From: a bacterium SCSIO 12741
GTDB lineage: Bacteria; Bacteroidota; Bacteroidia; Flavobacteriales_G; Salibacteraceae
DNA: 64,000 nucleotides
Assembly: GCA_024398055.1 (NCBI GenBank)
Contig: CP073749.1
Location: forward strand, 310,001-374,000
Direction: 5' to 3'
The translations under genes were made by a program, and so were the position numbers. The stretch's first letter is position 1. The number at the start of each line of letters is the position of its first letter. Shown here piece by piece: positions 1 to 64,000 of this stretch. The notes under the pieces are model-generated. The model was not told the DNA's origin, searched no databases, and saw only the letters and a program-made list of their open reading frames with translations.

Positions 1-1
1 C

Positions 2-1450
2 ATTCTTGAATTATCTCATTACTACTATACGTATAAGGAGATTGGAATTTACCATTTGGATGATGCTAATTTCACCGACACAATTTCGCTACAATACCCC
101 TACGGAAGCACTCTTTCCTTTGGCCATGGAAGTCAAAAATTTATGGGTTTATTGGATAAAATTGAGCATTATTTTCCTGAACAACTTCGAATTCATAGCC
201 ATCCGGATAGCGTTTTCACCACCGCACTTGAAGAGCTCCTTCCACCCAATTTGGGACAGGCAATTATCATATTTGATGATATTGATACATCTAACCCCAA
301 AAAGGGGATTTACTCCAGTATGGATTTGAACATTTATAATAATTACTCTAATTCCGATGATTTAACTTTCATGGTAAATGATCAGGTTCAAAAATTTCGA
401 GATAATGCGCATTCAGACTCCTCGCATCTATTTTTACTTTCTTGGACAATAACCATGTCTCCTACGGATGCTGCCTTAGGTGTTGCATGTATAAATAGTA
501 TTTTAGACTTTGCCTATTGGGCCGATGAAATTCTTGATGATTCCTTGGAGGAACTTTTTGATCAGCACATTGTCCGTCCCGGGAAGGTTCCTAATATTAT
601 TCTCACCGATTCTTGTACGTCTTTCACCACGGAGGCATGTATTCACCTCAACCAACTTTTGCACAAAAAAGAACATGTTAGACTTAGAGAAATCCATCCA
701 AATCCCAGCAAGAGTCAAAAAAGGGAATTAGTAACCGAATTGAACCAATTTCCTTTTATCGAATTAACTAATGACGATAGTCTGGCCATTAATTTAAAAG
801 GCTGGAAGGTCAAGGTAAATGACACCGTGGTTCATACTTTTTCGTCCGAATCAAAGCTTCTGCCAGGGCAGGCCTTAATCGTTTCTGAAAACTTGAATAA
901 GGACTATAAAATTCCCCAATGCGCTAAAGTGGTTGAGGTAAGCTCTGGTAGTTTTCAATTTAATCAGGCATCGGACGACCTAGTGATTTACAACAACCTG
1001 GACCGAGCTGTGGATCGCTACCGGTATACGGTATCCGATACTTCCATTCACGCCTCATTTGCCCGTCCTCATGGGGTTGATACCTTTGCTCTACACAACT
1101 CACTTGGAAATGGTGATGCTTCACCTGGACTGGACGAACAACAGCAGCCCTATCTCCAAAATTGCGCTCCACTGGAAGTTTCAGAGGATAAGGGTCTTTC
1201 TCCTTCACCCATCGTTGTATTTCCAAATCCCGTAAAAAAGGGGGAATCTATCCGGCTAACTATCCCTCAGAACAACAAAAGATCCTACGTTGTAGAAATC
1301 TATGGCCTCAATGGTTCTCTACTGCTCAAACGGGTTTTGAAAGGAAACTCCAACGAAATTGACCTCAGAAATTTAGCATCTGGAATGTATGTATTGAAAT
1401 GGAACAACGGATTGCAACAAGGAGGCCAACGGCTGTTGATCACCAATTGA
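2..1450 (+). CDS. Secreted T9SS-sorted protein with lamin-tail domain (5' end outside window)
   Basis: The frame is open from the first bases of the window, so the N-terminus is missing. The 5' half, around the motif NIILTDSC, loosely resembles the end of a PI-PLC-X-like catalytic domain; this is a weak guess. The middle (from FPFIELTNDDS to about DGDASPGL) has the look of a lamin-tail (LTD) beta-sandwich: ELTNDDSLAINLKGWKV followed by a GQALIVSE strand. The last ~75 residues, starting VVFPNPVKKGESI and ending with GMYVLKW and LLITN, are a type A T9SS sorting domain, so the product should be exported by T9SS and anchored or released at the cell surface. A hairpin terminator follows directly. 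Confident about secretion, not about the enzymatic activity. Confidence 0.8.
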   Translation: MLELSHYYYTYKEIGIYHLDDANFTDTISLQYPYGSTLSFGHGSQKFMGLLDKIEHYFPEQLRIHSHPDSVFTTALEELLPPNLGQAIIIFDDIDTSNPKKGIYSSMDLNIYNNYSNSDDLTFMVNDQVQKFRDNAHSDSSHLFLLSWTITMSPTDAALGVACINSILDFAYWADEILDDSLEELFDQHIVRPGKVPNIILTDSCTSFTTEACIHLNQLLHKKEHVRLREIHPNPSKSQKRELVTELNQFPFIELTNDDSLAINLKGWKVKVNDTVVHTFSSESKLLPGQALIVSENLNKDYKIPQCAKVVEVSSGSFQFNQASDDLVIYNNLDRAVDRYRYTVSDTSIHASFARPHGVDTFALHNSLGNGDASPGLDEQQQPYLQNCAPLEVSEDKGLSPSPIVVFPNPVKKGESIRLTIPQNNKRSYVVEIYGLNGSLLLKRVLKGNSNEIDLRNLASGMYVLKWNNGLQQGGQRLLITN

Positions 1451-1470
1451 TCATCCGATTTAGAATGTTC

Positions 1471-1508
1471 AAAAGCCCGTCTTTGAAATTTCGAGACGGG
1501 CTTTTATT
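1471..1508 (+). terminator. Rho-independent terminator
   Basis: GCCCGTCT and AGACGGGC form an 8-bp stem with an 11-nt loop, followed by TTTTATTT. It lies 20 bp after the stop of the T9SS protein. Confidence 0.85.
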
Positions 1509-1563
1509 TAGACCATAATCCCGTTTAAAAATAAATTCACAGGAAAATGCTAACTTTAATCGA

Positions 1564-2121
1564 GTGAAACCAATATCAGTAGCCTTTGTATTTCTTCTTG
1601 CTCTGACCCTGTTTGCTCAATGTAAAAAGGAGGAGGAAACTAACCCTGAATGTAGTTCAGAGGTATTGGATAGAAAGTCTTCCTTCTTTGGAAATTTTCA
1701 GCGAACCTATAACAGTGTTTCCTCTCAAGAGGCCATCGGGCCGGTTTCGGTTCACTATTGCGGCACAAGCGTAAAAGTAAGGGTTGACACCTTCGATCTT
1801 ATCCAATTACACGATATGGACAGCAGCAAAAAAAGGTTGTTCTACACCCTCATTTTTGGTCCATACGAGGGACTTGATGACTATGAATTTGGCCTTTTAA
1901 GACCCTTTGACAGCGTTCGTTTTCCGGTATCCGCCATCGATATACACATGGCCGATTCCATGATTTTTAATGATCGAAATTACATCGATCCCGATCAAAA
2001 AGCTTGGGTAATCCGACACAAATCCTACACCGAATTTCAATTCGAAAAACGCCTACGAGGTTCACGGGAAGAAGAGGAATTCCACTCCTTAATGGTCCAG
2101 TCCAATTACCCATTTTTCTAA
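1564..2121 (+). CDS. Putative lipoprotein of unknown function
   Basis: The 185-residue product starts at GTG and has a hydrophobic signal (AFVFLLALTLFAQC) with a lipobox-like LFAQC, so Cys20 is the probable lipidation site. After it comes a charged KKEEE tether. The remainder has no motif I recognise. It is flanked by terminators on both sides and so looks monocistronic. Function unknown. Confidence 0.65.
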   Translation: MKPISVAFVFLLALTLFAQCKKEEETNPECSSEVLDRKSSFFGNFQRTYNSVSSQEAIGPVSVHYCGTSVKVRVDTFDLIQLHDMDSSKKRLFYTLIFGPYEGLDDYEFGLLRPFDSVRFPVSAIDIHMADSMIFNDRNYIDPDQKAWVIRHKSYTEFQFEKRLRGSREEEEFHSLMVQSNYPFF

Positions 2122-2157
2122 AAAAAAGCCTTTCCCCTGGGATAAGAGAAAGGCTTC
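2120..2157. terminator. Bidirectional terminator between convergent genes
   Basis: AAGCCTTTC and GAAAGGCTT form a 9-bp stem with a run of A on the left side and pyrimidine-rich sequence on the right. It separates the lipoprotein gene (+) from the alpha-2-macroglobulin gene (-). Confidence 0.75.
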
Positions 2158-2182
2158 CTAATTGATTATTGGCATCCATTAA

Positions 2183-5100
2183 TTACTCCAAAATTTCAAC
2201 GGATTTGGTAGAGCTCCAGGATTTGAACTCATTGGTGTAGTACAAATAGGCCGAACTGGGACTGCTTTCATAAGTTCCCGGCACTTCGGTTTTTAAATCC
2301 AGGCGAATGGTTCTTTTCTCCCCAGGTGTCATTCCACGGTAGTAGCACAATAACTGGTTGCCACGAATTTCATAATAATCAAAAGTTTCGGCCTTCATCA
2401 ATTCTTTCAGTTGCCAGGGCTGTAGGGAAAATCCGCCGGGTATCCCAATGATACACATCGTTGATGGAATACCCTCACTGGTGGTGTTCTCCAAAACCGT
2501 AGTTAAACGAGCTGTTTCTCCCAACTTCACCTGATCCTCGCTCCAGGAACTGGTCACTTTTACCTTACAGGTTTGGGCTGAAATTGGAGTTTGTGAAGTG
2601 GTGTAATCCACTGACAGTGTATAAGGCAAAGCCGAATTGGTCTCAGAAAACTTCACTTGAACCACCGATTGTGGTTTTAAATGACGGGCAAATCCATCCA
2701 ACACAATGGCTTCCTGTGATCCCTTATCGTAGTGAACCGAACCCCGCTTTACGCCATCTACAAATACGGAAACAGTTCCGCTGGACGGCATCATCCGAGC
2801 TTGTTTGGAATAAGCCGTCAAAGCTTTAAGGGCCAAAATGGTAGCCTGAGTTGAGCCGAAACCTCCAGTACCTGAGCGACTATTAGTCAAGAATTTAACG
2901 GCTTTGGATAGTTTTTGTGCATCGTAGTGATCGGACTTCAGCATAGCTAAAACAGCCAGTGCTGTGGTCTCTACTTCGAGCGATTTACCCGTGGAATAAG
3001 TAATCGAATGAGTTTTACCCATAAACTGACCATCTGGCTTTTGCTGACCCATCAATTGATCAAGCGTATTTTGTGCTTTCTGATTTTGATTCAGGTTAAA
3101 CAAACAGCTTGCACTCATAGCTAACAAGTATGGATCGTTGGATTGCAGGGCTTGATTGTTTGCCGTTTGAGCTTCGAAGGCAATCCGGTTTTCTCCAGAC
3201 TCGGAAAGAGCATACACGATATAACCATTAAGCACCTCGTTGCTGATTTGTCCATAGTTGTGCAAGGCATAAGAGTTACGATGAAATCCTCCCTGGCCAT
3301 CTTTTTTCGCCAGTAACCAATTCTGGGTACGTTCCATCATTCTTTGATCCACTCCCTGGTAAACCTCCATCATATCGTGAAACTGCATCAAGCCATAAGC
3401 CGTCAATCCTTCGTGACCCGGCGCTTTGCCAAACCATTCGTAACCCTTGCTCGAGGTCTCAAATCCAACCAATCGCTTATACCCACGATCAATCAATCCA
3501 TTGGCCCGAGCTGTTACCTTTTCATTATCAATGCCCGATTCCTGCATGTATTTCATAACCATGATGTTGGGATAGCTGGTAGCCGATGTTTGCTCGAAAC
3601 AGCCATTGGGTTCTCTTAAAATCGATTCTACCCCAGTCATGATATCGGCCATGAGCGACGGATAAAGCGTTACACTTGCTTGAACGGATCCTTTTTCAAC
3701 TGCTTTTAAATCCAATTGATGGGCAGCAATCATTTCCTGACCTGAGAAGGATTGATTTACCGGAATACCCCGAGGTTTAACGGTGAGTTGCTGCTCTATT
3801 CCATCCTGGTAATCAGCGGAGGAAAACTGAATGGCCAGTTGTCCTTTGGCTACCGGCTCCTCGCATACCAGATGAGCCCAAGTAACCTGAACTCCAGGAT
3901 CCAGCACTTTTTTAGCACTTGGTTTCTTCACCCATTTTAATCCAGATGGAATATCCACTTTCAATTGACCGAAGAGTTCTCCTTCTGTATTGTTCGCCAA
4001 AACCACTGGAATTTTCAGCGTATCGCCTACCAAAACTTCCAGGGGCAATCGGGCTTTAACAGAAAGTGGTATTTGGGTGCTGTACAGCTTCGTTTTTCTG
4101 CCCACGGTTCCATTCTGACCTATCCCTTCGGTGGTAATTCTGAAAGAAGAAACATCATCGTTGTTGTAAAAGGAGATCTCAGCCTTTCCGGATTCATCCA
4201 CTTCCACCAAGCCATTCCAATAAATCGTAGATCGAAAATCGTTTCGCTGGAAGGCCGACGAGTTGGTCAAATCCAGATTCTCATAGCTCGGTGCTTGAAA
4301 TTGGCGAGCCTGCATCAAGGTTTCCTGAATATGTTGAGGCAAACGAGCATTCCCATGAACCGGGCGTTGAATCTCCTGCTTAAATCTACCCTTACGATTT
4401 TTGAGATCCAAAAAGTTCACTTCTTTACGCTCTTCGTCCATTTGATCTGCTACACCGAGTAAAGCCTTTTCTTCTACTATATCATCCTCAAATTCAATCA
4501 TTTCCTCAACCGCAAACTCCTTGACTTCAAGTTCATCCATACCTACAAAATTGGCCGCTACAAAGTGCACATTTGAGGCACCACTGGCCAAAACATCTAA
4601 TTGGACTTGAGGCACTTCAGAAGCAACTACAGCCTTGTTCACTTGATTGGCCAGTCCTACTTGGTTGTTCCAATTAATAGCATTGCCGTTAAAATCTTGG
4701 AAGACTTGATAATTCACTTGAGCATTGTTGCCGCACAACACGTTTTTATGATTGGCCTGTTGGGCTTCAAATAGTTGGTTGCGCTTAATCTCCAGATCCA
4801 TTTGTACCGTATCCAGTTGAGCTCTTAGAATGGGATCGTGAATTTCTCCAGACCAAACGCCACCAAATCGATTCAAATGCTGGATTTCGCTCCATTCAAA
4901 TCTTCTCCATCCAGCCGTCATCATCAGGTAGTCCATTTTTTGAAGCGATTCTTTATCGGTGCGGAAGTAGGCTTGGGGCTCTTCCACTTTTTCACGTAGT
5001 TCATATTCCAACAGTAGATTGGACAAGATGTGCGCCGAACGATCATCCGAAAAAGACAGCAGCTGATCATCCACCACGGCCATAGACAAGCTCGCTGCTA

Positions 5101-6523
5101 CCGGATTTCCCTGGTCATCTTTTACCTGGATACTGGCCGTTACTTTTTCTCTGGGCAGATAAACTTCTTTGTCGGTTTGAATATCAATGTCTAACTGCTT
5201 ATCCCGGCTAGCAAAAACGAGGCGCTCTGCTACCGGCAATTCATGGCGATTAAACAAAGTAATTCTAGCCACTCCCATAGGAACATTGTGAGTGGGAATA
5301 GTAACCAAATTGGCGCCCTGATCCAGATCCAGGGTATCTCCATAATACAGTTGATCACGAACGGTAAGAACCAAGTACCCACCCGTAGCGGAGTTGCTCC
5401 GAATTTTGAGTCGAATGTTGTTTTCGCTCACCGAAGACACCTGCAACGCCATGTTTTTGTTGGAAACCCCTGGTAGCGGAAATCTTTGTTGAATGAAATC
5501 AGGATTGGTAATTTCTACGTGGTAAGATTGGCCATATTCGGGCATTAGGTTAAAGTGTCCCATACCGTGATGAAAGCTCTTAAAGGTGTCCAGCACTTCC
5601 TGGGTAACGCTATTGACCACTCTACCCGAAATATCCATCGGTTTACCCTTGCTGTTGCTGGCCTTAAAGGCTACCCTGCTGGTAAATCCATTGATCAAAT
5701 CTCCCCCTTCAGGAAATAGCCTTAGGCTCAAATCATCTTTGTGGTAAGGAATCGCCCGGGAAATGGACTCATTCAATCCATTGTAAAGGATCTCAGCATT
5801 CACCAATCCATCCGTCACTGGTACGTTTTCGGGAAGCGTAAATTTAATTTGGGCCTTCCCGGTTTGTCCGGTTACCCCTCTTTTTTGGAACACAATTTCC
5901 TGGTTGAGTTTTACATCCACCTTGTACTCTTGACCCATCAATGGCCCTTTGTGACTTGATTTTAGCTCCAGTTTCAACTCAACTTCTTCACCGGGGCTAT
6001 ATCCCTTTCGATCGAAGTCAAGTTTCATTTTCAGTTCTGGCGGATTAACGTCCTGAACATGCAATTCCTTTTCAAACAAAAAAGGAGTTCCTTCCTGGTT
6101 TTGAAGGTTGGTATAGGTTTTCACTTTGTAAGCGCCACCCGGAGCATCATTCTCCAGCTTAAAATCTCCCAGCGCCCGACCATCCTTGGTCTCCACTCTT
6201 TTCTTGACCACCGCTTTTCCATTAGGGGCAATCAGTTCCACATGAAGGACATCGCTCCTATCGGAGGCTGAAAAATCCGAACCATTTAATAAGTACACGC
6301 TAAACCAGATATCCTCGCCAGGTTGGTACATGGTTTTGTCAAAATGCAAGTAGACTTTATCCTCTGGAAACTCCTGGCTCTTGAGATCCAATTTTTCCAT
6401 GAGTGTATTGATAAAGGTAAATTCAGAAGGGTCTGGCGTACTGGGAATAAATGCTCCCAGAGCAAACAAACTGGTAAAGGCCAAAAGACGAATGGCAACG
6501 GGTAAAAAAGAAGATGATTTCAT
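2183..6523 (-). CDS. Bacterial alpha-2-macroglobulin family protein with intact thioester motif
   Basis: The 1446-residue product has an N-terminal signal sequence (LLAFTSLFALGAF) and MG-type beta domains, beginning with KVYLHFDKTMYQPGEDIWF, the opening of the family's MG1/MG2 region. The central bait region is long and polar. The complement-like thioester domain carries NGCFEQTS near residue 975, which keeps the CxEQ signature, and an alpha/alpha-barrel of repeats follows (GLTAYGLMQF, SNEVLNGYIVYAL). Family members are thought to trap proteases in the periplasm or at the surface. In proteobacteria the gene often sits beside pbpC, but no penicillin-binding protein is adjacent here. The gene stands alone on the minus strand with its own upstream region. 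Confidence 0.9.
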   Translation of the reverse strand: MKSSSFLPVAIRLLAFTSLFALGAFIPSTPDPSEFTFINTLMEKLDLKSQEFPEDKVYLHFDKTMYQPGEDIWFSVYLLNGSDFSASDRSDVLHVELIAPNGKAVVKKRVETKDGRALGDFKLENDAPGGAYKVKTYTNLQNQEGTPFLFEKELHVQDVNPPELKMKLDFDRKGYSPGEEVELKLELKSSHKGPLMGQEYKVDVKLNQEIVFQKRGVTGQTGKAQIKFTLPENVPVTDGLVNAEILYNGLNESISRAIPYHKDDLSLRLFPEGGDLINGFTSRVAFKASNSKGKPMDISGRVVNSVTQEVLDTFKSFHHGMGHFNLMPEYGQSYHVEITNPDFIQQRFPLPGVSNKNMALQVSSVSENNIRLKIRSNSATGGYLVLTVRDQLYYGDTLDLDQGANLVTIPTHNVPMGVARITLFNRHELPVAERLVFASRDKQLDIDIQTDKEVYLPREKVTASIQVKDDQGNPVAASLSMAVVDDQLLSFSDDRSAHILSNLLLEYELREKVEEPQAYFRTDKESLQKMDYLMMTAGWRRFEWSEIQHLNRFGGVWSGEIHDPILRAQLDTVQMDLEIKRNQLFEAQQANHKNVLCGNNAQVNYQVFQDFNGNAINWNNQVGLANQVNKAVVASEVPQVQLDVLASGASNVHFVAANFVGMDELEVKEFAVEEMIEFEDDIVEEKALLGVADQMDEERKEVNFLDLKNRKGRFKQEIQRPVHGNARLPQHIQETLMQARQFQAPSYENLDLTNSSAFQRNDFRSTIYWNGLVEVDESGKAEISFYNNDDVSSFRITTEGIGQNGTVGRKTKLYSTQIPLSVKARLPLEVLVGDTLKIPVVLANNTEGELFGQLKVDIPSGLKWVKKPSAKKVLDPGVQVTWAHLVCEEPVAKGQLAIQFSSADYQDGIEQQLTVKPRGIPVNQSFSGQEMIAAHQLDLKAVEKGSVQASVTLYPSLMADIMTGVESILREPNGCFEQTSATSYPNIMVMKYMQESGIDNEKVTARANGLIDRGYKRLVGFETSSKGYEWFGKAPGHEGLTAYGLMQFHDMMEVYQGVDQRMMERTQNWLLAKKDGQGGFHRNSYALHNYGQISNEVLNGYIVYALSESGENRIAFEAQTANNQALQSNDPYLLAMSASCLFNLNQNQKAQNTLDQLMGQQKPDGQFMGKTHSITYSTGKSLEVETTALAVLAMLKSDHYDAQKLSKAVKFLTNSRSGTGGFGSTQATILALKALTAYSKQARMMPSSGTVSVFVDGVKRGSVHYDKGSQEAIVLDGFARHLKPQSVVQVKFSETNSALPYTLSVDYTTSQTPISAQTCKVKVTSSWSEDQVKLGETARLTTVLENTTSEGIPSTMCIIGIPGGFSLQPWQLKELMKAETFDYYEIRGNQLLCYYRGMTPGEKRTIRLDLKTEVPGTYESSPSSAYLYYTNEFKSWSSTKSVEILE

Positions 6524-6737
6524 AATTCACGGCTTTGATATTATTCAAATGTAGCCGTGCTCTTAGGGCGCATCAAGGCAAACTGGGTGTAGTGACTTTT
6601 CCACTACGTAAAGTGGTCAATTGACTCGGCCGCTTAAAAATTGGCAGATACTAGAGAGGGGAATTTCTCGTACTTTAGGAATGAAACGAAGGCCGAATCC
6701 TTACTTTTCATTATTTTTAGCTTACCTAAACCCCATC

Positions 6738-7553
6738 ATGCAAACCAGATTTCCCATACCCCCTCTTTTGAATCACCTCATTTGGTTCATTCTGATTTTT
6801 TCAGGATTCTCCGGATTCAGTCAGGATCGAATATTCCTGGCCAATGGTGAAAAGGTAACCGGAACCTTTATCGGGCGAGAGAAAGGGATGGTCTATTACC
6901 TGGAGTCAGGCTCTTCAGACACCGTAAAAATGGCCAAACAAGATGTGGCCTTGGTGATCTACCAATCGGGAGACTACAAAATCTTCAATGAAGACTACCG
7001 CCCTATAATCGGTCAGGAAAGAATCCAAAAGGAGGAAAAAGAATGGAATCAGACACCTAAAAACCTGGTAAAAGCCAACCTCTTTCTGCTTCTGGCTCAA
7101 ACCGCAGAAATCACTTACCAAAGACGATTGACCAACCATCTGGCCATCGAATTTCCTGTTACTTACGGATGGGGTTGGAAGCAAGCCCAAGCCAATGAGT
7201 TTGATATTCGAAAAAGGTTTGCAGTGGGTGCCACGATGCTGGTCTATCCGATTAAAAAGCCCAATGCCCTTATTCAGTTCTTTACCGGGCCAGGTATTGA
7301 AGTAGGTAACATCTCCTTTAGCGATACCTACCTAACCAATTTCCACGATAAGTCGGGACGAATCGGAGTGTTCCCTTCTCCTCAAAATTCGAACTACCTC
7401 AACCTCAATGTAAGAGCCGGAATTATGATCCGAATGAATCCATGGATGTCCATTGGCGCAGAAGCCGCTCCGGGCCTAAGAATCTATTTCTGGCAAGAAG
7501 AATTCAACACCTGGTCATTAAGTCATAACCTCAACCTAATTGTTCATTTTTAA
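6738..7553 (+). CDS. Exported protein, probably outer-membrane beta-barrel-like
   Basis: I chose the ATG at 6738, directly before a signal peptide (HLIWFILIFSGFSGFSQ), over an upstream start at 6621 that would add 39 non-signal residues. The mature protein begins DRIFLANGEKVTGTFIGREKG, a short beta domain common in Bacteroidota exported proteins. It continues with alternating hydrophobic strands (LAIEFPVTYGWGW, RAGIMIRMNPWMSIGAEA) and ends in an aromatic-rich strand, NLNLIVHF, as outer-membrane barrels do. The stop lies one base before the start of the next gene, so the two are probably co-transcribed. No specific function assigned. Confidence 0.65.
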   Translation: MQTRFPIPPLLNHLIWFILIFSGFSGFSQDRIFLANGEKVTGTFIGREKGMVYYLESGSSDTVKMAKQDVALVIYQSGDYKIFNEDYRPIIGQERIQKEEKEWNQTPKNLVKANLFLLLAQTAEITYQRRLTNHLAIEFPVTYGWGWKQAQANEFDIRKRFAVGATMLVYPIKKPNALIQFFTGPGIEVGNISFSDTYLTNFHDKSGRIGVFPSPQNSNYLNLNVRAGIMIRMNPWMSIGAEAAPGLRIYFWQEEFNTWSLSHNLNLIVHF

Positions 7554-7554
7554 G

Positions 7555-7908
7555 ATGGAAAAGTGGATTTGCATACTCGTCTTTTTAACCACAGGATTAT
7601 CCTGCTTTGGCCAAGACACGATCTATCTTCGAGACAAGAAACATAAACCCATTTACTGTCATATTCAGGATACCAATGCCTTCTACATCCGATTCAAAAA
7701 AATGAATAAACCCGATGGCAGAACCTATTCTGTAACCACTGATGATGTTTTGGTTATTGCCGACGACAACGGCCATTCCTGGTACGTAATTAAAGGAAGA
7801 CGCCCGTATTCCTATAAGCGTTATGACAGGGAGCAATACCTCAAAAGACGAGAGGAAAAAAAGGCCCAAAAAAGACAAGAGAAAGATTCGGAGTTTGTGG
7901 AACCTTAA
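7555..7908 (+). CDS. Small exported basic protein of unknown function
   Basis: The start is taken at ATG 7555, one base after the previous stop; an ATG at 7540 would overlap that gene. The product has a signal peptide (WICILVFLTTGLSCFGQ) and a mature part beginning DTIYLRDKKHKPIYCHIQD, like the upstream protein's DRIFLANGEKV. The C-terminus is highly charged (KRREEKKAQKRQEKD), consistent with a short helix. The similar N-terminal beta motifs and tight coupling suggest the two proteins work together in the envelope. Function unknown. Confidence 0.6.
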   Translation: MEKWICILVFLTTGLSCFGQDTIYLRDKKHKPIYCHIQDTNAFYIRFKKMNKPDGRTYSVTTDDVLVIADDNGHSWYVIKGRRPYSYKRYDREQYLKRREEKKAQKRQEKDSEFVEP

Positions 7909-7963
7909 CCTTTCTATCGTAATTCCATATGCTTGAATGTACAATGCCCATCAGCAAAATTTC

Positions 7964-8010
7964 TTAATTTGGGCTTGAACTAAACTGTTGGAAGCGCCAC
8001 TCTCGGCATT
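7964..8010 (+). repeat. Isolated fragment of the intergenic repeat seen at 19-29 kb
   Basis: The stretch TTGGGCTTGAACTAAACTGT followed by GGAAG matches the start of the 3' module of the long repeat (TTTAGGCTTGAACTAAACTG at 28.8 kb). Similarity fades afterwards. As in the array, it lies upstream of a single plus-strand gene. Confidence 0.45.
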
Positions 8011-8136
8011 CAATAGAACATTTTAAATTACCGATGTGACCTAATTGGATTGAAGATTCTGCATCAATTCGTCGATTACTTTTTGATAAGATGGGACGTC
8101 GTCACAAGTAAATATGAACCTATAAATCCATTTAAA

Positions 8137-9186
8137 ATGAACGCTATCATTGACCTCGAAACCTTAGAAATTGGAGATGGCCGTAATCCTTTCAACGAAA
8201 TCATGGCCAAAGTTGAGAGACTAAGCCTTGAAGGATCCTTGAAAGGGAACAAAGAAGAAATTGAAAAGACAATTTTATTTATTGAAAGAAAATATCAGGA
8301 TTTCTCAGAAAAAGATGCGAGTAAATCAAAGGTGATATATCAAGCAATAAGTGCCAGTTTAACAATATTCGAAAAAGATGGATCGCAGATAAAAAACTCT
8401 CTCAATGAGGACATAAAAAGTATAAAAAATCTAGTTTTAAATTTATCCTCAAAAGAGCATATCAACCTTAGCTCTCTCCTATTAAGCAATCATTTAAACT
8501 ATAATAATGTTGATAAAAAGACATTCACTACCGAGGCGCTTAAAATAGCTTACCATAAAGTGCTTAGCAGTATCGAAGAGCCTGAAAATGAAACCCTTGA
8601 ATGGATTTTTGAATTGAATTTTGATGTTGATATAAATGAAAGACACAAACCTCTTGAATTTATTCATCTTTTCATCGAATCGCTTAATACAATTGAAGGT
8701 GTCCGAATTACATTAGAAGACATCAAAATCGGTTCAATTAAGGTTAAATTAAAGGCTGTTTTTGATGACGTTTCAAGCAAAGATGAAGTTAAGGAAATAT
8801 TGAATTCGACTGTAAAAGCAGCAAAAGATAAGCTCGAAAAGGATTTCAATGAATCGGAGAAATTTCGAACTGAGGCTACCAAGAATCAGGTAGACACAAA
8901 TATTCGAAAAGAAGAGCTACTGGAAAAACAATCACCTGAATACAAGAAAATTAAACAATACGAGCAAGAATCTTTGAAACTAGATGTTGAAAGAAAGTAT
9001 ATTGAAAATCAGGAGAGAAAACTTGACTATTTCATCAAAAGAAAAAATCTTCTTAGGGAGCTAATTTCAGAGGGCTTAATAGATCAAAAGGATTTTGAGA
9101 TGTTGATCAATGGTATTTCATTATTTAAATTAATGGACGGCAGGCTTACCCTTGGTGAAGACATAGACATTATCGACGGTTTATAG
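8137..9186 (+). CDS. Hypothetical coiled-coil protein
   Basis: I use ATG 8137 (MNAIIDLETLEIGDG); an upstream TTG at 8050 would add 29 unconvincing residues. The 349-residue product has no signal peptide and is probably cytoplasmic. The C-terminal third (roughly residues 225-320) is rich in Lys and Glu in a heptad-like pattern (AAKDKLEKDFNESEKF, ESLKLDVERKYIENQERKL), indicating a coiled coil. The gene is more AT-rich than its neighbours and has a fragment of the accessory-array repeat upstream, so it may be horizontally acquired. Function not recognised. Confidence 0.6.
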   Translation: MNAIIDLETLEIGDGRNPFNEIMAKVERLSLEGSLKGNKEEIEKTILFIERKYQDFSEKDASKSKVIYQAISASLTIFEKDGSQIKNSLNEDIKSIKNLVLNLSSKEHINLSSLLLSNHLNYNNVDKKTFTTEALKIAYHKVLSSIEEPENETLEWIFELNFDVDINERHKPLEFIHLFIESLNTIEGVRITLEDIKIGSIKVKLKAVFDDVSSKDEVKEILNSTVKAAKDKLEKDFNESEKFRTEATKNQVDTNIRKEELLEKQSPEYKKIKQYEQESLKLDVERKYIENQERKLDYFIKRKNLLRELISEGLIDQKDFEMLINGISLFKLMDGRLTLGEDIDIIDGL

Positions 9187-9250
9187 CAATAACTCAAGAA
9201 TTTCTCCCGCGGCTTCATATGTTTAAACCATTGAATACCTGGAATAATCA

Positions 9251-9281
9251 AAAAAAAGAGCCGATCAAATGACCGGCTCTT
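9251..9281 (-). terminator. Rho-independent terminator
   Basis: On the minus strand AGAGCCGG and CGGCTCT pair around a short loop and are followed by seven or more T. It terminates the beta-helix T9SS gene. Confidence 0.8.
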
Positions 9282-9324
9282 CCGCGAATGGATGGGACCC
9301 AATAATGGTGGTCTTTCTCCTAGG

Positions 9325-11427
9325 CTAGCGGATAATGAGTTTTTCAGTTTGCTGGTGCCCGTTTTGGGTAACCTTACACAGGTAATAACCAGCAGGGAAC
9401 TCACTGATATCAATTTGGGTGCGGTGACCCTCAAATGAATCCTGGAACACCACTTGACCTTCGAGGTTCATGACTACCACCTGGGCCGGTCCATCATAGC
9501 TACCATTGAGGCTAATAATCAACCGATCGTCTGCGGGATTAGGAAACAGTGAGAATTGGTCAGTCTCTTGCTTCTGAGCCAATTCTTCACTGTTAAGAGC
9601 CCCATCATAACTCATTTTCATTTCAGAGATAAACGATCCTCCAAAGGTTTGTGACGGGGTCCACTCCTGCTGATCACGTTCGCTTAGGCTTTTGGACCAC
9701 TGAAGTTCTTGTTCATGCAATACTTTCATCTGAGCAATTTCATCGTTGTTAAGAGAGATGAAACCACCATTTTTCTGCGCATTACGAATCGCAATTCCAT
9801 ACACTTCCATGTGGTTTTCGTAGAGTTCTTTGTCCATTTCTTCCAGCGTGCATTTGCTTGGGATAGCGCGTAGAATGTCGGCAGCCTTATTCCAATTTCC
9901 CTCGTACATGGCTAAATCAACCTGACGAAATTGATCGGTTGGGTGAGCACCATTGGCTCTTGATAGCACATACTCTTCGTAGGTGCGGGTATCTTCGTTT
10001 AAGTCATCCAATCCATCGATCATGGTGGTAGCTCCTCCGCCTCCGCCAGTACCCAAATCTGGGATATCGGGAGTGGGGCAGTATCCAACCATTACAGCTG
10101 GTGGGAGACCAATTCCATACACAGTCGTTGGAGGAGCTGCTCCGGAAACGCCTGAGGCCACAGCATAATCGTAAACGATAGAGCCTCCTGGGGTAGTCAC
10201 ATAGATGTCATACAGAAAAGCATTGTTGAACTTGTTGAACAAGTCCACTAAACCCAGGGTGTTGGTTCCATATTGATCTGGGTCCATGGCCGCAATGCCC
10301 AACACCGTTTGCTGTGCATAGATGTGGTAATTGTTGTTGGAAAATGTGTTGCATGAAAACTTAAGTCTTGGATTTTCGGCCAAGGCATGAATTCCTCTTA
10401 CCCAATGTTGAAAGTCATTTTTGCTCACCATTTCTGCGGTGTTACCCGTATGAGCGATGATCAATCCGGTGGAACCATCTGAAATGTTTCCTTCAAATCG
10501 GTTGTTGGTTACCGTATAGCCATGGGAATGATCCAATTTAACTCCATAGCCCTGGGGGTCAACGATTTCGTTGTAGTGAATCTGAATGTCTTCACAATGG
10601 TTTAAGTCAAAGGCATAGAACTTATTCTGAACGCAAAGCGAATGGGTGATGCTACTTTTGGATACCGTGTGCCAACGAACGCCACCACGGGTACGGAAGG
10701 ATGATGGATCATTAACGGTACCGGTGACGCGCAAACCAGAACAGCGATAAGCGCTAAAAGCATAGATACCATTTACAGCTGCTCCTACTTCTAAGAAAGA
10801 AGAAGATTCCACCCTCACCGTATTCACAAATTGGGCTTCAATATGCATGTCTGAAGCATCCAAATCGGTAACGAAACCACAATGCTCGAAACGACTCTCA
10901 TTGTTGCGGATAGGTCCTGCTGGGTTTACCAATCTAACGCCTAATACATTATTCATAAAATCGGTTTTGAGCGCTACAATTTTTTGTGCTCGGGCTACCG
11001 TAGAAGATTGCATATCCACTCCAATGACCGCTTGCTGAATAGTCGATTGACTGGCCAAAACGGCAGTAGGAACCGGACCGGTTAAATTGGTATTACCATC
11101 CACTTTAATCCCCTTCCACAAGGCCGTCGACGAAGCCGATTTGAGGTTGGCATAAAAGAGCTTAAGCTGTCCTCCTTCCTTTACATGGATGCAAGCACCA
11201 GGCTGAAAAGGAAGAGTAGTAGACATAATGGTTAGAGTAGCACCAGGATTAACGATCACCCCATAGGTAAGAGCTAAAGGTGGTACACTACCAGCCGTCC
11301 AGGTTTGAGCACCATATACATTTACAGCGCCAATGCCCGGAGTGCACTGGGCAGATATTTCGTTCCAGGATCCTCCTGAAAGCAATAGAATTCCCGAGAG
11401 CAGGAATACATGAATTAGGTTTTTCAT
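9325..11427 (-). CDS. T9SS-secreted protein with parallel beta-helix repeats
   Basis: The 700-residue product has a signal peptide (HVFLLSGILLLSGGSW, cleavage near SAQ). Roughly residues 60-400 consist of short repeated strands with stacked Asn and hydrophobic positions (IQIHYNEIVDPQGYGVKLDH, YTVTNNRFEGNI), typical of right-handed parallel beta-helices (NosD/pectate-lyase-like). A Gly-rich linker (GTGGGGGATT) and a helical region follow. The last ~75 residues (FSLFPNPADDRLIISLNG, later FPAGYYLCKV and EKLIIR) are a type A T9SS sorting domain. It is therefore exported across both membranes and probably surface-bound. Such helices often bind or cleave polysaccharide, but no catalytic residues were recognised. 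Confidence 0.8.
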   Translation of the reverse strand: MKNLIHVFLLSGILLLSGGSWNEISAQCTPGIGAVNVYGAQTWTAGSVPPLALTYGVIVNPGATLTIMSTTLPFQPGACIHVKEGGQLKLFYANLKSASSTALWKGIKVDGNTNLTGPVPTAVLASQSTIQQAVIGVDMQSSTVARAQKIVALKTDFMNNVLGVRLVNPAGPIRNNESRFEHCGFVTDLDASDMHIEAQFVNTVRVESSSFLEVGAAVNGIYAFSAYRCSGLRVTGTVNDPSSFRTRGGVRWHTVSKSSITHSLCVQNKFYAFDLNHCEDIQIHYNEIVDPQGYGVKLDHSHGYTVTNNRFEGNISDGSTGLIIAHTGNTAEMVSKNDFQHWVRGIHALAENPRLKFSCNTFSNNNYHIYAQQTVLGIAAMDPDQYGTNTLGLVDLFNKFNNAFLYDIYVTTPGGSIVYDYAVASGVSGAAPPTTVYGIGLPPAVMVGYCPTPDIPDLGTGGGGGATTMIDGLDDLNEDTRTYEEYVLSRANGAHPTDQFRQVDLAMYEGNWNKAADILRAIPSKCTLEEMDKELYENHMEVYGIAIRNAQKNGGFISLNNDEIAQMKVLHEQELQWSKSLSERDQQEWTPSQTFGGSFISEMKMSYDGALNSEELAQKQETDQFSLFPNPADDRLIISLNGSYDGPAQVVVMNLEGQVVFQDSFEGHRTQIDISEFPAGYYLCKVTQNGHQQTEKLIIR

Positions 11428-11829
11428 AAAATAGCGTTAAGGGTTTCAAGAAGATCGACTCGGCGAAGAAGACCCTCCTTCTGATTTATTGAATTTATTC
11501 CGGGATCAAACATTCCCAAAAAGCATGGAATCGAGTTCACCCGTTCGCGTGAATTCCGGGGTTCACGCAGCAAAATCACCTATTTAGGTGAAGGACCCAA
11601 CCTCCCTTGTTTAGGCCGGTTCACCCTCCATGAACGAGGGAAGCAAACACCCGTGTTGAGGAGTCGCCGCCAAAACACAAAAAGGGAAATCGCCTACCCT
11701 TTGTGGAATTCAAAATCAGGGTCACGGAATATTAATTAGGTTCGTAATCTGGGATTCATGGGGTCGGATTTCCATTCGTTCACCGCGCTTAATCGAATTG
11801 TAAAACTCAAATTGCCTAAAGAGTACTTT
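11428..11829. other. Divergent intergenic region, about 400 bp
   Basis: This region lies between the divergently transcribed beta-helix gene and the TPR-LuxR gene. It holds a near-palindrome around 11535-11570 (GTTCACCCGTTCGCGTGAA then GGGGTTCACGC) and a short hairpin CACCTATTTAGGTG at 11578. These could be operators or transcription-start features for the two genes. No coding sequence or clear promoter was recognised. Confidence 0.4.
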
Positions 11830-13689
11830 ATGCCTTTTGTCGCCAAAAAGTGGATTAAAAAACTGTTCTTTTTTCTGGTATTCTCCTGCCTCCTTCTTCC
11901 GGATGGTGGAGCTCAATCTACGGAGTCGCTGGACCGAGATTTCACTGAATTTGCCAAAACCCTTCGCCAATCATCAGTGGTAAAGAAAAATCAAATTCTA
12001 AGGCTTCACCTAGAACTGCAACAAAAGCTCGAAGACGCTACCTATGGGAAAGATATTACTCCCGAGGAAGCCAACGACTTTCAAGTGAGAGGCTACGAGT
12101 TACTTGGCCGGTGGTACCTCGACCAATCCAAATTGCCTCTGGCAGTGGAGCAATATCGGGCCGCTCTTCAAGTGATGCGCACACCAGCTTCTCAAAAAGA
12201 AGCTGAATGCCTGCATGGCCTATTTTCTGCCTATCACCAGATGGGCTTGAGGGATTCGCTCCCCCACCTTGTCGGTCGGGTTGAGGACCATTTGGGTGCT
12301 ACTCCTTCAGATCGGGCCCAGGCCATTGACCGCATTACCCTGGGTTCTTACTTCGTTGTAAATGGAGAGGTAGACAGCGCCTTATTTCAGTTTCAACAGG
12401 CCTGGAATTCACTGGAAACCGACGAATTGACTTTTTGGAAAGCCTATTGTGCTCGCATGTTGGCCATACGTTATGAAAAAATAGGTAATGTAGAAGAGTC
12501 TATTCAATTCTACGATCGTTCATTAGAGCTGTATCGGGAATCCGGTGATATGATTAACGAAACCAAAACCCTGCTGGAAATTGGAGGACTCTATACCCAC
12601 CAAAAAAGAAACGACATTGCCCTCAAGTATTTTGGGGAAGCCGAAGAGAGGAATAAACAATTACAAAACGTAGAAATACAAGCCAAAATCTACCATCGTA
12701 AGGCTTTTCTGTATTCCCATGAAAAGAACCATCAGGAGAGTCTGCTATACCACCAAAAGTCACTGCAGCTCATCCAAAAACATCAGATGGGACCCTGGGT
12801 AGCCTCGATGACCTATTCCAACATTGCGGGTCAGTTTACTCATTTAAATCAGCTGGATTCAGCCATGTTTTATTTCGAACAAGCCTTAACGGCCGGAGAT
12901 CGAACGGGTTATCCCACTTTTTATGCCATGACCCTACACCTCAAGGGAAGGTTGCACCGAAGGCTAAAGGAATACCCACTGGCTGTGCAAAACATGGAAG
13001 ATGCCTTGAACATTTACCGGGATCTGCAGTACCTCCAGCACATGGAAAATGTGAGCCGGGAATTGTCTGACCTCTTGCACGAGATGGGAGACGCCGATCG
13101 GGCTTTTGAAATGCTCAAATTCTCCAATCAACTGAAGGACAGCTTATCTGAAAGTGAGATCGAAAAGGTATTGGTTGAAAAAGGCAAGCAGGAGGAGTTA
13201 GAAATATCTGAAAAGAAGATTCAGGAATTGGGTCAAATGAAATGGATGGAACGCTATGTCTTTTTGATTCTGGCTCTGGTCTTAATCAGCGCTGTGGCTT
13301 TGGCCTATTGGCGAATGAAAAGCCTGAAAGAAAAAAGAAAAAAAGAGGCTGCCGCAGCCGAGGCCGAAATTCATGCCTATCAGGAGAAATTGGATGATTT
13401 GCAACACCAGGTTAATGAGATGCTTACTCAATCTAAAAAAGCGGATAGCCCTTCCCTAAATCTGGACCACTTGAATCGCTACCTAAAAACGCCTTTAACC
13501 TCCCGGGAACGCGATGTACTAACCCAATTAGCATTGGGAAAAAGTAACGTTGAAATTGCCCAAGAACTTTTCGTTTCCACCAATACGGTAGGTACCCATT
13601 TAAAGAATATCTATTCGAAACTGGAAGTAAACAATCGGGTACAGGCCGTAAAAGTGGCCACCGGTATTTCCGAAGTTGGTGCCGCGTAA
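11830..13689 (+). CDS. TPR-repeat membrane-anchored LuxR-type transcription regulator
   Basis: ATG 11830 places the signal/anchor sequence (KKLFFFLVFSCLLLP) at the N-terminus; a start at 11758 would add 24 residues ahead of it. The protein has about seven TPR units (for example ARMLAIRYEKIGNVEESIQF). A transmembrane helix (YVFLILALVLISAVALAYW, about residue 480) is followed by a coiled coil (KEKRKKEAAAAEAEIHAYQ). At the C-terminus is a LuxR/GerE helix-turn-helix (LTSRERDVLTQLALGKSNVE). This one-component layout, with an external TPR sensor and internal DNA-binding domain, is common in Bacteroidota. It is divergent from the T9SS beta-helix gene, a possible but unproven target. Confidence 0.85.
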   Translation: MPFVAKKWIKKLFFFLVFSCLLLPDGGAQSTESLDRDFTEFAKTLRQSSVVKKNQILRLHLELQQKLEDATYGKDITPEEANDFQVRGYELLGRWYLDQSKLPLAVEQYRAALQVMRTPASQKEAECLHGLFSAYHQMGLRDSLPHLVGRVEDHLGATPSDRAQAIDRITLGSYFVVNGEVDSALFQFQQAWNSLETDELTFWKAYCARMLAIRYEKIGNVEESIQFYDRSLELYRESGDMINETKTLLEIGGLYTHQKRNDIALKYFGEAEERNKQLQNVEIQAKIYHRKAFLYSHEKNHQESLLYHQKSLQLIQKHQMGPWVASMTYSNIAGQFTHLNQLDSAMFYFEQALTAGDRTGYPTFYAMTLHLKGRLHRRLKEYPLAVQNMEDALNIYRDLQYLQHMENVSRELSDLLHEMGDADRAFEMLKFSNQLKDSLSESEIEKVLVEKGKQEELEISEKKIQELGQMKWMERYVFLILALVLISAVALAYWRMKSLKEKRKKEAAAAEAEIHAYQEKLDDLQHQVNEMLTQSKKADSPSLNLDHLNRYLKTPLTSRERDVLTQLALGKSNVEIAQELFVSTNTVGTHLKNIYSKLEVNNRVQAVKVATGISEVGAA

Positions 13690-13984
13690 AGAATCGTCCA
13701 AAAACGGATTTACCCCAGTCCTTATCTGCTTAGTGCTTGGATGAAAACAGCTTCTCAACGCCAACACCGCGCTCCAATAATCGGTATGGGTTACTAAGTA
13801 AAACCTAACCGTCGGAACTTATTTCTGGATCATTGAATTTACCGACGTCCACGGGAAACGTGAGATGCTGAAAGGACATTTGAGTTTGCTATAAACCATA
13901 TCGCTGCATCTTTCCCCTCCAGATTATTGGTTCCCATGGGAAAACAAGTTTAACTTTCCATCGTCAAATTCGCTTTACTCCAAA
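13690..13984. other. Non-coding gap
   Basis: I see no gene, clear terminator hairpin or repeat here. It presumably carries the promoter of the following acetyltransferase-regulator operon. Confidence 0.4.
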
Positions 13985-14812
13985 ATGACTGTAAAGAATC
14001 TTTCCTCCTCCTCTATCGACAATATTCTCGACTGCTTTTTGGAGGCGTTTGAAAACTACTTTGTTTCACTGCCCACCGACAAAGCGTTTTATAAACAACG
14101 ATGGAAAGCTGCCGGAGTCAATTTCGATTGCTCCTACGGCATGTTTGATGGTGAAAAACTGGTTGGATTTATCATCCACGCCATAGATCGAAGGAATGGG
14201 AAACTAACCGCCTTTAATACGGGTACCGGAGTCATTCCGGCTTACCGGGGCCAAAGAATTGTCGCTTCCATTTATACGCATGCCCTAAAAGACTTGGCGC
14301 AACAGGGTATTGAGCATAGCGTGTTGGAGGTCATTACTAAAAACGAAATCGCCATTAAACTCTATGAGGCTATAGGGTTCAAAAAGTGCAAAGAGTTTCA
14401 GTGTTTCCAGGGTACAATTGACCTGGATTATCCCATCGAACCGGAGCTAAAGGAAGTCCCCTTGTCAGAAGTTAAATGGGACCATCTCCCCCATCAGGAA
14501 TTCTATTCCTGGGACAATCAAAAAGAATCGATTGTAAAAGGGAACTACCGCTTTTTCGAAGTAATTCATAAGGGTAAAGTAGAGTCCTTTTTTATCATCA
14601 ACCCCGCACTTCATTACCTGTCCCAATTGGACTTGTTGTCCACAGACCACGAAGCCTGGAATAGACTCTTTAAGGGAATTCAGCATTTTTCTGATACGAT
14701 GAAGGTAAACAATGTGGACACCAGGCTAACAGACAAAAAAGCGGCACTTCTCGCCATTGGATTAACCAACACCGTTGACCAGTACGAGATGGAAATGGAA
14801 ATAAAACTATGA
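13985..14812 (+). CDS. GNAT family N-acetyltransferase
   Basis: The 275-residue product has a GNAT fold in its N-terminal half. The acetyl-CoA pyrophosphate-binding loop is visible as VIPAYRGQRIVASIYTHAL (about residues 82-100), followed by VLEVITKNEIAIKLYEAIGF, the usual beta5/alpha4 segment. The C-terminal ~130 residues have no recognised family and may be a second, degenerate GNAT-like lobe. The stop overlaps the start of the AraC-type gene by 4 bp (ATGA), so the two are translationally coupled. The substrate is unknown. Confidence 0.8.
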   Translation: MTVKNLSSSSIDNILDCFLEAFENYFVSLPTDKAFYKQRWKAAGVNFDCSYGMFDGEKLVGFIIHAIDRRNGKLTAFNTGTGVIPAYRGQRIVASIYTHALKDLAQQGIEHSVLEVITKNEIAIKLYEAIGFKKCKEFQCFQGTIDLDYPIEPELKEVPLSEVKWDHLPHQEFYSWDNQKESIVKGNYRFFEVIHKGKVESFFIINPALHYLSQLDLLSTDHEAWNRLFKGIQHFSDTMKVNNVDTRLTDKKAALLAIGLTNTVDQYEMEMEIKL

Positions 14813-15672
14813 CCACAGACCTCATCGAAATAGACGGCTTTATTGTCCTGATCGATACCACCGACGCACTCGAGGCGGAGATAACCCGGTGTCAGCTCGA
14901 AGATGATGTGATTGGAATCACCTTTTATGGTTCTGGTTCCGTCGAAATGGAAGTTACCTATGGATCATCGACGCAGTTGTTAAGCAGTAAAAAAGGAAAG
15001 GCTTTTTCCTTCTTTGGCGCTCAGGGTGTGCAGTTCGCACATCGCATTTTTCAAGCCGAACCCTTGCGAAACATCAGTATTTTTTCGACGATCGAAAACA
15101 TCCAAAAACTGCCCGTTCATGAGAAGGAGTTGTATGCCTCCCAGTTAGCGGGTTTGTTATCCTCCTCCCAGGATTTCGCAGTGGGGCCACAGATTTTAAT
15201 GACCCCGGAAATGCAGACAGCCATTACCAAAATTTTCGAAACCCAGTTTCGAGATACCACGCGGTTATTGTTCCTAAAAAGTCAGGTAATTGAGTTGTTA
15301 TCTCATTACTTCGCTCAAGCTACCTCACCTCAGTCCGAAACTGAAATCATTGCTGATGACGAACGTAAAAAAGTTATTCAGGCAGAAGAAATAATGGTTC
15401 AAAACCTGGATCAACCTCCTACCCTAAATGAACTCTCCAAATTGATCGGAATGAACAGCGGCAAGCTGCAAAAGAACTTCAAGCAGATCTTTGGTGTACC
15501 CGTTTTCAAGTACCTTCAAAATCAACGCTTACAGAAAGCGCATCAACTACTGAGTCAAAAGGAGATGTCTGTACAGGAAGTGGCTTGGTTTGTTGGCTAC
15601 GAAAGCCTGAGTTCTTTCTCCAACGTCTTTTTCAAAAAATACGGCTTTCGTCCCAGCGAGCTTTCTAAGTAG
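14809..15672 (+). CDS. AraC family transcriptional regulator
   Basis: The 287-residue product has an N-terminal cupin-like sensing region (IGITFYGSGSVEMEVTYGSS) and a C-terminal double helix-turn-helix of the AraC/XylS type. The latter runs from PPTLNELSKLIGMNSGKLQK to VQEVAWFVGYESLSSFSNVF and ends KKYGFRPSE, the family signature. It is coupled by a 4-bp overlap to the acetyltransferase upstream and followed 93 bp later by a DUF4345 membrane protein. Local regulation of this three-gene module is a reasonable inference. Confidence 0.88.
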   Translation: MTTDLIEIDGFIVLIDTTDALEAEITRCQLEDDVIGITFYGSGSVEMEVTYGSSTQLLSSKKGKAFSFFGAQGVQFAHRIFQAEPLRNISIFSTIENIQKLPVHEKELYASQLAGLLSSSQDFAVGPQILMTPEMQTAITKIFETQFRDTTRLLFLKSQVIELLSHYFAQATSPQSETEIIADDERKKVIQAEEIMVQNLDQPPTLNELSKLIGMNSGKLQKNFKQIFGVPVFKYLQNQRLQKAHQLLSQKEMSVQEVAWFVGYESLSSFSNVFFKKYGFRPSELSK

Positions 15673-15765
15673 ATTTTTGGAACAAATCAAAGATCGTTTC
15701 AAACAAGTAGTTCCCCTCCCATCCCATCACATTTGTAGCTGAATATTTATTAAATCTTTATACAA

Positions 15766-16167
15766 ATGAAAACTTCAGTTATCGTAAAAGTATTCCTCAT
15801 TTTGACCGCCATTGTGGGACTCTATGTCGGAATCAACCTGGTCTTTTTTCCCATTGCATTGCAAGCTCAAAACAACATCATTCTGGAGGGTAACATCAGT
15901 TTGCTCAGTGAAACCCGGGCACCTGGCACCGCCATTCTATCAGCCAGCATTCTTATCTTGATCGGCGCATTCCGAGCCAGTTGGCATTACTTAGCCCTAC
16001 TAATTACCGCTCTATTTTTTATGTCTTACGGATTGGGACGGGTGTTCAGCTATTTCGTCGATGGTCGACCAGCTGATGGTCTATTCTATGCCATGTTTTT
16101 GGAATTGGTTTTTGGGATAGGAGCTTTGATTTTGATGCGTAGAGTTTCAAGTCAACTACCTGCATAG
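15766..16167 (+). CDS. DUF4345-type small membrane protein
   Basis: The 133-residue product has four hydrophobic segments (VFLILTAIVGLYVGINLVFF, ILSASILILIGAF, ALLITALFFMSYGLG, FLELVFGIGALILM). The conserved RAPGTAILSASILILIGA and GRVFSYFVDGRPADG positions match my recollection of the DUF4345 family. Members are inner-membrane proteins of unknown function. Its place behind the AraC-type regulator suggests it belongs to that regulon. Confidence 0.7.
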   Translation: MKTSVIVKVFLILTAIVGLYVGINLVFFPIALQAQNNIILEGNISLLSETRAPGTAILSASILILIGAFRASWHYLALLITALFFMSYGLGRVFSYFVDGRPADGLFYAMFLELVFGIGALILMRRVSSQLPA

Positions 16168-16297
16168 CTTCGACACTTGCAGAACTCCGGAAGAATCAAT
16201 TTGTTCTATTAATTATTTCCTCTGAGCTCATTTTGTGTATTTTGGGTGAATAGCCAAATTCCTGATTTAATAGAGCATTACAACAATAACACAACGG

Positions 16298-16738
16298 ATG
16301 ATAAAACCGTATAGAGCAGAAGATCATAAGAAGTTGATCGCGGTTTTCAAACTCAACGTTCCCAAGTACTTTGACGAAAAGGAAACCCATGATTTCGAGC
16401 AATATTTGGCTCAAAATGGAGACACCTATTTTACGTATTGGCAAGAGCAAGAAATTGTAGGTGGTACAGGTTATTATGTAAATGAATCAGAGAAAAGCGG
16501 AAGCATTACCTGGATATTCTTTGCTCCCGAGCATACCAGAAAAGGACTTGGTCGCGCGGCAGTAAAACATTGCCTTAGCCTATTAGCCAAAGACGAACGG
16601 GTGAAAAAACACAGAGTAACTACCTCTCAATTGGCCCATAAGTTTTTCGAGCAATTTGGGTTTAAAACGATTCGAATGGAAAAGGACTATTGGGGAATTG
16701 GGTTAGATCTTTACGAGATGGAAATGTTTAAACCATGA
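16298..16738 (+). CDS. GNAT family N-acetyltransferase
   Basis: The 146-residue product is a single GNAT domain. ITWIFFAPEHTRKGLGRAAV contains the strand and R-x-G-L-G-R acetyl-CoA-binding loop (about residues 68-88), and TTSQLAHKFFEQFGFKTI is the C-terminal alpha4/beta6 signature. Its stop overlaps the next start by 4 bp, coupling it to the Crp/Fnr-type regulator. Substrate unknown. Confidence 0.85.
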   Translation: MIKPYRAEDHKKLIAVFKLNVPKYFDEKETHDFEQYLAQNGDTYFTYWQEQEIVGGTGYYVNESEKSGSITWIFFAPEHTRKGLGRAAVKHCLSLLAKDERVKKHRVTTSQLAHKFFEQFGFKTIRMEKDYWGIGLDLYEMEMFKP

Positions 16739-17319
16739 AAAATCAGATTCTAAAATACCTCTCCAAATACACGGAGATCAACGAAGAATTGGAGACTGCG
16801 ATTTCAGAATGCACATTTATTAAGAGTTTTGAAAAAGGAAGTACTTTACTCAAAGAAGGATCTTATTCAAACGAATGCTATTTCATACTGAAGGGCTGCA
16901 TCCGGAGTTACTACCTTAAGGATGGCGAAGAAATAACGACGGAATTTTATACCGAAGAACAATCTGTTGTGCCTTCAAATTTTGGAAAATCTACCCCGTC
17001 CAATTGCTATTTAGAATGCATAGAAGATACCCTGGTAAGTATTGGAAATCCTGAATTAGAACAGGAGTCATTCAAAAAGTACCCGGCCTTGGAGTCCCTT
17101 TCAAGAGTTATTGCGGAGACCATCATTATAGGCCAGCGTGAGTCATTTTCTCGGTACAAAACATCCACACCTGAAGATCGTTATTTGGATCTATTGAAAA
17201 ACAGACCAGACCTCATCCAAAGAGTACCTCAACATCAAATCGCCAGTTACCTGGGAATAAAACCCGAATCCCTGAGTCGCATTAGAAAAAGGATAGTGAG
17301 TAAAAGAGTGATTACTTAA
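16735..17319 (+). CDS. Crp/Fnr family transcriptional regulator
   Basis: The 194-residue product has a cyclic-nucleotide-binding-like beta roll (SFEKGSTLLKEGSYSNECYF, ILKGCIRSYYLKDGEEIT). The C-terminal winged helix-turn-helix is marked by VPQHQIASYLGIKPESLSRI near residue 165. There is no Fnr-type cysteine cluster, and the residues that bind cAMP are not clearly conserved. This short form is common in Bacteroidota. It is translationally coupled to the preceding acetyltransferase. Confidence 0.88.
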   Translation: MKNQILKYLSKYTEINEELETAISECTFIKSFEKGSTLLKEGSYSNECYFILKGCIRSYYLKDGEEITTEFYTEEQSVVPSNFGKSTPSNCYLECIEDTLVSIGNPELEQESFKKYPALESLSRVIAETIIIGQRESFSRYKTSTPEDRYLDLLKNRPDLIQRVPQHQIASYLGIKPESLSRIRKRIVSKRVIT

Positions 17320-17363
17320 CCAGAGTCAATGGATTAGGAAAAATGGGCCTCTACTTTTGGCCC

Positions 17364-18044
17364 ATGAGCTACAACGATAGACAAATTGCAAGAGTTGCGG
17401 GAGGATTGATCATCCTGGGAATAATATCTGGTCTCCTGAGTATAGTTCCCTCTGTAGAAAAGGCTAATTTCCTCGAAGAAGTGTACCCTAACCGGAATCA
17501 GGTTTACACGGGTGCCTTGTTTCAATTCTTTTTAGTACCGATCTATGTTGGGTTCTCTCTTCTTCTCCACTCCGTTCTGAGGCATTATGATAAGACCCTT
17601 TCGGCCGGGTTTGTTGGGTTTCGATTCATGGCGGCCGCATTTCAACTTATTGGAGTCATTTTGCTTCCTCTTTTTGTGCTTTTGAGCCAAGAATATTTAG
17701 AATCCGACACCATGAATCCTGCCCTTTGCGTGAGCCTCGGAAAATTCCTAAGATTATCCCGGGATTTGACCAATCACCTAGGAGTGATACTGGCAACCGG
17801 GTTGGGGAACCTCCTATTATACTGGCTATTGTACAAGGAGAAATTAGTTCCCAAATGGCTATCTCTCTGGGGCTTTTTAGGAAATGGAATGATATTATTG
17901 GCCAGTATCCTTATCCTATTCCAATCCATTGAAGTTGTTTCCACTGAGTATGGACTCCTGTCAGCTCCGCTTGTTATTCAGGAAATAGTATTGGCCATTT
18001 GGTTGTTGACCAGGGGGATCCAGGTAAAAGGCTTTAGAGAATAG
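17364..18044 (+). CDS. DUF4386 family membrane protein
   Basis: The product begins MSYNDRQIARVAGGLIILGI, the typical N-terminus of DUF4386 proteins. An ATG at 17343 would add seven residues. It has about six transmembrane helices (for example LFQFFLVPIYVGFSLLLHSV, FMAAAFQLIGVILLPLFVLL, WLSLWGFLGNGMILLASILI). The family is an inner-membrane protein of unknown function. It follows the GNAT and Crp/Fnr pair, mirroring the DUF4345 gene behind the GNAT and AraC pair. Confidence 0.8.
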   Translation: MSYNDRQIARVAGGLIILGIISGLLSIVPSVEKANFLEEVYPNRNQVYTGALFQFFLVPIYVGFSLLLHSVLRHYDKTLSAGFVGFRFMAAAFQLIGVILLPLFVLLSQEYLESDTMNPALCVSLGKFLRLSRDLTNHLGVILATGLGNLLLYWLLYKEKLVPKWLSLWGFLGNGMILLASILILFQSIEVVSTEYGLLSAPLVIQEIVLAIWLLTRGIQVKGFRE

Positions 18045-18190
18045 CCCTTACTAAGTATGATCTTCTACTTCGATTGAACCAATCTCGCCAATACTAAGAA
18101 ATCGATCAATCCAACAAGCAAAGAAATTCCAGGATATACGGAGGTGTAGTTTTGTATCTAATCTCGACCGTTGCAGAAGATATTCAGTAA

Positions 18191-18289
18191 AATCATTGGT
18201 CCTTTGAGTTAGCTCTTATTGTGTATCCCAAGAGGGATAGTTTAAACTCTTTTGCTGAGGAACTAAAAGAACTATTTACCTCGTTTTAA
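18191..18289 (+). pseudogene. Possible C-terminal remnant of a lost gene (LysR-type?)
   Basis: Within the 350-bp gap 18045-18394, a 32-codon frame bounded by stops reads protein-like sequence ending ELALIVYPKRDSLNSFAEEL and then KELFTSF. It resembles the C-terminal tail of LysR-type regulators, but it is too short to be sure and has no start codon. The rest of the gap shows a weak match to the array repeat (CGACCGTTGCAGAAGA) and nothing else. Confidence 0.3.
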
Positions 18290-18394
18290 GATAGATAGAA
18301 TTAAAATCAGGTAGAAATACGTGTAGCTACTTTTAAATTAAGTTGCACCTTAAGGGTACAAAAATTATAGGCCTTTATCCTTAAACTACATGCT

Positions 18395-19507
18395 ATGAAA
18401 CCTTGCCTCTACTCCACTGTGACACTCCTAATTCTGGCCTGTTTGGCTTGCAAGAAAGATGCAGAAGAAGTGCCTGTTGCAACCCCTACAACCAACCAAT
18501 CCGTACTCGGAAATCAAGCACCAGATACACTTTTCACCTTTGCCTTTGTGGGTTGCAACCGAGTAAGCGACGGCGATCATTCCAACCACTCCACCGCTAA
18601 TGTGAATGTACTGAGAAGAATTTTTAACGACATTTCTGAAGAGTCTACACAACCCAAAACCTTCTTTTTTTTAGGTGATATAGTTCGTTCGCTAAGTCGA
18701 AATCCCAGCACCATGGACAATCAGTTGTCTGCCTGGGTAGGCATGTACAATGATCCCAATTACAGCAAAATAACCAACTCTGGAATTGAGATGGTTGTTG
18801 TTCCCGGGAATCACGAAATGCTTTATTACAAAGATCGTGGAGACCCTGATCAAGACGAATGGCCCTGGTACGGAGCCTCTAAGATTTGGCTAAAGCACAT
18901 GAGTCGTTTTATGCCTTCAGATAGAGATACGATCGCCGATACGAGTATCGTGCAAAAGATGACTTTTTCACTTATTCGTAATAGAGTTGGGTTTATCATT
19001 ATGAATACCGATACCTACAACTCCCATGGAAGTCATGGTGAAGAAGGGCGAACCAATACGGATTGGGTAGCAGCTAAAATCAAAGAATACCAATCGAGCT
19101 CCGAGGTAGATCACGTTTTTGTACTCGGGCACAAGCCCTATTATGTAGACGATCAATTTAAAACAGGCCACAAAGGATTTGCCGATGGACCAGTGCTATG
19201 GCCAGAAATGCAATCTGGACATGTAGTAGCCTTTTTGGCGGCCCACAAGCACGACTATCAACGTTGGCAGCCTGAAAGTAGCGGTGGTACCTATCAAATT
19301 GTTGCCGGTCATGGAGGAAGCAGTGGGGCTGCTGAATTTTTCGGGTATACCCTGATCTATATCCTTAGTGATAACACCGTGCACCTGGTGACTAAAGGAG
19401 TAAAAAAAGGCTCGCCATTTACCGAGGATATGTCTGCTCATGAGAATAAGGTAAGAGATGAAGCTGTATTAACCTGGGAAAAGAATAAGAACACCTACCC
19501 CAATTGA
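18395..19507 (+). CDS. Calcineurin-like metallophosphoesterase lipoprotein (copy 1)
   Basis: The 370-residue product has a lipoprotein signal (LLILACLAC, lipidated Cys about 19). The two-metal phosphoesterase motifs occur in order: FVGCNR, FFFLGDIV (about 93), VVPGNHEML (about 138), VLGHKPYYV (about 244) and AHKHDYQR (about 282). The GNHE and GHxH-type residues are present, so it should be active on a phosphoester outside the cytoplasm; the substrate is unknown. A close paralogue lies at 58.3 kb, just beyond ssrA. The array of intergenic repeats begins immediately after this gene. Confidence 0.88.
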   Translation: MKPCLYSTVTLLILACLACKKDAEEVPVATPTTNQSVLGNQAPDTLFTFAFVGCNRVSDGDHSNHSTANVNVLRRIFNDISEESTQPKTFFFLGDIVRSLSRNPSTMDNQLSAWVGMYNDPNYSKITNSGIEMVVVPGNHEMLYYKDRGDPDQDEWPWYGASKIWLKHMSRFMPSDRDTIADTSIVQKMTFSLIRNRVGFIIMNTDTYNSHGSHGEEGRTNTDWVAAKIKEYQSSSEVDHVFVLGHKPYYVDDQFKTGHKGFADGPVLWPEMQSGHVVAFLAAHKHDYQRWQPESSGGTYQIVAGHGGSSGAAEFFGYTLIYILSDNTVHLVTKGVKKGSPFTEDMSAHENKVRDEAVLTWEKNKNTYPN

Positions 19508-19895
19508 TGAGGTTATAAAAAAGCCCATCGCTTGGCCAAGGAGGCTTTTCTCGCAGAGTTATTGAGATTTATCATTGATCCCAGTCGTTGGTACAAGAGA
19601 TAAAGCTATGGCCATTGGCCCTTTGAGCTGTTTTTGCCGTAAAGTCGGCTTTACGATTGCCAACACAGAAGTGGAGAAACAAAAGGGTATTTGATTTGTT
19701 TTCAAAGGGATAACGTCGCTCTTCCAATTTCTGATTACCCCAAAATGATTATTTTAGGTTGGATCTAAACTGTAAAAAGTTCGGGTTTCCTGACAAATCA
19801 CAAGGGCTTAAAAAACTTGCAATTGCATTTTATTCAGATGGAAAAATAAGGACATGTCCCTATCCGATCGTTGTGCGTAATTAAAACAATAACAA
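19508..19895 (+). repeat. Long intergenic repeat, copy 1 (with degenerate att-like segment)
   Basis: The segment GATCCCAGTCGTTGGTA then CCATTGGCCCTTTGAG (19578-19627) matches the repeat at 28.4-28.6 kb. Positions 19633-19712 align with 28718-28800 across the candidate att core (GTAAAGTCGGCTTTA here versus GTGGAGTCGGCGGGA there). Both share the following GGTATTTGATTTGTTTTCA-like stretch. The 3' module (19741-19882) runs from ATTTTAGGTTGGATCTAAAC to CGTTGTGCGTAATT, 13 bp before the start of the amidinotransferase gene. Confidence 0.65.
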
Positions 19896-20972
19896 ATGAG
19901 AGAACTATTGAACCCGTTAATTCTAACAGTTTGCACATCGATTCTATTGATTGGTTGTGAGTCAGGAATTCAACAAGAACAGAAACAGGAAAATCCAGCA
20001 ACAGAAATGGAAAAAACAGGGCAAATCAACAACCCGAATGAATGGAATCAATTAAAAGAGGTTGTGATTGGTAGATGGATAGTTGGGACATTTAACACGC
20101 CAACCATAGATACTTCCATGAAAAATCGATTTCCATATATCCCAGATGCCGCATGGGGTTATATGAAAGCAAGCGAAAACAAAAATTTATTCGAACTCTA
20201 TCCTGAAGATGATCGAATGTATCACGAAGAACAAGAAGGATTGGTTTCCAAACTTGAAGAATTAGGAGTTAAAGTCAGAAGACCAGATCCGATGGAATTT
20301 AACGTAGTAGCCACCACTCAGTGTTACAGCCGAGACCCAATCATAACCATTGGAGACAAATTTATCATCACCAATATGAATTTTGAAGGAAGGCGTCAGG
20401 AAACGGCAAATTATCGAAGAATTGCTCTTGATCTAACCCAAAACTATAAAGGTGAAGTTATTTGTATGCCTGCCAATAAACCCGGCTACCCAGAAACCAA
20501 TGTGTACTTAGAAGGTGGCGATGTATTTGTTGATGGAAAAGACGTGTATGTTGGATGCTCTGGAAATGCCTCAAACGATGCGGGAATAGAGTGGTTAAGG
20601 GAAACATTGGGAAATGAATATACGGTAACCAAAATTCCATTAGCACACCATGTTCTTCATTTAGATTGTGCCATGATGTTGATTAATGAGAAGCAAGGTG
20701 TAATATGTAAAAGTGATTTTATCGATTTTGAATCCGCGCCAAACAAATTAAAAAACAGAGAGTGGGTTGAGGTTGAACCCGAAAAGGCTCAAATTATGGC
20801 CACAAACGGAATAGTTGTGAACCCAACCACCGTTCTAATGATTGATCATTTTCCTGAAGTCATCAAACAGGTGGAAGCCATGGGAATCACAGTACATGCC
20901 ATGCCCTTCAAGAAAGGAAACTATTTCGGAGGCGGTTTAAGATGCAGTTATCAACCGATTTCGAGAATATAA
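19896..20972 (+). CDS. Lipoprotein-type amidinotransferase / arginine deiminase superfamily protein
   Basis: The 358-residue product starts with a lipoprotein signal (LTVCTSILLIGC, Cys about 25). The rest resembles glycine/inosamine amidinotransferases: NEWNQLKEVVIGRW at the fold start, YSRDPIITIG (about 145), YLEGGDVFV (about 205), a catalytic His in HHVLHLDCAMM (about 252) and a C-terminal nucleophilic Cys in GGGLRCSYQP (about 349). The Asp/His/Cys set is complete, so activity on a guanidino compound is plausible. A lipid-anchored member is unusual, since characterised relatives are cytoplasmic or mitochondrial. It sits as a single gene between two copies of the array repeat. Confidence 0.85.
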   Translation: MRELLNPLILTVCTSILLIGCESGIQQEQKQENPATEMEKTGQINNPNEWNQLKEVVIGRWIVGTFNTPTIDTSMKNRFPYIPDAAWGYMKASENKNLFELYPEDDRMYHEEQEGLVSKLEELGVKVRRPDPMEFNVVATTQCYSRDPIITIGDKFIITNMNFEGRRQETANYRRIALDLTQNYKGEVICMPANKPGYPETNVYLEGGDVFVDGKDVYVGCSGNASNDAGIEWLRETLGNEYTVTKIPLAHHVLHLDCAMMLINEKQGVICKSDFIDFESAPNKLKNREWVEVEPEKAQIMATNGIVVNPTTVLMIDHFPEVIKQVEAMGITVHAMPFKKGNYFGGGLRCSYQPISRI

Positions 20973-21005
20973 TAACTCTATTCATCTCGGTTTGGTATCC
21001 CCTTG

Positions 21006-21278
21006 TTCGTCGTACTTTTCGACTATGACGAAGCTATTTCGTTTCAATGCGAGATCAATCTTTAAATTAAGGTATTGGTTATATCGCTTTGCTTTTGATC
21101 CCGGCCGTTTGTTAGAAATTCGCCTGTCATTGTTTGGAAAAAACTACTTTCAGTTTTGTTCTAAACCATGAAGGTTTGACGTCCGCATAAACCACAAAGA
21201 ACTTATTTAGCACGCAACCACGATTCATTCAAAATGAAAAATAGAGACCTGTCTTTAGACAGTCGTTGTACGCAATTG
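21006..21278 (+). repeat. Long intergenic repeat, copy 2
   Basis: It begins with a hairpin (TTCGTCGTA to TATGACGAA, 21006-21033) and passes through a GATCCCGGCCGTT block. The 3' module (21146-21278) ends with GTCGTTGTACGCAATTG. The 3' module is nearly identical to copy 3 at 24.1 kb over about 115 bp (GAAGGTTTGACGTCCGCATA and onward). The rest of the gap (21279-21440) has no recognised feature. The flanking gene downstream is on the minus strand, unlike the other cassettes. Confidence 0.7.
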
Positions 21279-21440
21279 CAATAATCAATGAAATTAAAGT
21301 AGAAAATTTTAAAGGTATTGCGATACCCAAAAAATTTCATCTTTATCGGAATTTCAGAAGGACTTAGTTTTGAGATTTGCCTTCCATGAAACTATCCGTT
21401 GGATTATTAAGAAATCAGTCGTTTCAACGCAAAGGATTAT

Positions 21441-23834
21441 TCAAAAAAACTTATTGACAATTATTGGTATCCTAATTATTCCCTTTTCATCCTTAATCCT
21501 CATAATGTATAATCCGGATGATTGATTCAAATGCAATGAATGAGACCTTTCAGAAATTAACGAAGTGGAATGGACTAATTGCCCCTCAATATTATAGACT
21601 TCGATAGAATAATCATTTATGCTTCCTAGATCAATTGTAACTGTACCGGAAGTTGGGTTTGGATAAGCCGAAACATTAAACTTATTCAGATTATCCATTG
21701 TCGATAGCCCTCTAATTTCGAAACATGATGAAGTGTCAGTGCACATTCCCTCGGTTACTTCACATGCATAACTACCATTTTGTTTCGGAATAAAATACTT
21801 GAGGGTATCGTTCAGTAATCTGGAGAAATTGTTTTGACAATCAAACCATTGATAACTCGCTGAAAAAGCCATTACTTCAAGTACAGAATCTGATCGGAAA
21901 TAAGAAACGTCTACGCCCTGAAAATCAAAATCCAAGTGTATAACTGAATCACAGCCAAATTGGTTGATCAGAGTATATGTGGCAACACTGTTATCGGCCG
22001 AATAATTTTTTCCATCGAGCCAGGTTATTGGAGTGCATGATGATATTTCGTCTACAAATTTTGAAGATCGGTTAATGGTTAATTTCAAACTAACCAATGA
22101 ATCGCATCCAAGAGCATTCGTCGTAACAAATTGGGCGGAGCTATTATCATTAACATATTTTTTTTGGTCAATCCAAACGAATTCATCACATGCAGTTACT
22201 GAATCTACTCCAGAAGAAGTATCTAAAATGGTTAAATGAAGTTTTACAACCGAATCACACCCCCATTTATTGGATAGTATTACTTCAGGCTTTTGGGTAC
22301 TTGAGTAATAAGTCTTCTTATTGGCCGACCAATAAAATGACTCACATTGTGTCGCTTGATGAACTGAACTAACACCAATACAAGTATCCATTTTTATTAT
22401 GAATCCATCATTTGAAGAAGTATTTAAACTATTTAGAAAATTAGTCTGGGGCCCAAGATCACTATCGAAATTTCCCTGAAAGCTTCCTGTAAGATAAATA
22501 TTTTTCTCGTGGTCATGGGTCATTCCACCCAAGTATGCATGATAACCATCAAGAGAGTAGACCCATAACATTTGCCCATTTGCGTCAAACTTTCCGATAA
22601 AGTCCTTACTTCTATTAATTGGTGATGAAAGGGTATAAATACCAGTATCTGGATCGAAATCCACTGTTCCATAGAACTTTCCGGTCAAATAGATGTTGTC
22701 TTTCTCATCAATTTCCATAAAACTTGGGTTTACAATCTTGGGGCCTCCAATAGTTTTCACCCAATTCAGTTTTCTAACTGAATCAAATTCAACAAGAAAC
22801 AAATCAGAAGTTCCCCGAGCAATTTTTATGTTTTTTGATGTATCGGGGTCAAAATCTACGGTATCTTTGAAAAAGCCTGCTGCAATTAAGTTGTTTCGAT
22901 TATCCAATTCAATAGACTTACAGCGTTCAGAATTCTTCCCCCCTATTAATGATACATCTGTGAAGTCACCATTTGAATCCAAAACGCATATATATCCATC
23001 CTCCAGGCCTCTGGATAAAACTAAATTCTGCCCAGAACCAGGGTCAAAATCTACTTGTCCTTCAAAGCCCCCGCATATAAATAAATTGGATTTTTGATCT
23101 ACTGCTATATCATAAGAATAAACGTCTAATGCTCCTCCAAAAGATTTTGCCCAAATAATGGTTCCATCTGATTTCAATTTAGAAACAAAAACATCGTGGT
23201 TACCATTCGAAACAAGGTTTTTCAAATTATTACTATCAGGGTCAATATCAATCGAATCTCTGAAAGCACCACACAAATAAATCTCATCTCTATTATTCAG
23301 TTTCATTCCTCCGTCATAGGTTCGGACATATCCTTTTGAGCCAAATGTTTTGACCCAAGTAAATTTGGAATTTGAGTCCAACTTCAATATAAAAGCATCT
23401 GCAAACGGGGCCTCAGCATTCAAATAGTATGTGGATGTGTCTGGGTCAAAATCAACCAAAAAACTAAAATTGCCGTAGATGAACAGATTACCATGACTGT
23501 CCAAAGCAATGTGAGATGCGATTACGCGACCATATGGTCCTCCAATATTTTTTCCCCAAATTAAATTTCCGTTTGGATCCTTTTTTTGAATAAACGAATC
23601 ATCCCTTAAACTGTGAGCCCCACTATTTAAAATGTGAGAATTAGGCCCAGGGTCAAGATCAATGCTACCTAAAAAACTTCCTACCGAATAAGTATTTCCA
23701 TTCTTATCAACTACTATTTTTCCCGCTTCGACATCATTTGTCCCACTGATAGTGTGAGACCAATTATGCATTGGTTTTTGGGCCAGTGAATAGCTGAATA
23801 GAATGATAAAAAGAAAAGATAGTTGGACTTTCAT
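21441..23834 (-). CDS. T9SS-secreted protein with SBBP-type repeats
   Basis: The start ATG at 23834 precedes a signal peptide (VQLSFLFIILFSYSLAQ). Residues ~30-480 are eight or so repeats of ~55 residues of the form GNTYSVGSFLGSIDLDPG, each with a recurring DFDPD or DLDPG turn; this matches SBBP-like beta-propeller repeats. Then come three ~50-residue repeats with C..(F/I)xW and GCDSVVxLxLTI, common in Bacteroidota surface proteins. The C-terminal T9SS domain is VSAYPNPTSGTVTIDLGS with later SSGLYIMRI. The gene is inverted relative to neighbouring cassettes and lies between two near-identical repeat copies. Probable surface adhesin or structural protein. Confidence 0.8.
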   Translation of the reverse strand: MKVQLSFLFIILFSYSLAQKPMHNWSHTISGTNDVEAGKIVVDKNGNTYSVGSFLGSIDLDPGPNSHILNSGAHSLRDDSFIQKKDPNGNLIWGKNIGGPYGRVIASHIALDSHGNLFIYGNFSFLVDFDPDTSTYYLNAEAPFADAFILKLDSNSKFTWVKTFGSKGYVRTYDGGMKLNNRDEIYLCGAFRDSIDIDPDSNNLKNLVSNGNHDVFVSKLKSDGTIIWAKSFGGALDVYSYDIAVDQKSNLFICGGFEGQVDFDPGSGQNLVLSRGLEDGYICVLDSNGDFTDVSLIGGKNSERCKSIELDNRNNLIAAGFFKDTVDFDPDTSKNIKIARGTSDLFLVEFDSVRKLNWVKTIGGPKIVNPSFMEIDEKDNIYLTGKFYGTVDFDPDTGIYTLSSPINRSKDFIGKFDANGQMLWVYSLDGYHAYLGGMTHDHEKNIYLTGSFQGNFDSDLGPQTNFLNSLNTSSNDGFIIKMDTCIGVSSVHQATQCESFYWSANKKTYYSSTQKPEVILSNKWGCDSVVKLHLTILDTSSGVDSVTACDEFVWIDQKKYVNDNSSAQFVTTNALGCDSLVSLKLTINRSSKFVDEISSCTPITWLDGKNYSADNSVATYTLINQFGCDSVIHLDFDFQGVDVSYFRSDSVLEVMAFSASYQWFDCQNNFSRLLNDTLKYFIPKQNGSYACEVTEGMCTDTSSCFEIRGLSTMDNLNKFNVSAYPNPTSGTVTIDLGSINDYSIEVYNIEGQLVHSTSLISERSHSLHLNQSSGLYIMRIKDEKGIIRIPIIVNKFF

Positions 23835-23999
23835 TTTAATTGGTTTTAAAGCATTAAGCAAAATAAGCTATTAATTCAAAAGGGGCCATGTACTATATTC
23901 AAAATGAATCCATCATCGGATAAAAAATAGGTAACCAAATCTTCACAATTTTTGAGTCGTGAATTACTACACTTCCAACATTGATATAACATTCTAATT

Positions 24000-24252
24000 C
24001 GCCAAATTGCCTCCTAGTTAGAATGGAACCGCCCTGATATCAAGTGTTCAGATTTTGTATTTAATTTGTTACAAAGGAGTATGGATAAAAATTCGCAGAT
24101 CCATTGTCTGGAAAACACCTGCTTCGGTTTTTTATAAACCTGTGAAGGTTTAACGTCCGCATAAACCACAAAGAACTTATTTAGCACGCAATCACGATTG
24201 ATTCAAAAGGAAAATAAAGACCTGTCTTTAGACTGTTTTTGTACGCAATTTG
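24000..24252 (+). repeat. Long intergenic repeat, copy 3
   Basis: From ATTCGCAGATCCATTGTCTGG (24090) through CGTCCGCATAAACCACAAAG to TTTGTACGCAATTTGAG it parallels copy 2. The 5' hairpin of the repeat is not evident here. The upstream part of the gap (23835-24089) holds the minus-strand gene's promoter region and nothing else recognised. Confidence 0.65.
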
Positions 24253-24258
24253 AGTAAA

Positions 24259-24714
24259 ATGACATTTCAAGAAATCAAAGAAAAATATTCTGGCCATGAA
24301 CCGGCTTTCCCATTGAACTATCCTGAACCGAATGAAGCGGATTTGAACAAACTGATTGAAAAATATAGCTGTAAATATCCTAAGTCCTTTATTGACTTTC
24401 AGCTAAAATATTGCAAAGAAGTTCCGATTGGAGATTTCGCATTTGACGGATTTGGTTTTGCGAATAAGGAACTTGAACCTTATATGAACCTGGAAGAATT
24501 AGTAAAGGATTATGCTGAATTGGAATTCCCTGAATACCTGACACCTTTCAGGCAAGAGAACGGAGACTTTTGGTGTTTCGACAATCGTAGTTCTGAATCT
24601 GAATTTCCCATTGTAATTTTTGACCATAACATTAAAGGAATTGAACCTGATCCAAATTATAAATGGAAAAATTTTATTGAATGGTTGGACAAAACAATGG
24701 AAGATCAATACTAA
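24259..24714 (+). CDS. SMI1/KNR4 (SUKH) family protein, possible immunity protein
   Basis: The start is taken at ATG 24259; a TTG at 24250 would add three residues. The 151-residue product has the SUKH-1 pattern. LNKLIEKYSCKYPKSFIDFQ is the helix-turn before the first strand, GFGFANKELEPYMNLEELVK follows, and LTPFRQENGDFWCFDNRSSE is the diagnostic strand pair. FIEWLDKTM closes the domain. SUKH proteins are common immunity factors against polymorphic (for example Rhs or CDI) toxins. Here it is an orphan in a cassette-like array with no adjacent toxin, although an Rhs locus lies 15 kb away. Confidence 0.82.
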   Translation: MTFQEIKEKYSGHEPAFPLNYPEPNEADLNKLIEKYSCKYPKSFIDFQLKYCKEVPIGDFAFDGFGFANKELEPYMNLEELVKDYAELEFPEYLTPFRQENGDFWCFDNRSSESEFPIVIFDHNIKGIEPDPNYKWKNFIEWLDKTMEDQY

Positions 24715-24750
24715 AAAGCCGGTTACAACAATGTATTAATTCATCCCTTC

Positions 24751-25057
24751 CTCGTCGCAATTCATAACTACGACGAAACTATTTCTCTTCAACACGACAC
24801 CAATCTTGATTTCAAGATATAGGATTATTTCGCTACGCTCCTAATCCCGATCGTTAGGTATAGAGACGCAGCAAAAAACATTGGTCTTTCAGCACAACTT
24901 TAAGTTTTCCTCGCTTTCAAGGAAATGGTTACTTTAGGTTCGAACTAAACTATGAAAGTGTTCCTCTCCGCACCAATCACATTGAACTTATTATTACGGT
25001 ACGATTTCAATTGATTTCCAAGGAAGAAGAAACTACACCCAACGTTGTAATCAATTT
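24751..25057 (+). repeat. Long intergenic repeat, copy 4
   Basis: The 5' hairpin CTCGTCGCAATTCATAACTACGACG-type sequence (24751-24779) is followed by GCTACGCTCCTAATCCCGATCGTTAGG and a 3' module from TTTAGGTTCGAACTAAACTA to AACGTTGTAATCAATTT. It fills most of the gap between the SUKH gene and the lectin-like gene. Confidence 0.7.
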
Positions 25058-25083
25058 ATTCACTCATCTCAATCTTTTTCAAA

Positions 25084-26922
25084 ATGAAATCATTTAGAAT
25101 TCACCTGGTGCTGATGTTATGCGCCTCCTTTTTTGCTTCCAATTTGCAGGCGGCTATAACCGTATTTGACCTGTTTCAAGAGGATTACATAATAACCGCT
25201 AAGTCGACTCCAGGATCCTCAGTTATGGTTTTTAATAGTTATGATACCCGGTTTGAATTGTTTTCCGATAACAAGGAATACAGGGTAGCTTACGAGTATG
25301 TATCTGGTGTTCCTCTAACCGACCTGGATCTATTTTATCGATCTCCTTCGTCCTCTTCCTTTTACTATGTCGGAAACCATCTGGATGATCCGGATGTCAA
25401 CAATTCGAGTTATGAAATTCAACTCAAGGACCGGGGAAAGTTAGATTTTCGTGGCAAAACAAATAAAAGCTATATCGATCCAAAATGGTGCGGACAAACG
25501 AAGATCAAAGTGACTTTTTACAAGGTACAATTAGTGCCTAAAACGGTTCTTTATGTATCACATACAGCCTATATCACTATTATCTGGGATGATCACTGCG
25601 GTTGGAGTGACGAAGGAACATTTGGAGGAATGACCGATGACGACCATCCGTTAACATCGACTTCCGGAGGAAATGCTACCTATGGTATTCTGGGATCACA
25701 AGCCCATAGCTGGCAAGTATTTTATGCCGCCAATGATGCTGGGACCAGTGATCGGCGGATGTACAATGTTTATGGTTCCTGGATCAATGAATATTCGTTT
25801 TGCCGCAATACGGGCAATCCGGGATCTGAGACACCTGTTTCCAACTACGGTACCAATTTCGTTGAGGCCGATGGGGGCATATACTTTGTAAACAATCAAC
25901 AGAAAATTACAAAAGCCACCTGGAATGCAACGAACGGATGGACCTATAGTGCTGTTAATAATAACGCTCATCCCGTCATGCACAACACGCATATTGCCGT
26001 AGATGGCACCGGAAAGGTTTTCTATGTCGGCTCGGATGGAATAATTCGCAATATTTACGGCCCCACCTGGCAACATGGGCCGCTGGACATTCAAGCACCT
26101 ACAGCTAGGAGCAACTCTGATCTGCTACTAGCAGACAATGGTAGGGTTTATTACACAGGCTCCGACGACAAAGTGCATTATTTCGAATGGAACGGACAGT
26201 GGAACTCCTACGTGGCCAACAATTTTGCACCGCTTGTTAAAGACAACAGTGAAATAGCCCAGGGTGATGGACATTTGTTTTATGTAGATCAGAATAACAA
26301 GGTTCGGTCCATCGATGGTCCTTTATCCTACCAACAGTATGTGGTCAATGCAAGTGCTCCCAATGCCTATGGATCTGATCGAATGGGTCTGGAATATACC
26401 ATTGGAAAGGTGCTGTACTTTGATATCAATCGCGACATGCATAACTTATACTGGGATGGCTCAGTATGGAAATCAGCTCCGATCACAGGTTGTGGAGTAA
26501 GGGGTAAAATAGGGTCCCCCATTAGTGTCAATGGGAATGGTGAAATATGGTATGTCAATGAGTTCACCAACCAACCTCATAAGCAAGTGTATACTTATTG
26601 CGAAGAAAGTGGAAAAGTAGGATCTTCCGATCCCGTAGCACTTCAAACAGAAAACACTAATCCTTCATCATTAGATCAAAACCAACTGAGCATCTATCCA
26701 AATCCATCCTCAGGCAGGTTTACCTTGTCAAACCTCCAGAAAGAGGAGATTAAGTATGAAATTCTGAATTCTACCGGAACCCTGATTATGGATGGCAAAG
26801 TTCAATCCGATTCAAAAACCGAGATTAATCTGGGAGAGTATTTGCCCAGAGGCCTTTATTTGATCAGATGGCAGAGTTCTTATTCCGATGACATCAACAC
26901 GGAAAGAATAATACTTCAGTGA
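25084..26922 (+). CDS. T9SS-secreted protein with lectin-like beta-propeller repeats
   Basis: The 612-residue product has a signal peptide (LVLMLCASFFASNLQA). A beta-sandwich follows (to about residue 165), then about six repeats of ~45 residues (GGIYFVNNQQKITKATWNAT, GKVFYVGSDGIIRNIYG, GRVYYTGSDDKVHYFEWNG, GHLFYVDQNNKVRSI). These resemble tachylectin/fucose-lectin-like propeller blades. The C-terminal 80 residues (LSIYPNPSSGRFTLSNLQ with later PRGLYLIRWQ) are a T9SS sorting domain. A secreted carbohydrate-binding role is an inference from the repeats. A terminator follows. Confidence 0.78.
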   Translation: MKSFRIHLVLMLCASFFASNLQAAITVFDLFQEDYIITAKSTPGSSVMVFNSYDTRFELFSDNKEYRVAYEYVSGVPLTDLDLFYRSPSSSSFYYVGNHLDDPDVNNSSYEIQLKDRGKLDFRGKTNKSYIDPKWCGQTKIKVTFYKVQLVPKTVLYVSHTAYITIIWDDHCGWSDEGTFGGMTDDDHPLTSTSGGNATYGILGSQAHSWQVFYAANDAGTSDRRMYNVYGSWINEYSFCRNTGNPGSETPVSNYGTNFVEADGGIYFVNNQQKITKATWNATNGWTYSAVNNNAHPVMHNTHIAVDGTGKVFYVGSDGIIRNIYGPTWQHGPLDIQAPTARSNSDLLLADNGRVYYTGSDDKVHYFEWNGQWNSYVANNFAPLVKDNSEIAQGDGHLFYVDQNNKVRSIDGPLSYQQYVVNASAPNAYGSDRMGLEYTIGKVLYFDINRDMHNLYWDGSVWKSAPITGCGVRGKIGSPISVNGNGEIWYVNEFTNQPHKQVYTYCEESGKVGSSDPVALQTENTNPSSLDQNQLSIYPNPSSGRFTLSNLQKEEIKYEILNSTGTLIMDGKVQSDSKTEINLGEYLPRGLYLIRWQSSYSDDINTERIILQ

Positions 26923-26951
26923 TGGTTTGACGTAATGTAGAGAATAAAAGG

Positions 26952-26984
26952 AAGGCCATTCGAAAGGATGGTCTTTTTTTTTGT
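26952..26984 (+). terminator. Rho-independent terminator
   Basis: GGCCAT and ATGGTC pair around TCGAAAGG and are followed by nine T. It lies 30 bp after the lectin-like gene. Confidence 0.8.
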
Positions 26985-26995
26985 TGTCCCTTGAT

Positions 26996-27210
26996 GGGCG
27001 TAGTTTATAATTAGGACGAAACTATCCTCCTTCGACAAAAGGAATCTGCCGAATAAAAAATGAGAAAATCCAGAAAATCCATATTTTAGGTTTGAGCTAA
27101 ACTGTGAAGAGGTACACTCACTCCTCGCTGATCACTAATATTTATTTATAAGGCGACTACAGTTGTTTCCATTAGGGAAATAAAAACTTGTCTTTATTTA
27201 ATTGTTTTCC
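26996..27210 (+). repeat. Long intergenic repeat, copy 5 (short form)
   Basis: The 5' hairpin GGGCGTAGTTTATAATTAGG is followed by GACGAAACTATCCTCCTTCG, then directly by the 3' module (ATATTTTAGGTTTGAGCTAA). It ends in a degenerate terminal motif (AATTGTTTTCC) 14 bp before the putAbiC-type start. The middle block seen in the longer copies is absent. Confidence 0.6.
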
Positions 27211-27223
27211 TAAGAAAAAACAC

Positions 27224-28312
27224 ATGACTGATACAGATAAAAATACCAAACTTGACGGCATATCATTGATTATTCTCATTATATCAGGTGTTGTTATTCT
27301 ATTTTCCTTTTTCTCACCTATAATATTTGTTCAGGAAACCATTCTTGGATTTAACTTCACAACGACTGGACCAATTGGAGACACCATTGGAGGTATAATG
27401 AACCCATTCATAGCAATAGCCGGCGTATTCTTAACCTTTCTTGCATTCTATATACAGTTTAAGGCGAATAGACTACAAAGAGACTTGTTTAGACAAGAGC
27501 TTGACTATAACAAATTTGAAAACCAATTCTATGAAATGCTTAAACTACATAAAGCCAATGTGAATGAAATACAAATAGACGAAGTAAAACTTTACATACA
27601 GGAAAAATCAGACAGAGAAAACAGTATAGACAGAGTGGAAAAGGTAATTAGTGGCCGAAAAGCTTTTGATTTTTTAAAATCTGAATTCGAAATTATCTAC
27701 TTGATTGCCAAAAAACACTTTCCTCACCGAGAGCCTAAAATATGGGTAAATGAGGCTTATGGGGTCTTTTTTCATGGGTTAAGAAAATCTAGCCTTGATC
27801 TTCACGACTTTTACAAAGAAGTCGATAATGTAAAAGAGCAACACAAGAAGAATCACTTTACCGGTTTACCAAAAACAATAGACAATATTGTTAAACATGA
27901 GACTAATATCCAAATAAAAGATAATTTGAGATTTGATTTATTCGAAGGACATTCATCCCAACTTGCTCATTATTATAGGCACTTGTATCAAACTGTAAAG
28001 TTTGTTGTTAATCAAGATAAAGAGTTGCTGTCCTACAATGAAAAACGAAAATATTTAAGAATACTAAGAGCACAACTGTCAAATCAAGAACAAGCTATGC
28101 TCTTTTATAATTGGCTTTCAGATTTTGGCAAACAATGGAACAACGAAAAGAATAAATTCTTCACCGACTACAGGATGATCCATAACATATACCAAGAACT
28201 AATTATGGAAGAGGTCAATCTCAAAGAAATATTTGATTTTGACAGTGGTTATTTAAAAGAAGAAAACAGGGAAATTGATCCTTTATTTGAATTTCAAGAT
28301 TGGAAAGAATAA
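27224..28312 (+). CDS. Putative phage abortive-infection protein (putAbiC-like)
   Basis: The start is ATG 27224 (MTDTDKNTKLDGISL). Two N-terminal transmembrane helices (ISLIILIISGVVILFSFFSP; IGGIMNPFIAIAGVFLTFLA) precede a long cytoplasmic helical domain. The segments FENQFYEMLKLHKANVNEI, GHSSQLAHYYRHLYQTVKFV and YLRILRAQLSNQEQAMLFYN are hallmarks I associate with the putAbiC family (PF16872). Members are annotated as membrane-associated abortive-infection proteins; the mechanism is unclear. It is one of three possible conflict-related genes in the array. Confidence 0.8.
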   Translation: MTDTDKNTKLDGISLIILIISGVVILFSFFSPIIFVQETILGFNFTTTGPIGDTIGGIMNPFIAIAGVFLTFLAFYIQFKANRLQRDLFRQELDYNKFENQFYEMLKLHKANVNEIQIDEVKLYIQEKSDRENSIDRVEKVISGRKAFDFLKSEFEIIYLIAKKHFPHREPKIWVNEAYGVFFHGLRKSSLDLHDFYKEVDNVKEQHKKNHFTGLPKTIDNIVKHETNIQIKDNLRFDLFEGHSSQLAHYYRHLYQTVKFVVNQDKELLSYNEKRKYLRILRAQLSNQEQAMLFYNWLSDFGKQWNNEKNKFFTDYRMIHNIYQELIMEEVNLKEIFDFDSGYLKEENREIDPLFEFQDWKE

Positions 28313-28424
28313 AGATCCACTGCCCCTCACTCATCGTAGTTTGCAATTACGCCGAAACTATCCTCTTTCGACAAAAGGAATCAGCCGAATAATAAACGTG
28401 AAAGTCCAGAAATCCGGGATTACC

Positions 28425-28682
28425 CGCTGCGCTCCTGATCCCGGTCGTTGGTAAATAGAAACACAGCAAAAGCCACAGGCCCTTCAGGCCGGCTTTTGAG
28501 TTCCGCGTACTCGTTCGAAACCGCAGGTTTCAATCGCACTCGAATTTGAATCTGGGATGGTCGCTCCGCTCCTGATCCCGATCGTTGGTAAAAGAGACAC
28601 AGCAAAAGCCTTTGGCCTTTCAGGCCGGCTTTTGAGCTCCGCGCACTCGTTCGAAACCGCAGGTTTCACTCGCACTCGAAAC
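28425..28682. repeat. Tandem duplication, period about 137 bp
   Basis: Unit 1 starts CGCTGCGCTCCTGATCCCGG at 28425 and unit 2 starts CGCTCCGCTCCTGATCCCGA at 28562. Both continue through GCCGGCTTTTGAG and CTCGTTCGAAACCGCAGGTT with few differences. Several short open frames here are by-products of the repeat. Confidence 0.85.
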
Positions 28683-28684
28683 TC

Positions 28685-28719
28685 AAAAGCCCAGCCCGGA
28701 AAATCCGAGCTGGGCTTTT
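28685..28719. terminator. Strong bidirectional terminator, probably the original ssrA terminator
   Basis: AAAAGCCCAGC and GCTGGGCTTTT form an inverted repeat of more than 11 bp with further CGG/CCG pairing inside. Read on the minus strand it lies four bases past the candidate attL core, exactly where an ssrA terminator would lie if the core were joined to the ssrA 3' end. Confidence 0.75.
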
Positions 28720-28722
28720 GCT

Positions 28723-28737
28723 GTGGAGTCGGCGGGA
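28723..28737. other. Candidate attL core (copy of the ssrA 3' end)
   Basis: GTGGAGTCGGCGGGA is identical to 57749-57763, which covers the last 14 nt of ssrA. The flanks differ on both sides, as expected for the two ends of an integrated element. An exact 15-mer match is unlikely by chance in 64 kb, but part of the neighbourhood is also alignable with the repeat copy at 19.6 kb. Confidence 0.6.
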
Positions 28738-28980
28738 CTGTTGTCGAACCCTGAGATGGTGGAATTGGAAGAGGTATTTGGTTTGTTTTCAGAGGAGTAG
28801 ATCAAGCTACTACAGCAACCCATTTTCTGAAAAATGGTTATTTTAGGCTTGAACTAAACTGTGGAAGTGTGCATCTCAGCACAAATCACAAAGCACTTTT
28901 TTAAAAGTACAATCGCGATTGGTTCCAATGGAAAAAATAGAGACATGTCTTTATACAATCGTTAGCTTCAATAACTAATA

Positions 28981-29769
28981 ATGCTGTCTGAAGAAGAAAA
29001 ACATAAAATCATCCTAGAAGAGCGACTGCGATTTGAAACAAAGGAAGAGCTACAGAATCAATCTAAAAAACAAAATCGGGCGATTGCATTTTTCAATACA
29101 AACCTTGGTCTTTTTTTGTTATCTACAATTTTGGTTGGTGGAATCAGCTTTTCATACAACTATTTTAGGGAAAAGGAAATTAAACGAATAGAGCAATTAG
29201 ATCTCGAGAGGCAGCGATTATTCACAAAAAATAAACTTTTAGATGAGGTCGTTCATAGATTTAAAATATTGCAACTTGCGACTGATACACTAGTTGAATA
29301 TAGAAGTAAGGATATATACCTTGCATTGAAAGGCAATTCTGTAGAGAGCCCGCTAAAAGCTGAATACTATAATTTCAAATCTGTTTATGGTGAATACGCA
29401 GCGTGGAGTATTCAAAGGTTACTTCGAGAATTATCACTGGTTGAAGAAAATCCAGAGAACCTAGAACAAATTAAAGACTTACTATACTCGTTCTCGGAGA
29501 ATACGGAGTCACTAAATCATCTAAGTGAAAATTTCTATCTAGTTACTAATAAGGGGAGATACCTTCCAAAGGGAACCCAAATTAAAGTGTACAAGGGAAA
29601 AGACATGAAATATAGAGGACGATCGTACTACCTCAAAGATGAAAAGTATTACTACTTAGATAGAGGTGAAAAAATAAGCAGAAAATTCTTCAAGCTTGAT
29701 CAAAATGAGAAAATCAATAAATTGGTTGAATTGATTAGAAAATACTTAACTGAAGCTAACATGGTGTAA
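28981..29769 (+). CDS. Hypothetical membrane-anchored protein
   Basis: The 262-residue product starts with a charged N-terminus (MLSEEEKHKIILEERL) and one transmembrane helix (LGLFLLSTILVGGISFSYNY, about residues 42-61). A helical, probably coiled-coil domain and a basic C-terminal part (GKDMKYRGRSYYLKDEKYYY) follow. No known family recognised. It would be the first gene inside the candidate ssrA island. It ends 55 bp before the Mrr-like nuclease, with a perfect hairpin (29763-29795) between them. Confidence 0.6.
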   Translation: MLSEEEKHKIILEERLRFETKEELQNQSKKQNRAIAFFNTNLGLFLLSTILVGGISFSYNYFREKEIKRIEQLDLERQRLFTKNKLLDEVVHRFKILQLATDTLVEYRSKDIYLALKGNSVESPLKAEYYNFKSVYGEYAAWSIQRLLRELSLVEENPENLEQIKDLLYSFSENTESLNHLSENFYLVTNKGRYLPKGTQIKVYKGKDMKYRGRSYYLKDEKYYYLDRGEKISRKFFKLDQNEKINKLVELIRKYLTEANMV

Positions 29770-29813
29770 AAATGCATTGAAACGCATTTTACACAGAACG
29801 TTGGGCGCAATTG
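29763..29813 (+). repeat. Hairpin plus terminal cassette motif
   Basis: GTGTAAAAATGC and GCATTTTACAC form a near-perfect inverted repeat around ATTGAAAC. It is followed by AACGTTGGGCGCAATTGA, the same terminal motif as the long repeats. Here GTTGGGC fits the integron core GTTRRRY. It is a compact boundary just before the nuclease gene, which starts at ATG 29825. Confidence 0.55.
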
Positions 29814-29824
29814 AAACAAAGAAA

Positions 29825-30565
29825 ATGGGGATATACGAATTAGCAGAACAAATGAGACGCATGCAGTCACTTATGGTGCCGAGTTATGTGACCCAGCTGC
29901 AAGAGATATCTCAGAAGCTTCAAATGCGGGATCAAGGGATTGTTAGGGTCTTATCTGAATTTCAAAAGAACTACCAACCACTTCAACTGAACATTCCAAA
30001 ATTTGAAGTGCCTAATCCACCGACTTCCCAATTTGCTGAGATAGCCAAAAGGCTTCAGGCATCAATTCCTGATTTATCAGCTTTTGAGTATAATTTTGAT
30101 GACTTTCAAGAAGAGGAAATTGAAGAAGAGGAACTAATCCAAGTAGTAGACAACACAAAAAATCTGATTAAAAGCATATACGAAGACCATAACCTTTTGC
30201 AGGTAATTGAACCAAGAAAATTTGAAGAGATTATTGCTGAACTTCTTTATTCAAAGGGATTTGAAGTAAACCTAACGAAGCAAACGAAAGACGGAGGATA
30301 TGATATATTGGCGATTCAACAAATTGGAGGATTCCCAATCAAATTCCTTGTAGAGTGCAAAAGATATAAGAAAAACATAGGGATAGATATTATCAGAAGT
30401 TTCTGTGATGTAATTCGACACGAACAAGCTAACAAAGGAATAATCTTTACCACTTCTTATTTCTCCAAAGATTCTCAAAAAAGGAAAAGTGAGATGGGAA
30501 CGATTCTTGACCTACAAAATAGAGAAGATATAATTGATTGGATTATTGACTACCACAGAAGTTAG
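29825..30565 (+). CDS. Mrr-like restriction endonuclease domain protein
   Basis: ATG 29825 (MGIYELAEQMRRMQSL) follows the cassette boundary motif; an upstream ATG at 29777 lies inside the hairpin. The N-terminal ~120 residues are helical and acidic. The C-terminal ~120 residues form a PD-(D/E)xK fold of the Mrr_cat type: KFEEIIAELLYSKGFEVNLT, then GGYDILAIQ with the catalytic Asp, then FLVECKRYKK with the ExK pair, then IIFTTSYFSKDS. All catalytic residues are present. It probably cleaves modified or foreign DNA, although solitary Mrr-like proteins can have other roles. Confidence 0.82.
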   Translation: MGIYELAEQMRRMQSLMVPSYVTQLQEISQKLQMRDQGIVRVLSEFQKNYQPLQLNIPKFEVPNPPTSQFAEIAKRLQASIPDLSAFEYNFDDFQEEEIEEEELIQVVDNTKNLIKSIYEDHNLLQVIEPRKFEEIIAELLYSKGFEVNLTKQTKDGGYDILAIQQIGGFPIKFLVECKRYKKNIGIDIIRSFCDVIRHEQANKGIIFTTSYFSKDSQKRKSEMGTILDLQNREDIIDWIIDYHRS

Positions 30566-30577
30566 AAGTCGACCCCA

Positions 30578-30618
30578 CTCGGCGTAGTTTACAACTACTG
30601 ACCTTCTCCCCAAAAAAC
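30578..30618 (+). repeat. Truncated 5' end of the long repeat, cut near the IS
   Basis: CTCGGCGTAGTTTACAACTAC matches the 5' hairpin of the other copies, then the match breaks off 20 bp before the IS left end. The next cassette that should follow is absent. Confidence 0.55.
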
Positions 30619-30653
30619 TGTAGATACCCCAAAAAATAGGACAGTAAGTTTAA

Positions 30654-30947
30654 TTGATAAATTTACTGATTATGACCCGACGGAAGTTTACCTCTAAGTT
30701 CAAGACCAAAGTGGTTTTGGAAGCCTTAAAAGAACGAAGCAGTTTAGCAGAACTGGCTCAGAAATACGAATTACAACCCACCCAGATCAGCGCCTGGAAA
30801 CGAGAGTTTTTAGAAGGAGCTACCCAAGTGTTTGATTCTGGGAAATCAAGCAAGAAAAGCGAAGCCGAGCAGGAGAAGGATAAATTACTCAAGACCATCG
30901 GTAAGCTCAAAGTGGAAAACGATTTTTTAAAAGACGCCTTGCGCTAA
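30654..30947 (+). CDS. IS3-family transposase OrfA
   Basis: The 97-residue product is a HTH_Tnp_1 protein. RRKFTSKFKTKVVLEALKER and LAELAQKYELQPTQISAWKR form the DNA-binding helix-turn-helix, and a C-terminal leucine-zipper-like helix follows (EKDKLLKTIGKLKVENDFLK). OrfB is in a shifted frame starting just beyond, and an OrfAB fusion by programmed frameshifting is usual in this family. Confidence 0.93.
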   Translation: MINLLIMTRRKFTSKFKTKVVLEALKERSSLAELAQKYELQPTQISAWKREFLEGATQVFDSGKSSKKSEAEQEKDKLLKTIGKLKVENDFLKDALR

Positions 30948-30970
30948 GACCCTTAGCAGAACGCCGTGAT

Positions 30971-31720
30971 ATGATACGCAAGGGTCATTCTACTTTGAGC
31001 TTAGTCAAGCAGTGTAAAATGCTGGACATTCATCGCTCAGGACTGTATTACAAGCCCCAACCCGAAAGTGATTTCAATCTAAAACTGATGCGGGAAATAG
31101 ATGAACACTACCTTCACCATCCTTTCAAAGGAGCTAAACGCATGCACATCTGGCTTACCCGTGACAAAGGGTACCAGGTGAGCAAAAATCGGATAGAACG
31201 GCTTTATTACCGGGTTATGGGATTAAGAGCCATTATGCCGGGCAGACATACTTCCAGGCGATGCAAGTCTCATCCGGTATATCCCTACTTGCTCAGAAAC
31301 CTGACCATAGATCGACCGAACCAGGTATGGGCCACGGACATCACTTACATCCCCATGGAAAAGGGATATATGTATTTAGTGGCCATCATTGATCTATACA
31401 GCCGGTATGTGGTTAACTGGAGCATCTCCAATAGCATGGATGCAGCTTGGTGTAGAGCAACCCTTCAGGATGCTATTGAAATGCATGGAAAACCTGAGAT
31501 TATCAATACTGATCAGGGCAGTCAGTTTACCGCAGAGGAGTTCTCTTCTTTTGTACTCAAACAAGGAATAAGACTGAGCATGGATGGAAAAGGACGAGCA
31601 ACGGACAATGCTTTTATTGAAAGGCTTTGGAGAAATATCAAATACGAAAAACTCTATCTGAATCCTCCCACCGATGGACTGGATCTTTACCTGAAAACAG
31701 CAGAATACTTTAACTACTAA
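30971..31720 (+). CDS. IS3-family transposase OrfB with a premature stop near the C-terminus
   Basis: The 249-residue product has HTH_21 (IDEHYLHHPFKGAKRMHIWL) and an rve integrase core with all three acidic residues: Asp in WATDITYIPM, Asp in INTDQGSQF, Glu in ATDNAFIERLW. In place of the expected NYYNNERRHQALDY the frame has a TAA after FNY. It would continue NNERRHQALDYQIPIHRYEK and then AA if read through. The stop is present in both copies, so the shortened protein has probably remained transposition-competent. Confidence 0.9.
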   Translation: MIRKGHSTLSLVKQCKMLDIHRSGLYYKPQPESDFNLKLMREIDEHYLHHPFKGAKRMHIWLTRDKGYQVSKNRIERLYYRVMGLRAIMPGRHTSRRCKSHPVYPYLLRNLTIDRPNQVWATDITYIPMEKGYMYLVAIIDLYSRYVVNWSISNSMDAAWCRATLQDAIEMHGKPEIINTDQGSQFTAEEFSSFVLKQGIRLSMDGKGRATDNAFIERLWRNIKYEKLYLNPPTDGLDLYLKTAEYFNY

Positions 31721-31839
31721 AACAACGAAAGAAGGCATCAGGCTTTGGACTATCAAATACCTATTCACCGATATGAAAAAGCTGCCTAAAACAAACTTAA
31801 CTTTGACAAATAGCTGTCCTCATACTTGGGGTATCTACA

Positions 31840-32051
31840 CCAAGGGTATTTCCGTTTTTTAAGTGTCGATCTTTTTCTTTGGCTTCTTTTAAAATGTCTT
31901 CGTTTGAACGCAGATCAGAGATAGCATTTATGGTACCATTATGTTGTTCTATTTGCGCCAAAAAAGCTGATGCAACCTCTAAACAGCTCCATTCTCCAGT
32001 TTTTATATTTTCTAGAATTTGCTTTGCTGAGCTATAAATAATCTGTTTCAT
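31840..32051 (-). pseudogene. Amidase (GatA-like) gene truncated by IS copy 1
   Basis: About 70 N-terminal codons remain (KQILENIKTGEWSCLEVASA; INAISDLRSNEDILKEAKEK). This matches the amidase-signature family up to just before the usual PLHGIPxxxKD motif, where the IS end begins. The frame runs on a few codons into the IS to a stop at 31797. The Ser-Ser-Lys catalytic region is missing and not found on the far side of the IS. It overlaps the next hydrolase gene by 20 bp in the same direction, so it was the last gene of that operon. Confidence 0.8.
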
Positions 32052-33210
32052 TTTTGCTTTTTGTTTTTAGTTCCAGCCATGCTGTAATTGTGTTTATTGC
32101 TAGTGACATATTACCTACCATGCAATGGTCTTCTGCAGCATCTTTTTTTGTGAAAATATGGTCGGTAACTGATTGGGCATTTTTGAGTGCTTTAACCTGA
32201 AGGTGATGCATTTTTACAGGGATAAAATGATCTTTTGCACCACTCAGCAGAAGAACGTCTTGAGTTACTTTTTCCGAAGCAATGTTCTCTTTATTCATTT
32301 GAAGAATGATTTGAGAAGCATCCATGGGTGTTTTCGCTCCGGTTAAATGCATCAAGTTATTAATGGACCATCGTTCTTGTGGAATAAGCTTCATTTTTAT
32401 CCTTGCCATGTGGTTCATGAAGCCTTTGAATTTCATGAAGAACAGTAGTAGTTTTTTACCCCATTTTGGAAGAATTTCCAGGTAATCATATCCAACGCCC
32501 AATGCAATCACTTTGGTTATTCTTGGTTCAAAAGCTGCGGCACGAATCGCCCACCATCCGCCCATAGAGATTCCCATTAGCGATGCTTCTTCAAGGTTAA
32601 AATGGTCCAATACTGCTTTGGTTGGTTTTTCCCAATCAATAATCATCTTTAAACCATAATCTTTTAGTGGTTCTCCTTGGCCTGGTCCTTCAAAACAAAT
32701 AACTTCTATACCTCTCTTTGTGAAGGTTTGAGCTATTAAACAAAACTCTTCCATGAAAGAATCGAATCCTCCAAATATTAAGAGTGTTTCTGTTTTTTTA
32801 CCTTTTGCAGCATATCGCATAGCAGGAATAAAACCATTGTCATAAGGGATGTATTTACAGTCCTCCGAGTTAACAATACTCGACTGGTAAAAGAAATGCC
32901 TGAATTTTTGGTAAAGCTTGTATTTATCAGGATCATCCGGCATTGTAAAAAACTCTGCTCCACGGTAATACATTGCTGCTGCAAGTTTCTCACCGTGTTT
33001 AAGCTTATGGTCAGCCATTTCTATCATTTTAGGTTTCCAATCATCAATTCCCTTGATGTTTGCGCCTAATATTTTTATATCACTTAGCTCATAAAACCCA
33101 AGAGAATACCACCGATTTAATTGGTAATCGATGATTTTGATAGGGTGTACCTTGTGGTATCCTATTGGAAACAAATCATCTGCTTGATCTTTCATCATTG
33201 TGTCATTCAT
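32032..33210 (-). CDS. Alpha/beta hydrolase (FrsA/DHPON-hydrolase-like)
   Basis: The 392-residue product has an N-terminal helical cap (~120 residues), then an alpha/beta-hydrolase core. LLIFGGFDSFMEEFCLIAQT contains the oxyanion strand, EVICFEGPGQGEPLKDYGLK precedes the elbow, and ASLMGISMGGWWAIRAAA carries the nucleophile Ser in GxSxG. A late Asp (SGAKDHFIPVKMHHLQ) and His (AAEDHCMVGN) complete the triad. The EGPGQG motif is typical of the FrsA/2,6-dihydropseudooxynicotine hydrolase group. Substrate unknown. It overlaps the downstream amidase fragment by 20 bp and the upstream hydrolase by 4 bp. Confidence 0.85.
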   Translation of the reverse strand: MNDTMMKDQADDLFPIGYHKVHPIKIIDYQLNRWYSLGFYELSDIKILGANIKGIDDWKPKMIEMADHKLKHGEKLAAAMYYRGAEFFTMPDDPDKYKLYQKFRHFFYQSSIVNSEDCKYIPYDNGFIPAMRYAAKGKKTETLLIFGGFDSFMEEFCLIAQTFTKRGIEVICFEGPGQGEPLKDYGLKMIIDWEKPTKAVLDHFNLEEASLMGISMGGWWAIRAAAFEPRITKVIALGVGYDYLEILPKWGKKLLLFFMKFKGFMNHMARIKMKLIPQERWSINNLMHLTGAKTPMDASQIILQMNKENIASEKVTQDVLLLSGAKDHFIPVKMHHLQVKALKNAQSVTDHIFTKKDAAEDHCMVGNMSLAINTITAWLELKTKSKNETDYL

Positions 33211-34085
33211 TCTTGAATAAAATGTTGAATTTGTTGGATGCAGAAGTTCGTAGCCTCCCGATGCAAAAAATGGCCAGCTTCATTATGGTATCTTAGGTTA
33301 AAGCAATGTTCTGCTTCCATTTTTTTAAACTGATTAAGGTCAACAGTTCCATCTTTCTGCCCTATAAGAACCAATGTTGGTATAGTGGGAAGCTGTTGGT
33401 ATAGTGCTAACCTTTCTTTTTGTTTTCGTTCTTTGCCAAGTTGCCAGTAATAGCCAAGAGCTGCTTCTTTTCGCCACGGTTTTTCAAAACAATGAACCAT
33501 TTCCAATTTTAGCTGCTCGGCACTCAGTTTGGGACTCCACCTTTTGTATAGCGTATCGAGGTAGGCATAGTTGTTTTTAGATAATCGAGTTATGGATTTT
33601 GATCGATTCGCGAAGTATAAAATGTGCCGAGCCTTTAGCAAAAGCTTAAGAGAAGGTTTCAGAAATTTGGGGTGTGGCATATTGAGTGCAATTACTCTTT
33701 TAACATGCAATGGATATAGGTTTGCCATGATATAGGCAACGGTTGCCCCCCAGTCGTGGCCTACAACCGTATATTCTTTTAGGTCTAGCTTTAGTGCAAG
33801 TGCGTGAATGTCTTCAGCAATTCTTAATGCCGAATAATCGTGATCTTTAGGAATGTCAGTTGGATAGTATCCTCTTAAAAAAGGGGAGATGCAGGTGTTA
33901 GACTCAGCTAGTTCGGTAATTAAGTCATCCCATGCCCCGGCATGATCGGGAAATCCGTGTAGGAAAAAAATAGGATGGCCTTTTCCTTCTTGAAGGTAGG
34001 TATAGTTCAGTTTGCCCACCATGGTTTGTTTAATGTTGAATTTGCTTAGTTGAATGTTATCGTTTTGCATTTGTGTTGCTTCCAT
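33207..34085 (-). CDS. Alpha/beta hydrolase, epoxide-hydrolase/haloalkane-dehalogenase-like
   Basis: The 292-residue product has HPIFFLHGFPDHAGAWDDLI (HG oxyanion motif), then EYTVVGHDWGATVAYIMANL. There the nucleophile is Asp in GHDWG, as in epoxide hydrolases and haloalkane dehalogenases rather than Ser esterases. The acid follows TLVLIGQKDGTVDLNQ and the catalytic His is in NEAGHFLHREAT near the end. It is translationally coupled (4-bp ATGA overlap) to the next hydrolase, so an operon of three hydrolases with the truncated amidase is clear. Confidence 0.87.
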   Translation of the reverse strand: MEATQMQNDNIQLSKFNIKQTMVGKLNYTYLQEGKGHPIFFLHGFPDHAGAWDDLITELAESNTCISPFLRGYYPTDIPKDHDYSALRIAEDIHALALKLDLKEYTVVGHDWGATVAYIMANLYPLHVKRVIALNMPHPKFLKPSLKLLLKARHILYFANRSKSITRLSKNNYAYLDTLYKRWSPKLSAEQLKLEMVHCFEKPWRKEAALGYYWQLGKERKQKERLALYQQLPTIPTLVLIGQKDGTVDLNQFKKMEAEHCFNLRYHNEAGHFLHREATNFCIQQIQHFIQE

Positions 34086-34226
34086 TACAATCTTTTTAAC
34101 ATACCCTTTGCGGTGTTTTGATAAAGCAAAACTATGTTGGCTTTTAAGAGGAATCGTCCGGTTATGTATATCCGAACCTTTTTAGAAAATAATACAGGAA
34201 GTGTTTCGGGAGGAGTTTGGCTACAA

Positions 34227-36008
34227 CTAAGAAATACTGTTTTTATAAGCTTTTGGAGTCATGCCGGTAAGCTGTTTGAATGCTGTGTTAAAGGATGATT
34301 TTGAGTTGAAGCCGCATTCCAGCGCCAAGCCCAAAATAGAAAGGTGGCTGTACTTCGCATCGGCAATTCTTTCCTTGAACAGTTCAATGCGGTATCCGTT
34401 TATAAACTCATTGAAGTTTTTACCAAATTCTTCATTAATCAATGCAGAGAGTTTATTGCAGTGTATGTCCATGGCTGTAGCCATTTTCCGTATGTCTATT
34501 CCTGCATCCAAATAGGGGTGTTCCTTTTCGAAGAATTGAATAACTCTCTTAACTTCTTCGGTAGACCATGTTTTTTTTGTGGTTATATGAACTTCTGTCT
34601 CATTTACTTCTAATCCACTCCAGCGAATTTTGATCAATTGAGATTTTATTTCAATGAAGTCGGCATTTTGAGTAATTGGGCTAATCAAAGGATCAACAAT
34701 GAGAAATAGGAGTAACGGAATTTTTTGATCAAAGGCAAGTCTTAGCCATTTCACAGCCTTTTCGTGATCATTATCAAATGCGTAAATCAAAAATTGAAAC
34801 GCGATGGATCGATCGGTTGTTATTTGAGAAAGTTTGTCTTTGCAGGCGTCTAACTTTTCTAATTGCTCCAGTTTTGCATAACATAATCCCAAAACACCAA
34901 AGTATGCAGCTGCATCGTTGCAAGTGTCCATCTTAGTGGTGAAAAATTCTATTACGGCTTCTGTGTCACCGCTCATAATTTGAGCACAACTTTTGATAAC
35001 GATAGCAGGCATTAATTTAGGGCTGTAGCTTAGTGCCTGGTTACAATATTTAGCTGCTAACTCATAATCATGATCCAGATAAGCGATCCAACCTTTTGTA
35101 AACAGTTTGTTTGGTGAAAGTGGATCTAATTGTAAGGCAATGTTAATGTGTTTGTTGGCCTGAAGACTTTTCCCAATTAAGATGTAGATTAGAGAAAGTA
35201 CTGTATGAGATTCTGAGTGGCTAGGATTGGACTCTAACACTTTGTTAAGCTCAACAAAGGCATTTTTTAATTGCCAGTCTTGCCAAAAATAGTTGCTACC
35301 TAATGTAAATCCAAGGTCTGAAGAGTTAGGAGCGATGACTTTCGCTTTATCGCAGTAATGATTTACTTTTTGGAAGGCATCGAAAGGGTTGATGTATCCT
35401 GTGCCTGCCAAAAAAACATAACTGTTGGCTAAGCCAATGAGAGGAGCAGCATAATTTTCTTCATACGATAGTGCTTTATTAAAGCAATCAATGGCTTTGT
35501 TTACATCACTCTCATTCCACTTTTTATAATGGTATTGTCCTTTTAAGTAATGCAAATAAGCATCCACCGAAACGTTCTGCTTTCTTAGATTAAACCCAGA
35601 AAAATCGAAGTGCCAAAAATTCTCACGAAGTTTTTCAGCTATCTCGGTACTTATTTCCTCTTCTAAGTCTATAATATTATTAAAATCATCTTTCCAAGAT
35701 TGAGACCAAAGTACATGGTCATTGATTGGATCTATAAGGTTGGTTAATACTTTTATTTTTTTGTCAATAATAGTAACAGAGCCTTCTACTACAACATGAG
35801 CTTGAAGTGATTCGGAAATTTCTTTTAAACTTAGAGGCGAGTTTTTAAACCTGAAACTAGAAGTGCTTGAAGTCAATCTTAATCCATCAATTATTGATAG
35901 CTTATTGATGATGAACTCTGAAAGTCCATCTCCTAAATATTCTAAATCTGTTTTATTGCTAAAAACCTTGAAAGGAAGAACAGCTATATGAATGTTTGAT
36001 TTATTCAA
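34227..36008 (-). CDS. AraC-type regulator with TolB-like and TPR domains
   Basis: The 593-residue product starts with a TolB-like/FlgO-like domain (IAVLPFKVFSNKTDLEYLGD, ADVVVEGSV-like AHVVVEGSVTIIDKK, residues ~5-125). About six TPR units (SYEENYAAPLIGLANSYVFL and others, ~150-420) follow. At the C-terminus is an AraC helix-turn-helix (LGLALECGFNSKSSFNTAFK, ending KQLTGMTPKAYKNS). There is no signal peptide, so it acts in the cytoplasm. It is upstream of and codirectional with the hydrolase operon (141 bp apart), which it plausibly controls. Confidence 0.85.
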   Translation of the reverse strand: MNKSNIHIAVLPFKVFSNKTDLEYLGDGLSEFIINKLSIIDGLRLTSSTSSFRFKNSPLSLKEISESLQAHVVVEGSVTIIDKKIKVLTNLIDPINDHVLWSQSWKDDFNNIIDLEEEISTEIAEKLRENFWHFDFSGFNLRKQNVSVDAYLHYLKGQYHYKKWNESDVNKAIDCFNKALSYEENYAAPLIGLANSYVFLAGTGYINPFDAFQKVNHYCDKAKVIAPNSSDLGFTLGSNYFWQDWQLKNAFVELNKVLESNPSHSESHTVLSLIYILIGKSLQANKHINIALQLDPLSPNKLFTKGWIAYLDHDYELAAKYCNQALSYSPKLMPAIVIKSCAQIMSGDTEAVIEFFTTKMDTCNDAAAYFGVLGLCYAKLEQLEKLDACKDKLSQITTDRSIAFQFLIYAFDNDHEKAVKWLRLAFDQKIPLLLFLIVDPLISPITQNADFIEIKSQLIKIRWSGLEVNETEVHITTKKTWSTEEVKRVIQFFEKEHPYLDAGIDIRKMATAMDIHCNKLSALINEEFGKNFNEFINGYRIELFKERIADAKYSHLSILGLALECGFNSKSSFNTAFKQLTGMTPKAYKNSIS

Positions 36009-36055
36009 ATGTAAATCTCTGATTTGTATTGTTCTTTTTTATTTTGATAATTGAG

Positions 36056-36187
36056 GCTAACGGTCTCGGCTATGCGTAGTGCGGGATTTCAAGGCACTTC
36101 ATTGTCTGCCTACCGTAAAGTTTATTAAATGTAATTACTCTCATATCGGTAGTATAGCTCGCATTACGTATAGCCATTGTTGTGCGG
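36056..36187 (-). repeat. attC-like palindromic intergenic element 1
   Basis: The arms AACGGTCTCGGCTATGCGTA (from 36059) and TACGTATAGCCATTGTTGTG (to about 36184) are imperfect inverted repeats flanking a ~75-bp variable centre. The outer ends read GCTAAC and GTTGTGC. The structure resembles integron attC sites, though GTTGTGC does not strictly match GTTRRRY. Confidence 0.65.
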
Positions 36188-36194
36188 TCGGCTT

Positions 36195-36740
36195 TTATTT
36201 TTTGTTTTGTTTCCAAGATTTTTCCATTAGATCAAATCCGTAATTCCAACCTTTTTCAGTATCCGAAATAGTTCCTTCAGGAAGCTTTCGTAACTCTTCG
36301 CTAATACCTTCACCTACTTGAATAAATATTAACTGAGAACCTCGTTTCCCATCAGGTTTAATTTCTACAGTTATTGTATCTACGACAGGTGAAAAGTCAG
36401 GCATTGCACAGGTGTATTTGAGTTTATTAGGTTGTTCAACTTCCAAATATTTCCCTGTCATAACAAAAGTATCTTTTCCTTCCGTTCTCGTTATGGTGTA
36501 CTGTCCGCCTACTCGCAAGTCAATATCGAATTTGGTGTCTGATGTCCACCAAACAATCATATCATTGGGTTTTGTAAATGCCGCAAATACCTTATCAGGT
36601 AACACTTCAAATTGTCTAACGATTTTTATCTGTTTCATTTCTGTATTCTGATTTTGTTGTTTGCTCGATTTGTCGGTCATGTTATTACAAGCCGATAATG
36701 TCAAAAGCATTAATGTTAAAAGTCCAAATACTTGTTTCAT
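36195..36740 (-). CDS. SRPBCC (AHSA1-like) lipoprotein
   Basis: The 181-residue product has a lipoprotein signal (GLLTLMLLTLSAC, Cys about 18). An AHSA1/SRPBCC domain follows: VRQFEVLPDKVFAAFTKPND, WWTSDTKFDIDLRVGGQYTI, and the C-terminal helix EKGWNYGFDLMEKSW. SRPBCC proteins bind hydrophobic ligands in a deep cavity, and a lipid-anchored version is uncommon. It lies as a single gene between two attC-like palindromes. Confidence 0.82.
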   Translation of the reverse strand: MKQVFGLLTLMLLTLSACNNMTDKSSKQQNQNTEMKQIKIVRQFEVLPDKVFAAFTKPNDMIVWWTSDTKFDIDLRVGGQYTITRTEGKDTFVMTGKYLEVEQPNKLKYTCAMPDFSPVVDTITVEIKPDGKRGSQLIFIQVGEGISEELRKLPEGTISDTEKGWNYGFDLMEKSWKQNKK

Positions 36741-36765
36741 CTATTTGCAGTTAGGTTTTAGCTGC

Positions 36766-36902
36766 CGCACAACGGTCCCGGCTATGAGTAGTTGCGTGGG
36801 TTAGCGATTAACTTTGCAAGTACACACCAAACTGAAAATCCTCGCGGATTTTCAGAAGTAGGCGAGAAAAAGCAATTACTTATAGCCATTGTTGTGGTGT
36901 CG
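36766..36902 (-). repeat. attC-like palindromic intergenic element 2
   Basis: GCACAACGGTCCCGGCTATG then AGTAGTTGCG (from 36768) pairs with GCAATTACTTATAGCCATTG then TTGTG (to 36897). An inner hairpin, GAAAATCC TCGCG GGATTTTC, lies in the centre. Arm sequences are shared with element 1 (GGCTATG-GTAGT and TATAGCCATTGTTGTG), while the centres differ. Confidence 0.7.
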
Positions 36903-36908
36903 TTTTTT

Positions 36909-37319
36909 TTATTCCGATTCAACGTATTTTTTAAAATTCCCAAGTATAGCTTGCCATCCTGCACGTTGCTGTTCGTCAGAGTTTGTTCCCTCTGCATCAA
37001 ATGTTTCGCTGACTTGAATTTCATTTCCGTTTTGAGTGAATTCAATGTCAACCTTTCGTCCGTCCGACATTTTGTAAGAAATCAATTCTTTGTCAACAAT
37101 TTTCTCGTAAGTTCCCTCAAAGTCAAATCCAATACTTCCATCTTTAGCTTCCATTCGCCAAGAAAATGTTCCATTCGGTTTTAGGTCATTTTCTGCACTT
37201 GGGCAAGTCCATTCATCAGTCGCAAAATTCCAATTCGTTATATGTTTTGGTTCAGTCCAATAATTCCAAACTTTGTCAATTTCCGCTTGAACAGAAGTTT
37301 TTACAGTTATTCTATCCAT
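36909..37319 (-). CDS. SRPBCC (AHSA1-like) domain protein
   Basis: The 136-residue product is a single SRPBCC domain: ITVKTSVQAEIDKVWNYWTE, HITNWNFATDEWTCPSAEND, and a closing helix RAGWQAILGNFKKYVES. It has no signal peptide, so it is cytoplasmic. It is the second SRPBCC gene in a row, separated from the lipoprotein version by an attC-like palindrome. The two proteins are not close copies. Confidence 0.85.
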   Translation of the reverse strand: MDRITVKTSVQAEIDKVWNYWTEPKHITNWNFATDEWTCPSAENDLKPNGTFSWRMEAKDGSIGFDFEGTYEKIVDKELISYKMSDGRKVDIEFTQNGNEIQVSETFDAEGTNSDEQQRAGWQAILGNFKKYVESE

Positions 37320-37359
37320 AATTCCTATATTTTACTTGTTATTTCGTTCGTTTCTTAAA

Positions 37360-37377
37360 TGCACCACAACGATTGTA
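37360..37377 (-). repeat. attC-like element 3, interrupted by IS copy 2
   Basis: GCACCACAACGATTGTA is the outer end of the same palindrome family, directly upstream (on the minus strand) of the SRPBCC gene. The other arm is missing, and the IS begins at 37378. Confidence 0.5.
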
Positions 37378-37496
37378 TGTAGATACCCCAAGTATGAGGA
37401 CAGCTATTTGTCAAAGTTAAGTTTGTTTTAGGCAGCTTTTTCATATCGGTGAATAGGTATTTGATAGTCCAAAGCCTGATGCCTTCTTTCGTTGTT

Positions 37497-38246
37497 TTAG
37501 TAGTTAAAGTATTCTGCTGTTTTCAGGTAAAGATCCAGTCCATCGGTGGGAGGATTCAGATAGAGTTTTTCGTATTTGATATTTCTCCAAAGCCTTTCAA
37601 TAAAAGCATTGTCCGTTGCTCGTCCTTTTCCATCCATGCTCAGTCTTATTCCTTGTTTGAGTACAAAAGAAGAGAACTCCTCTGCGGTAAACTGACTGCC
37701 CTGATCAGTATTGATAATCTCAGGTTTTCCATGCATTTCAATAGCATCCTGAAGGGTTGCTCTACACCAAGCTGCATCCATGCTATTGGAGATGCTCCAG
37801 TTAACCACATACCGGCTGTATAGATCAATGATGGCCACTAAATACATATATCCCTTTTCCATGGGGATGTAAGTGATGTCCGTGGCCCATACCTGGTTCG
37901 GTCGATCTATGGTCAGGTTTCTGAGCAAGTAGGGATATACCGGATGAGACTTGCATCGCCTGGAAGTATGTCTGCCCGGCATAATGGCTCTTAATCCCAT
38001 AACCCGGTAATAAAGCCGTTCTATCCGATTTTTGCTCACCTGGTACCCTTTGTCACGGGTAAGCCAGATGTGCATGCGTTTAGCTCCTTTGAAAGGATGG
38101 TGAAGGTAGTGTTCATCTATTTCCCGCATCAGTTTTAGATTGAAATCACTTTCGGGTTGGGGCTTGTAATACAGTCCTGAGCGATGAATGTCCAGCATTT
38201 TACACTGCTTGACTAAGCTCAAAGTAGAATGACCCTTGCGTATCAT
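37497..38246 (-). CDS. IS3-family transposase OrfB (copy 2, same premature stop)
   Basis: The protein sequence is identical to copy 1, including the intact catalytic Asp-Asp-Glu residues and the TAA after EYFNY. The shared stop shows that it predates the duplication of the element. Confidence 0.9.
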   Translation of the reverse strand: MIRKGHSTLSLVKQCKMLDIHRSGLYYKPQPESDFNLKLMREIDEHYLHHPFKGAKRMHIWLTRDKGYQVSKNRIERLYYRVMGLRAIMPGRHTSRRCKSHPVYPYLLRNLTIDRPNQVWATDITYIPMEKGYMYLVAIIDLYSRYVVNWSISNSMDAAWCRATLQDAIEMHGKPEIINTDQGSQFTAEEFSSFVLKQGIRLSMDGKGRATDNAFIERLWRNIKYEKLYLNPPTDGLDLYLKTAEYFNY

Positions 38247-38269
38247 ATCACGGCGTTCTGCTAAGGGTC

Positions 38270-38563
38270 TTAGCGCAAGGCGTCTTTTAAAAAATCGTTT
38301 TCCACTTTGAGCTTACCGATGGTCTTGAGTAATTTATCCTTCTCCTGCTCGGCTTCGCTTTTCTTGCTTGATTTCCCAGAATCAAACACTTGGGTAGCTC
38401 CTTCTAAAAACTCTCGTTTCCAGGCGCTGATCTGGGTGGGTTGTAATTCGTATTTCTGAGCCAGTTCTGCTAAACTGCTTCGTTCTTTTAAGGCTTCCAA
38501 AACCACTTTGGTCTTGAACTTAGAGGTAAACTTCCGTCGGGTCATAATCAGTAAATTTATCAA
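38270..38563 (-). CDS. IS3-family transposase OrfA (copy 2)
   Basis: The 97-residue protein is identical to copy 1, with helix-turn-helix LAELAQKYELQPTQISAWKR and a C-terminal zipper-like helix. It lies just upstream of OrfB in a different frame. Confidence 0.92.
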   Translation of the reverse strand: MINLLIMTRRKFTSKFKTKVVLEALKERSSLAELAQKYELQPTQISAWKREFLEGATQVFDSGKSSKKSEAEQEKDKLLKTIGKLKVENDFLKDALR

Positions 38564-38598
38564 TTAAACTTACTGTCCTATTTTTTGGGGTATCTACA

Positions 38599-38994
38599 GG
38601 GCAAATAATAATTTGGATTAAGCTCTAAACACCTGGAATAATCCGAAACAGCTCCTTCCAAATCATCCAAATCGAATTTTGCTTTTGCTCGACTATTTAG
38701 ATATACCGTATCCTCTAAAATTTGAATTGCCCTATCATAATCTGAAAGTGCTTCTTTTGTCCTTCCCATCGCCTTTTTCGCTAAAGCTCTTCCATTATAG
38801 GACTCATGACTTTTTTCATCCAGCTCCAAGGCCACAGAAAAAGTAAGAATAGCCTTTTCATACTCTTCAGAGTTATATTGAGAGAACCCCAATTCATTCA
38901 ACTGCCTGACTTCAGTTTTATTCGAACAAGAAATCAGAAGTATTTGAACGATACCTATGAATAAGAGTTTAGTCATCCATGTCAAATTCAACAT
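38599..38994 (-). pseudogene. TPR lipoprotein gene, 3' end truncated by IS copy 2
   Basis: The start at ATG 38994 is supported by an AGGGGAG ribosome-binding site and puts a lipoprotein signal (LLFIGIVQILLISC) at the N-terminus; longer frames start at 39108. Three TPR-like units follow (QLNELGFSQYNSEEYEKAIL, GRALAKKAMGRTKEALSDYD). The coding sequence enters the IS after NPNYYLPC and stops four codons later (RYPKK, stop at 38578). The missing remainder is not found beyond the IS. It lies downstream of the Rhs locus in the same direction and may belong to that operon. Confidence 0.75.
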
Positions 38995-39142
38995 AGTCAC
39001 TCCCCTTTTTTCGATAGGGTGCATAAACTCTCCCCGCTCCTTCATAAATAAGAAATTTTGAATTAGAATCTTTAACAAAAAGATATACTGAGGGTGCATT
39101 AAACCCAAGTAGACCTAATTCTACCGTATTATCCTTGTAAGA

Positions 39143-39817
39143 CTATTTATTCTCAATTTCATCCAGCACCAAATTTCCCTTTTTATTAATGGAATAGTAG
39201 GCTACCACAACGGTATCAGATTCTGTTTGCGAAATAATCGTATCCAGAACATTGTCAAAATTCGGCTCCTCTTCTTTTAAAGACATCTCGATTCGATTCA
39301 AGATCAAGAGAACATCCAAATACTTAAGTTGCATTCCGGGATAAAAACAATCTTTTTGATTTAAGAAAAAAGGCTTTAAATCTGACATTATCCCGTTCAA
39401 TTTTGAATATTGCCTAAACAACTTCGAAGTGCGATGAAAGCCAGTATAAGGCCTGACCAAACTTTGGTAATCATGATAACAAATGGGTATATCGAAAGGA
39501 CTATTAAGCGTATCAGGCATAAGGTCTGAATATTCGAAAATGTGAATCATTATCATTGAACTCCACAGAAAATCCTTTTTGGGTGAATATTTCTTTTGAG
39601 ATTCAATTCCATAACATCTTTCCGATCCCTTTAGACGAACAAACCTTTCAAGTTCTGGATTATTCGAACGCATAAATACTCTCGCTACCGTATCAATACA
39701 AACCAGCTTAGCTGCCAAGACATCGGTTGAGGGAGCTTGAATGATAAAAATGGTATCTCGTGCCGCAAACAAAGTGCCATTCAAAATAAAAAATAAGAAT
39801 ACCAATAGACTTTTCAT
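39143..39817 (-). CDS. Exported partner of the Rhs protein, candidate immunity protein
   Basis: The 224-residue product has a signal peptide (LLVFLFFILNGTLFAA) and no family I recognise. Its ATG overlaps the stop of the Rhs C-terminal segment by 4 bp (ATGA), so the two are translationally coupled. This is the position where Rhs/polymorphic toxin loci carry their immunity gene. The signal peptide would place it in the periplasm. Immunity function is an inference from position only. Confidence 0.6.
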   Translation of the reverse strand: MKSLLVFLFFILNGTLFAARDTIFIIQAPSTDVLAAKLVCIDTVARVFMRSNNPELERFVRLKGSERCYGIESQKKYSPKKDFLWSSMIMIHIFEYSDLMPDTLNSPFDIPICYHDYQSLVRPYTGFHRTSKLFRQYSKLNGIMSDLKPFFLNQKDCFYPGMQLKYLDVLLILNRIEMSLKEEEPNFDNVLDTIISQTESDTVVVAYYSINKKGNLVLDEIENK

Positions 39818-40551
39818 AAATTTCCTTTTTCCTTAGCACGCTGTTCAGCTTTTATTATAATAGACGGATGTATTGGTTCAGGATCTTGACTATAACCTAA
39901 CGTTCCCGGACCTTGAAGAATATAGAGTACTTTTCCCACAGCTCGACTAAATGATGCCCTTCGATCCATTTTTTGCTGATGAGCCTCATATCCATTTTCC
40001 TTCACATCCCTCATATCTCCAGGAAGGTCAATATTGCTACGAGACTTTCCTACTTTGTGTCTTTCGACTCCACTTGAACTATAGAGAACATCCAAATCTC
40101 GGGTCTTTCCTTTAAATGTTCTGAATTCCTGATTTTTGGCCACAACTTCTTTTTTCCCTGTCAAAGTTCCCGCTTTAACACCATCGTAAACGATTTTGCC
40201 TTTCTTTTTATAAGTTTTGGTATTTATCAGTGTGTACACCTCTTCAGAATGCTTCATTGCTTCCAATTCCTGAGCCCAAGTCTCATCAACTTTTGCCGCC
40301 TGACGAGCATCTCTCCGAGCACCTTTACCCTTATATCTCACCTTATCCCCAAGAACATCAGTATTACCAATAGGATTTCCATCCATAGAATTATATACCG
40401 ACTGCCAAGGAAGCTCATTCGCCTTGGGATCTACACTCCACCAACGTGCCACTTCTGTATCCAACATTCGGTAATGAGTCGAAAAGGTATGACGACTTAA
40501 CTCAGATGCTTCATTGGAGCCTTGATATTTGTATTTCTCTTCTCCAGGCAA
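39814..40551 (-). CDS. Rhs core C-terminal part and variable (toxin-like) domain
   Basis: This frame continues upstream of its first ATG with YDYFPYGRSLREFLPGEEKY, the classic Rhs core lead-in. Then come HYRMLDTEVARWWSVDPKAN and YNSMDGNPIGNTDVLGD, the end of the Rhs-associated core. The following ~175 residues (from KVRYKGKGARRDARQ to the end) form the variable C-terminal domain, where toxins reside in this family. It is Lys/Arg-rich with HKVGKSRSNIDLPGDMRDVK, but I recognise no nuclease or other toxin motif. The next gene overlaps by 4 bp. Confidence 0.8.
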   Translation of the reverse strand: MPGEEKYKYQGSNEASELSRHTFSTHYRMLDTEVARWWSVDPKANELPWQSVYNSMDGNPIGNTDVLGDKVRYKGKGARRDARQAAKVDETWAQELEAMKHSEEVYTLINTKTYKKKGKIVYDGVKAGTLTGKKEVVAKNQEFRTFKGKTRDLDVLYSSSGVERHKVGKSRSNIDLPGDMRDVKENGYEAHQQKMDRRASFSRAVGKVLYILQGPGTLGYSQDPEPIHPSIIIKAEQRAKEKGNL

Positions 40552-42593
40552 AAATTCGCGGAGACTCCGACCATAGGGAAAATAATCATAAGCCCCTTCA
40601 AATCATAACTCAAATCAAAGCCAGCGGTATTCAATACCGCCATCCAGGTAGTATCACAAACCGTTTGTTCCAACTGTTGATCAAAATAACAGGAATCACT
40701 GACAAACACCCAAGTGGTATCTATATAAGTCGAGTCACAATTCGTTACCTCCGGACTATACAACACCCGAGTATTCCCCAAATGATCCTGTACGTAGTAG
40801 GTAACTTCTCCCAATGAAACATTTCCGTGGTATGCATAAGGCTGTCCTGGGTTTGGAGTCGCCGGCGGATTGGTGGCATCGGTATTTTGATCCTCCGCTC
40901 CGGGGTGTTCCAGAGGAATGGCCCAATCGGTGAGGTGGAAGTCGAGGTAGTGACCTTCAGTATCCCATAAGCCAATCGCATTGTACCCATTGGAAAAGAT
41001 CATGTCTGAAAGTAGGATTACCGTGGCTCCCGGATTTTGTTGCTGGTATGTCACCAAACTATCATCGGTAAAGACCATCGGTTCTCCATCTACTCGGGTG
41101 GAGTTTAATACCAGGGGATAATTCCCATCGTTTCGTCCGTTTTCCAGCGCATCAGGGTCCACCCAGTCGTGAGCCGATAAAGATCCTCCAACGTGAACTT
41201 TCCAATCGTTGTTCAAACCCAAAGTGTCTTGAGGTTTCCCGGTATTTCCACTGGTAAAATAGGGCTGTTGGTCGCTATCTGGTGTAAGGCGGGCAATGCG
41301 CTGGTGACCGAATACGTACCAGGTCCACTCCCCTTTATTCATATCCAAAACACCCAGTGTTTTGCCCTGATTATCGTACAGGTAATACTCCAAGGATTGA
41401 ATCGGATGGATTGTTGTCCCGGAAGTGTTCATAGCTCGTTTATAGATTCGGTTGTCATTGACCGAATAAAGATAGTTAACCTGATCATTCTGGGTAAATA
41501 ATTCAAAAGGAAGGTTGGCCCTACCGTAGCTAAATTGGCTCAAATTACGGGCGTTGTCCAGGTTCAAGTTTCCGTTTGGATCATAAGCATACAAACGTCC
41601 AGCTCCCTGCCCCAGGCTTTGAATGGAACTCAATTGATTTTTCCGTGTGGTATGCAAGTACTGGTATTTCCAATTGTGGTCTTTTACCTGTGAGGACTCT
41701 TCGTAGTTTCGCTTAAGGGTTAAAATATTTCCACTTCTGTCATAGGTAAAAGAAGCATCCCCAACTAAGTCTTGGCCGCCAATGGAGCTAAACTGATTCG
41801 AATAGGCATCGGCGACAGTCAAGCGGTTAATGCCGTCGTAGGAATACCCATAATAGGTGGGGTCGGTAAAGTTGGAGGCCATAGGAAACAAAGCCATATC
41901 ATACTCATGCAACGCCGCATTCATGTTTCCGTTGTAATTGCTGGTTCCCATCGCGTAAGTACCGTTATGGGGCTTGCTACTATCGTAATACAAGGTTTCA
42001 TCGTAGAACTTACTATCTATTCCAGTTAATCGATTCCTAACATCGTAACTCATTTTGATCGTGTCAACAGTTACTCCCGTATATCCCGGGGAGCCTACTG
42101 AAGACGAACAGTTTTTGTCGTAGTGAATGCGCTGAATCAACCCCTGGGCATCGTCGTAGAAGTACTTTGCAATGCGATTACCCAGCTCCTTGCTATTGTC
42201 AAAATTGGCATATACCTCCTTCAATCGGGCAAAGCCATCGTAGGTATAGTGGTACTGAATATCCAAGGTTTGATCGTCGTTTACATCCACATTAACTGTT
42301 AATGGGTTTCCGAGCAAATCGTATTCAGCAAAATCAATAACGGTAGAAAGGCCTGGAACTCGGCTCAATCCATTGGCTGCGAAAGTTCGTTTTAAGCTTT
42401 CCAACTGACCTTCTTCATTGTAGGTATAATTAGCCACTTCGATCTTACGTGGAGCGGAATACTGGTCCACCTGGTTTCCGTAAGATTCTGTTAGAAAAAT
42501 TCGTCCATTGCCTTCAGGATTGACCAGATCGGTATGGATCGGATAGTACCATTTTTTCTCCGGCCAAGTGAGTGAATTTTGTACTTCCCCCAT
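40497..42593 (-). CDS. Rhs/YD-repeat segment (third frame of the giant gene)
   Basis: The 698-residue frame carries YD-type repeats: YDLLGNPLTVNVDVNDDQTL, YTYDGFARLKEVYANFDNS, YSYDGINRLTVADAY and FTYDRSGNILTLKRNYEES. It reaches EVTYYVQDHLGNTRVLYSPE, the DHLGNTR motif that opens the Rhs core. Such repeats form a closed beta-shell that encapsulates the C-terminal domain. The apparent start MGEVQNSLTWPEKKWYYPI is an artefact of the upstream frameshift. The end after DLSYDLKG is likewise frameshifted. Confidence 0.85.
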   Translation of the reverse strand: MGEVQNSLTWPEKKWYYPIHTDLVNPEGNGRIFLTESYGNQVDQYSAPRKIEVANYTYNEEGQLESLKRTFAANGLSRVPGLSTVIDFAEYDLLGNPLTVNVDVNDDQTLDIQYHYTYDGFARLKEVYANFDNSKELGNRIAKYFYDDAQGLIQRIHYDKNCSSSVGSPGYTGVTVDTIKMSYDVRNRLTGIDSKFYDETLYYDSSKPHNGTYAMGTSNYNGNMNAALHEYDMALFPMASNFTDPTYYGYSYDGINRLTVADAYSNQFSSIGGQDLVGDASFTYDRSGNILTLKRNYEESSQVKDHNWKYQYLHTTRKNQLSSIQSLGQGAGRLYAYDPNGNLNLDNARNLSQFSYGRANLPFELFTQNDQVNYLYSVNDNRIYKRAMNTSGTTIHPIQSLEYYLYDNQGKTLGVLDMNKGEWTWYVFGHQRIARLTPDSDQQPYFTSGNTGKPQDTLGLNNDWKVHVGGSLSAHDWVDPDALENGRNDGNYPLVLNSTRVDGEPMVFTDDSLVTYQQQNPGATVILLSDMIFSNGYNAIGLWDTEGHYLDFHLTDWAIPLEHPGAEDQNTDATNPPATPNPGQPYAYHGNVSLGEVTYYVQDHLGNTRVLYSPEVTNCDSTYIDTTWVFVSDSCYFDQQLEQTVCDTTWMAVLNTAGFDLSYDLKGLMIIFPMVGVSANFCLEKRNTNIKAPMKHLS

Positions 42594-45500
42594 AAGCTCA
42601 AAGTACCGGTTTCAGTGAATGTATTTGAGCCTGGATACTTGGTCCCATTTCCGGTTCGCATGGAGTTTAACCAACTTAGGGTCGAACGTCCACTAAAGTC
42701 ATAGATGTATTCGTAATTGTAATACCCGCTTCCCAAATCCTCAAACAAGGTATCATCCTCATAGATTAAGTAATCAAAATGGTAACCCAAAAAGCTGGCA
42801 TTCTCCCCGATGTGATCGGGAGACAGACGGTATTGTACAGTCATTCGACCATAGGCATCGTATTCGTATTTCCGGTAAATCAAACTATCTGGATCTGCCT
42901 TACCGTTTTCGTCAATCTCTAAAACTACGTTACCGCTCAGGTCATATTGAAACTTCTTCTCTCCCCCATCGGCAGGTGCTACCTGACGGTAAATCCATCC
43001 TAAGATGTTGTAATCGTAGTAAGTTGGATTATCCTCCGGGTTAATCGTCTGAGTCAGGTTTCCATAGGCATCGTATAAGAACAGCGTCACTGCATCCCGG
43101 GTATTGCTGATTTGGCTTTTAGTTGCCACCTTTTGACCCAGGGCATTAGTAAAGGTCGCTGTCATCTTTCCATCCTCATCAATCATGGTCTGTTTGCTGA
43201 ACACGTAGTTGCTATCTGGCGTTAGGGCGCTTAAGGCAGGCATTAACTGCTGACCCCGGGCTAAAGAAACTCCCAAGTCACAGAACATACATAGGTAGTT
43301 GGTCATCTGATACTCATAAGCCTTTACATGGCCTGTATTAATGTCCTCTCCTGGTTCGGCCTGAAACAAAATACGGTTCTTGCCATGTTCTTCATAAGCA
43401 TAGGCCTGGTGGTTAGTAGCATCGGCTCCGCTATACTGACCATTTCCCTGAGGGGCCATCGAACCGCTGATTCGGGCAAAGGGTCGGAAGGATTGCAACC
43501 GTCGGTTAAGATCATCATAGGAAACACTTCCCGAATTCACATAGGGGGCAAAGTGAGAAGAGCCTTGCGTCACATCGCTGGTCATAGCATTCACCGTATA
43601 GAATTCCCTGCCCAAAGGATCCAGATAAGTGCGCAATTGCGATCCAGCATTCGATCCTACTCGGTTTCGGGTAAAGACTTCGGTATAGTTGTTTTCCGCA
43701 TCGGTAGCGAAAACACCATTTGTACCATTAGAAAAGTGATAGTCATAGCGCTGAGTCAATTCTCCGTTACGATAGGTCCTCTCTAACCTTCCAAAGGCAT
43801 CAAAATCTCCCTGAACCAACATTCCATTCGGATCGGTGGAATTCTTAAGTTCCTTGTTCGGGTAATAACTAAATGTGGTAGAGAGTGAATCGCTACGTCC
43901 ATACCCTTGAGTCACCCTGTAGGGCAGTCCCGGAGCTGGATTGTAGAACCCACTGTAATCATTCCGGTGGCAATTGGGGTCCATGTAGTACAGATCCTTC
44001 TTGGCTCCATAGTATAACCGTGTTTTTAAGCCTCGTTCATTTTCATATAGTTTGACCTGTCCATATTCTCCCCGGTCATGCACATAAAACGTGCGTAAGG
44101 TGTCGTAAGGAAATACCACATCGTGATCTTCAAACTCAAGCAAGTATTTCTTGGCGGTGGAAGCTCCGTAGTTTCCAGCAGTATAATTGTTCCAGTCATC
44201 CAGCGAAAGCGTATCCACCTGGGAGTGAATCGAACGAAGCATCAAGAAACGACCGGAATAGTATTCGCTAACCAACACTTGTTCTGCTCCACCGCCTTCT
44301 TCTTCCGTCTCTATAGAGTCTCCCAAGCACTGAGTGGTTAATCCGACAGGATTGGACCAACCCACATTCCATCCCCACCAACTACGAGCGCTATCTGCCC
44401 CTTCACACGGACAGGCATAGAAGGTATAATCCGGCTGGGTTTTCACATACATTACAATGTTCCAAAAACCAATATTTCCGGTGGCATACCAGAAGGGAAC
44501 CTTTACTTGCTGGCATCCCAAAGAAGCAACACTATCTTCAAATGTCACCACTGGACCGCAAGGATCTCCATTGATGGTAATCACAGTGTCTTCCGGTTCA
44601 TACATCGGATTCCAAAGGGTATCGTACAGGTAATAGTTGGATCGGGTTAATACATCCTGGTTGATCGCATAGCGACTACTTTGGCGCTGTTCAAAAACAA
44701 TATCGCGCAGGCCATGCCTGTGGGACTTATTGATCGCTCCATTGGTTCCTGCCGTGGCATGACATCGCGTGTTGGAATAAATCGGGCTGGTATTATCCAC
44801 CGTTCCGCAGGTGGTATTGTCATACCGGTTTTTTAGATCATAGTAGTAGAAGTACTCTTTTTGGTCAAAAGCTCCAGGCAGTTGAGGCGAATAAGTCTTT
44901 TGCCGGTAGAGCTGCCAGGTTGGTTCGAATAGTAATTGGTTTGAGGCAACTCCTGATTTAGGCAATAAATGAGCATAACCTTCTGTGGTGGTTTCTCCTT
45001 TGTAATTAGCCTCATAGTAATCGTATTGGGTAATGGTTTCAATGCTCAGGGCCTGGGTCAAATAGGGATTGTTGCAGTAATAGGTCAGGTTGGGTGCATT
45101 CCCTGTCACTTTCAATTTGTTGTTCAAGTAGCCCAGCAACACGTTGTAGGTGGGCAAAGTCGAGTTTATTTTAGGGAGTAACAAACTATCGTAGGGTCGA
45201 TCAATAGAGGCCAGTACGTTAAACAGATCATCTTCATCATAGGTCGGTGTATGATCCAGCAAAGCATGAAGGACATTGTCTGATGGAAAATGGTGTTGCT
45301 TGAGTAACACCTGGGCGATTACTGTTGAAGAAAAATTTCGGCTGCTTCCCATCAATCCGGTTAAAAAGGAATCGGAAAAGTTTCCTCGTTTGTGTAACAG
45401 GGCTTCCACCAATCCATTGCTGTAGGTGGTAGACAACAAGTGGTTAAAATTGGCCTCTGAAATTACCGGTTGAGTGAGTAAAACCGGTTTAATCATTTCC

Positions 45501-48286
45501 TCGCCTACCAGACTAATTCGTTGCAAAAGGGTAGCTAACCCCACTTCACTTAGCCCGGAAGGTTGAGCATTTAAAAGGGCGGTCAAATGATGATCTTGAA
45601 AGGTTGGTTCATCAATAATAGTTTGAACCACCTGATCGGAAAAGGCAGGTTGAATGCTCAAAACGGAAAACCAGGTTTCCGAAGAGTAGTTTGAAGCGTA
45701 TTTTAAAATAGCCAGCAGTACTGTATCCCTCAGAGGCGATAAATCGGATGCTTCAGTTATAAAATCTTCTTCATTCAGGTTGTTTTCTTCTACTTGCTCA
45801 ATTAGATCCAACTCCTTCTGAAGATCAACAACTTCGGATGTATTCACATAGAGAGCTGCTTGCCAAAGCGTATCGTAACCCATGGAATCCAGGTAGTTCG
45901 TATATATCGGCTTGCCCGTTTGGCTATTCACAATATCTGCCCTGATTTGTGGATCAATGTTCGGAAACCTGCTATCCAGAGTAGAGATAACCGCATTCTC
46001 AGTTTGGTAAGGACAAGCTGTGAAAAGATCTTTCAATAGGTTATCGGATAGCACCGCATTTCCCGCCAGGTAATTCATGGTGGTATTATTCGGATATACG
46101 GCACTGCTTTGCGCTGCACTTTTTAAAAGCTCTCCTCCATCTGTCCATACCGCCACCGAATCACTGATTCGCTCAATCACATTACCGCTGATGTGCTCCC
46201 GGCTTAAAAGAACCGTCTTTAGCAAGCCGCGGTCAATCTGTGTACGGTCCATTAAAGCATAAAATACCGAATCCCCAATGGAGTCCTGGGCGATCATGGT
46301 TTCCTTAAGGGCAAAATGATCGTCCAGAGAAGGATAATCCATCAGAGTTTCTAACAGCTCCTGACTGTAATCTCTGTTTTGGGAGAGCAAAATGGTTTTC
46401 AAAGCGTCCTCACTAATCAACGGGATGCGATCAATGAGTTTGTCTAAAACATCTTCCTGAATGTGATCTTGATGGGAAAACACGGTGGAATAATTCTCAT
46501 TACTCAAGCCGTAGGCGGGATCGGTCAGGTAATACTGCAAGGAATCACTCAAAGGCGAATTTTCAATCAAAATGCTCTCCTTCTCACTTCCTGTACCAAC
46601 TCCCAATACCTGAGTCAATACATCGTGATCATAGGGATTAGAAGTAAACCCACCACCGGAAGTCAAGTAATAACTATCATCAATCACGCAACCATTTGGG
46701 TCGTATTCAGTGGTTTTGGTCTGGGTTTTCTTAATAAACCAACTGTCCCAATACAGCCGGTCATTGGGATCGGCATAAATAGCTTCATAAAACACCGGAG
46801 GAGTGGTTCGAGGCGTAGTACCAGAAAATTGAATATCAGCGCTACTCACTTGTTCGTCCCCAGCACCTCCGTCGAAGAAGGGATCGGTGGAAGAAAGTAC
46901 GCGGTCGGTATAATCGAAGCGCCATTTGTTGCGGTTAAATACATTACTGTGCTTGAAAAAGCCGTTTTCAAAGGCGTGGGTAGTATCGAAGCTAATCTCC
47001 GTTTTTTCGAAAAGCACACCGTTGTCATCTTTCTTTTCAATGGTTTTTAGCTTTCCAAATACCAATCCTCCCAGTTCAGTAGTATAGTGGGTGTAAACAG
47101 TTGTATTTTCTTTTCCATTAATGGCTGGATGCGTCACCGTAGCAGTAGTAAAACCAATATCTGATTTCCTACTGTGGGTCTTAAAATGACTGGTATTTAA
47201 CTCCTGGAGTTCGTGTTTTAAGGTAGGATTAGAGAATTGATAAGACGTCGTTTGCCAGCCGTTTTCATCCTGTAATTCAACCGCACTCACCTGATGATTC
47301 AGTTGGACTACATCCGTGTTTCTTTTTTGGTACTTCCACGCATAGTTTTCCCTACGCCCGGAATAATTGACCTCGGTAGTTTGACCTTTAAAATTGGGGT
47401 TATTCTGATAGGTGATTTTAGTTTTTCCTCCGAGCGGGTTCACCACTTCAGTTAAGGGATAAAAGGTAAACAAGTACAACTCACAATCTCCTACCCCAGT
47501 GCAAAAGGTGTCCCCGTAATTCACCGCTGTTCCATAATCAAATTGAGTCAAGGGCGCCGCGTCGTAATCGGCTTGCGTGAGGGTTGACTGTTGGGCATTG
47601 TTTGTAGGATAAGTTGGATTCTCCCTCACCGATTCCAACAAAAAAGCTGTTCGGTAGAATTCACTTTGCGCTGGATTGGCTCCGCGATAAGATGGAAATT
47701 GATAATTCTCGGTTGTATAGGTCAATTCATAATCTGCCACTTGACTGATACCGGGTCCAGTAAGGCCTGTGGCTGCCTGAGCAGAAACCGCTCCATTGAT
47801 TACGTATTTTTTTACATGAGAAAGCATGTAGGGATTTTTGCTGTATCGTATCAACTCTACTGCTCTCAGCTTGGCTTCATCATTGGCAAGAGTTGGTGTA
47901 TTATCCCATGTATAGGTGCCCGATGACTGGTCATTCCACCAAAAATTATAAATATCATCCGGTGAAGACTGATAATAGTATTCATACAAGTGTTTTACCT
48001 GAAACCAGGGCAATCCCACTCCGAAAGTGGAGGGCATATTCTTAAATTCACAAGGCATTTGGTTGTTGTAGTCATAAGCCCCTAGGGCATCGGCTGAAGA
48101 ATAGGTAGGGCCAGCTCCGCTCTTCACATCATTGAAGGCTGCATTGTAATTCAAGTCACCATTGGCAGGACCAATCTGAATGTAAATCCCCGGGTTATCC
48201 TGATTAAACAGGGGCATGGAAAACAAATTGGAAGTGACCAATAACCCATTAGGATTTGCGGGATCTGTATTGCCCGGGCATTCCAC
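42491..48286 (-). CDS. Central part of giant Rhs protein with an embedded alpha-helical repeat block
   Basis: This 1931-residue frame opens with a frameshifted GTG. Its first ~560 residues are beta-rich (YLFTFYPLTEVVNPLGGKTK). Residues ~575-1065 are quite different: tandem ~26-30-residue helical units such as HIQEDVLDKLIDRIP, LISEDALKTILLSQN, IGDSVFYALMDRTQ, FPSDNVLHALLDHTP, with the pattern (S/D)xxVLxxLLxxxP. After this, Rhs-type beta repeats resume (YYPNKELKNSTDPNGMLVQG, YDAYGNLTQTINPEDNPTYY). The C-terminal residues after TFTETGTLSLWG are out of frame. Confidence 0.85.
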   Translation of the reverse strand: MECPGNTDPANPNGLLVTSNLFSMPLFNQDNPGIYIQIGPANGDLNYNAAFNDVKSGAGPTYSSADALGAYDYNNQMPCEFKNMPSTFGVGLPWFQVKHLYEYYYQSSPDDIYNFWWNDQSSGTYTWDNTPTLANDEAKLRAVELIRYSKNPYMLSHVKKYVINGAVSAQAATGLTGPGISQVADYELTYTTENYQFPSYRGANPAQSEFYRTAFLLESVRENPTYPTNNAQQSTLTQADYDAAPLTQFDYGTAVNYGDTFCTGVGDCELYLFTFYPLTEVVNPLGGKTKITYQNNPNFKGQTTEVNYSGRRENYAWKYQKRNTDVVQLNHQVSAVELQDENGWQTTSYQFSNPTLKHELQELNTSHFKTHSRKSDIGFTTATVTHPAINGKENTTVYTHYTTELGGLVFGKLKTIEKKDDNGVLFEKTEISFDTTHAFENGFFKHSNVFNRNKWRFDYTDRVLSSTDPFFDGGAGDEQVSSADIQFSGTTPRTTPPVFYEAIYADPNDRLYWDSWFIKKTQTKTTEYDPNGCVIDDSYYLTSGGGFTSNPYDHDVLTQVLGVGTGSEKESILIENSPLSDSLQYYLTDPAYGLSNENYSTVFSHQDHIQEDVLDKLIDRIPLISEDALKTILLSQNRDYSQELLETLMDYPSLDDHFALKETMIAQDSIGDSVFYALMDRTQIDRGLLKTVLLSREHISGNVIERISDSVAVWTDGGELLKSAAQSSAVYPNNTTMNYLAGNAVLSDNLLKDLFTACPYQTENAVISTLDSRFPNIDPQIRADIVNSQTGKPIYTNYLDSMGYDTLWQAALYVNTSEVVDLQKELDLIEQVEENNLNEEDFITEASDLSPLRDTVLLAILKYASNYSSETWFSVLSIQPAFSDQVVQTIIDEPTFQDHHLTALLNAQPSGLSEVGLATLLQRISLVGEEMIKPVLLTQPVISEANFNHLLSTTYSNGLVEALLHKRGNFSDSFLTGLMGSSRNFSSTVIAQVLLKQHHFPSDNVLHALLDHTPTYDEDDLFNVLASIDRPYDSLLLPKINSTLPTYNVLLGYLNNKLKVTGNAPNLTYYCNNPYLTQALSIETITQYDYYEANYKGETTTEGYAHLLPKSGVASNQLLFEPTWQLYRQKTYSPQLPGAFDQKEYFYYYDLKNRYDNTTCGTVDNTSPIYSNTRCHATAGTNGAINKSHRHGLRDIVFEQRQSSRYAINQDVLTRSNYYLYDTLWNPMYEPEDTVITINGDPCGPVVTFEDSVASLGCQQVKVPFWYATGNIGFWNIVMYVKTQPDYTFYACPCEGADSARSWWGWNVGWSNPVGLTTQCLGDSIETEEEGGGAEQVLVSEYYSGRFLMLRSIHSQVDTLSLDDWNNYTAGNYGASTAKKYLLEFEDHDVVFPYDTLRTFYVHDRGEYGQVKLYENERGLKTRLYYGAKKDLYYMDPNCHRNDYSGFYNPAPGLPYRVTQGYGRSDSLSTTFSYYPNKELKNSTDPNGMLVQGDFDAFGRLERTYRNGELTQRYDYHFSNGTNGVFATDAENNYTEVFTRNRVGSNAGSQLRTYLDPLGREFYTVNAMTSDVTQGSSHFAPYVNSGSVSYDDLNRRLQSFRPFARISGSMAPQGNGQYSGADATNHQAYAYEEHGKNRILFQAEPGEDINTGHVKAYEYQMTNYLCMFCDLGVSLARGQQLMPALSALTPDSNYVFSKQTMIDEDGKMTATFTNALGQKVATKSQISNTRDAVTLFLYDAYGNLTQTINPEDNPTYYDYNILGWIYRQVAPADGGEKKFQYDLSGNVVLEIDENGKADPDSLIYRKYEYDAYGRMTVQYRLSPDHIGENASFLGYHFDYLIYEDDTLFEDLGSGYYNYEYIYDFSGRSTLSWLNSMRTGNGTKYPGSNTFTETGTLSLWGKYKIHSLGRRKNGTIRSIPIWSILKAMDEFF

Positions 48287-49977
48287 TTAACCGATCGCGA
48301 AAAAGTCGAAAATATCGGTTGGTTGTGTTTTTCCTCTTCGTAGGTCTTTAACTGGTAATCCAAAGGCGGAAAAGAACCGCTTAAGGCTACATCGGAATTG
48401 GTATTTCCACCAGAGTTTACCGATATATCCAGGTTCAAAAATCCCGAGGGGTTCGTACCGCCCTGTTTGTTGCTAACCACCGTTCTTAACTCGTATAAGT
48501 CTCCAGGAATTCGGGTGTCCTTGTTTCCATTTCCAGCCGCCACATATCCACTCAAATAGCCATGATCAAAAACCAAATTATTGCTTCCAGAAACGTTCTC
48601 TTTTACATAAATATCTCCATGGCTGTTATGATTGATGTAATAAGGATTGGAGGTGGAAGAAAATGAGGAAACACTACTCAAATTGTTCTGGACATTGTCG
48701 TGCATTCCGTGCAAAACACGGTCCCAGCTTCCGAAATTTACACCCGAAGAACTTACCCCAGGCTTTACAGGGTCATAAACGGAAGATCCATCCCCATATT
48801 CGCCGGCATAGTACACCGATTCGTAGTTGTACATAGAATCCTTTCTAAATACATCACTATCCTTGTGATCCATGTAATAAGGATTGGCCACACTGCCTCC
48901 AAAAGTGGAATAGTCCAGTTCCAACCATTCTTCGTTGCCGTAGAAATTGCGGGCTACTACTTTGGTTAGCAGCACATCTTTATAAACCGTCAAATCTGGA
49001 AGTTCCATGGCAATGTCTTTATTCCCAGATCCCAAGTCAATAAAGTGCAACCGGGTACGCATCGCTTCATCAAAGTACTGTTGGTTTTCGTTTTGGTATT
49101 CGGCAAAATAGTTGAAGCCTCCGAAATCTTCGTACTCGAATCCAATAGCTGGTGTTGAAGGTTTTGACGGATCTTCAATACTTGTACAGTACCATTTCAG
49201 ATACTCGCTCTTCGGATCAATCTCGGCCTTTAATTTTTCTCGTACCGTAGAATTTTCCGGATCATTGACCAGGGTGGTATTTGTATTTTCAAATACTCTT
49301 CTGTGATTGGCTTGTCGGTATGTCTTTATCGCCTTTCTAAAGTGATACTCTACCCCATTATCCAATCTTAAATGCCAACTACTTCCAGCCAACCAAACTT
49401 CCACATAACGGTCAAATCCGTTCAAGACGAAAACATGCCGGTTGTCCGTAGCATCGTAGTATTTATAAACCGCTCGGCCACTGACCACGCCCGGCACAGA
49501 TACATAAGGAGCATACCAATAAACTTGACCATTGGCTGCACTGTGGGTCAGATTGTTCACAAACCCAGAGGAATTACATCCATTAACTCCGTTGTGGTAT
49601 TGATTCCAATCGTAATAGTTATTGTCTTCGTAAATCTCGCTACTCACCGAAATGGAAGGAATGTTTAAACTCCACCCCTCGCCGTAAGGGATACCACCTA
49701 ATATCCCAACATCATTTCCTCCGGTATAGGTCGAGGAATAATTCAGACTGAGGGTATAGGATAGTCCATTGGGATTGGAAACTGTTCCTAAATCGTGAGA
49801 AGAAGTATAGGTTCCGTTAAACAAGTTTACATCACCTCGATAAGCTCCGGCATCTATTTTGAATGGTTCGGCCTGTCGAGGTAGAGGTGCTCCGTTTTCT
49901 CCGGTTCCAATGAGTTGAGCCTGAGCAAAAGGAATTAGGGCCAATGAGGCGAAAAGCAAGACGATTTTGCGGTACAT
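48151..49977 (-). CDS. N-terminal part of giant Rhs protein with signal peptide
   Basis: The 608-residue frame begins with a signal peptide (IVLLFASLALIPFAQA) and continues PLPRQAEPFKIDAGAYRGDV, LFNGTYTSSHDLGTVSNPNG and LSYTLSLNYSSTYTGG. That is the usual beginning of secreted Bacteroidota Rhs proteins. The last ~35 residues after FSRSVK are out of frame; the correct continuation is VECPGNTDPANPNGLLVTSN in the next frame. The signal peptide implies export by Sec, unlike classical proteobacterial Rhs proteins, which use the type VI system. Confidence 0.85.
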   Translation of the reverse strand: MYRKIVLLFASLALIPFAQAQLIGTGENGAPLPRQAEPFKIDAGAYRGDVNLFNGTYTSSHDLGTVSNPNGLSYTLSLNYSSTYTGGNDVGILGGIPYGEGWSLNIPSISVSSEIYEDNNYYDWNQYHNGVNGCNSSGFVNNLTHSAANGQVYWYAPYVSVPGVVSGRAVYKYYDATDNRHVFVLNGFDRYVEVWLAGSSWHLRLDNGVEYHFRKAIKTYRQANHRRVFENTNTTLVNDPENSTVREKLKAEIDPKSEYLKWYCTSIEDPSKPSTPAIGFEYEDFGGFNYFAEYQNENQQYFDEAMRTRLHFIDLGSGNKDIAMELPDLTVYKDVLLTKVVARNFYGNEEWLELDYSTFGGSVANPYYMDHKDSDVFRKDSMYNYESVYYAGEYGDGSSVYDPVKPGVSSSGVNFGSWDRVLHGMHDNVQNNLSSVSSFSSTSNPYYINHNSHGDIYVKENVSGSNNLVFDHGYLSGYVAAGNGNKDTRIPGDLYELRTVVSNKQGGTNPSGFLNLDISVNSGGNTNSDVALSGSFPPLDYQLKTYEEEKHNQPIFSTFSRSVKWNARAIQIPQILMGYWSLPICFPCPCLIRITRGFTFRLVLPMVT

Positions 49978-50657
49978 AGCAGTATAGAAATTTGGTTTAA
50001 CAAGTGGTTATTTGTTGGCCTTTTTGGTTCAGAAAAGGCTGGTTTTAAGCATTTTGCTTATCTAAGGTAGAAAGTCTTTTTCAAAACAGACTCGAATAAA
50101 CCCGAAGTTGAAAACTTTTTATTTATCTGATTTTCAATGAATTAAAAAATTACTACAATTTTACTTCGAATAAACCCGAAGTTCGCTACAAATTGTAGCA
50201 ACGAAAATTCCTGAAAATTGATTGCTCAGAAAAAAAATAGATAAGGCCTTTCAACCCATTCGGTGGATGGTAGGGTTCCACCCATTCAAAAGGTTGCATT
50301 TGGATCAGGACGACTCCGTTGGTTTGGAGTCTAGGTTGTTGGGAACTCAACCCGAATCTTGTCGGGTTGGCTCATGACGAAACAGGTCGATCTATTCACA
50401 TTAATCGTTTTGGTATCTTATTAGCCCGAAAAAAATGAAATATCTAAGTAGGCTGCTAAGGTGGTTTATTAGCTCAAATAAAAGAGCTTTAGAATGATCG
50501 GAGACTACCCTGTTAGGTAGTTGTCTGTATTTTCTCCCGATCCATACAATTTGGTTCCGAGTGGCCCCATTTCACATCTTGAAAATCACTAGCAAATGGT
50601 ATTTCTCAACGAAAACCCACTACCCTATTGGGTCGTTGTGATCCATTTTTCATTGTT
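49978..50657. other. Intergenic region upstream of the Rhs gene, with repeats and hairpins
   Basis: There is no gene here. It contains an 18-bp direct repeat TCGAATAAACCCGAAGTT at 50092-50109 and 50166-50183 (74 bp apart), a possible regulatory site for the Rhs gene. Two hairpins follow: CAACCCGA/TCGGGTTG (50348-50369) and CTACC/GGTAG (near 50505-50520). The region lies between the Rhs gene start and the end of the LuxR-type gene. Confidence 0.5.
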
Positions 50658-51293
50658 TTAAGAGGCCGAATCAACAAAACCAAATTCATAAGCCGCCTGA
50701 ATCGCAGCGCCTCGACTTGTCACTCCCAAATTCTTATAAAGCAACTTAAGGTGATATTTAACGGTATTGACAGAGACATGTTGGATATCGGCCATTTCTG
50801 AATAAGTACAATCATCAAGGAGTAGTTTGAGTAATCTTAATTGATGTTCACTTAACTCCACATCCAGTCCTTTACTTTTAGCTGATTTAATCTGATAAAG
50901 AAATTTGGACGATTTCTTAGACGTTGGAAACGTCAAAACATGGTGAACTGAAGCTATTAATGATTTTATGGGTTCGCGCTTCTCAACGAAATCATTGAAC
51001 AGATCAAACTCCTTTAGTCGTTGTCGACTTTTACCAATACTTATGGCCGATATTCCAATTATTCGAATCTCTGAATTAAATGCTCTTGCAATAGCCGCAA
51101 ATTCATAGGCCGAAGCCTTTTTTAGTCGAACTTCTATTATTAGGACCTCGACGGATGTCCAATCAATTTTTCGAATAGCCTCAAGTGGGTCGGAGAAACA
51201 ACCAACCACTTCCATTTTTTCCTGCTGAGATAAGTGCAGGGATAGACCGTCCAAAAAAGATTGATGGTGGTCAATACAAACAAGGTGGATCAT
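50658..51293 (-). CDS. NarL/FixJ-type regulator with degenerate receiver
   Basis: The 211-residue product has a receiver-like domain followed by a LuxR/GerE helix-turn-helix (LSEHQLRLLKLLLDDCTYSE, ISVNTVKYHLKLL-like HVSVNTVKYHLKLLYKNLGV). The phosphoacceptor position in VEVLIIEVRL is Glu54 instead of Asp, and the acidic pair is CIDHH (one acid only). The conserved Lys of VEKREP is kept. Glu at this position often mimics phospho-Asp. The start overlaps the stop of the kinase-like gene by 4 bp, so the two are made together. Confidence 0.85.
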   Translation of the reverse strand: MIHLVCIDHHQSFLDGLSLHLSQQEKMEVVGCFSDPLEAIRKIDWTSVEVLIIEVRLKKASAYEFAAIARAFNSEIRIIGISAISIGKSRQRLKEFDLFNDFVEKREPIKSLIASVHHVLTFPTSKKSSKFLYQIKSAKSKGLDVELSEHQLRLLKLLLDDCTYSEMADIQHVSVNTVKYHLKLLYKNLGVTSRGAAIQAAYEFGFVDSAS

Positions 51294-52735
51294 GGAATAA
51301 CTGCATTTAATTTAGTCTTGTTTAAGGTTAATCGGCCACCATCAGGGATGGAGGTTTCTAATAATATCTTTAGAGGAGTCAAGGGCTTACCAACATCTGC
51401 TGTAATTATCGTTGATTGATCATCACGCTCCAAAGTGAGGTACAGTTCACCCTTTTTTACATAAGACAGCAGGTAATTTATCAAGTAATAGATACTTAAA
51501 TCATTCTTTCCTGCATAGGTTTCTTCAAGGTTCTTATACTCAATATTTATTCGGGTTCCATTCACTCTTTCATGGGCTTTGGCCAACCACTCAACAGTTA
51601 AACGTAATCCAGAATCTCTCATACTTGCCGGCGAAATGACATCCGCAATCATGGCGAGGCTATCCGTTGCATTTTGAAGCACCTCTTGAAAATCTGAATC
51701 TTCGGGATACCTGAAACGCAGGGACAGCAATTCATTCATGATCTCATCATAAATCAATCTCGAATTTTTTTGGTCACGCTTATTTGAGTTGGTCAATATT
51801 TGCCTCAAGGAATCTTGATCTCGTTTTCTCTTCTTAACGACAAATACTGTTGCCACCAAGCCGATTATAATCAACAGAAAAAAAGTAATGACGATAAGCC
51901 AAAACCTGTTATTTTGGCGCAAACCTTGAAGGATATTAGCCTCCCAATCTTGAGAAAGAATCACAGCCTTTTCGTTAGCAGAGAATCTGGAATTCTCAAT
52001 TCGATCTCTGTTTTTTTTGTACTCAGTCGCAATAGAATAGTCTCCTGAATTATGGTAGGCGACATAAAGATTATGGTATAAGTCAGCTAACAAAAGTGAA
52101 TCGCTCAGTTTTGTACCAAGCTTTTCGGCCTTGTGTAACCAGATTTTGGCATCTTGGTACCTCGTCTGTTGATTTCTCAGGTCGCCAATGCTATGGTTAC
52201 AAATAAATTGAAGGCGAACATTTTGTTTTGATTCAGCCCATCTTGTCGCCTTTCTAATCAAAGAATCAGCTTGATCAAAATCTCCTTTTTCGGTGGCAAG
52301 AGCAGTCAGATTTATATGAGATTTAATCAATTGGACGGTATCTTTCAAAACCTCAGCTTTCTCCCTGCATCTGAAAAACACTCGCTGGGCTGAATCCAAC
52401 CTCCCCATCTGGAGAAAATGGATTCCTAAATTATTCAAGGCTAAAACCTCAAGAGAATCAGCTCTTAATGTACATGCCTCTGAAATAGACTTTCTGTAAT
52501 ACTCATTCGCTTTCTTATTAAACCCTTGAATGGAATTTATGGTACCCAAGTTTCTATAGGCATTAATTCTTCCAACAGGGTCCTCACCAGATAAAACACT
52601 ATGACAAAGTCTTGAAGCCTTAACCAGATCTCCTGAATTGATATAAATGGTTATCGAATCCAAGTGGGCTCTTGAAGTCTTGCCGAATATCAATATTAGA
52701 AGACATATTGAGAGTATTTTAACTACTGCATTCAA
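51290..52735 (-). CDS. TPR histidine-kinase-like protein, probably catalytically dead
   Basis: The 481-residue product has a signal peptide (VVKILSICLLILIFGKTSRA), about six TPRs (residues ~25-260) and a transmembrane helix (FWLIVITFFLLIIIGLVATV). It ends in a kinase-like part in which the usual (L)HDxIG H-box reads RLIYDEIMNELLSLRF, with Tyr in place of the phosphorylated His (about residue 328). The C-terminal ATPase-like region has LSIYYLINYLLSYVKKGELY in the N-box position without the usual Asn/His. It also has only ADVGKPLT where DxGxG is expected. It probably signals to its coupled regulator without phosphotransfer. Confidence 0.78.
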   Translation of the reverse strand: MNAVVKILSICLLILIFGKTSRAHLDSITIYINSGDLVKASRLCHSVLSGEDPVGRINAYRNLGTINSIQGFNKKANEYYRKSISEACTLRADSLEVLALNNLGIHFLQMGRLDSAQRVFFRCREKAEVLKDTVQLIKSHINLTALATEKGDFDQADSLIRKATRWAESKQNVRLQFICNHSIGDLRNQQTRYQDAKIWLHKAEKLGTKLSDSLLLADLYHNLYVAYHNSGDYSIATEYKKNRDRIENSRFSANEKAVILSQDWEANILQGLRQNNRFWLIVITFFLLIIIGLVATVFVVKKRKRDQDSLRQILTNSNKRDQKNSRLIYDEIMNELLSLRFRYPEDSDFQEVLQNATDSLAMIADVISPASMRDSGLRLTVEWLAKAHERVNGTRINIEYKNLEETYAGKNDLSIYYLINYLLSYVKKGELYLTLERDDQSTIITADVGKPLTPLKILLETSIPDGGRLTLNKTKLNAVIP

Positions 52736-52739
52736 AAGA

Positions 52740-53030
52740 TCATGAATAGGCTACCACCCTACGCCCTCTTACCTTTCCACCACTTGTTACCAAAATCAAT
52801 AGTTCATTTTCCCCAGAGGCACGATCTGTAATTTCATGATTAATCAAAACTGTTGGACTAGTCTGCGATGCATCAGGTATCCTATCGAAGGATACTTTCC
52901 CTTCAGGACTACCTGGTGTTCGGGTCTGAAACTGTAAATTGAATCCTTCTCCAACATTGCACTTAAATTGTAAATCGGCATCGGTTGAACCATTAGCAAC
53001 TAATGAAACATCAAAAGGGTCATAAATCAT
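52740..53030 (-). CDS. Small hypothetical protein
   Basis: The 96-residue product has no signal peptide and looks like a single small beta domain (DADLQFKCNVGEGFNLQFQT, LLILVTSGGKVRGRRVV). It ends four bases before the start of the kinase-like gene, so it is probably the first gene of the three-gene operon. It may sense or modulate the pair, but no family was recognised. Confidence 0.55.
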   Translation of the reverse strand: MIYDPFDVSLVANGSTDADLQFKCNVGEGFNLQFQTRTPGSPEGKVSFDRIPDASQTSPTVLINHEITDRASGENELLILVTSGGKVRGRRVVAYS

Positions 53031-53104
53031 GGTAATTGTTTAAGGCCAGCAATCCTGCAATTTTAGTGAAGGCTGACGGTTTGACCCAAAGATAAATAAT
53101 ACCA

Positions 53105-53136
53105 TAAAAAGCCCCCGCCGATTCAACAGCGAGGGC
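53105..53136 (-). terminator. Terminator/attenuator-like hairpin in the leader of the degenerate signalling operon
   Basis: On the minus strand GCCCTCGC pairs with GCGGGGGC (one G-U pair) and is followed by TTTTTATGG. It lies about 75 bp upstream of the start at 53030 and is oriented to stop transcription before the operon, so it may be an attenuator. Confidence 0.5.
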
Positions 53137-53531
53137 AAAACCACCTCCTCACAAGGAGAAGGCCAACCAACCAATCTTAAAAAGAACCCCGCCAATGCGA
53201 GGTTCCATGCAACGAATGCAGAATACTCCGCAAACGTGCCAACCTTAAAACTAAACTGTCCAATAGGAGTTCAGAATGACCCTAATCCCCGAATGGCTCA
53301 TTAGTTCCAAATAAATAGTTGTTTCATCCAATATTGCCCACCTGAATGGGTAGTTTTAATTATTACAACTAATCCCGGTTCTTACTGGATATATTGGAAA
53401 TTGGTGGAAGTAAATTCGGGTAGTAAGAACCATAGTTTTTAACCTTTTTCAACTATTCTGCGTGATTTAAAAAAAAATGAGTTGAAAATTTAATAATCGG
53501 GAAGTCATTTTAATCTTAAATACCCAGAACC

Positions 53532-53563
53532 AAGAAAAACCATTGGGTCCAATGGTTTTTCTT
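53532..53563. terminator. Perfect inverted repeat, bidirectional terminator-like
   Basis: AAGAAAAACCATT and AATGGTTTTTCTT form a 13-bp perfect stem around GGGTCC with A and T tracts on the outside. It could terminate in both directions or act as a protein-binding palindrome. Confidence 0.55.
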
Positions 53564-53846
53564 CTTGCTTAACCGATTAATCCGGTATATGTGAAAAAAA
53601 TACCATTCCCAGATCAATAGCTGTGGTTTTATCGTGGTATTTAATTAAAAAAACCAATGGTTCGATGGTTTTAGCCTTTCAATTAGACCATTTAGCATCA
53701 ATTTCCAACCAAACATTGGTTTTTAACAACTTAATACGTACCAAAATCAGAATTGCTGCGTCCTAATACCAACCATAGTTTCGATCTTTCAGCAAACTCA
53801 ACGACTAAATCCACTTGCAGGTTAGTAACAACCCACGGCCTAACCC

Positions 53847-54401
53847 ATGAAGGAATTTGCCTTTGAACATTATTTTTTAATACTTCAGCTATGTCGAGAT
53901 CTCTGCAATAAAGGAACCTTGGCAAAATATCCTTCTACGTTTGATGAAATCTTCACGGCTACCCTATTTCATTTTATCAAATGCAAAAAAATTGACGTAA
54001 AAAGTCCAAAAGCTCTCATAAAAAAAGCCATTAAACAAGAAATTTTCAAGTGGAAAAGAAGACGATCTGCCAAACAAGAAGAACTACACCAAAAAGATGG
54101 AAAGTATCTCTTTAAAGAGAAAAAGCGATTTACCTATTGGACTCAATTCGATGCAGAAAAACACATAATAATTGATCAGCCTAAGGCCGAAGCCCAAATG
54201 ATGGAAGCGGTGATTATGTTCTGGCTTGGAAAATTTCCCAATTCGACCTATACAGATGTATTCCTAAGATACTATAACGGCATGTCAACTAAGGCCATTT
54301 GTCTCCATTACAGCATTGAACCCGCGTATTTTTATGTAATTATTGGAAAGGTTCGAAAATACCTAAAAGACAAGGGATTGGAGTTCTCAAAAGATTACTA
54401 A
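53847..54401 (+). CDS. Sigma-factor-like (region 4-like) protein of unknown function
   Basis: The 184-residue product is basic and helical. The C-terminal segment TDVFLRYYNGMSTKAICLHY followed by SIEPAYFYVIIGKVRKYLKD has the layout of a sigma-70 region 4 helix-turn-helix. The N-terminal part (FDEIFTATLFHFIKCKKIDV, KALIKKAIKQEIFKWKRRR) is compatible with a diverged region 2. It probably binds DNA and could control the genes that follow toward the recombinase. Assignment is tentative. Confidence 0.5.
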   Translation: MKEFAFEHYFLILQLCRDLCNKGTLAKYPSTFDEIFTATLFHFIKCKKIDVKSPKALIKKAIKQEIFKWKRRRSAKQEELHQKDGKYLFKEKKRFTYWTQFDAEKHIIIDQPKAEAQMMEAVIMFWLGKFPNSTYTDVFLRYYNGMSTKAICLHYSIEPAYFYVIIGKVRKYLKDKGLEFSKDY

Positions 54402-54509
54402 GTCTGTTAAATTCTATAATTATTTCGTTTTCTGATTTAGGTTTTTCCTTTTTCTGACTACCTCCAAATGTAGGGGCATATTTCCCTATGTGACTTAATC
54501 AGATTTACA

Positions 54510-55430
54510 ATGGAAGAATCGTGTTCGAATGAGTATCCTGAAAATGGAGAATGGGGAGAAGATGAATTTCAATTTCGTCCAGTAAAAAACACAAAGACCT
54601 GCAATAAATGCGGAGAAGAGAAACCCCTAAATCAATTCTCCAAAGACAGTTCCAGGGAATCTAATAACGGCTATAGCTATCGATGTAAATCTTGCGATAA
54701 GGATTATCGCACAAATAATTTTATAAGTATGAATGGTCAAGAAAAAAATCGTGAAGGAGTGTCAAATGCGAAGACTAAAGATGGGGTATCTATTCCATTG
54801 TTTCGCCCCAAGGGAAACACTGAAATTTTCCTGTATCAATTGGTCGAGCAAGGAAAAGAGAATATTCAGGAATACCAGGATAGAATAGCGCAATTAGAAG
54901 GCTATTATATTCAATATCGAGATGAGTCTGAAGAACGTATTCGAAAACTCAGAAGTAAGTTAGAGCAACGAATAAAGAAGCTAAAAAACAAAAACTTCAA
55001 TTTACGTTCAGAACTGAAGATGTTGCATGCCGAACATGAACTTGAGCAAAGACGAATTCAACAGGATCAGGATTCGGGTTTAGGAGGCATTGCCGATCGA
55101 GTATTAGGGAATGAACAGGCGTTAAACAATATTACGTCAATCGGCAAAACTCTGGTTTCTGCATGGGCATCAAAACTTTCTAATAGTTCATTGGATGGGG
55201 CTGAAAGAGAAGTGGAAGAAGTCCGAAGCAAAAGTGAATACCATGATCACTTAATGAATTGTTTATTGAAAATGGATCGCATAGAAGCTTTTGTAGTTGG
55301 CGAATATCTAAAGATGAAACACTTTGCTGATTCTGTTCAAAAAGTCAAAAGTCAAACCTCTCAAGAAAACACCCCAGGTAATGAATCGCCTGACAGAGAA
55401 GCACACAACCACTCGCAACCAAACCTTTAA
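54510..55430 (+). CDS. Zinc-ribbon and coiled-coil protein
   Basis: The 306-residue product has an N-terminal treble-clef-like zinc motif, TKTCNKCGEEKPLNQFSKDS with a second CxxC in YRCKSCDKDY (about residues 31-70), a type common in phage and mobile-element proteins. A long coiled coil follows (about 115-190: RIAQLEGYYIQYRDESEERI, RSKLEQRIKKLKNKNFNLRS), and the C-terminus is polar. Probably a nucleic-acid-associated protein of the island. Function unknown. Confidence 0.55.
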   Translation: MEESCSNEYPENGEWGEDEFQFRPVKNTKTCNKCGEEKPLNQFSKDSSRESNNGYSYRCKSCDKDYRTNNFISMNGQEKNREGVSNAKTKDGVSIPLFRPKGNTEIFLYQLVEQGKENIQEYQDRIAQLEGYYIQYRDESEERIRKLRSKLEQRIKKLKNKNFNLRSELKMLHAEHELEQRRIQQDQDSGLGGIADRVLGNEQALNNITSIGKTLVSAWASKLSNSSLDGAEREVEEVRSKSEYHDHLMNCLLKMDRIEAFVVGEYLKMKHFADSVQKVKSQTSQENTPGNESPDREAHNHSQPNL

Positions 55431-55455
55431 ATGTTAACCCAATAAACTTTGAATT

Positions 55456-55869
55456 ATGAAACTAAGAGGATATATATTCGACGAAGAAGGCTTTATTCTA
55501 ACTCGATGTGTTTTGGTTTACTATACCAAAAAAGGAAAACTGAAAATGGCAGACCTCAGGTTTACAGCATTTTTTGAAATCAAAAATGTTGATCCCAATG
55601 AGCCCGTAAAAATTGAGTTTTTGGACGACTCTGGAAAAACCCATTCTAAAGAGTTTGACGCAAATGAACTTCCCTTTATTATGGGAATAGCAGCGTCAAA
55701 AAACCAGGAAATCGTTTTTAACTATGGTCTTGCCACGCATGAAAAAACGGACCAGCTTTTTTGGCTTTTGGATTTTATCAATTGGCTGAACTACAAATAT
55801 AACGAGCCGAATACCCAAGCATCCAGGGCCTTCCACATGGCTTTTACTCTCGGGCAGACCTTTGGTTAA
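55456..55869 (+). CDS. Hypothetical protein
   Basis: The 137-residue product has no signal peptide. The N-terminal part is strand-rich (MKLRGYIFDEEGFILTRCVL, FTAFFEIKNVDPNEPVKIEF) and the C-terminal part helical (LFWLLDFINWLNYKYNEP). It is 25 bp after the zinc-ribbon gene, so probably in one operon. No family recognised. Confidence 0.5.
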   Translation: MKLRGYIFDEEGFILTRCVLVYYTKKGKLKMADLRFTAFFEIKNVDPNEPVKIEFLDDSGKTHSKEFDANELPFIMGIAASKNQEIVFNYGLATHEKTDQLFWLLDFINWLNYKYNEPNTQASRAFHMAFTLGQTFG

Positions 55870-55953
55870 CCCGTCCGATTCACCCTCACCTGCTTGAATT
55901 AAGGTAGAAGTCAAAAGGCTTTCTGCGATTGTTGAACCCAAAATGATCAAACA

Positions 55954-56133
55954 ATGATTTCATTGAAACAATCTGAAAAAACCCTTAACTCGGGTAAGGA
56001 CAAATTCTCTCCCGATCAGGTAGCACAAATCCGGGATTTCTTTTATCAAATAGCCCGAATTCAGGTTCGTGCTTATTTGGACGACCATCGAAAGAAACAG
56101 ATGGGTAAAAAATCTTCCAAAAGAGCAGCTTAA
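55954..56133 (+). CDS. Small 59-residue protein upstream of the serine recombinase
   Basis: The frame runs from ATG 55954 to TAA 56133. It encodes a short helical, strongly basic protein: MISLKQSEKTLNSGKDKFSP, then DQVAQIRDFFYQIARIQVRA, ending KKQMGKKSSKRAA. It lies 94 bp before the recombinase in the same direction. Size, charge and place fit a DNA-binding accessory factor such as a recombination directionality factor, but there is no sequence-family evidence. Confidence 0.6.
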   Translation: MISLKQSEKTLNSGKDKFSPDQVAQIRDFFYQIARIQVRAYLDDHRKKQMGKKSSKRAA

Positions 56134-56227
56134 TCAATTTTCATTTTTGTTAACTTGAGTTTGGCCCGCTTGTTGCTTCTGCCTTCGGCAGAAACTTGCG
56201 GGCTAACTGGCTTATAACTTCTAAACT

Positions 56228-57847
56228 ATGCATACCAAAAGAGTCATTTTATATTCAAGGGTAAGTACCGATGATCAATCGAATTACAGTCTCCACGACC
56301 AAGTGATTCGGCTTAGAGAACATTGCGAAGCCAAAAACTACGAGATCGTTGCTGAATTCAGTGACGATGGATACTCAGCTAGATCCTTTAACCGTCCGGA
56401 ATTCCAAAAACTCAAAAAATTTGCCCAGGCGAATAAGCGGTCTATTGATCAGTTACTCTTTGTGAATTGGAGTCGGTTTAGTCGAAATGCGGCAGACGCT
56501 TACCAAATGATGCAGGAATTCGAAAAGTATGGAATAGAAATTCAATCAGTTGAGCAACCCATTGACTTCAGCATTCCAGAAAGCGCAATTACCCTTGGAG
56601 TTTATATTTCGATGCCGCAAGCCGAAAATGCCAGACGAGCGTTGAACATACGTAAAGGAATCAGGCGAGCAAGCCTCATGGGAAGAACCACTAAATTGGC
56701 ACCTTTCGGTTACAAAAATTCCCGAGATGAAAACAACAGACCCATCGTTATTCCCCATCCTGAAAAATCAAAACTGATTTCCAAGGCATTTGAGCTCGTT
56801 GGTTCCGGCTTGTACTCCATCGTTGAGGCGCATAGAATGATGCGTCAAAAAGGATTGGATAGAAGCATTAACCAATTCCACCGAATATTGAGGCACAACT
56901 ACTATTTAGGAAAAGTCAAAGTTCCTGCTTCAAAAAATGAACCGGAGTTTTGGGTAGAGGGAATACACGAACCACTAGTGTCGGAAGACCTTTTTTACAA
57001 AACCCAAAGAGTATTGAAAGGTCTAAAACCAATAGTGGTAAAAAACAACTCCGAAATTGAAGATTCATTGTATCTGCGTGGGCACCTTAAATGTGGATAT
57101 TGTGGTAGCAATCTTACCGGTTCAGGCTCACGAGGAAAACTGGGCAAAAAATACTATTACTACCACTGTCGCAATGGATGCAAAGAGAGATTTCGAGCCG
57201 ATCTTATTCACGAAGCAATCCAAAGGTATTTCGCCTCCATCAAGTTTTGCCCTGAATCTGTGGAATTGTATAAAAAAATCTTGAAGGATGTTTTTGAAAG
57301 CACCAAGGGAAATGCCAAAAGCAAGGCTAGGGTAATACGGAAAGAAATAAAAGAGCTTTCAGAAAAGAAACAAAGGCTCCAAGATATGCTCCTAAGTGGC
57401 AAACTCGAAATTGAGGATTACAGCGAAATGAAGCAGCGAATGGACTTGGAATGCTCCATGAAAAAACAAGAATTGAAAGGGATGGAAAATACCAATTCGG
57501 ATTTAACCCGTTTACTGAATTGGTCTGTCGGCTTTGTCCAAAACCTCGACAAATACTATGATTCCGCCTCTACTGAGTTAAAAAAGAAACTCATGGTTTC
57601 GATCCTTGCCAAACCGATTGTTTTTTTCAAAAATGAAGTTCGAACCCTTGAACTTATCGCCCCTCTCAAACACATCACCCAAGTAATCAATCAATTACAA
57701 GAATCAAAAAAGGGATCAAACGACACTGATGCCATTCAATCCCTAGTAGTGGAGTCGGCGGGATTCGAACCCGCGTCCAAACATGGAACAATCCAGCTTT
57801 CTACATGTTTATCCTACAATTGGTTTTCGATCCGGATCAGGCCATAG
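56228..57847 (+). CDS. Large serine recombinase (integrase) of the ssrA island
   Basis: The 539-residue product has a resolvase catalytic domain: VILYSRVSTDDQSNYSLHDQ with nucleophile Ser13 in RVS, then FVNWSRFSRNAADAYQMM with the active-site Arg residues. A recombinase domain follows (KLAPFGYKNSRDENNRPIVI, FHRILRHNYYLGKVKV), then a zinc ribbon (LKCGYCGSNLTG, HCRNGCKERF, about 288-325) and a coiled coil (about 355-425). The last 28 residues, after VVESAG, are encoded by the strand opposite ssrA, so the native C-terminus appears to be replaced on integration. It most likely catalyses integration into and excision from the ssrA 3' end. Confidence 0.92.
   Translation: MHTKRVILYSRVSTDDQSNYSLHDQVIRLREHCEAKNYEIVAEFSDDGYSARSFNRPEFQKLKKFAQANKRSIDQLLFVNWSRFSRNAADAYQMMQEFEKYGIEIQSVEQPIDFSIPESAITLGVYISMPQAENARRALNIRKGIRRASLMGRTTKLAPFGYKNSRDENNRPIVIPHPEKSKLISKAFELVGSGLYSIVEAHRMMRQKGLDRSINQFHRILRHNYYLGKVKVPASKNEPEFWVEGIHEPLVSEDLFYKTQRVLKGLKPIVVKNNSEIEDSLYLRGHLKCGYCGSNLTGSGSRGKLGKKYYYYHCRNGCKERFRADLIHEAIQRYFASIKFCPESVELYKKILKDVFESTKGNAKSKARVIRKEIKELSEKKQRLQDMLLSGKLEIEDYSEMKQRMDLECSMKKQELKGMENTNSDLTRLLNWSVGFVQNLDKYYDSASTELKKKLMVSILAKPIVFFKNEVRTLELIAPLKHITQVINQLQESKKGSNDTDAIQSLVVESAGFEPASKHGTIQLSTCLSYNWFSIRIRP
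57749..57763. other. Candidate attR core at the ssrA 3' end
   Basis: GTGGAGTCGGCGGGA is identical to 28723-28737. The left flank is recombinase coding sequence and the right flank is ssrA. Positions 57750-57763 form the acceptor stem and part of the T-arm of tmRNA, a usual integration target. Confidence 0.65.
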
Positions 57848-58139
57848 GAAGCCGAATTCCGAACTTATCTTCTTAATCTTATCCTAATACCGAAGCCTTA
57901 TTAGGACCAGTTCAACCTAATGGACCTCCGGCTACACCCGTTGTTGAACGATCCAGGTGCGGGAGGTACTCGTTCCATACACCTTGTGTAGGAATTAAGC
58001 CAATTGCCTTGGGCTATTAAGCTGCGAGTGCATAGTTGTTTTCGCCAACTAAAAAGTTGCAATATCGATTACGGGAGATTCTGCCAAACCCGACATGCTT
58101 ACTCAACTCTTCATCATGCTGTCAAAACCAGTCGACCCC
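57750..58139 (-). ncRNA. ssrA: tmRNA (trans-translation RNA)
   Basis: The 5' end GGGGTCGAC and the 3' end CGACTCCA pair as a 7-bp acceptor stem with a G-U at the third pair, the alanine identity element. The T-arm reads GGACGCGGGTTCGAATCCCG. The tag-coding frame (58046 down to 58017) encodes GENNYALAA and then TAA; with the tRNA-borne Ala the tag is A-GENNYALAA, ending in the usual ALAA degradation signal. CCA is not encoded (CTA follows the discriminator A). The recombinase gene overlaps its last 98 nt on the other strand. The 390-nt length is normal. Confidence 0.96.
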
Positions 58140-58317
58140 TGAAATAAAGAACTGACGCAAAAATAGGTCTAAAAAACATTGATTTACCTGTATCTGGCTT
58201 ATAGCTTGTTAAAGCATTCATTCTGAGTCATCCATACCATCCGAGATTCAAGTAAAATTACCTATTGCCAGCCTGCTTGGAAAATCCAATCTTGCTGTTT
58301 CATTCAAACGCACCTTT

Positions 58318-59442
58318 ATGAAATCTCCCCTCCTCTACTCGGCCTTATGCCTCTTGATAATGCTTTCGGCTTGCCAGTCGGAAACGAATAAACCCAAAGA
58401 TAAACCGATCGTTGAAGCTGAACCAGAAGTGGTTTACAAATTCGCCTTCGTGGGATGCAACCGAGTCAATTACTCGGATCGGGATAACCCGGCGGCAACG
58501 AATGCCTCAACGGCAAATGTTCAGGTACTAAAACGAACACTCAACGAGATTGCGGCGGAAAAAGAAAGGCCTGATGTGTTATTCTTTCTAGGAGATTTGG
58601 TAGAAGGGCTGTCGGATACTTCAAAGCTTGACACCCAATTGCAAGCCTGGGTGGCACAATATCAGGATCCCGCCTTTAGTAACATTAGCAAAATGGGCAT
58701 AGAACTGATTGCGGTGCCGGGTAACCACGAAATGCTCTACTACAAGGAGTACCCAGGAGATTCTGTACACGACGAATGGCCACTCCAGGGAGCGACTGAT
58801 ACCTGGCTTAAACACATGAGTCGATACATGCCAAACGATCGTGATCGAATTGGAGGACCGGACAGTTTGGCGAATCGATTGACCTACTCCATTGTTCGAA
58901 ACCGAATTGGTTTTATCCTGATGAATACGGATACCTATAATGCTATTCGACCAACCGATCCAAAAGGGGATGAAGGCTTGATTCCAACCGATTGGATCAT
59001 TGCCAAAATCAAGCAATTTCAGAACGATCCCGATATTGACCACGTTTTTGTTTTGGGCCACAAGCCTTATTACGTGAGCGGTGTTCCGGAAACTGGTCAT
59101 AGAGGACTGCCCGAAGGTCCTGTACTTTGGCCCGCTATGCAAAAGCATCATGTGTTAGCCATGTTGTCCGCCCACGTTCATGATTACCAACGCATGCAAC
59201 CTCAAGACACAGGCACCTATCAGATCATTGCCGGTAACGGTGGAACGGAGGGTACTGCCACCTTCTTTGGCTATTCTATGATTCATATTCTCAGCAATGG
59301 CGAGGTAAAACTTATCTCTAAAGGAGTCGACGTAAATCCCCAACACTACTACCTGGGCATGCCTGATTCTCCCAATTCCGTTAGAGACAGTACAATACTC
59401 ACCTGGACGAAGAATACGAACCCTTATCGATCAGGAAATTAA
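58318..59442 (+). CDS. Calcineurin-like metallophosphoesterase lipoprotein (copy 2)
   Basis: The 374-residue product has a lipoprotein signal (LLYSALCLLIMLSAC). It shows the same ordered motifs as the 18.4-kb paralogue: FVGCNRV, FFLGDLV (about 91), VPGNHEML (about 134), VLGHKPYYV (about 246) and SAHVHDYQR (about 285), the intact GHxH-type metal site. The two proteins align along their whole length, including HMSRYMPNDRD and ILMNTDTYN. It starts 179 bp from the ssrA 5' end, divergently. Substrate unknown. Confidence 0.88.
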   Translation: MKSPLLYSALCLLIMLSACQSETNKPKDKPIVEAEPEVVYKFAFVGCNRVNYSDRDNPAATNASTANVQVLKRTLNEIAAEKERPDVLFFLGDLVEGLSDTSKLDTQLQAWVAQYQDPAFSNISKMGIELIAVPGNHEMLYYKEYPGDSVHDEWPLQGATDTWLKHMSRYMPNDRDRIGGPDSLANRLTYSIVRNRIGFILMNTDTYNAIRPTDPKGDEGLIPTDWIIAKIKQFQNDPDIDHVFVLGHKPYYVSGVPETGHRGLPEGPVLWPAMQKHHVLAMLSAHVHDYQRMQPQDTGTYQIIAGNGGTEGTATFFGYSMIHILSNGEVKLISKGVDVNPQHYYLGMPDSPNSVRDSTILTWTKNTNPYRSGN

Positions 59443-59517
59443 TTCGCTCTTTTTGATCGTACAAGGCCTTTTGCCAATCGCTTGAATAGGCTATTTTTGC
59501 CGGCAAATTTGGAACCC

Positions 59518-60732
59518 ATGGATCAGCTTAAAATCGGCATTATCAGAGAAGGTAAAACTCCACCAGACGAGAGAGTCCCATTGGCACCTGAGCAGGTTGC
59601 TGCAATGATGAAGGAATATCCTCAAGTGGAATGGGTGGTTGAAAGTAGCCCGATCCGTCGATTTAAAGACGAAGAATATGCCAACCTGGGTGTATCTGTG
59701 GTGACTGATTTAAGCGATTGTGACGTTTTGATGGGTGTAAAAGAGGTTCCCAAGGATCAATTGATTCCGGGAAAAACCTATTTCTTCTTCTCCCACACGA
59801 TTAAAAAGCAGCCTTACAACCGGGATTTGCTTCGGAAAATCATGGCCGATAAAATTCGCCTGATCGATTACGAATGCCTGACCAATGATAAAGGACGCCG
59901 CCTAATCGGATTTGGCCGATATGCTGGAATCGTGGGAGCTTACAACGGTCTTTTGGCCTATGGAAAACGTCATGGTTTATACGACCTAAAGCCGGCCTGG
60001 AAATGTGAAGACCGCGCTGAAATGGAAGGTGAATTGGCCAAGGTGAAATTCGATCCGGCAAATCCACCCAAAATGGTATTGACTGGAAATGGTCGTGTTG
60101 CTCATGGAGCGATGGAAATTCTATCTGCCTTGTCGATTAAAAAAGTGAGCGCCGATGATTTTCTTACTCAGTCCTATGATGAAGCCGTTTACTGCCAGCT
60201 TCGGGTAACCGATTACAACAAAAGAAAAGACGGTGGCGAAGGATCTACCGCGGAGTTTTTCGAGCACCCAGATTTGTATACAGACGATTTTATGCGTTTT
60301 GCTCAGGTGTCTGATCTTTATTTTGCCTGTCACTTCTGGAAAGACGGTTCTCCATACTTGTTCACCCGTGAGCAAGCCAAGAGTTCCGATTTCAAAATCG
60401 AAGTAGTGGCCGATATTTCCTGCGACATTGATGGACCGGTAGCCTCTACCCTACGTCCATCTACCATCGCCGATCCATTGTACGGATACCTGGCCGAAAG
60501 CGAAACCGAAACCGACTGGAACAACCCAGCAGGAATCACCGTGATGGCCGTAGACAATCTACCTTGCGAGCTGCCTAAGGACGCCTCCCGGGACTTTGGT
60601 CAAGAGTTCATTCAGAACATTTTGCCAGCCCTGTTAGGAGATGATCCTACCTCGATCATAGATCGCGCCACCATTACCCAGGACGGAGAGCTCACCAGCT
60701 ACTACTCCTACCTGGCCGATTATGTGGCCTGA
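59518..60732 (+). CDS. Saccharopine dehydrogenase-like (LYS1/alanine dehydrogenase fold) protein
   Basis: ATG 59518 gives MDQLKIGIIREGKTPPDERV, the typical N-terminus of the alanine dehydrogenase/PNT-like fold; an upstream TTG at 59482 would add 12 residues. Characteristic segments are YFFFSHTIKKQPYNRDLLRK, LIGFGRYAGIVGAYNGLLAY and the nucleotide-binding turn PPKMVLTGNGRVAHGAMEIL. EVVADISCDIDGPVASTLRP follows. The overall layout matches NAD-dependent, lysine-forming saccharopine dehydrogenases. Bacterial relatives may act on related amino acids, so the substrate is uncertain. Confidence 0.82.
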   Translation: MDQLKIGIIREGKTPPDERVPLAPEQVAAMMKEYPQVEWVVESSPIRRFKDEEYANLGVSVVTDLSDCDVLMGVKEVPKDQLIPGKTYFFFSHTIKKQPYNRDLLRKIMADKIRLIDYECLTNDKGRRLIGFGRYAGIVGAYNGLLAYGKRHGLYDLKPAWKCEDRAEMEGELAKVKFDPANPPKMVLTGNGRVAHGAMEILSALSIKKVSADDFLTQSYDEAVYCQLRVTDYNKRKDGGEGSTAEFFEHPDLYTDDFMRFAQVSDLYFACHFWKDGSPYLFTREQAKSSDFKIEVVADISCDIDGPVASTLRPSTIADPLYGYLAESETETDWNNPAGITVMAVDNLPCELPKDASRDFGQEFIQNILPALLGDDPTSIIDRATITQDGELTSYYSYLADYVA

Positions 60733-60825
60733 TACTTGTGGGTACATTTTATCGTTACCTTTGTAGGAACCGACTTCGGTCGTTAAACCAATTTGTACCC
60801 TTTTTCATTTAAAATTCGAACAACC

Positions 60826-61407
60826 ATGAGCACCAGCTTTCGGGACGAGGAATGGAAAGAACTGTCCATGCCCGGCTTCCAACCCAAAAAGAAATACGAA
60901 ATATCGAACCACGGTAGAATTAGAAGTTATGCCCAAAATCCAGAGGGAAGTCTTCTAAAAGCCCATCTTGTAGATGGCTACCCCGCCATTACTTTTCGCA
61001 TGGCCAATAGAAAGGCCTCGTTAAAGTACATCCACAAACTGGTGGCGCTTCATTTTTTAGCTCCTCCAGAAGAAGGTGAGTCAAGTGTGATTCACCGCGA
61101 TTTTGTTAAAACCAATAATCACGTGACCAATTTGGCCTGGGCCAATCAGGATTCATTGAATGAGCACCTCTCCAAAAACCCGAACCGAAGAATCGTGTAC
61201 GGACAAAGAAATTACACCAAGCTCACCGAAACTGAGGTAATCCGGCTTAAGAAGAGAATTTTTGACCCCAAAAGAAGAACCCGGCTCAAAATGCTGGCTC
61301 GGGAATTCGGCATCAGCGAAATGCAACTCTACCGAATCAAACGTGGAGAAAACTGGGCTGATGTAGGAATTAACCCGCTGAAGCTGAAACCTCAAAATAG
61401 CCAATAG
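60826..61407 (+). CDS. NUMOD4/HNH-type DNA-binding protein
   Basis: ATG 60826 gives MSTSFRDEEWKELSMPGFQP, the standard NUMOD4 opening (W..I.GF...Y.IS), followed by KKYEISNHGRIRSYAQNPEG. An HNH-like core is present: VIHRDFVKTNNHVTNLAWAN. The C-terminus has a helix-turn-helix-like segment (LKMLAREFGISEMQLYRIKR). Such proteins resemble free-standing homing endonucleases, but widespread single copies in Bacteroidota may be regulators. One HNH histidine is recognisable; catalytic activity is uncertain. Confidence 0.75.
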   Translation: MSTSFRDEEWKELSMPGFQPKKKYEISNHGRIRSYAQNPEGSLLKAHLVDGYPAITFRMANRKASLKYIHKLVALHFLAPPEEGESSVIHRDFVKTNNHVTNLAWANQDSLNEHLSKNPNRRIVYGQRNYTKLTETEVIRLKKRIFDPKRRTRLKMLAREFGISEMQLYRIKRGENWADVGINPLKLKPQNSQ

Positions 61408-61420
61408 CTTTTTTGAAGTC

Positions 61421-61496
61421 TGAATATCGAATGTTGAATTTTGAATTCCGATAGACCTCTGTCCAAAACTGTCGGAATTCAAAATTCGATATTCAG
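61421..61496. repeat. AT-rich inverted repeat
   Basis: TGAATATCGAATGTTGAATT then TTGAATTCCGA (61421-61451) pairs with TCGGAATTCAAAATTCGATA then TTCAG (61472-61496), with one arm having a 6-nt bulge. It would form a long hairpin between two convergent-free genes. It may act as a terminator or be a dispersed palindrome. Confidence 0.7.
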
Positions 61497-61529
61497 AATT
61501 CAAAATTCATAACCGTACTTTTGCCCAAA

Positions 61530-62069
61530 ATGATGGCACCTCTACGGTTATTAATCTCCGGACCTGAAAGCACGGGAAAATCAACCCTGGCACAGGAACT
61601 TAGCGATCATTTCCAGGCTCCTGTAGTTTGGGAACAAGCGCGACCCTACCTGGAGAAATATGGTCCTGACTACGATTTTGAAGACCTAAAACGCATTGGT
61701 GACCTACAATTTGCAGCAGAGAATGAAGCTTTTTCGAAAGCAGAAAAAATGCTCCTCTGCGATACGGGTCCCTTTGTGTTGTGGGTGTGGGCTCACTATA
61801 CCCTAAGGCAAGAGTATCCCTTTGCCTCGGCGTGGATGGATCAAAAGACCTACGACGGAGTCATCTTATGCTATCCTGATCTTCCCTGGCAGCATGATGA
61901 TATGCGGGAACATCCCAATTTGGAAGACCGCGACCGACTTTACAAACTTTACGAAACCAACATCTTAAAGCGCTACCCTGAAGCACTCATCTTAAAAGGA
62001 CAAGGAAAAAGTAGAACCGAGTGTGCAATCCGTTATATAAACGATTTGTCATCTAAAAAAAGGGACTAA
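61530..62069 (+). CDS. NadR-like AAA ATPase/kinase
   Basis: The product starts at ATG 61530 or 61533. RLLISGPESTGKSTLAQEL carries a Walker A loop close to the start, WEQARPYLEKYGPDYDFEDL follows, and LLCDTGPFVLWVW is the Walker B-like strand. DLPWQHDDMREHPNLEDRDR near the C-terminus is shared with the ribosylnicotinamide-kinase domain of NadR. It is 180 residues, a stand-alone kinase domain. It lies just upstream of a TPP riboswitch and TonB receptor, so a link to thiamine or nicotinamide riboside salvage is plausible but unproven. Confidence 0.82.
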   Translation: MMAPLRLLISGPESTGKSTLAQELSDHFQAPVVWEQARPYLEKYGPDYDFEDLKRIGDLQFAAENEAFSKAEKMLLCDTGPFVLWVWAHYTLRQEYPFASAWMDQKTYDGVILCYPDLPWQHDDMREHPNLEDRDRLYKLYETNILKRYPEALILKGQGKSRTECAIRYINDLSSKKRD

Positions 62070-62079
62070 ATTTGCCCAC

Positions 62080-62170
62080 TGAATGGGGTGCCCGAATGGG
62101 CTGAGATCATACCCATCTTCGCTATCACAGCGGGGGAACCTGATCCGGATAATGCCGGCGTAGGAAATTA
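62080..62170 (+). promoter_or_regulatory. TPP (THI-box) riboswitch
   Basis: The conserved parts occur in order: GGGGTGCCC, GGGCTGAGATCATACCC, then GAACCTGATCCGGATAATGC and CGGCGTAGGAA. CTGAGA and the CCTGATCTGGATAATGCCAGCG-like block are the thiamine pyrophosphate-binding elements. It ends only six bases before the ATG of the receptor gene, which suggests control of translation start or a leader-proximal terminator. Confidence 0.95.
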
Positions 62171-62175
62171 ATTTT

Positions 62176-64000
62176 ATGAAACACAATTTACTTAAATCGC
62201 ATCGGTGCTGTGGTACATCCCCCGTACTCGGTTCTGCATGCTCAAATCGAAAAGCGATGAAGAAACTCGGCTTTTTAGTACTGTTTGCACTTTGGGGGAC
62301 AATCCTGCAAGCGCAAACATCAGTGAAAGGAACCGTTACCGGAGAAAACGGTAATGCTATTGTTGGAGCCTCCGTGGCTCTGCTCGAAACCTATCAGGGT
62401 GCCTTTTCAGGTGACGATGGGAAGTTTGAAATCTTACAGGTTAAGCCAGGTAACTACAGCATTCAGGTAAGCTATCTGGGTTATGAAAAACAAATCGACT
62501 CCATTACAGTCGGTAGCGATCCCCTGGACCTAAACTTCAGTCTAACTCCAAATGCTTTGGTAACGGATGAAATCGTGGTAAGTGCTACCCGAGCTGGAAG
62601 TGGTGATCCAATTGCTTCCACCGATCTCGACAAGAAAGAATTGGAACGCAACAACGTTGGACAGGATATGCCTTATGTCCTTCGCTTAACTCCCAGTGTG
62701 GTTACCACATCGGATGCGGGTGCAGGAATTGGTTATACCAGTATTCGAATTCGAGGTTCCGACGCAACTCGGATTAACGTAACCATGAATGGTATTCCGA
62801 TTAATGATGCAGAAAGCCAAGGAGTTTGGTGGGTCAACATGCCTGATTTGGTATCCTCGGTAGACGGAATTCAAGTTCAGCGTGGTGTAGGATCCTCTAC
62901 CAACGGTGCAGGTGCCTTTGGTGGATCTATTAAAATGCAAACGAACCAGTTGAAGGACAAACCCTATGGAGAAGTTGCTTTGGGCGGTGGATCTTTCAAT
63001 ACCCAAAGAGCCAGCGTAGGTTTTGGAACCGGACTGATCGGTAAGCACTTTACAGTAGATGGACGTCTTTCTACGATTACCTCAGATGGCTACATGGATC
63101 GGGCAAGCTCTGATCTAAAATCCTACTATTTGTCTGCAGCTTACGTTGGAAAGAACACCAGCTTAAGGTTGATCACATTTGCCGGAAAGGAAAAAACTTA
63201 CCAAGCCTGGAACGGAATACCAGGACGATACCTGGACAGTGCCCGCACCTTCAACCCCTATGACTACGACAATGAGGTGGACAACTACGGTCAAACACAT
63301 TACCAGGCTTTGTTTACCCAAAAAATCAGTGATGCCTGGAGCGCCAATATCAATTTGCACTATACCGATGGTGGCGGCTATTTTGAGCAGTACAAAGGCG
63401 ATCAATACAATGATTTGCTGAACAAAGGCGGAAAAGAAGACCTTGCTGATTATGGAATGGCTCCAGTAATTATTGGTGGCGATACCATCACCCAGACAAA
63501 TCTGATTCGTCGTCGTTGGTTAGACAACGATTTCTACGGAACCGTTTTCTCCCTGAACTACGATAAGGGTGGAAAATTGAAAGCCACCTTGGGTGGAGGC
63601 TGGAACCAGTATGTGGGTAAGCACTATGGTGAAGTAATTTGGTCGGAGTATAGCAGCAACAGCCAGATTCGTCACCGCTACTATGACAATGACGCTACCA
63701 AGAATGACTTTAATGTCTACGCTAAAGCCAATTACCTGGTAGCCAAATTCATCACCATTTCGGCTGACCTTCAGTACCGCAATGTATTTTATGAGTTTAC
63801 CGGAGTGGATGATCAAGGAAATCCATTGCGTCAAACCGATCAGCTAAACTTCTTTAATCCGAAGGCTGGTTTGATGGTTCGTTTGAATTCTGTGAATGAG
63901 CTTTATGCCTCTGCGTCTATGGCCAACAGGGAGCCCAATCGCGATGATTACACCGAAAACACGGCAAGCAATCGTCCAAAGCCAGAGCAAATGATCGATT
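62176..64000 (+). CDS. TonB-dependent receptor under TPP control (3' end outside window)
   Basis: The frame is open from ATG 62176 to the window end. The first 27 codons (MKHNLLKSHRCCGTSPVLGS and ACSNRKA) precede a second ATG at 62257 that opens a normal signal peptide (KKLGFLVLFALWGTILQAQ). The real start may be either. Then comes a CarboxypepD_reg-like beta domain (VKGTVTGENGNAIVGASVAL), the plug (TPSVVTTSDAGAGIGYTSIR, IRGSDATRINVTMNGIPIND) and the barrel strands. The REPNRDDYTENTASN segment is typical of vitamin/siderophore receptors. Thiamine or its precursor is the likely ligand because of the riboswitch. Confidence 0.92.
   Translation, partial: MKHNLLKSHRCCGTSPVLGSACSNRKAMKKLGFLVLFALWGTILQAQTSVKGTVTGENGNAIVGASVALLETYQGAFSGDDGKFEILQVKPGNYSIQVSYLGYEKQIDSITVGSDPLDLNFSLTPNALVTDEIVVSATRAGSGDPIASTDLDKKELERNNVGQDMPYVLRLTPSVVTTSDAGAGIGYTSIRIRGSDATRINVTMNGIPINDAESQGVWWVNMPDLVSSVDGIQVQRGVGSSTNGAGAFGGSIKMQTNQLKDKPYGEVALGGGSFNTQRASVGFGTGLIGKHFTVDGRLSTITSDGYMDRASSDLKSYYLSAAYVGKNTSLRLITFAGKEKTYQAWNGIPGRYLDSARTFNPYDYDNEVDNYGQTHYQALFTQKISDAWSANINLHYTDGGGYFEQYKGDQYNDLLNKGGKEDLADYGMAPVIIGGDTITQTNLIRRRWLDNDFYGTVFSLNYDKGGKLKATLGGGWNQYVGKHYGEVIWSEYSSNSQIRHRYYDNDATKNDFNVYAKANYLVAKFITISADLQYRNVFYEFTGVDDQGNPLRQTDQLNFFNPKAGLMVRLNSVNELYASASMANREPNRDDYTENTASNRPKPEQMID

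Follow-up and report, generated by a model that had tools for sequence, protein, structure and literature searches.

The interval 28723-57763 of the 64,000-nt stretch of DNA analysed here (the window) is very probably an integrated mobile element, whose serine recombinase joined the attP situated in the 3′ end of the recombinase gene to an attB at the ssrA 3′ end. An island at this gene with a left boundary at 28723 had been proposed in the initial annotation, and the proposal is now strengthened by a left arm that holds the expected motif at attP register and carries a native recombinase tail in frame. The two cores, the motif geometry, the recombinase frame open across the virtual attP, the homology of the tail and the placement of the terminators can all be read from the DNA itself. 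Islands at tRNA and tmRNA genes are common in general, and this single island is ordinary in kind; the architecture of the family to which it belongs is more interesting. Feature coordinates are collected in Table 1.

Table 1. Features of the element, its ssrA target and the adjoining DNA (window positions).
Feature	Position	Strand	Remarks
Possible second decayed att module	18205..18290 (approximate ends)	+	Weak; tail-like KRDSLNSFAEELKELFTSF*
Decayed copy of attL module outside the island (older related insertion)	19622..19712	+	
Terminator-like hairpin adjoining attL	28687..28717	-	-25.9 kcal/mol
attL core, exact 15-bp copy	28723..28737	+	
attP arm	28738..28800	+	TCGAACC at 28744-28750; predicted to encode native recombinase tail LLSNPEMVELEEVFGLFSEE*
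Leader repeat at left end of element, before first cargo gene	28830..28963	+	
Cargo gene, no family match	28981..29769	+	
Mrr_cat restriction endonuclease-like protein	29777..30565	+	
IS3-family copy 1	30618..31839	+	100% identical inverted pair with copy 2
Two alpha/beta hydrolases	32032..34085	-	
AraC-type regulator with TPR repeats	34227..36008	-	
Two AHSA1-domain genes	36195..37319	-	
IS3-family copy 2	37378..38599	-	Together with copy 1 encloses 5.5 kb holding the hydrolases, the AraC-type regulator and both AHSA1-domain genes
Rhs-type locus, several frames	39814..49977	-	
LuxR-type response regulator and TPR protein	50658..52735	-	
Large serine recombinase	56228..57847	+	539 aa in the integrated form; final ~34 codons run antisense to ssrA
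Element-supplied ssrA terminator	57711..57744	-	-18.3 kcal/mol, U-tract; inside recombinase 3′ coding end
attR core GTGGAGTCGGCGGGA	57749..57763	+	T-loop (ZD) motif TCGAACC at 57765-57771
ssrA (tmRNA), integration target	57749..58139	-	Tag GENNYALAA

The ssrA target and the ends of the element

The ssrA gene was identified by both ARAGORN and Rfam, and the 15-bp core GTGGAGTCGGCGGGA lies at its 3′ end, with all 15 nucleotides inside the ARAGORN gene rather than the 14 counted initially. The earlier claim that this core recurs only once elsewhere holds for the whole 5,103,034-bp single-contig genome, where exact copies occur at 28723 and 57749 alone. These are also the only matches in the window when up to two mismatches are allowed (0.04 expected from shuffles), and the recomputed spacing between them agrees with the 29,026 bp first given. 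On the other side of ssrA lies a family-wide neighbour, the gene at 59443-60729, whose synteny is kept in at least 15 relatives. The island interior (28.7-57.7 kb) has no synteny near ssrA in relatives, the DNA left of 28.7 kb is absent from the nearest relatives, and none of the 52 genomes with an identical 30-nt attB carries a homologous recombinase beside ssrA in the DNA examined around attB. The downstream ssrA flank of relatives was considered as a guide to the original flank; it is not conserved and was uninformative.

Counted from the first base of the core, the motif TCGAACC, which is the T-loop read in antisense, stands at position 17 in ssrA (attB register) and at position 22 in the arm at 28.7 kb (attP register). 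In integrases of the LI/A118 type, the zinc-ribbon motif lies 5 bp nearer the centre in attB than in attP (PMC3783163); this shift of the ZD motif, known for serine integrases, is found here in the right half-site, the one that was examined. An offset of exactly +5 bp is present in the focal element and in three others (G226, G139 and G391), and the sites of all four rank first by core match and hairpin alone, with the motif left out of the ranking. When 19 elements were scanned for the motif at shifts from -4 to +14, requiring a partial core and a terminator, shift +5 returned 10 terminator-flanked sites in nine elements, and any other shift returned zero to two. One element (G346) has two +5 sites 15 kb apart, and the remaining 10 elements have none within the DNA examined. 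Among other arms, those of G084 match the motif at four of seven bases only, and one G396 site is a 14-nt core copy that lacks the motif, which is present at another site of that genome; the register of the uninterrupted attP sites of G071 and G148 was assigned by analogy. Searching for exact cores alone mostly failed in other elements until the +5 rule was used.

A hairpin situated 5 nt to the left of the distal core confirms the strong terminator described beside that copy. Its proposed identity as the original ssrA flank does not necessarily follow, since family elements carry a terminator at their right end and the 18.2-28.7 kb region looks like older accreted units; the hairpin is either the former ssrA terminator or the right end of an older unit. 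The possibility that ssrA now lacks a terminator was ruled out, as one is supplied by the 3′ end of the recombinase gene. A terminator-like hairpin with a T-rich stretch occurs within 8 nt of the RNA 3′ end for all 46 recombinases with an identified tRNA or tmRNA target, nearly always inside the recombinase coding frame in its last codons, and none of 552 control windows from the same genes is as strong. Just left of attL, at 28425-28680, are also two tandem 120-nt copies, 90% identical, both containing a terminator-like hairpin together with a TTCGAAACC stretch.

Judged from sequence, the left core copy is the end of the element because the T-loop motif is at the +5 register, the recombinase frame is open across the virtual attP and a strong terminator lies directly beside the core. 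Most of the distal 15-bp copy belongs to the element itself, as an attP that mimics ssrA, and the copy is more than a displaced piece of that gene. Crossover probably occurred within the first ~5 bp of the attL core; the body of ssrA is kept, and the exchange affects only what lies beyond its last few bases.

The recombinase and its C-terminal tail

As first reported, a large serine recombinase gene runs into the 3′ end of ssrA and closes in its antisense strand. The product has Resolvase, Recombinase and zinc-ribbon domains, all above Pfam cut-offs, and retains a YSRVSTDDQ motif; against the NCBIfam equivalog for CcrB it scores 100 bits, below the cut-off of 900, placing it outside the SCC cassette recombinases (CcrA/B/C). 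Homologous recombinases are found in many Bacteroidia, mostly at 32-42% identity, with a second group near 25%. A tRNA or tmRNA gene was identified beside the 3′ end of 46 of the 56 recombinases examined, six of these targets being tmRNA, and tmRNA specificity requires at least five changes on the tree. Phage, plasmid and viral collections, searched for the element in unintegrated form, yielded distant relatives only, together with one viral contig at 34% that ends in tRNA-like sequence. Two further cases were noted among the relatives. In G396, two closely related recombinases (L136 and L193) lie one at tmRNA and the other at tRNA-Arg, a recent target change, and the near-identical L135 (G191) and L194 (G296) part at their 3′ ends right after GGGTGGA, one running into tRNA-like sequence and the other into different DNA.

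Across a virtual attP, made by fusing what lies left of the right-hand core to what lies right of the left-hand core, the recombinase frame is open for a further 20 codons and ends ...SLVVESAGLLSNPEMVELEEVFGLFSEE, with closing residues ...GLLSNPEMVELEEVFGLFSEE. An uninterrupted recombinase end of this kind occurs naturally in L111 (G071) and L139 (G148), neither of which is at a tRNA gene. Fourteen arms were compared, namely the focal one, nine from the shift scan, two from G084 and those of G071 and G148. In all 14, the frame starting TCG AAC (SN) or a variant is open for 14-35 codons, and the tails of the other 13 are homologous to the focal one (SNxFxxDLxxIxxL), with conservation in that frame only. 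Mean pairwise BLOSUM62 for the tails is +0.11 in frame versus -1.28 and -0.99 in the other frames, and the in-frame score was reached by none of 2000 codon shuffles. The twin tails of G084 differ mainly at synonymous sites (pS 0.41 versus pN 0.12, p=0.015). Since the tail is conserved in frame across arms, the arm appears to encode a part of the recombinase that exists in the circular form and is removed by integration; integration is therefore predicted to strip the enzyme of its native tail of ~20 residues.

The tail swap may serve a function. One tentative and rather unlikely suggestion is that the C-terminal tail is a built-in state sensor, carrying SNxFxxDLxxIxxL in the circular form and antisense tRNA or tmRNA residues in the integrated form, and that the swap helps set the direction of the reaction (integration versus excision) or enables related elements in arrays to act on each other. 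The family in any case offers a testable example of a recombinase whose tail changes by its own reaction.

Proposed mechanism and known systems

In the mechanism that we propose, the zinc-ribbon domain would most likely read the conserved T-loop sequence TCGAACC, which would be met at attB distance in ssrA and 5 bp further out in the element. Strand exchange would take place inside the first few bases of the core, so that ssrA would stay whole. A replacement ssrA terminator would arrive with the element, within the last codons of the recombinase gene, and the native C-terminal tail of ~20 residues would be cut off and left at 28738-28800, its place taken by antisense-ssrA residues. A zinc ribbon that reads a sequence common to nearly all tRNA genes would suggest why these enzymes switch between them. 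The resulting sequence rule, a T-loop motif at 17 in attB and 22 in attP with a terminator on the recombinase side, locates both ends of tRNA- and tmRNA-targeting serine-recombinase elements in Bacteroidia, including ends that escape a repeat search since the shared core is in some cases no longer than 5-9 bp, and new integrases with predictable sites are on offer.

Dehalococcoides is known to carry serine-recombinase islands at ssrA (PMC3146451). These DsiB islands resemble the focal element in having a serine recombinase at the ssrA 3′ end, a short direct repeat and a tandem arrangement of units, many of which lack a recombinase. DsiB itself is homologous to CcrB and has DsiA as its partner; a six-gene module accompanies it, the repeat is 20 bp long, and insertion was inferred to lie in the T-loop (PMC3146451). 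In the focal element, by contrast, exchange is at the acceptor end, attP is intragenic and the relatives span many tRNA genes, and the interval contains one recombinase with a low CcrB score in place of the DsiB/DsiA pair and six-gene module. The A118/LI-type large serine integrases share the domain order and a zinc-ribbon motif 5 bp further out in attP (PMC3783163), but in the present family that motif is supplied by the tRNA/tmRNA T-loop, and the recombinase gene contains attP. An attP inside the integrase gene and a product altered by integration are also found in the archaeal suicidal (SSV-type) integrases (PMC8371274), but those enzymes belong to the tyrosine recombinases, and their gene is inactivated by being split, whereas here only a short tail is exchanged and the recombinase is not divided into inactive halves. 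Islander tRNA/tmRNA islands likewise integrate at the 3′ end and leave a core copy at the far end, using tyrosine integrases rather than a serine recombinase (PMC4383910); according to that 2014 paper, no tRNA-targeting serine integrases were known (PMC4383910). A limited search of the open-access literature returned no description of an intragenic attP combined with the T-loop as zinc-ribbon motif, a terminator in the last recombinase codons and a conserved tail lost on integration, which is weak evidence of novelty.

Cargo, mobility and the DNA beyond the left end

The cargo is as listed in the initial annotation, and its members were identified as an Mrr-type nuclease, IS copies, hydrolases, an Rhs locus, and a response regulator with a TPR protein. 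After the IS3 pair, the gene order is a TPR protein, the Rhs-type locus, the regulator pair, a gene with weak resemblance to sigma factors and, last, the recombinase. The inverted identical IS3 copies (1222 nt each, 30618-38599) around 5.5 kb resemble a composite transposon, and the 12 bases flanking them on the outside hold no obvious target duplication. Among the Pfam matches of the 20 larger ORFs there was no relaxase and no conjugation gene of the kind that an ICE or IME would have; transfer between cells would therefore need help.

This content bears on whether the element is a once mobile and now fixed remnant, left with the wrong recombinase tail after integration and immobilised by IS and Rhs growth. 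The two IS3 copies inside, the lack of relaxase and conjugation genes among those Pfam matches and the damaged-looking Rhs frames fit such a history, for which the archaeal suicidal integrases, whose genes are damaged by integration (PMC8371274), provide a precedent. However, the catalytic, recombinase and zinc-ribbon domains are intact and the change is limited to the last ~20 residues, and we consider fixation a serious possibility that falls somewhat short of even chances. The recombinase is presumably active, and the element may still excise.

A second alternative concerns the extent of the element. The initial annotation cautioned that the left boundary aligns with a repeat near 19.63 kb; the similarity is real and crosses the boundary, with 28704-28759 aligning to 19622-19674 (none of 1000 shuffles as good) and 28.70-28.98 kb forming a diverged copy of a local module also present at 19.62-19.89 kb, but the boundary stands on its core, motif register and tail. 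One larger element of ~38-39 kb, with a left boundary at ~18.2-19.6 kb and the 28.7-kb site as an internal att-like module, would accommodate the decayed att-type modules at 18.2 and 19.6 kb and the low G+C of 19.6-28.7 kb (0.378, versus 0.429 further left and 0.458 right of ssrA). Arrays of att modules are also known elsewhere, two each in G084 and G346; the G084 modules, 3.7 kb apart, bound a unit without a recombinase (L153, G084:C14, 3527-7268) that holds two secreted-type genes. The larger element is nevertheless improbable, as the exact core and exact motif occur at the 28723 copy only, the older copies are too decayed to have partnered this integration, and successive insertion at one site fits better than a single large insertion. 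With decayed att-module copies in 18.2-28.7 kb, the DNA past the left end probably includes earlier related insertions, and we read 18.2-28.7 kb as DNA accreted earlier and 28.7-57.8 kb as the unit in which the recombinase is retained.

That the core at 28723 arose by chance or belongs to a repeat family, with the recombinase merely beside ssrA and no site-specific island, is suggested by the position of the boundary inside a local repeat module but is highly implausible given a core unique to two sites in 5.1 Mb, a motif at the exact attP register with a homologous tail in frame, and the same architecture at unrelated tRNA and tmRNA genes of other genomes.

The 18200-28700 region contains lone genes (a metallophosphatase, a DDAH-like protein, two secreted proteins with C-terminal sorting domains, SUKH and a putative AbiC) with diverged copies of one intergenic module between each, giving it a cassette-like look; an integron attC array was considered for this module and dropped, as no test supported it. 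A possible recombinase tail at the 3.484-Mb repeat copy was also rejected, its similarity being out of frame with TCGAAC. Twelve copies (up to two mismatches) of a 21-bp intergenic motif, TTTAGGNTNNAACTAAACTGT, fall in two clusters, the second with no tRNA inside. The motif often precedes a gene, with sites at 7956, 19741, 24921, 27073 and 28830 of the window and at 2.459-2.492 Mb, 3.484 Mb and 4.633 Mb of the genome.
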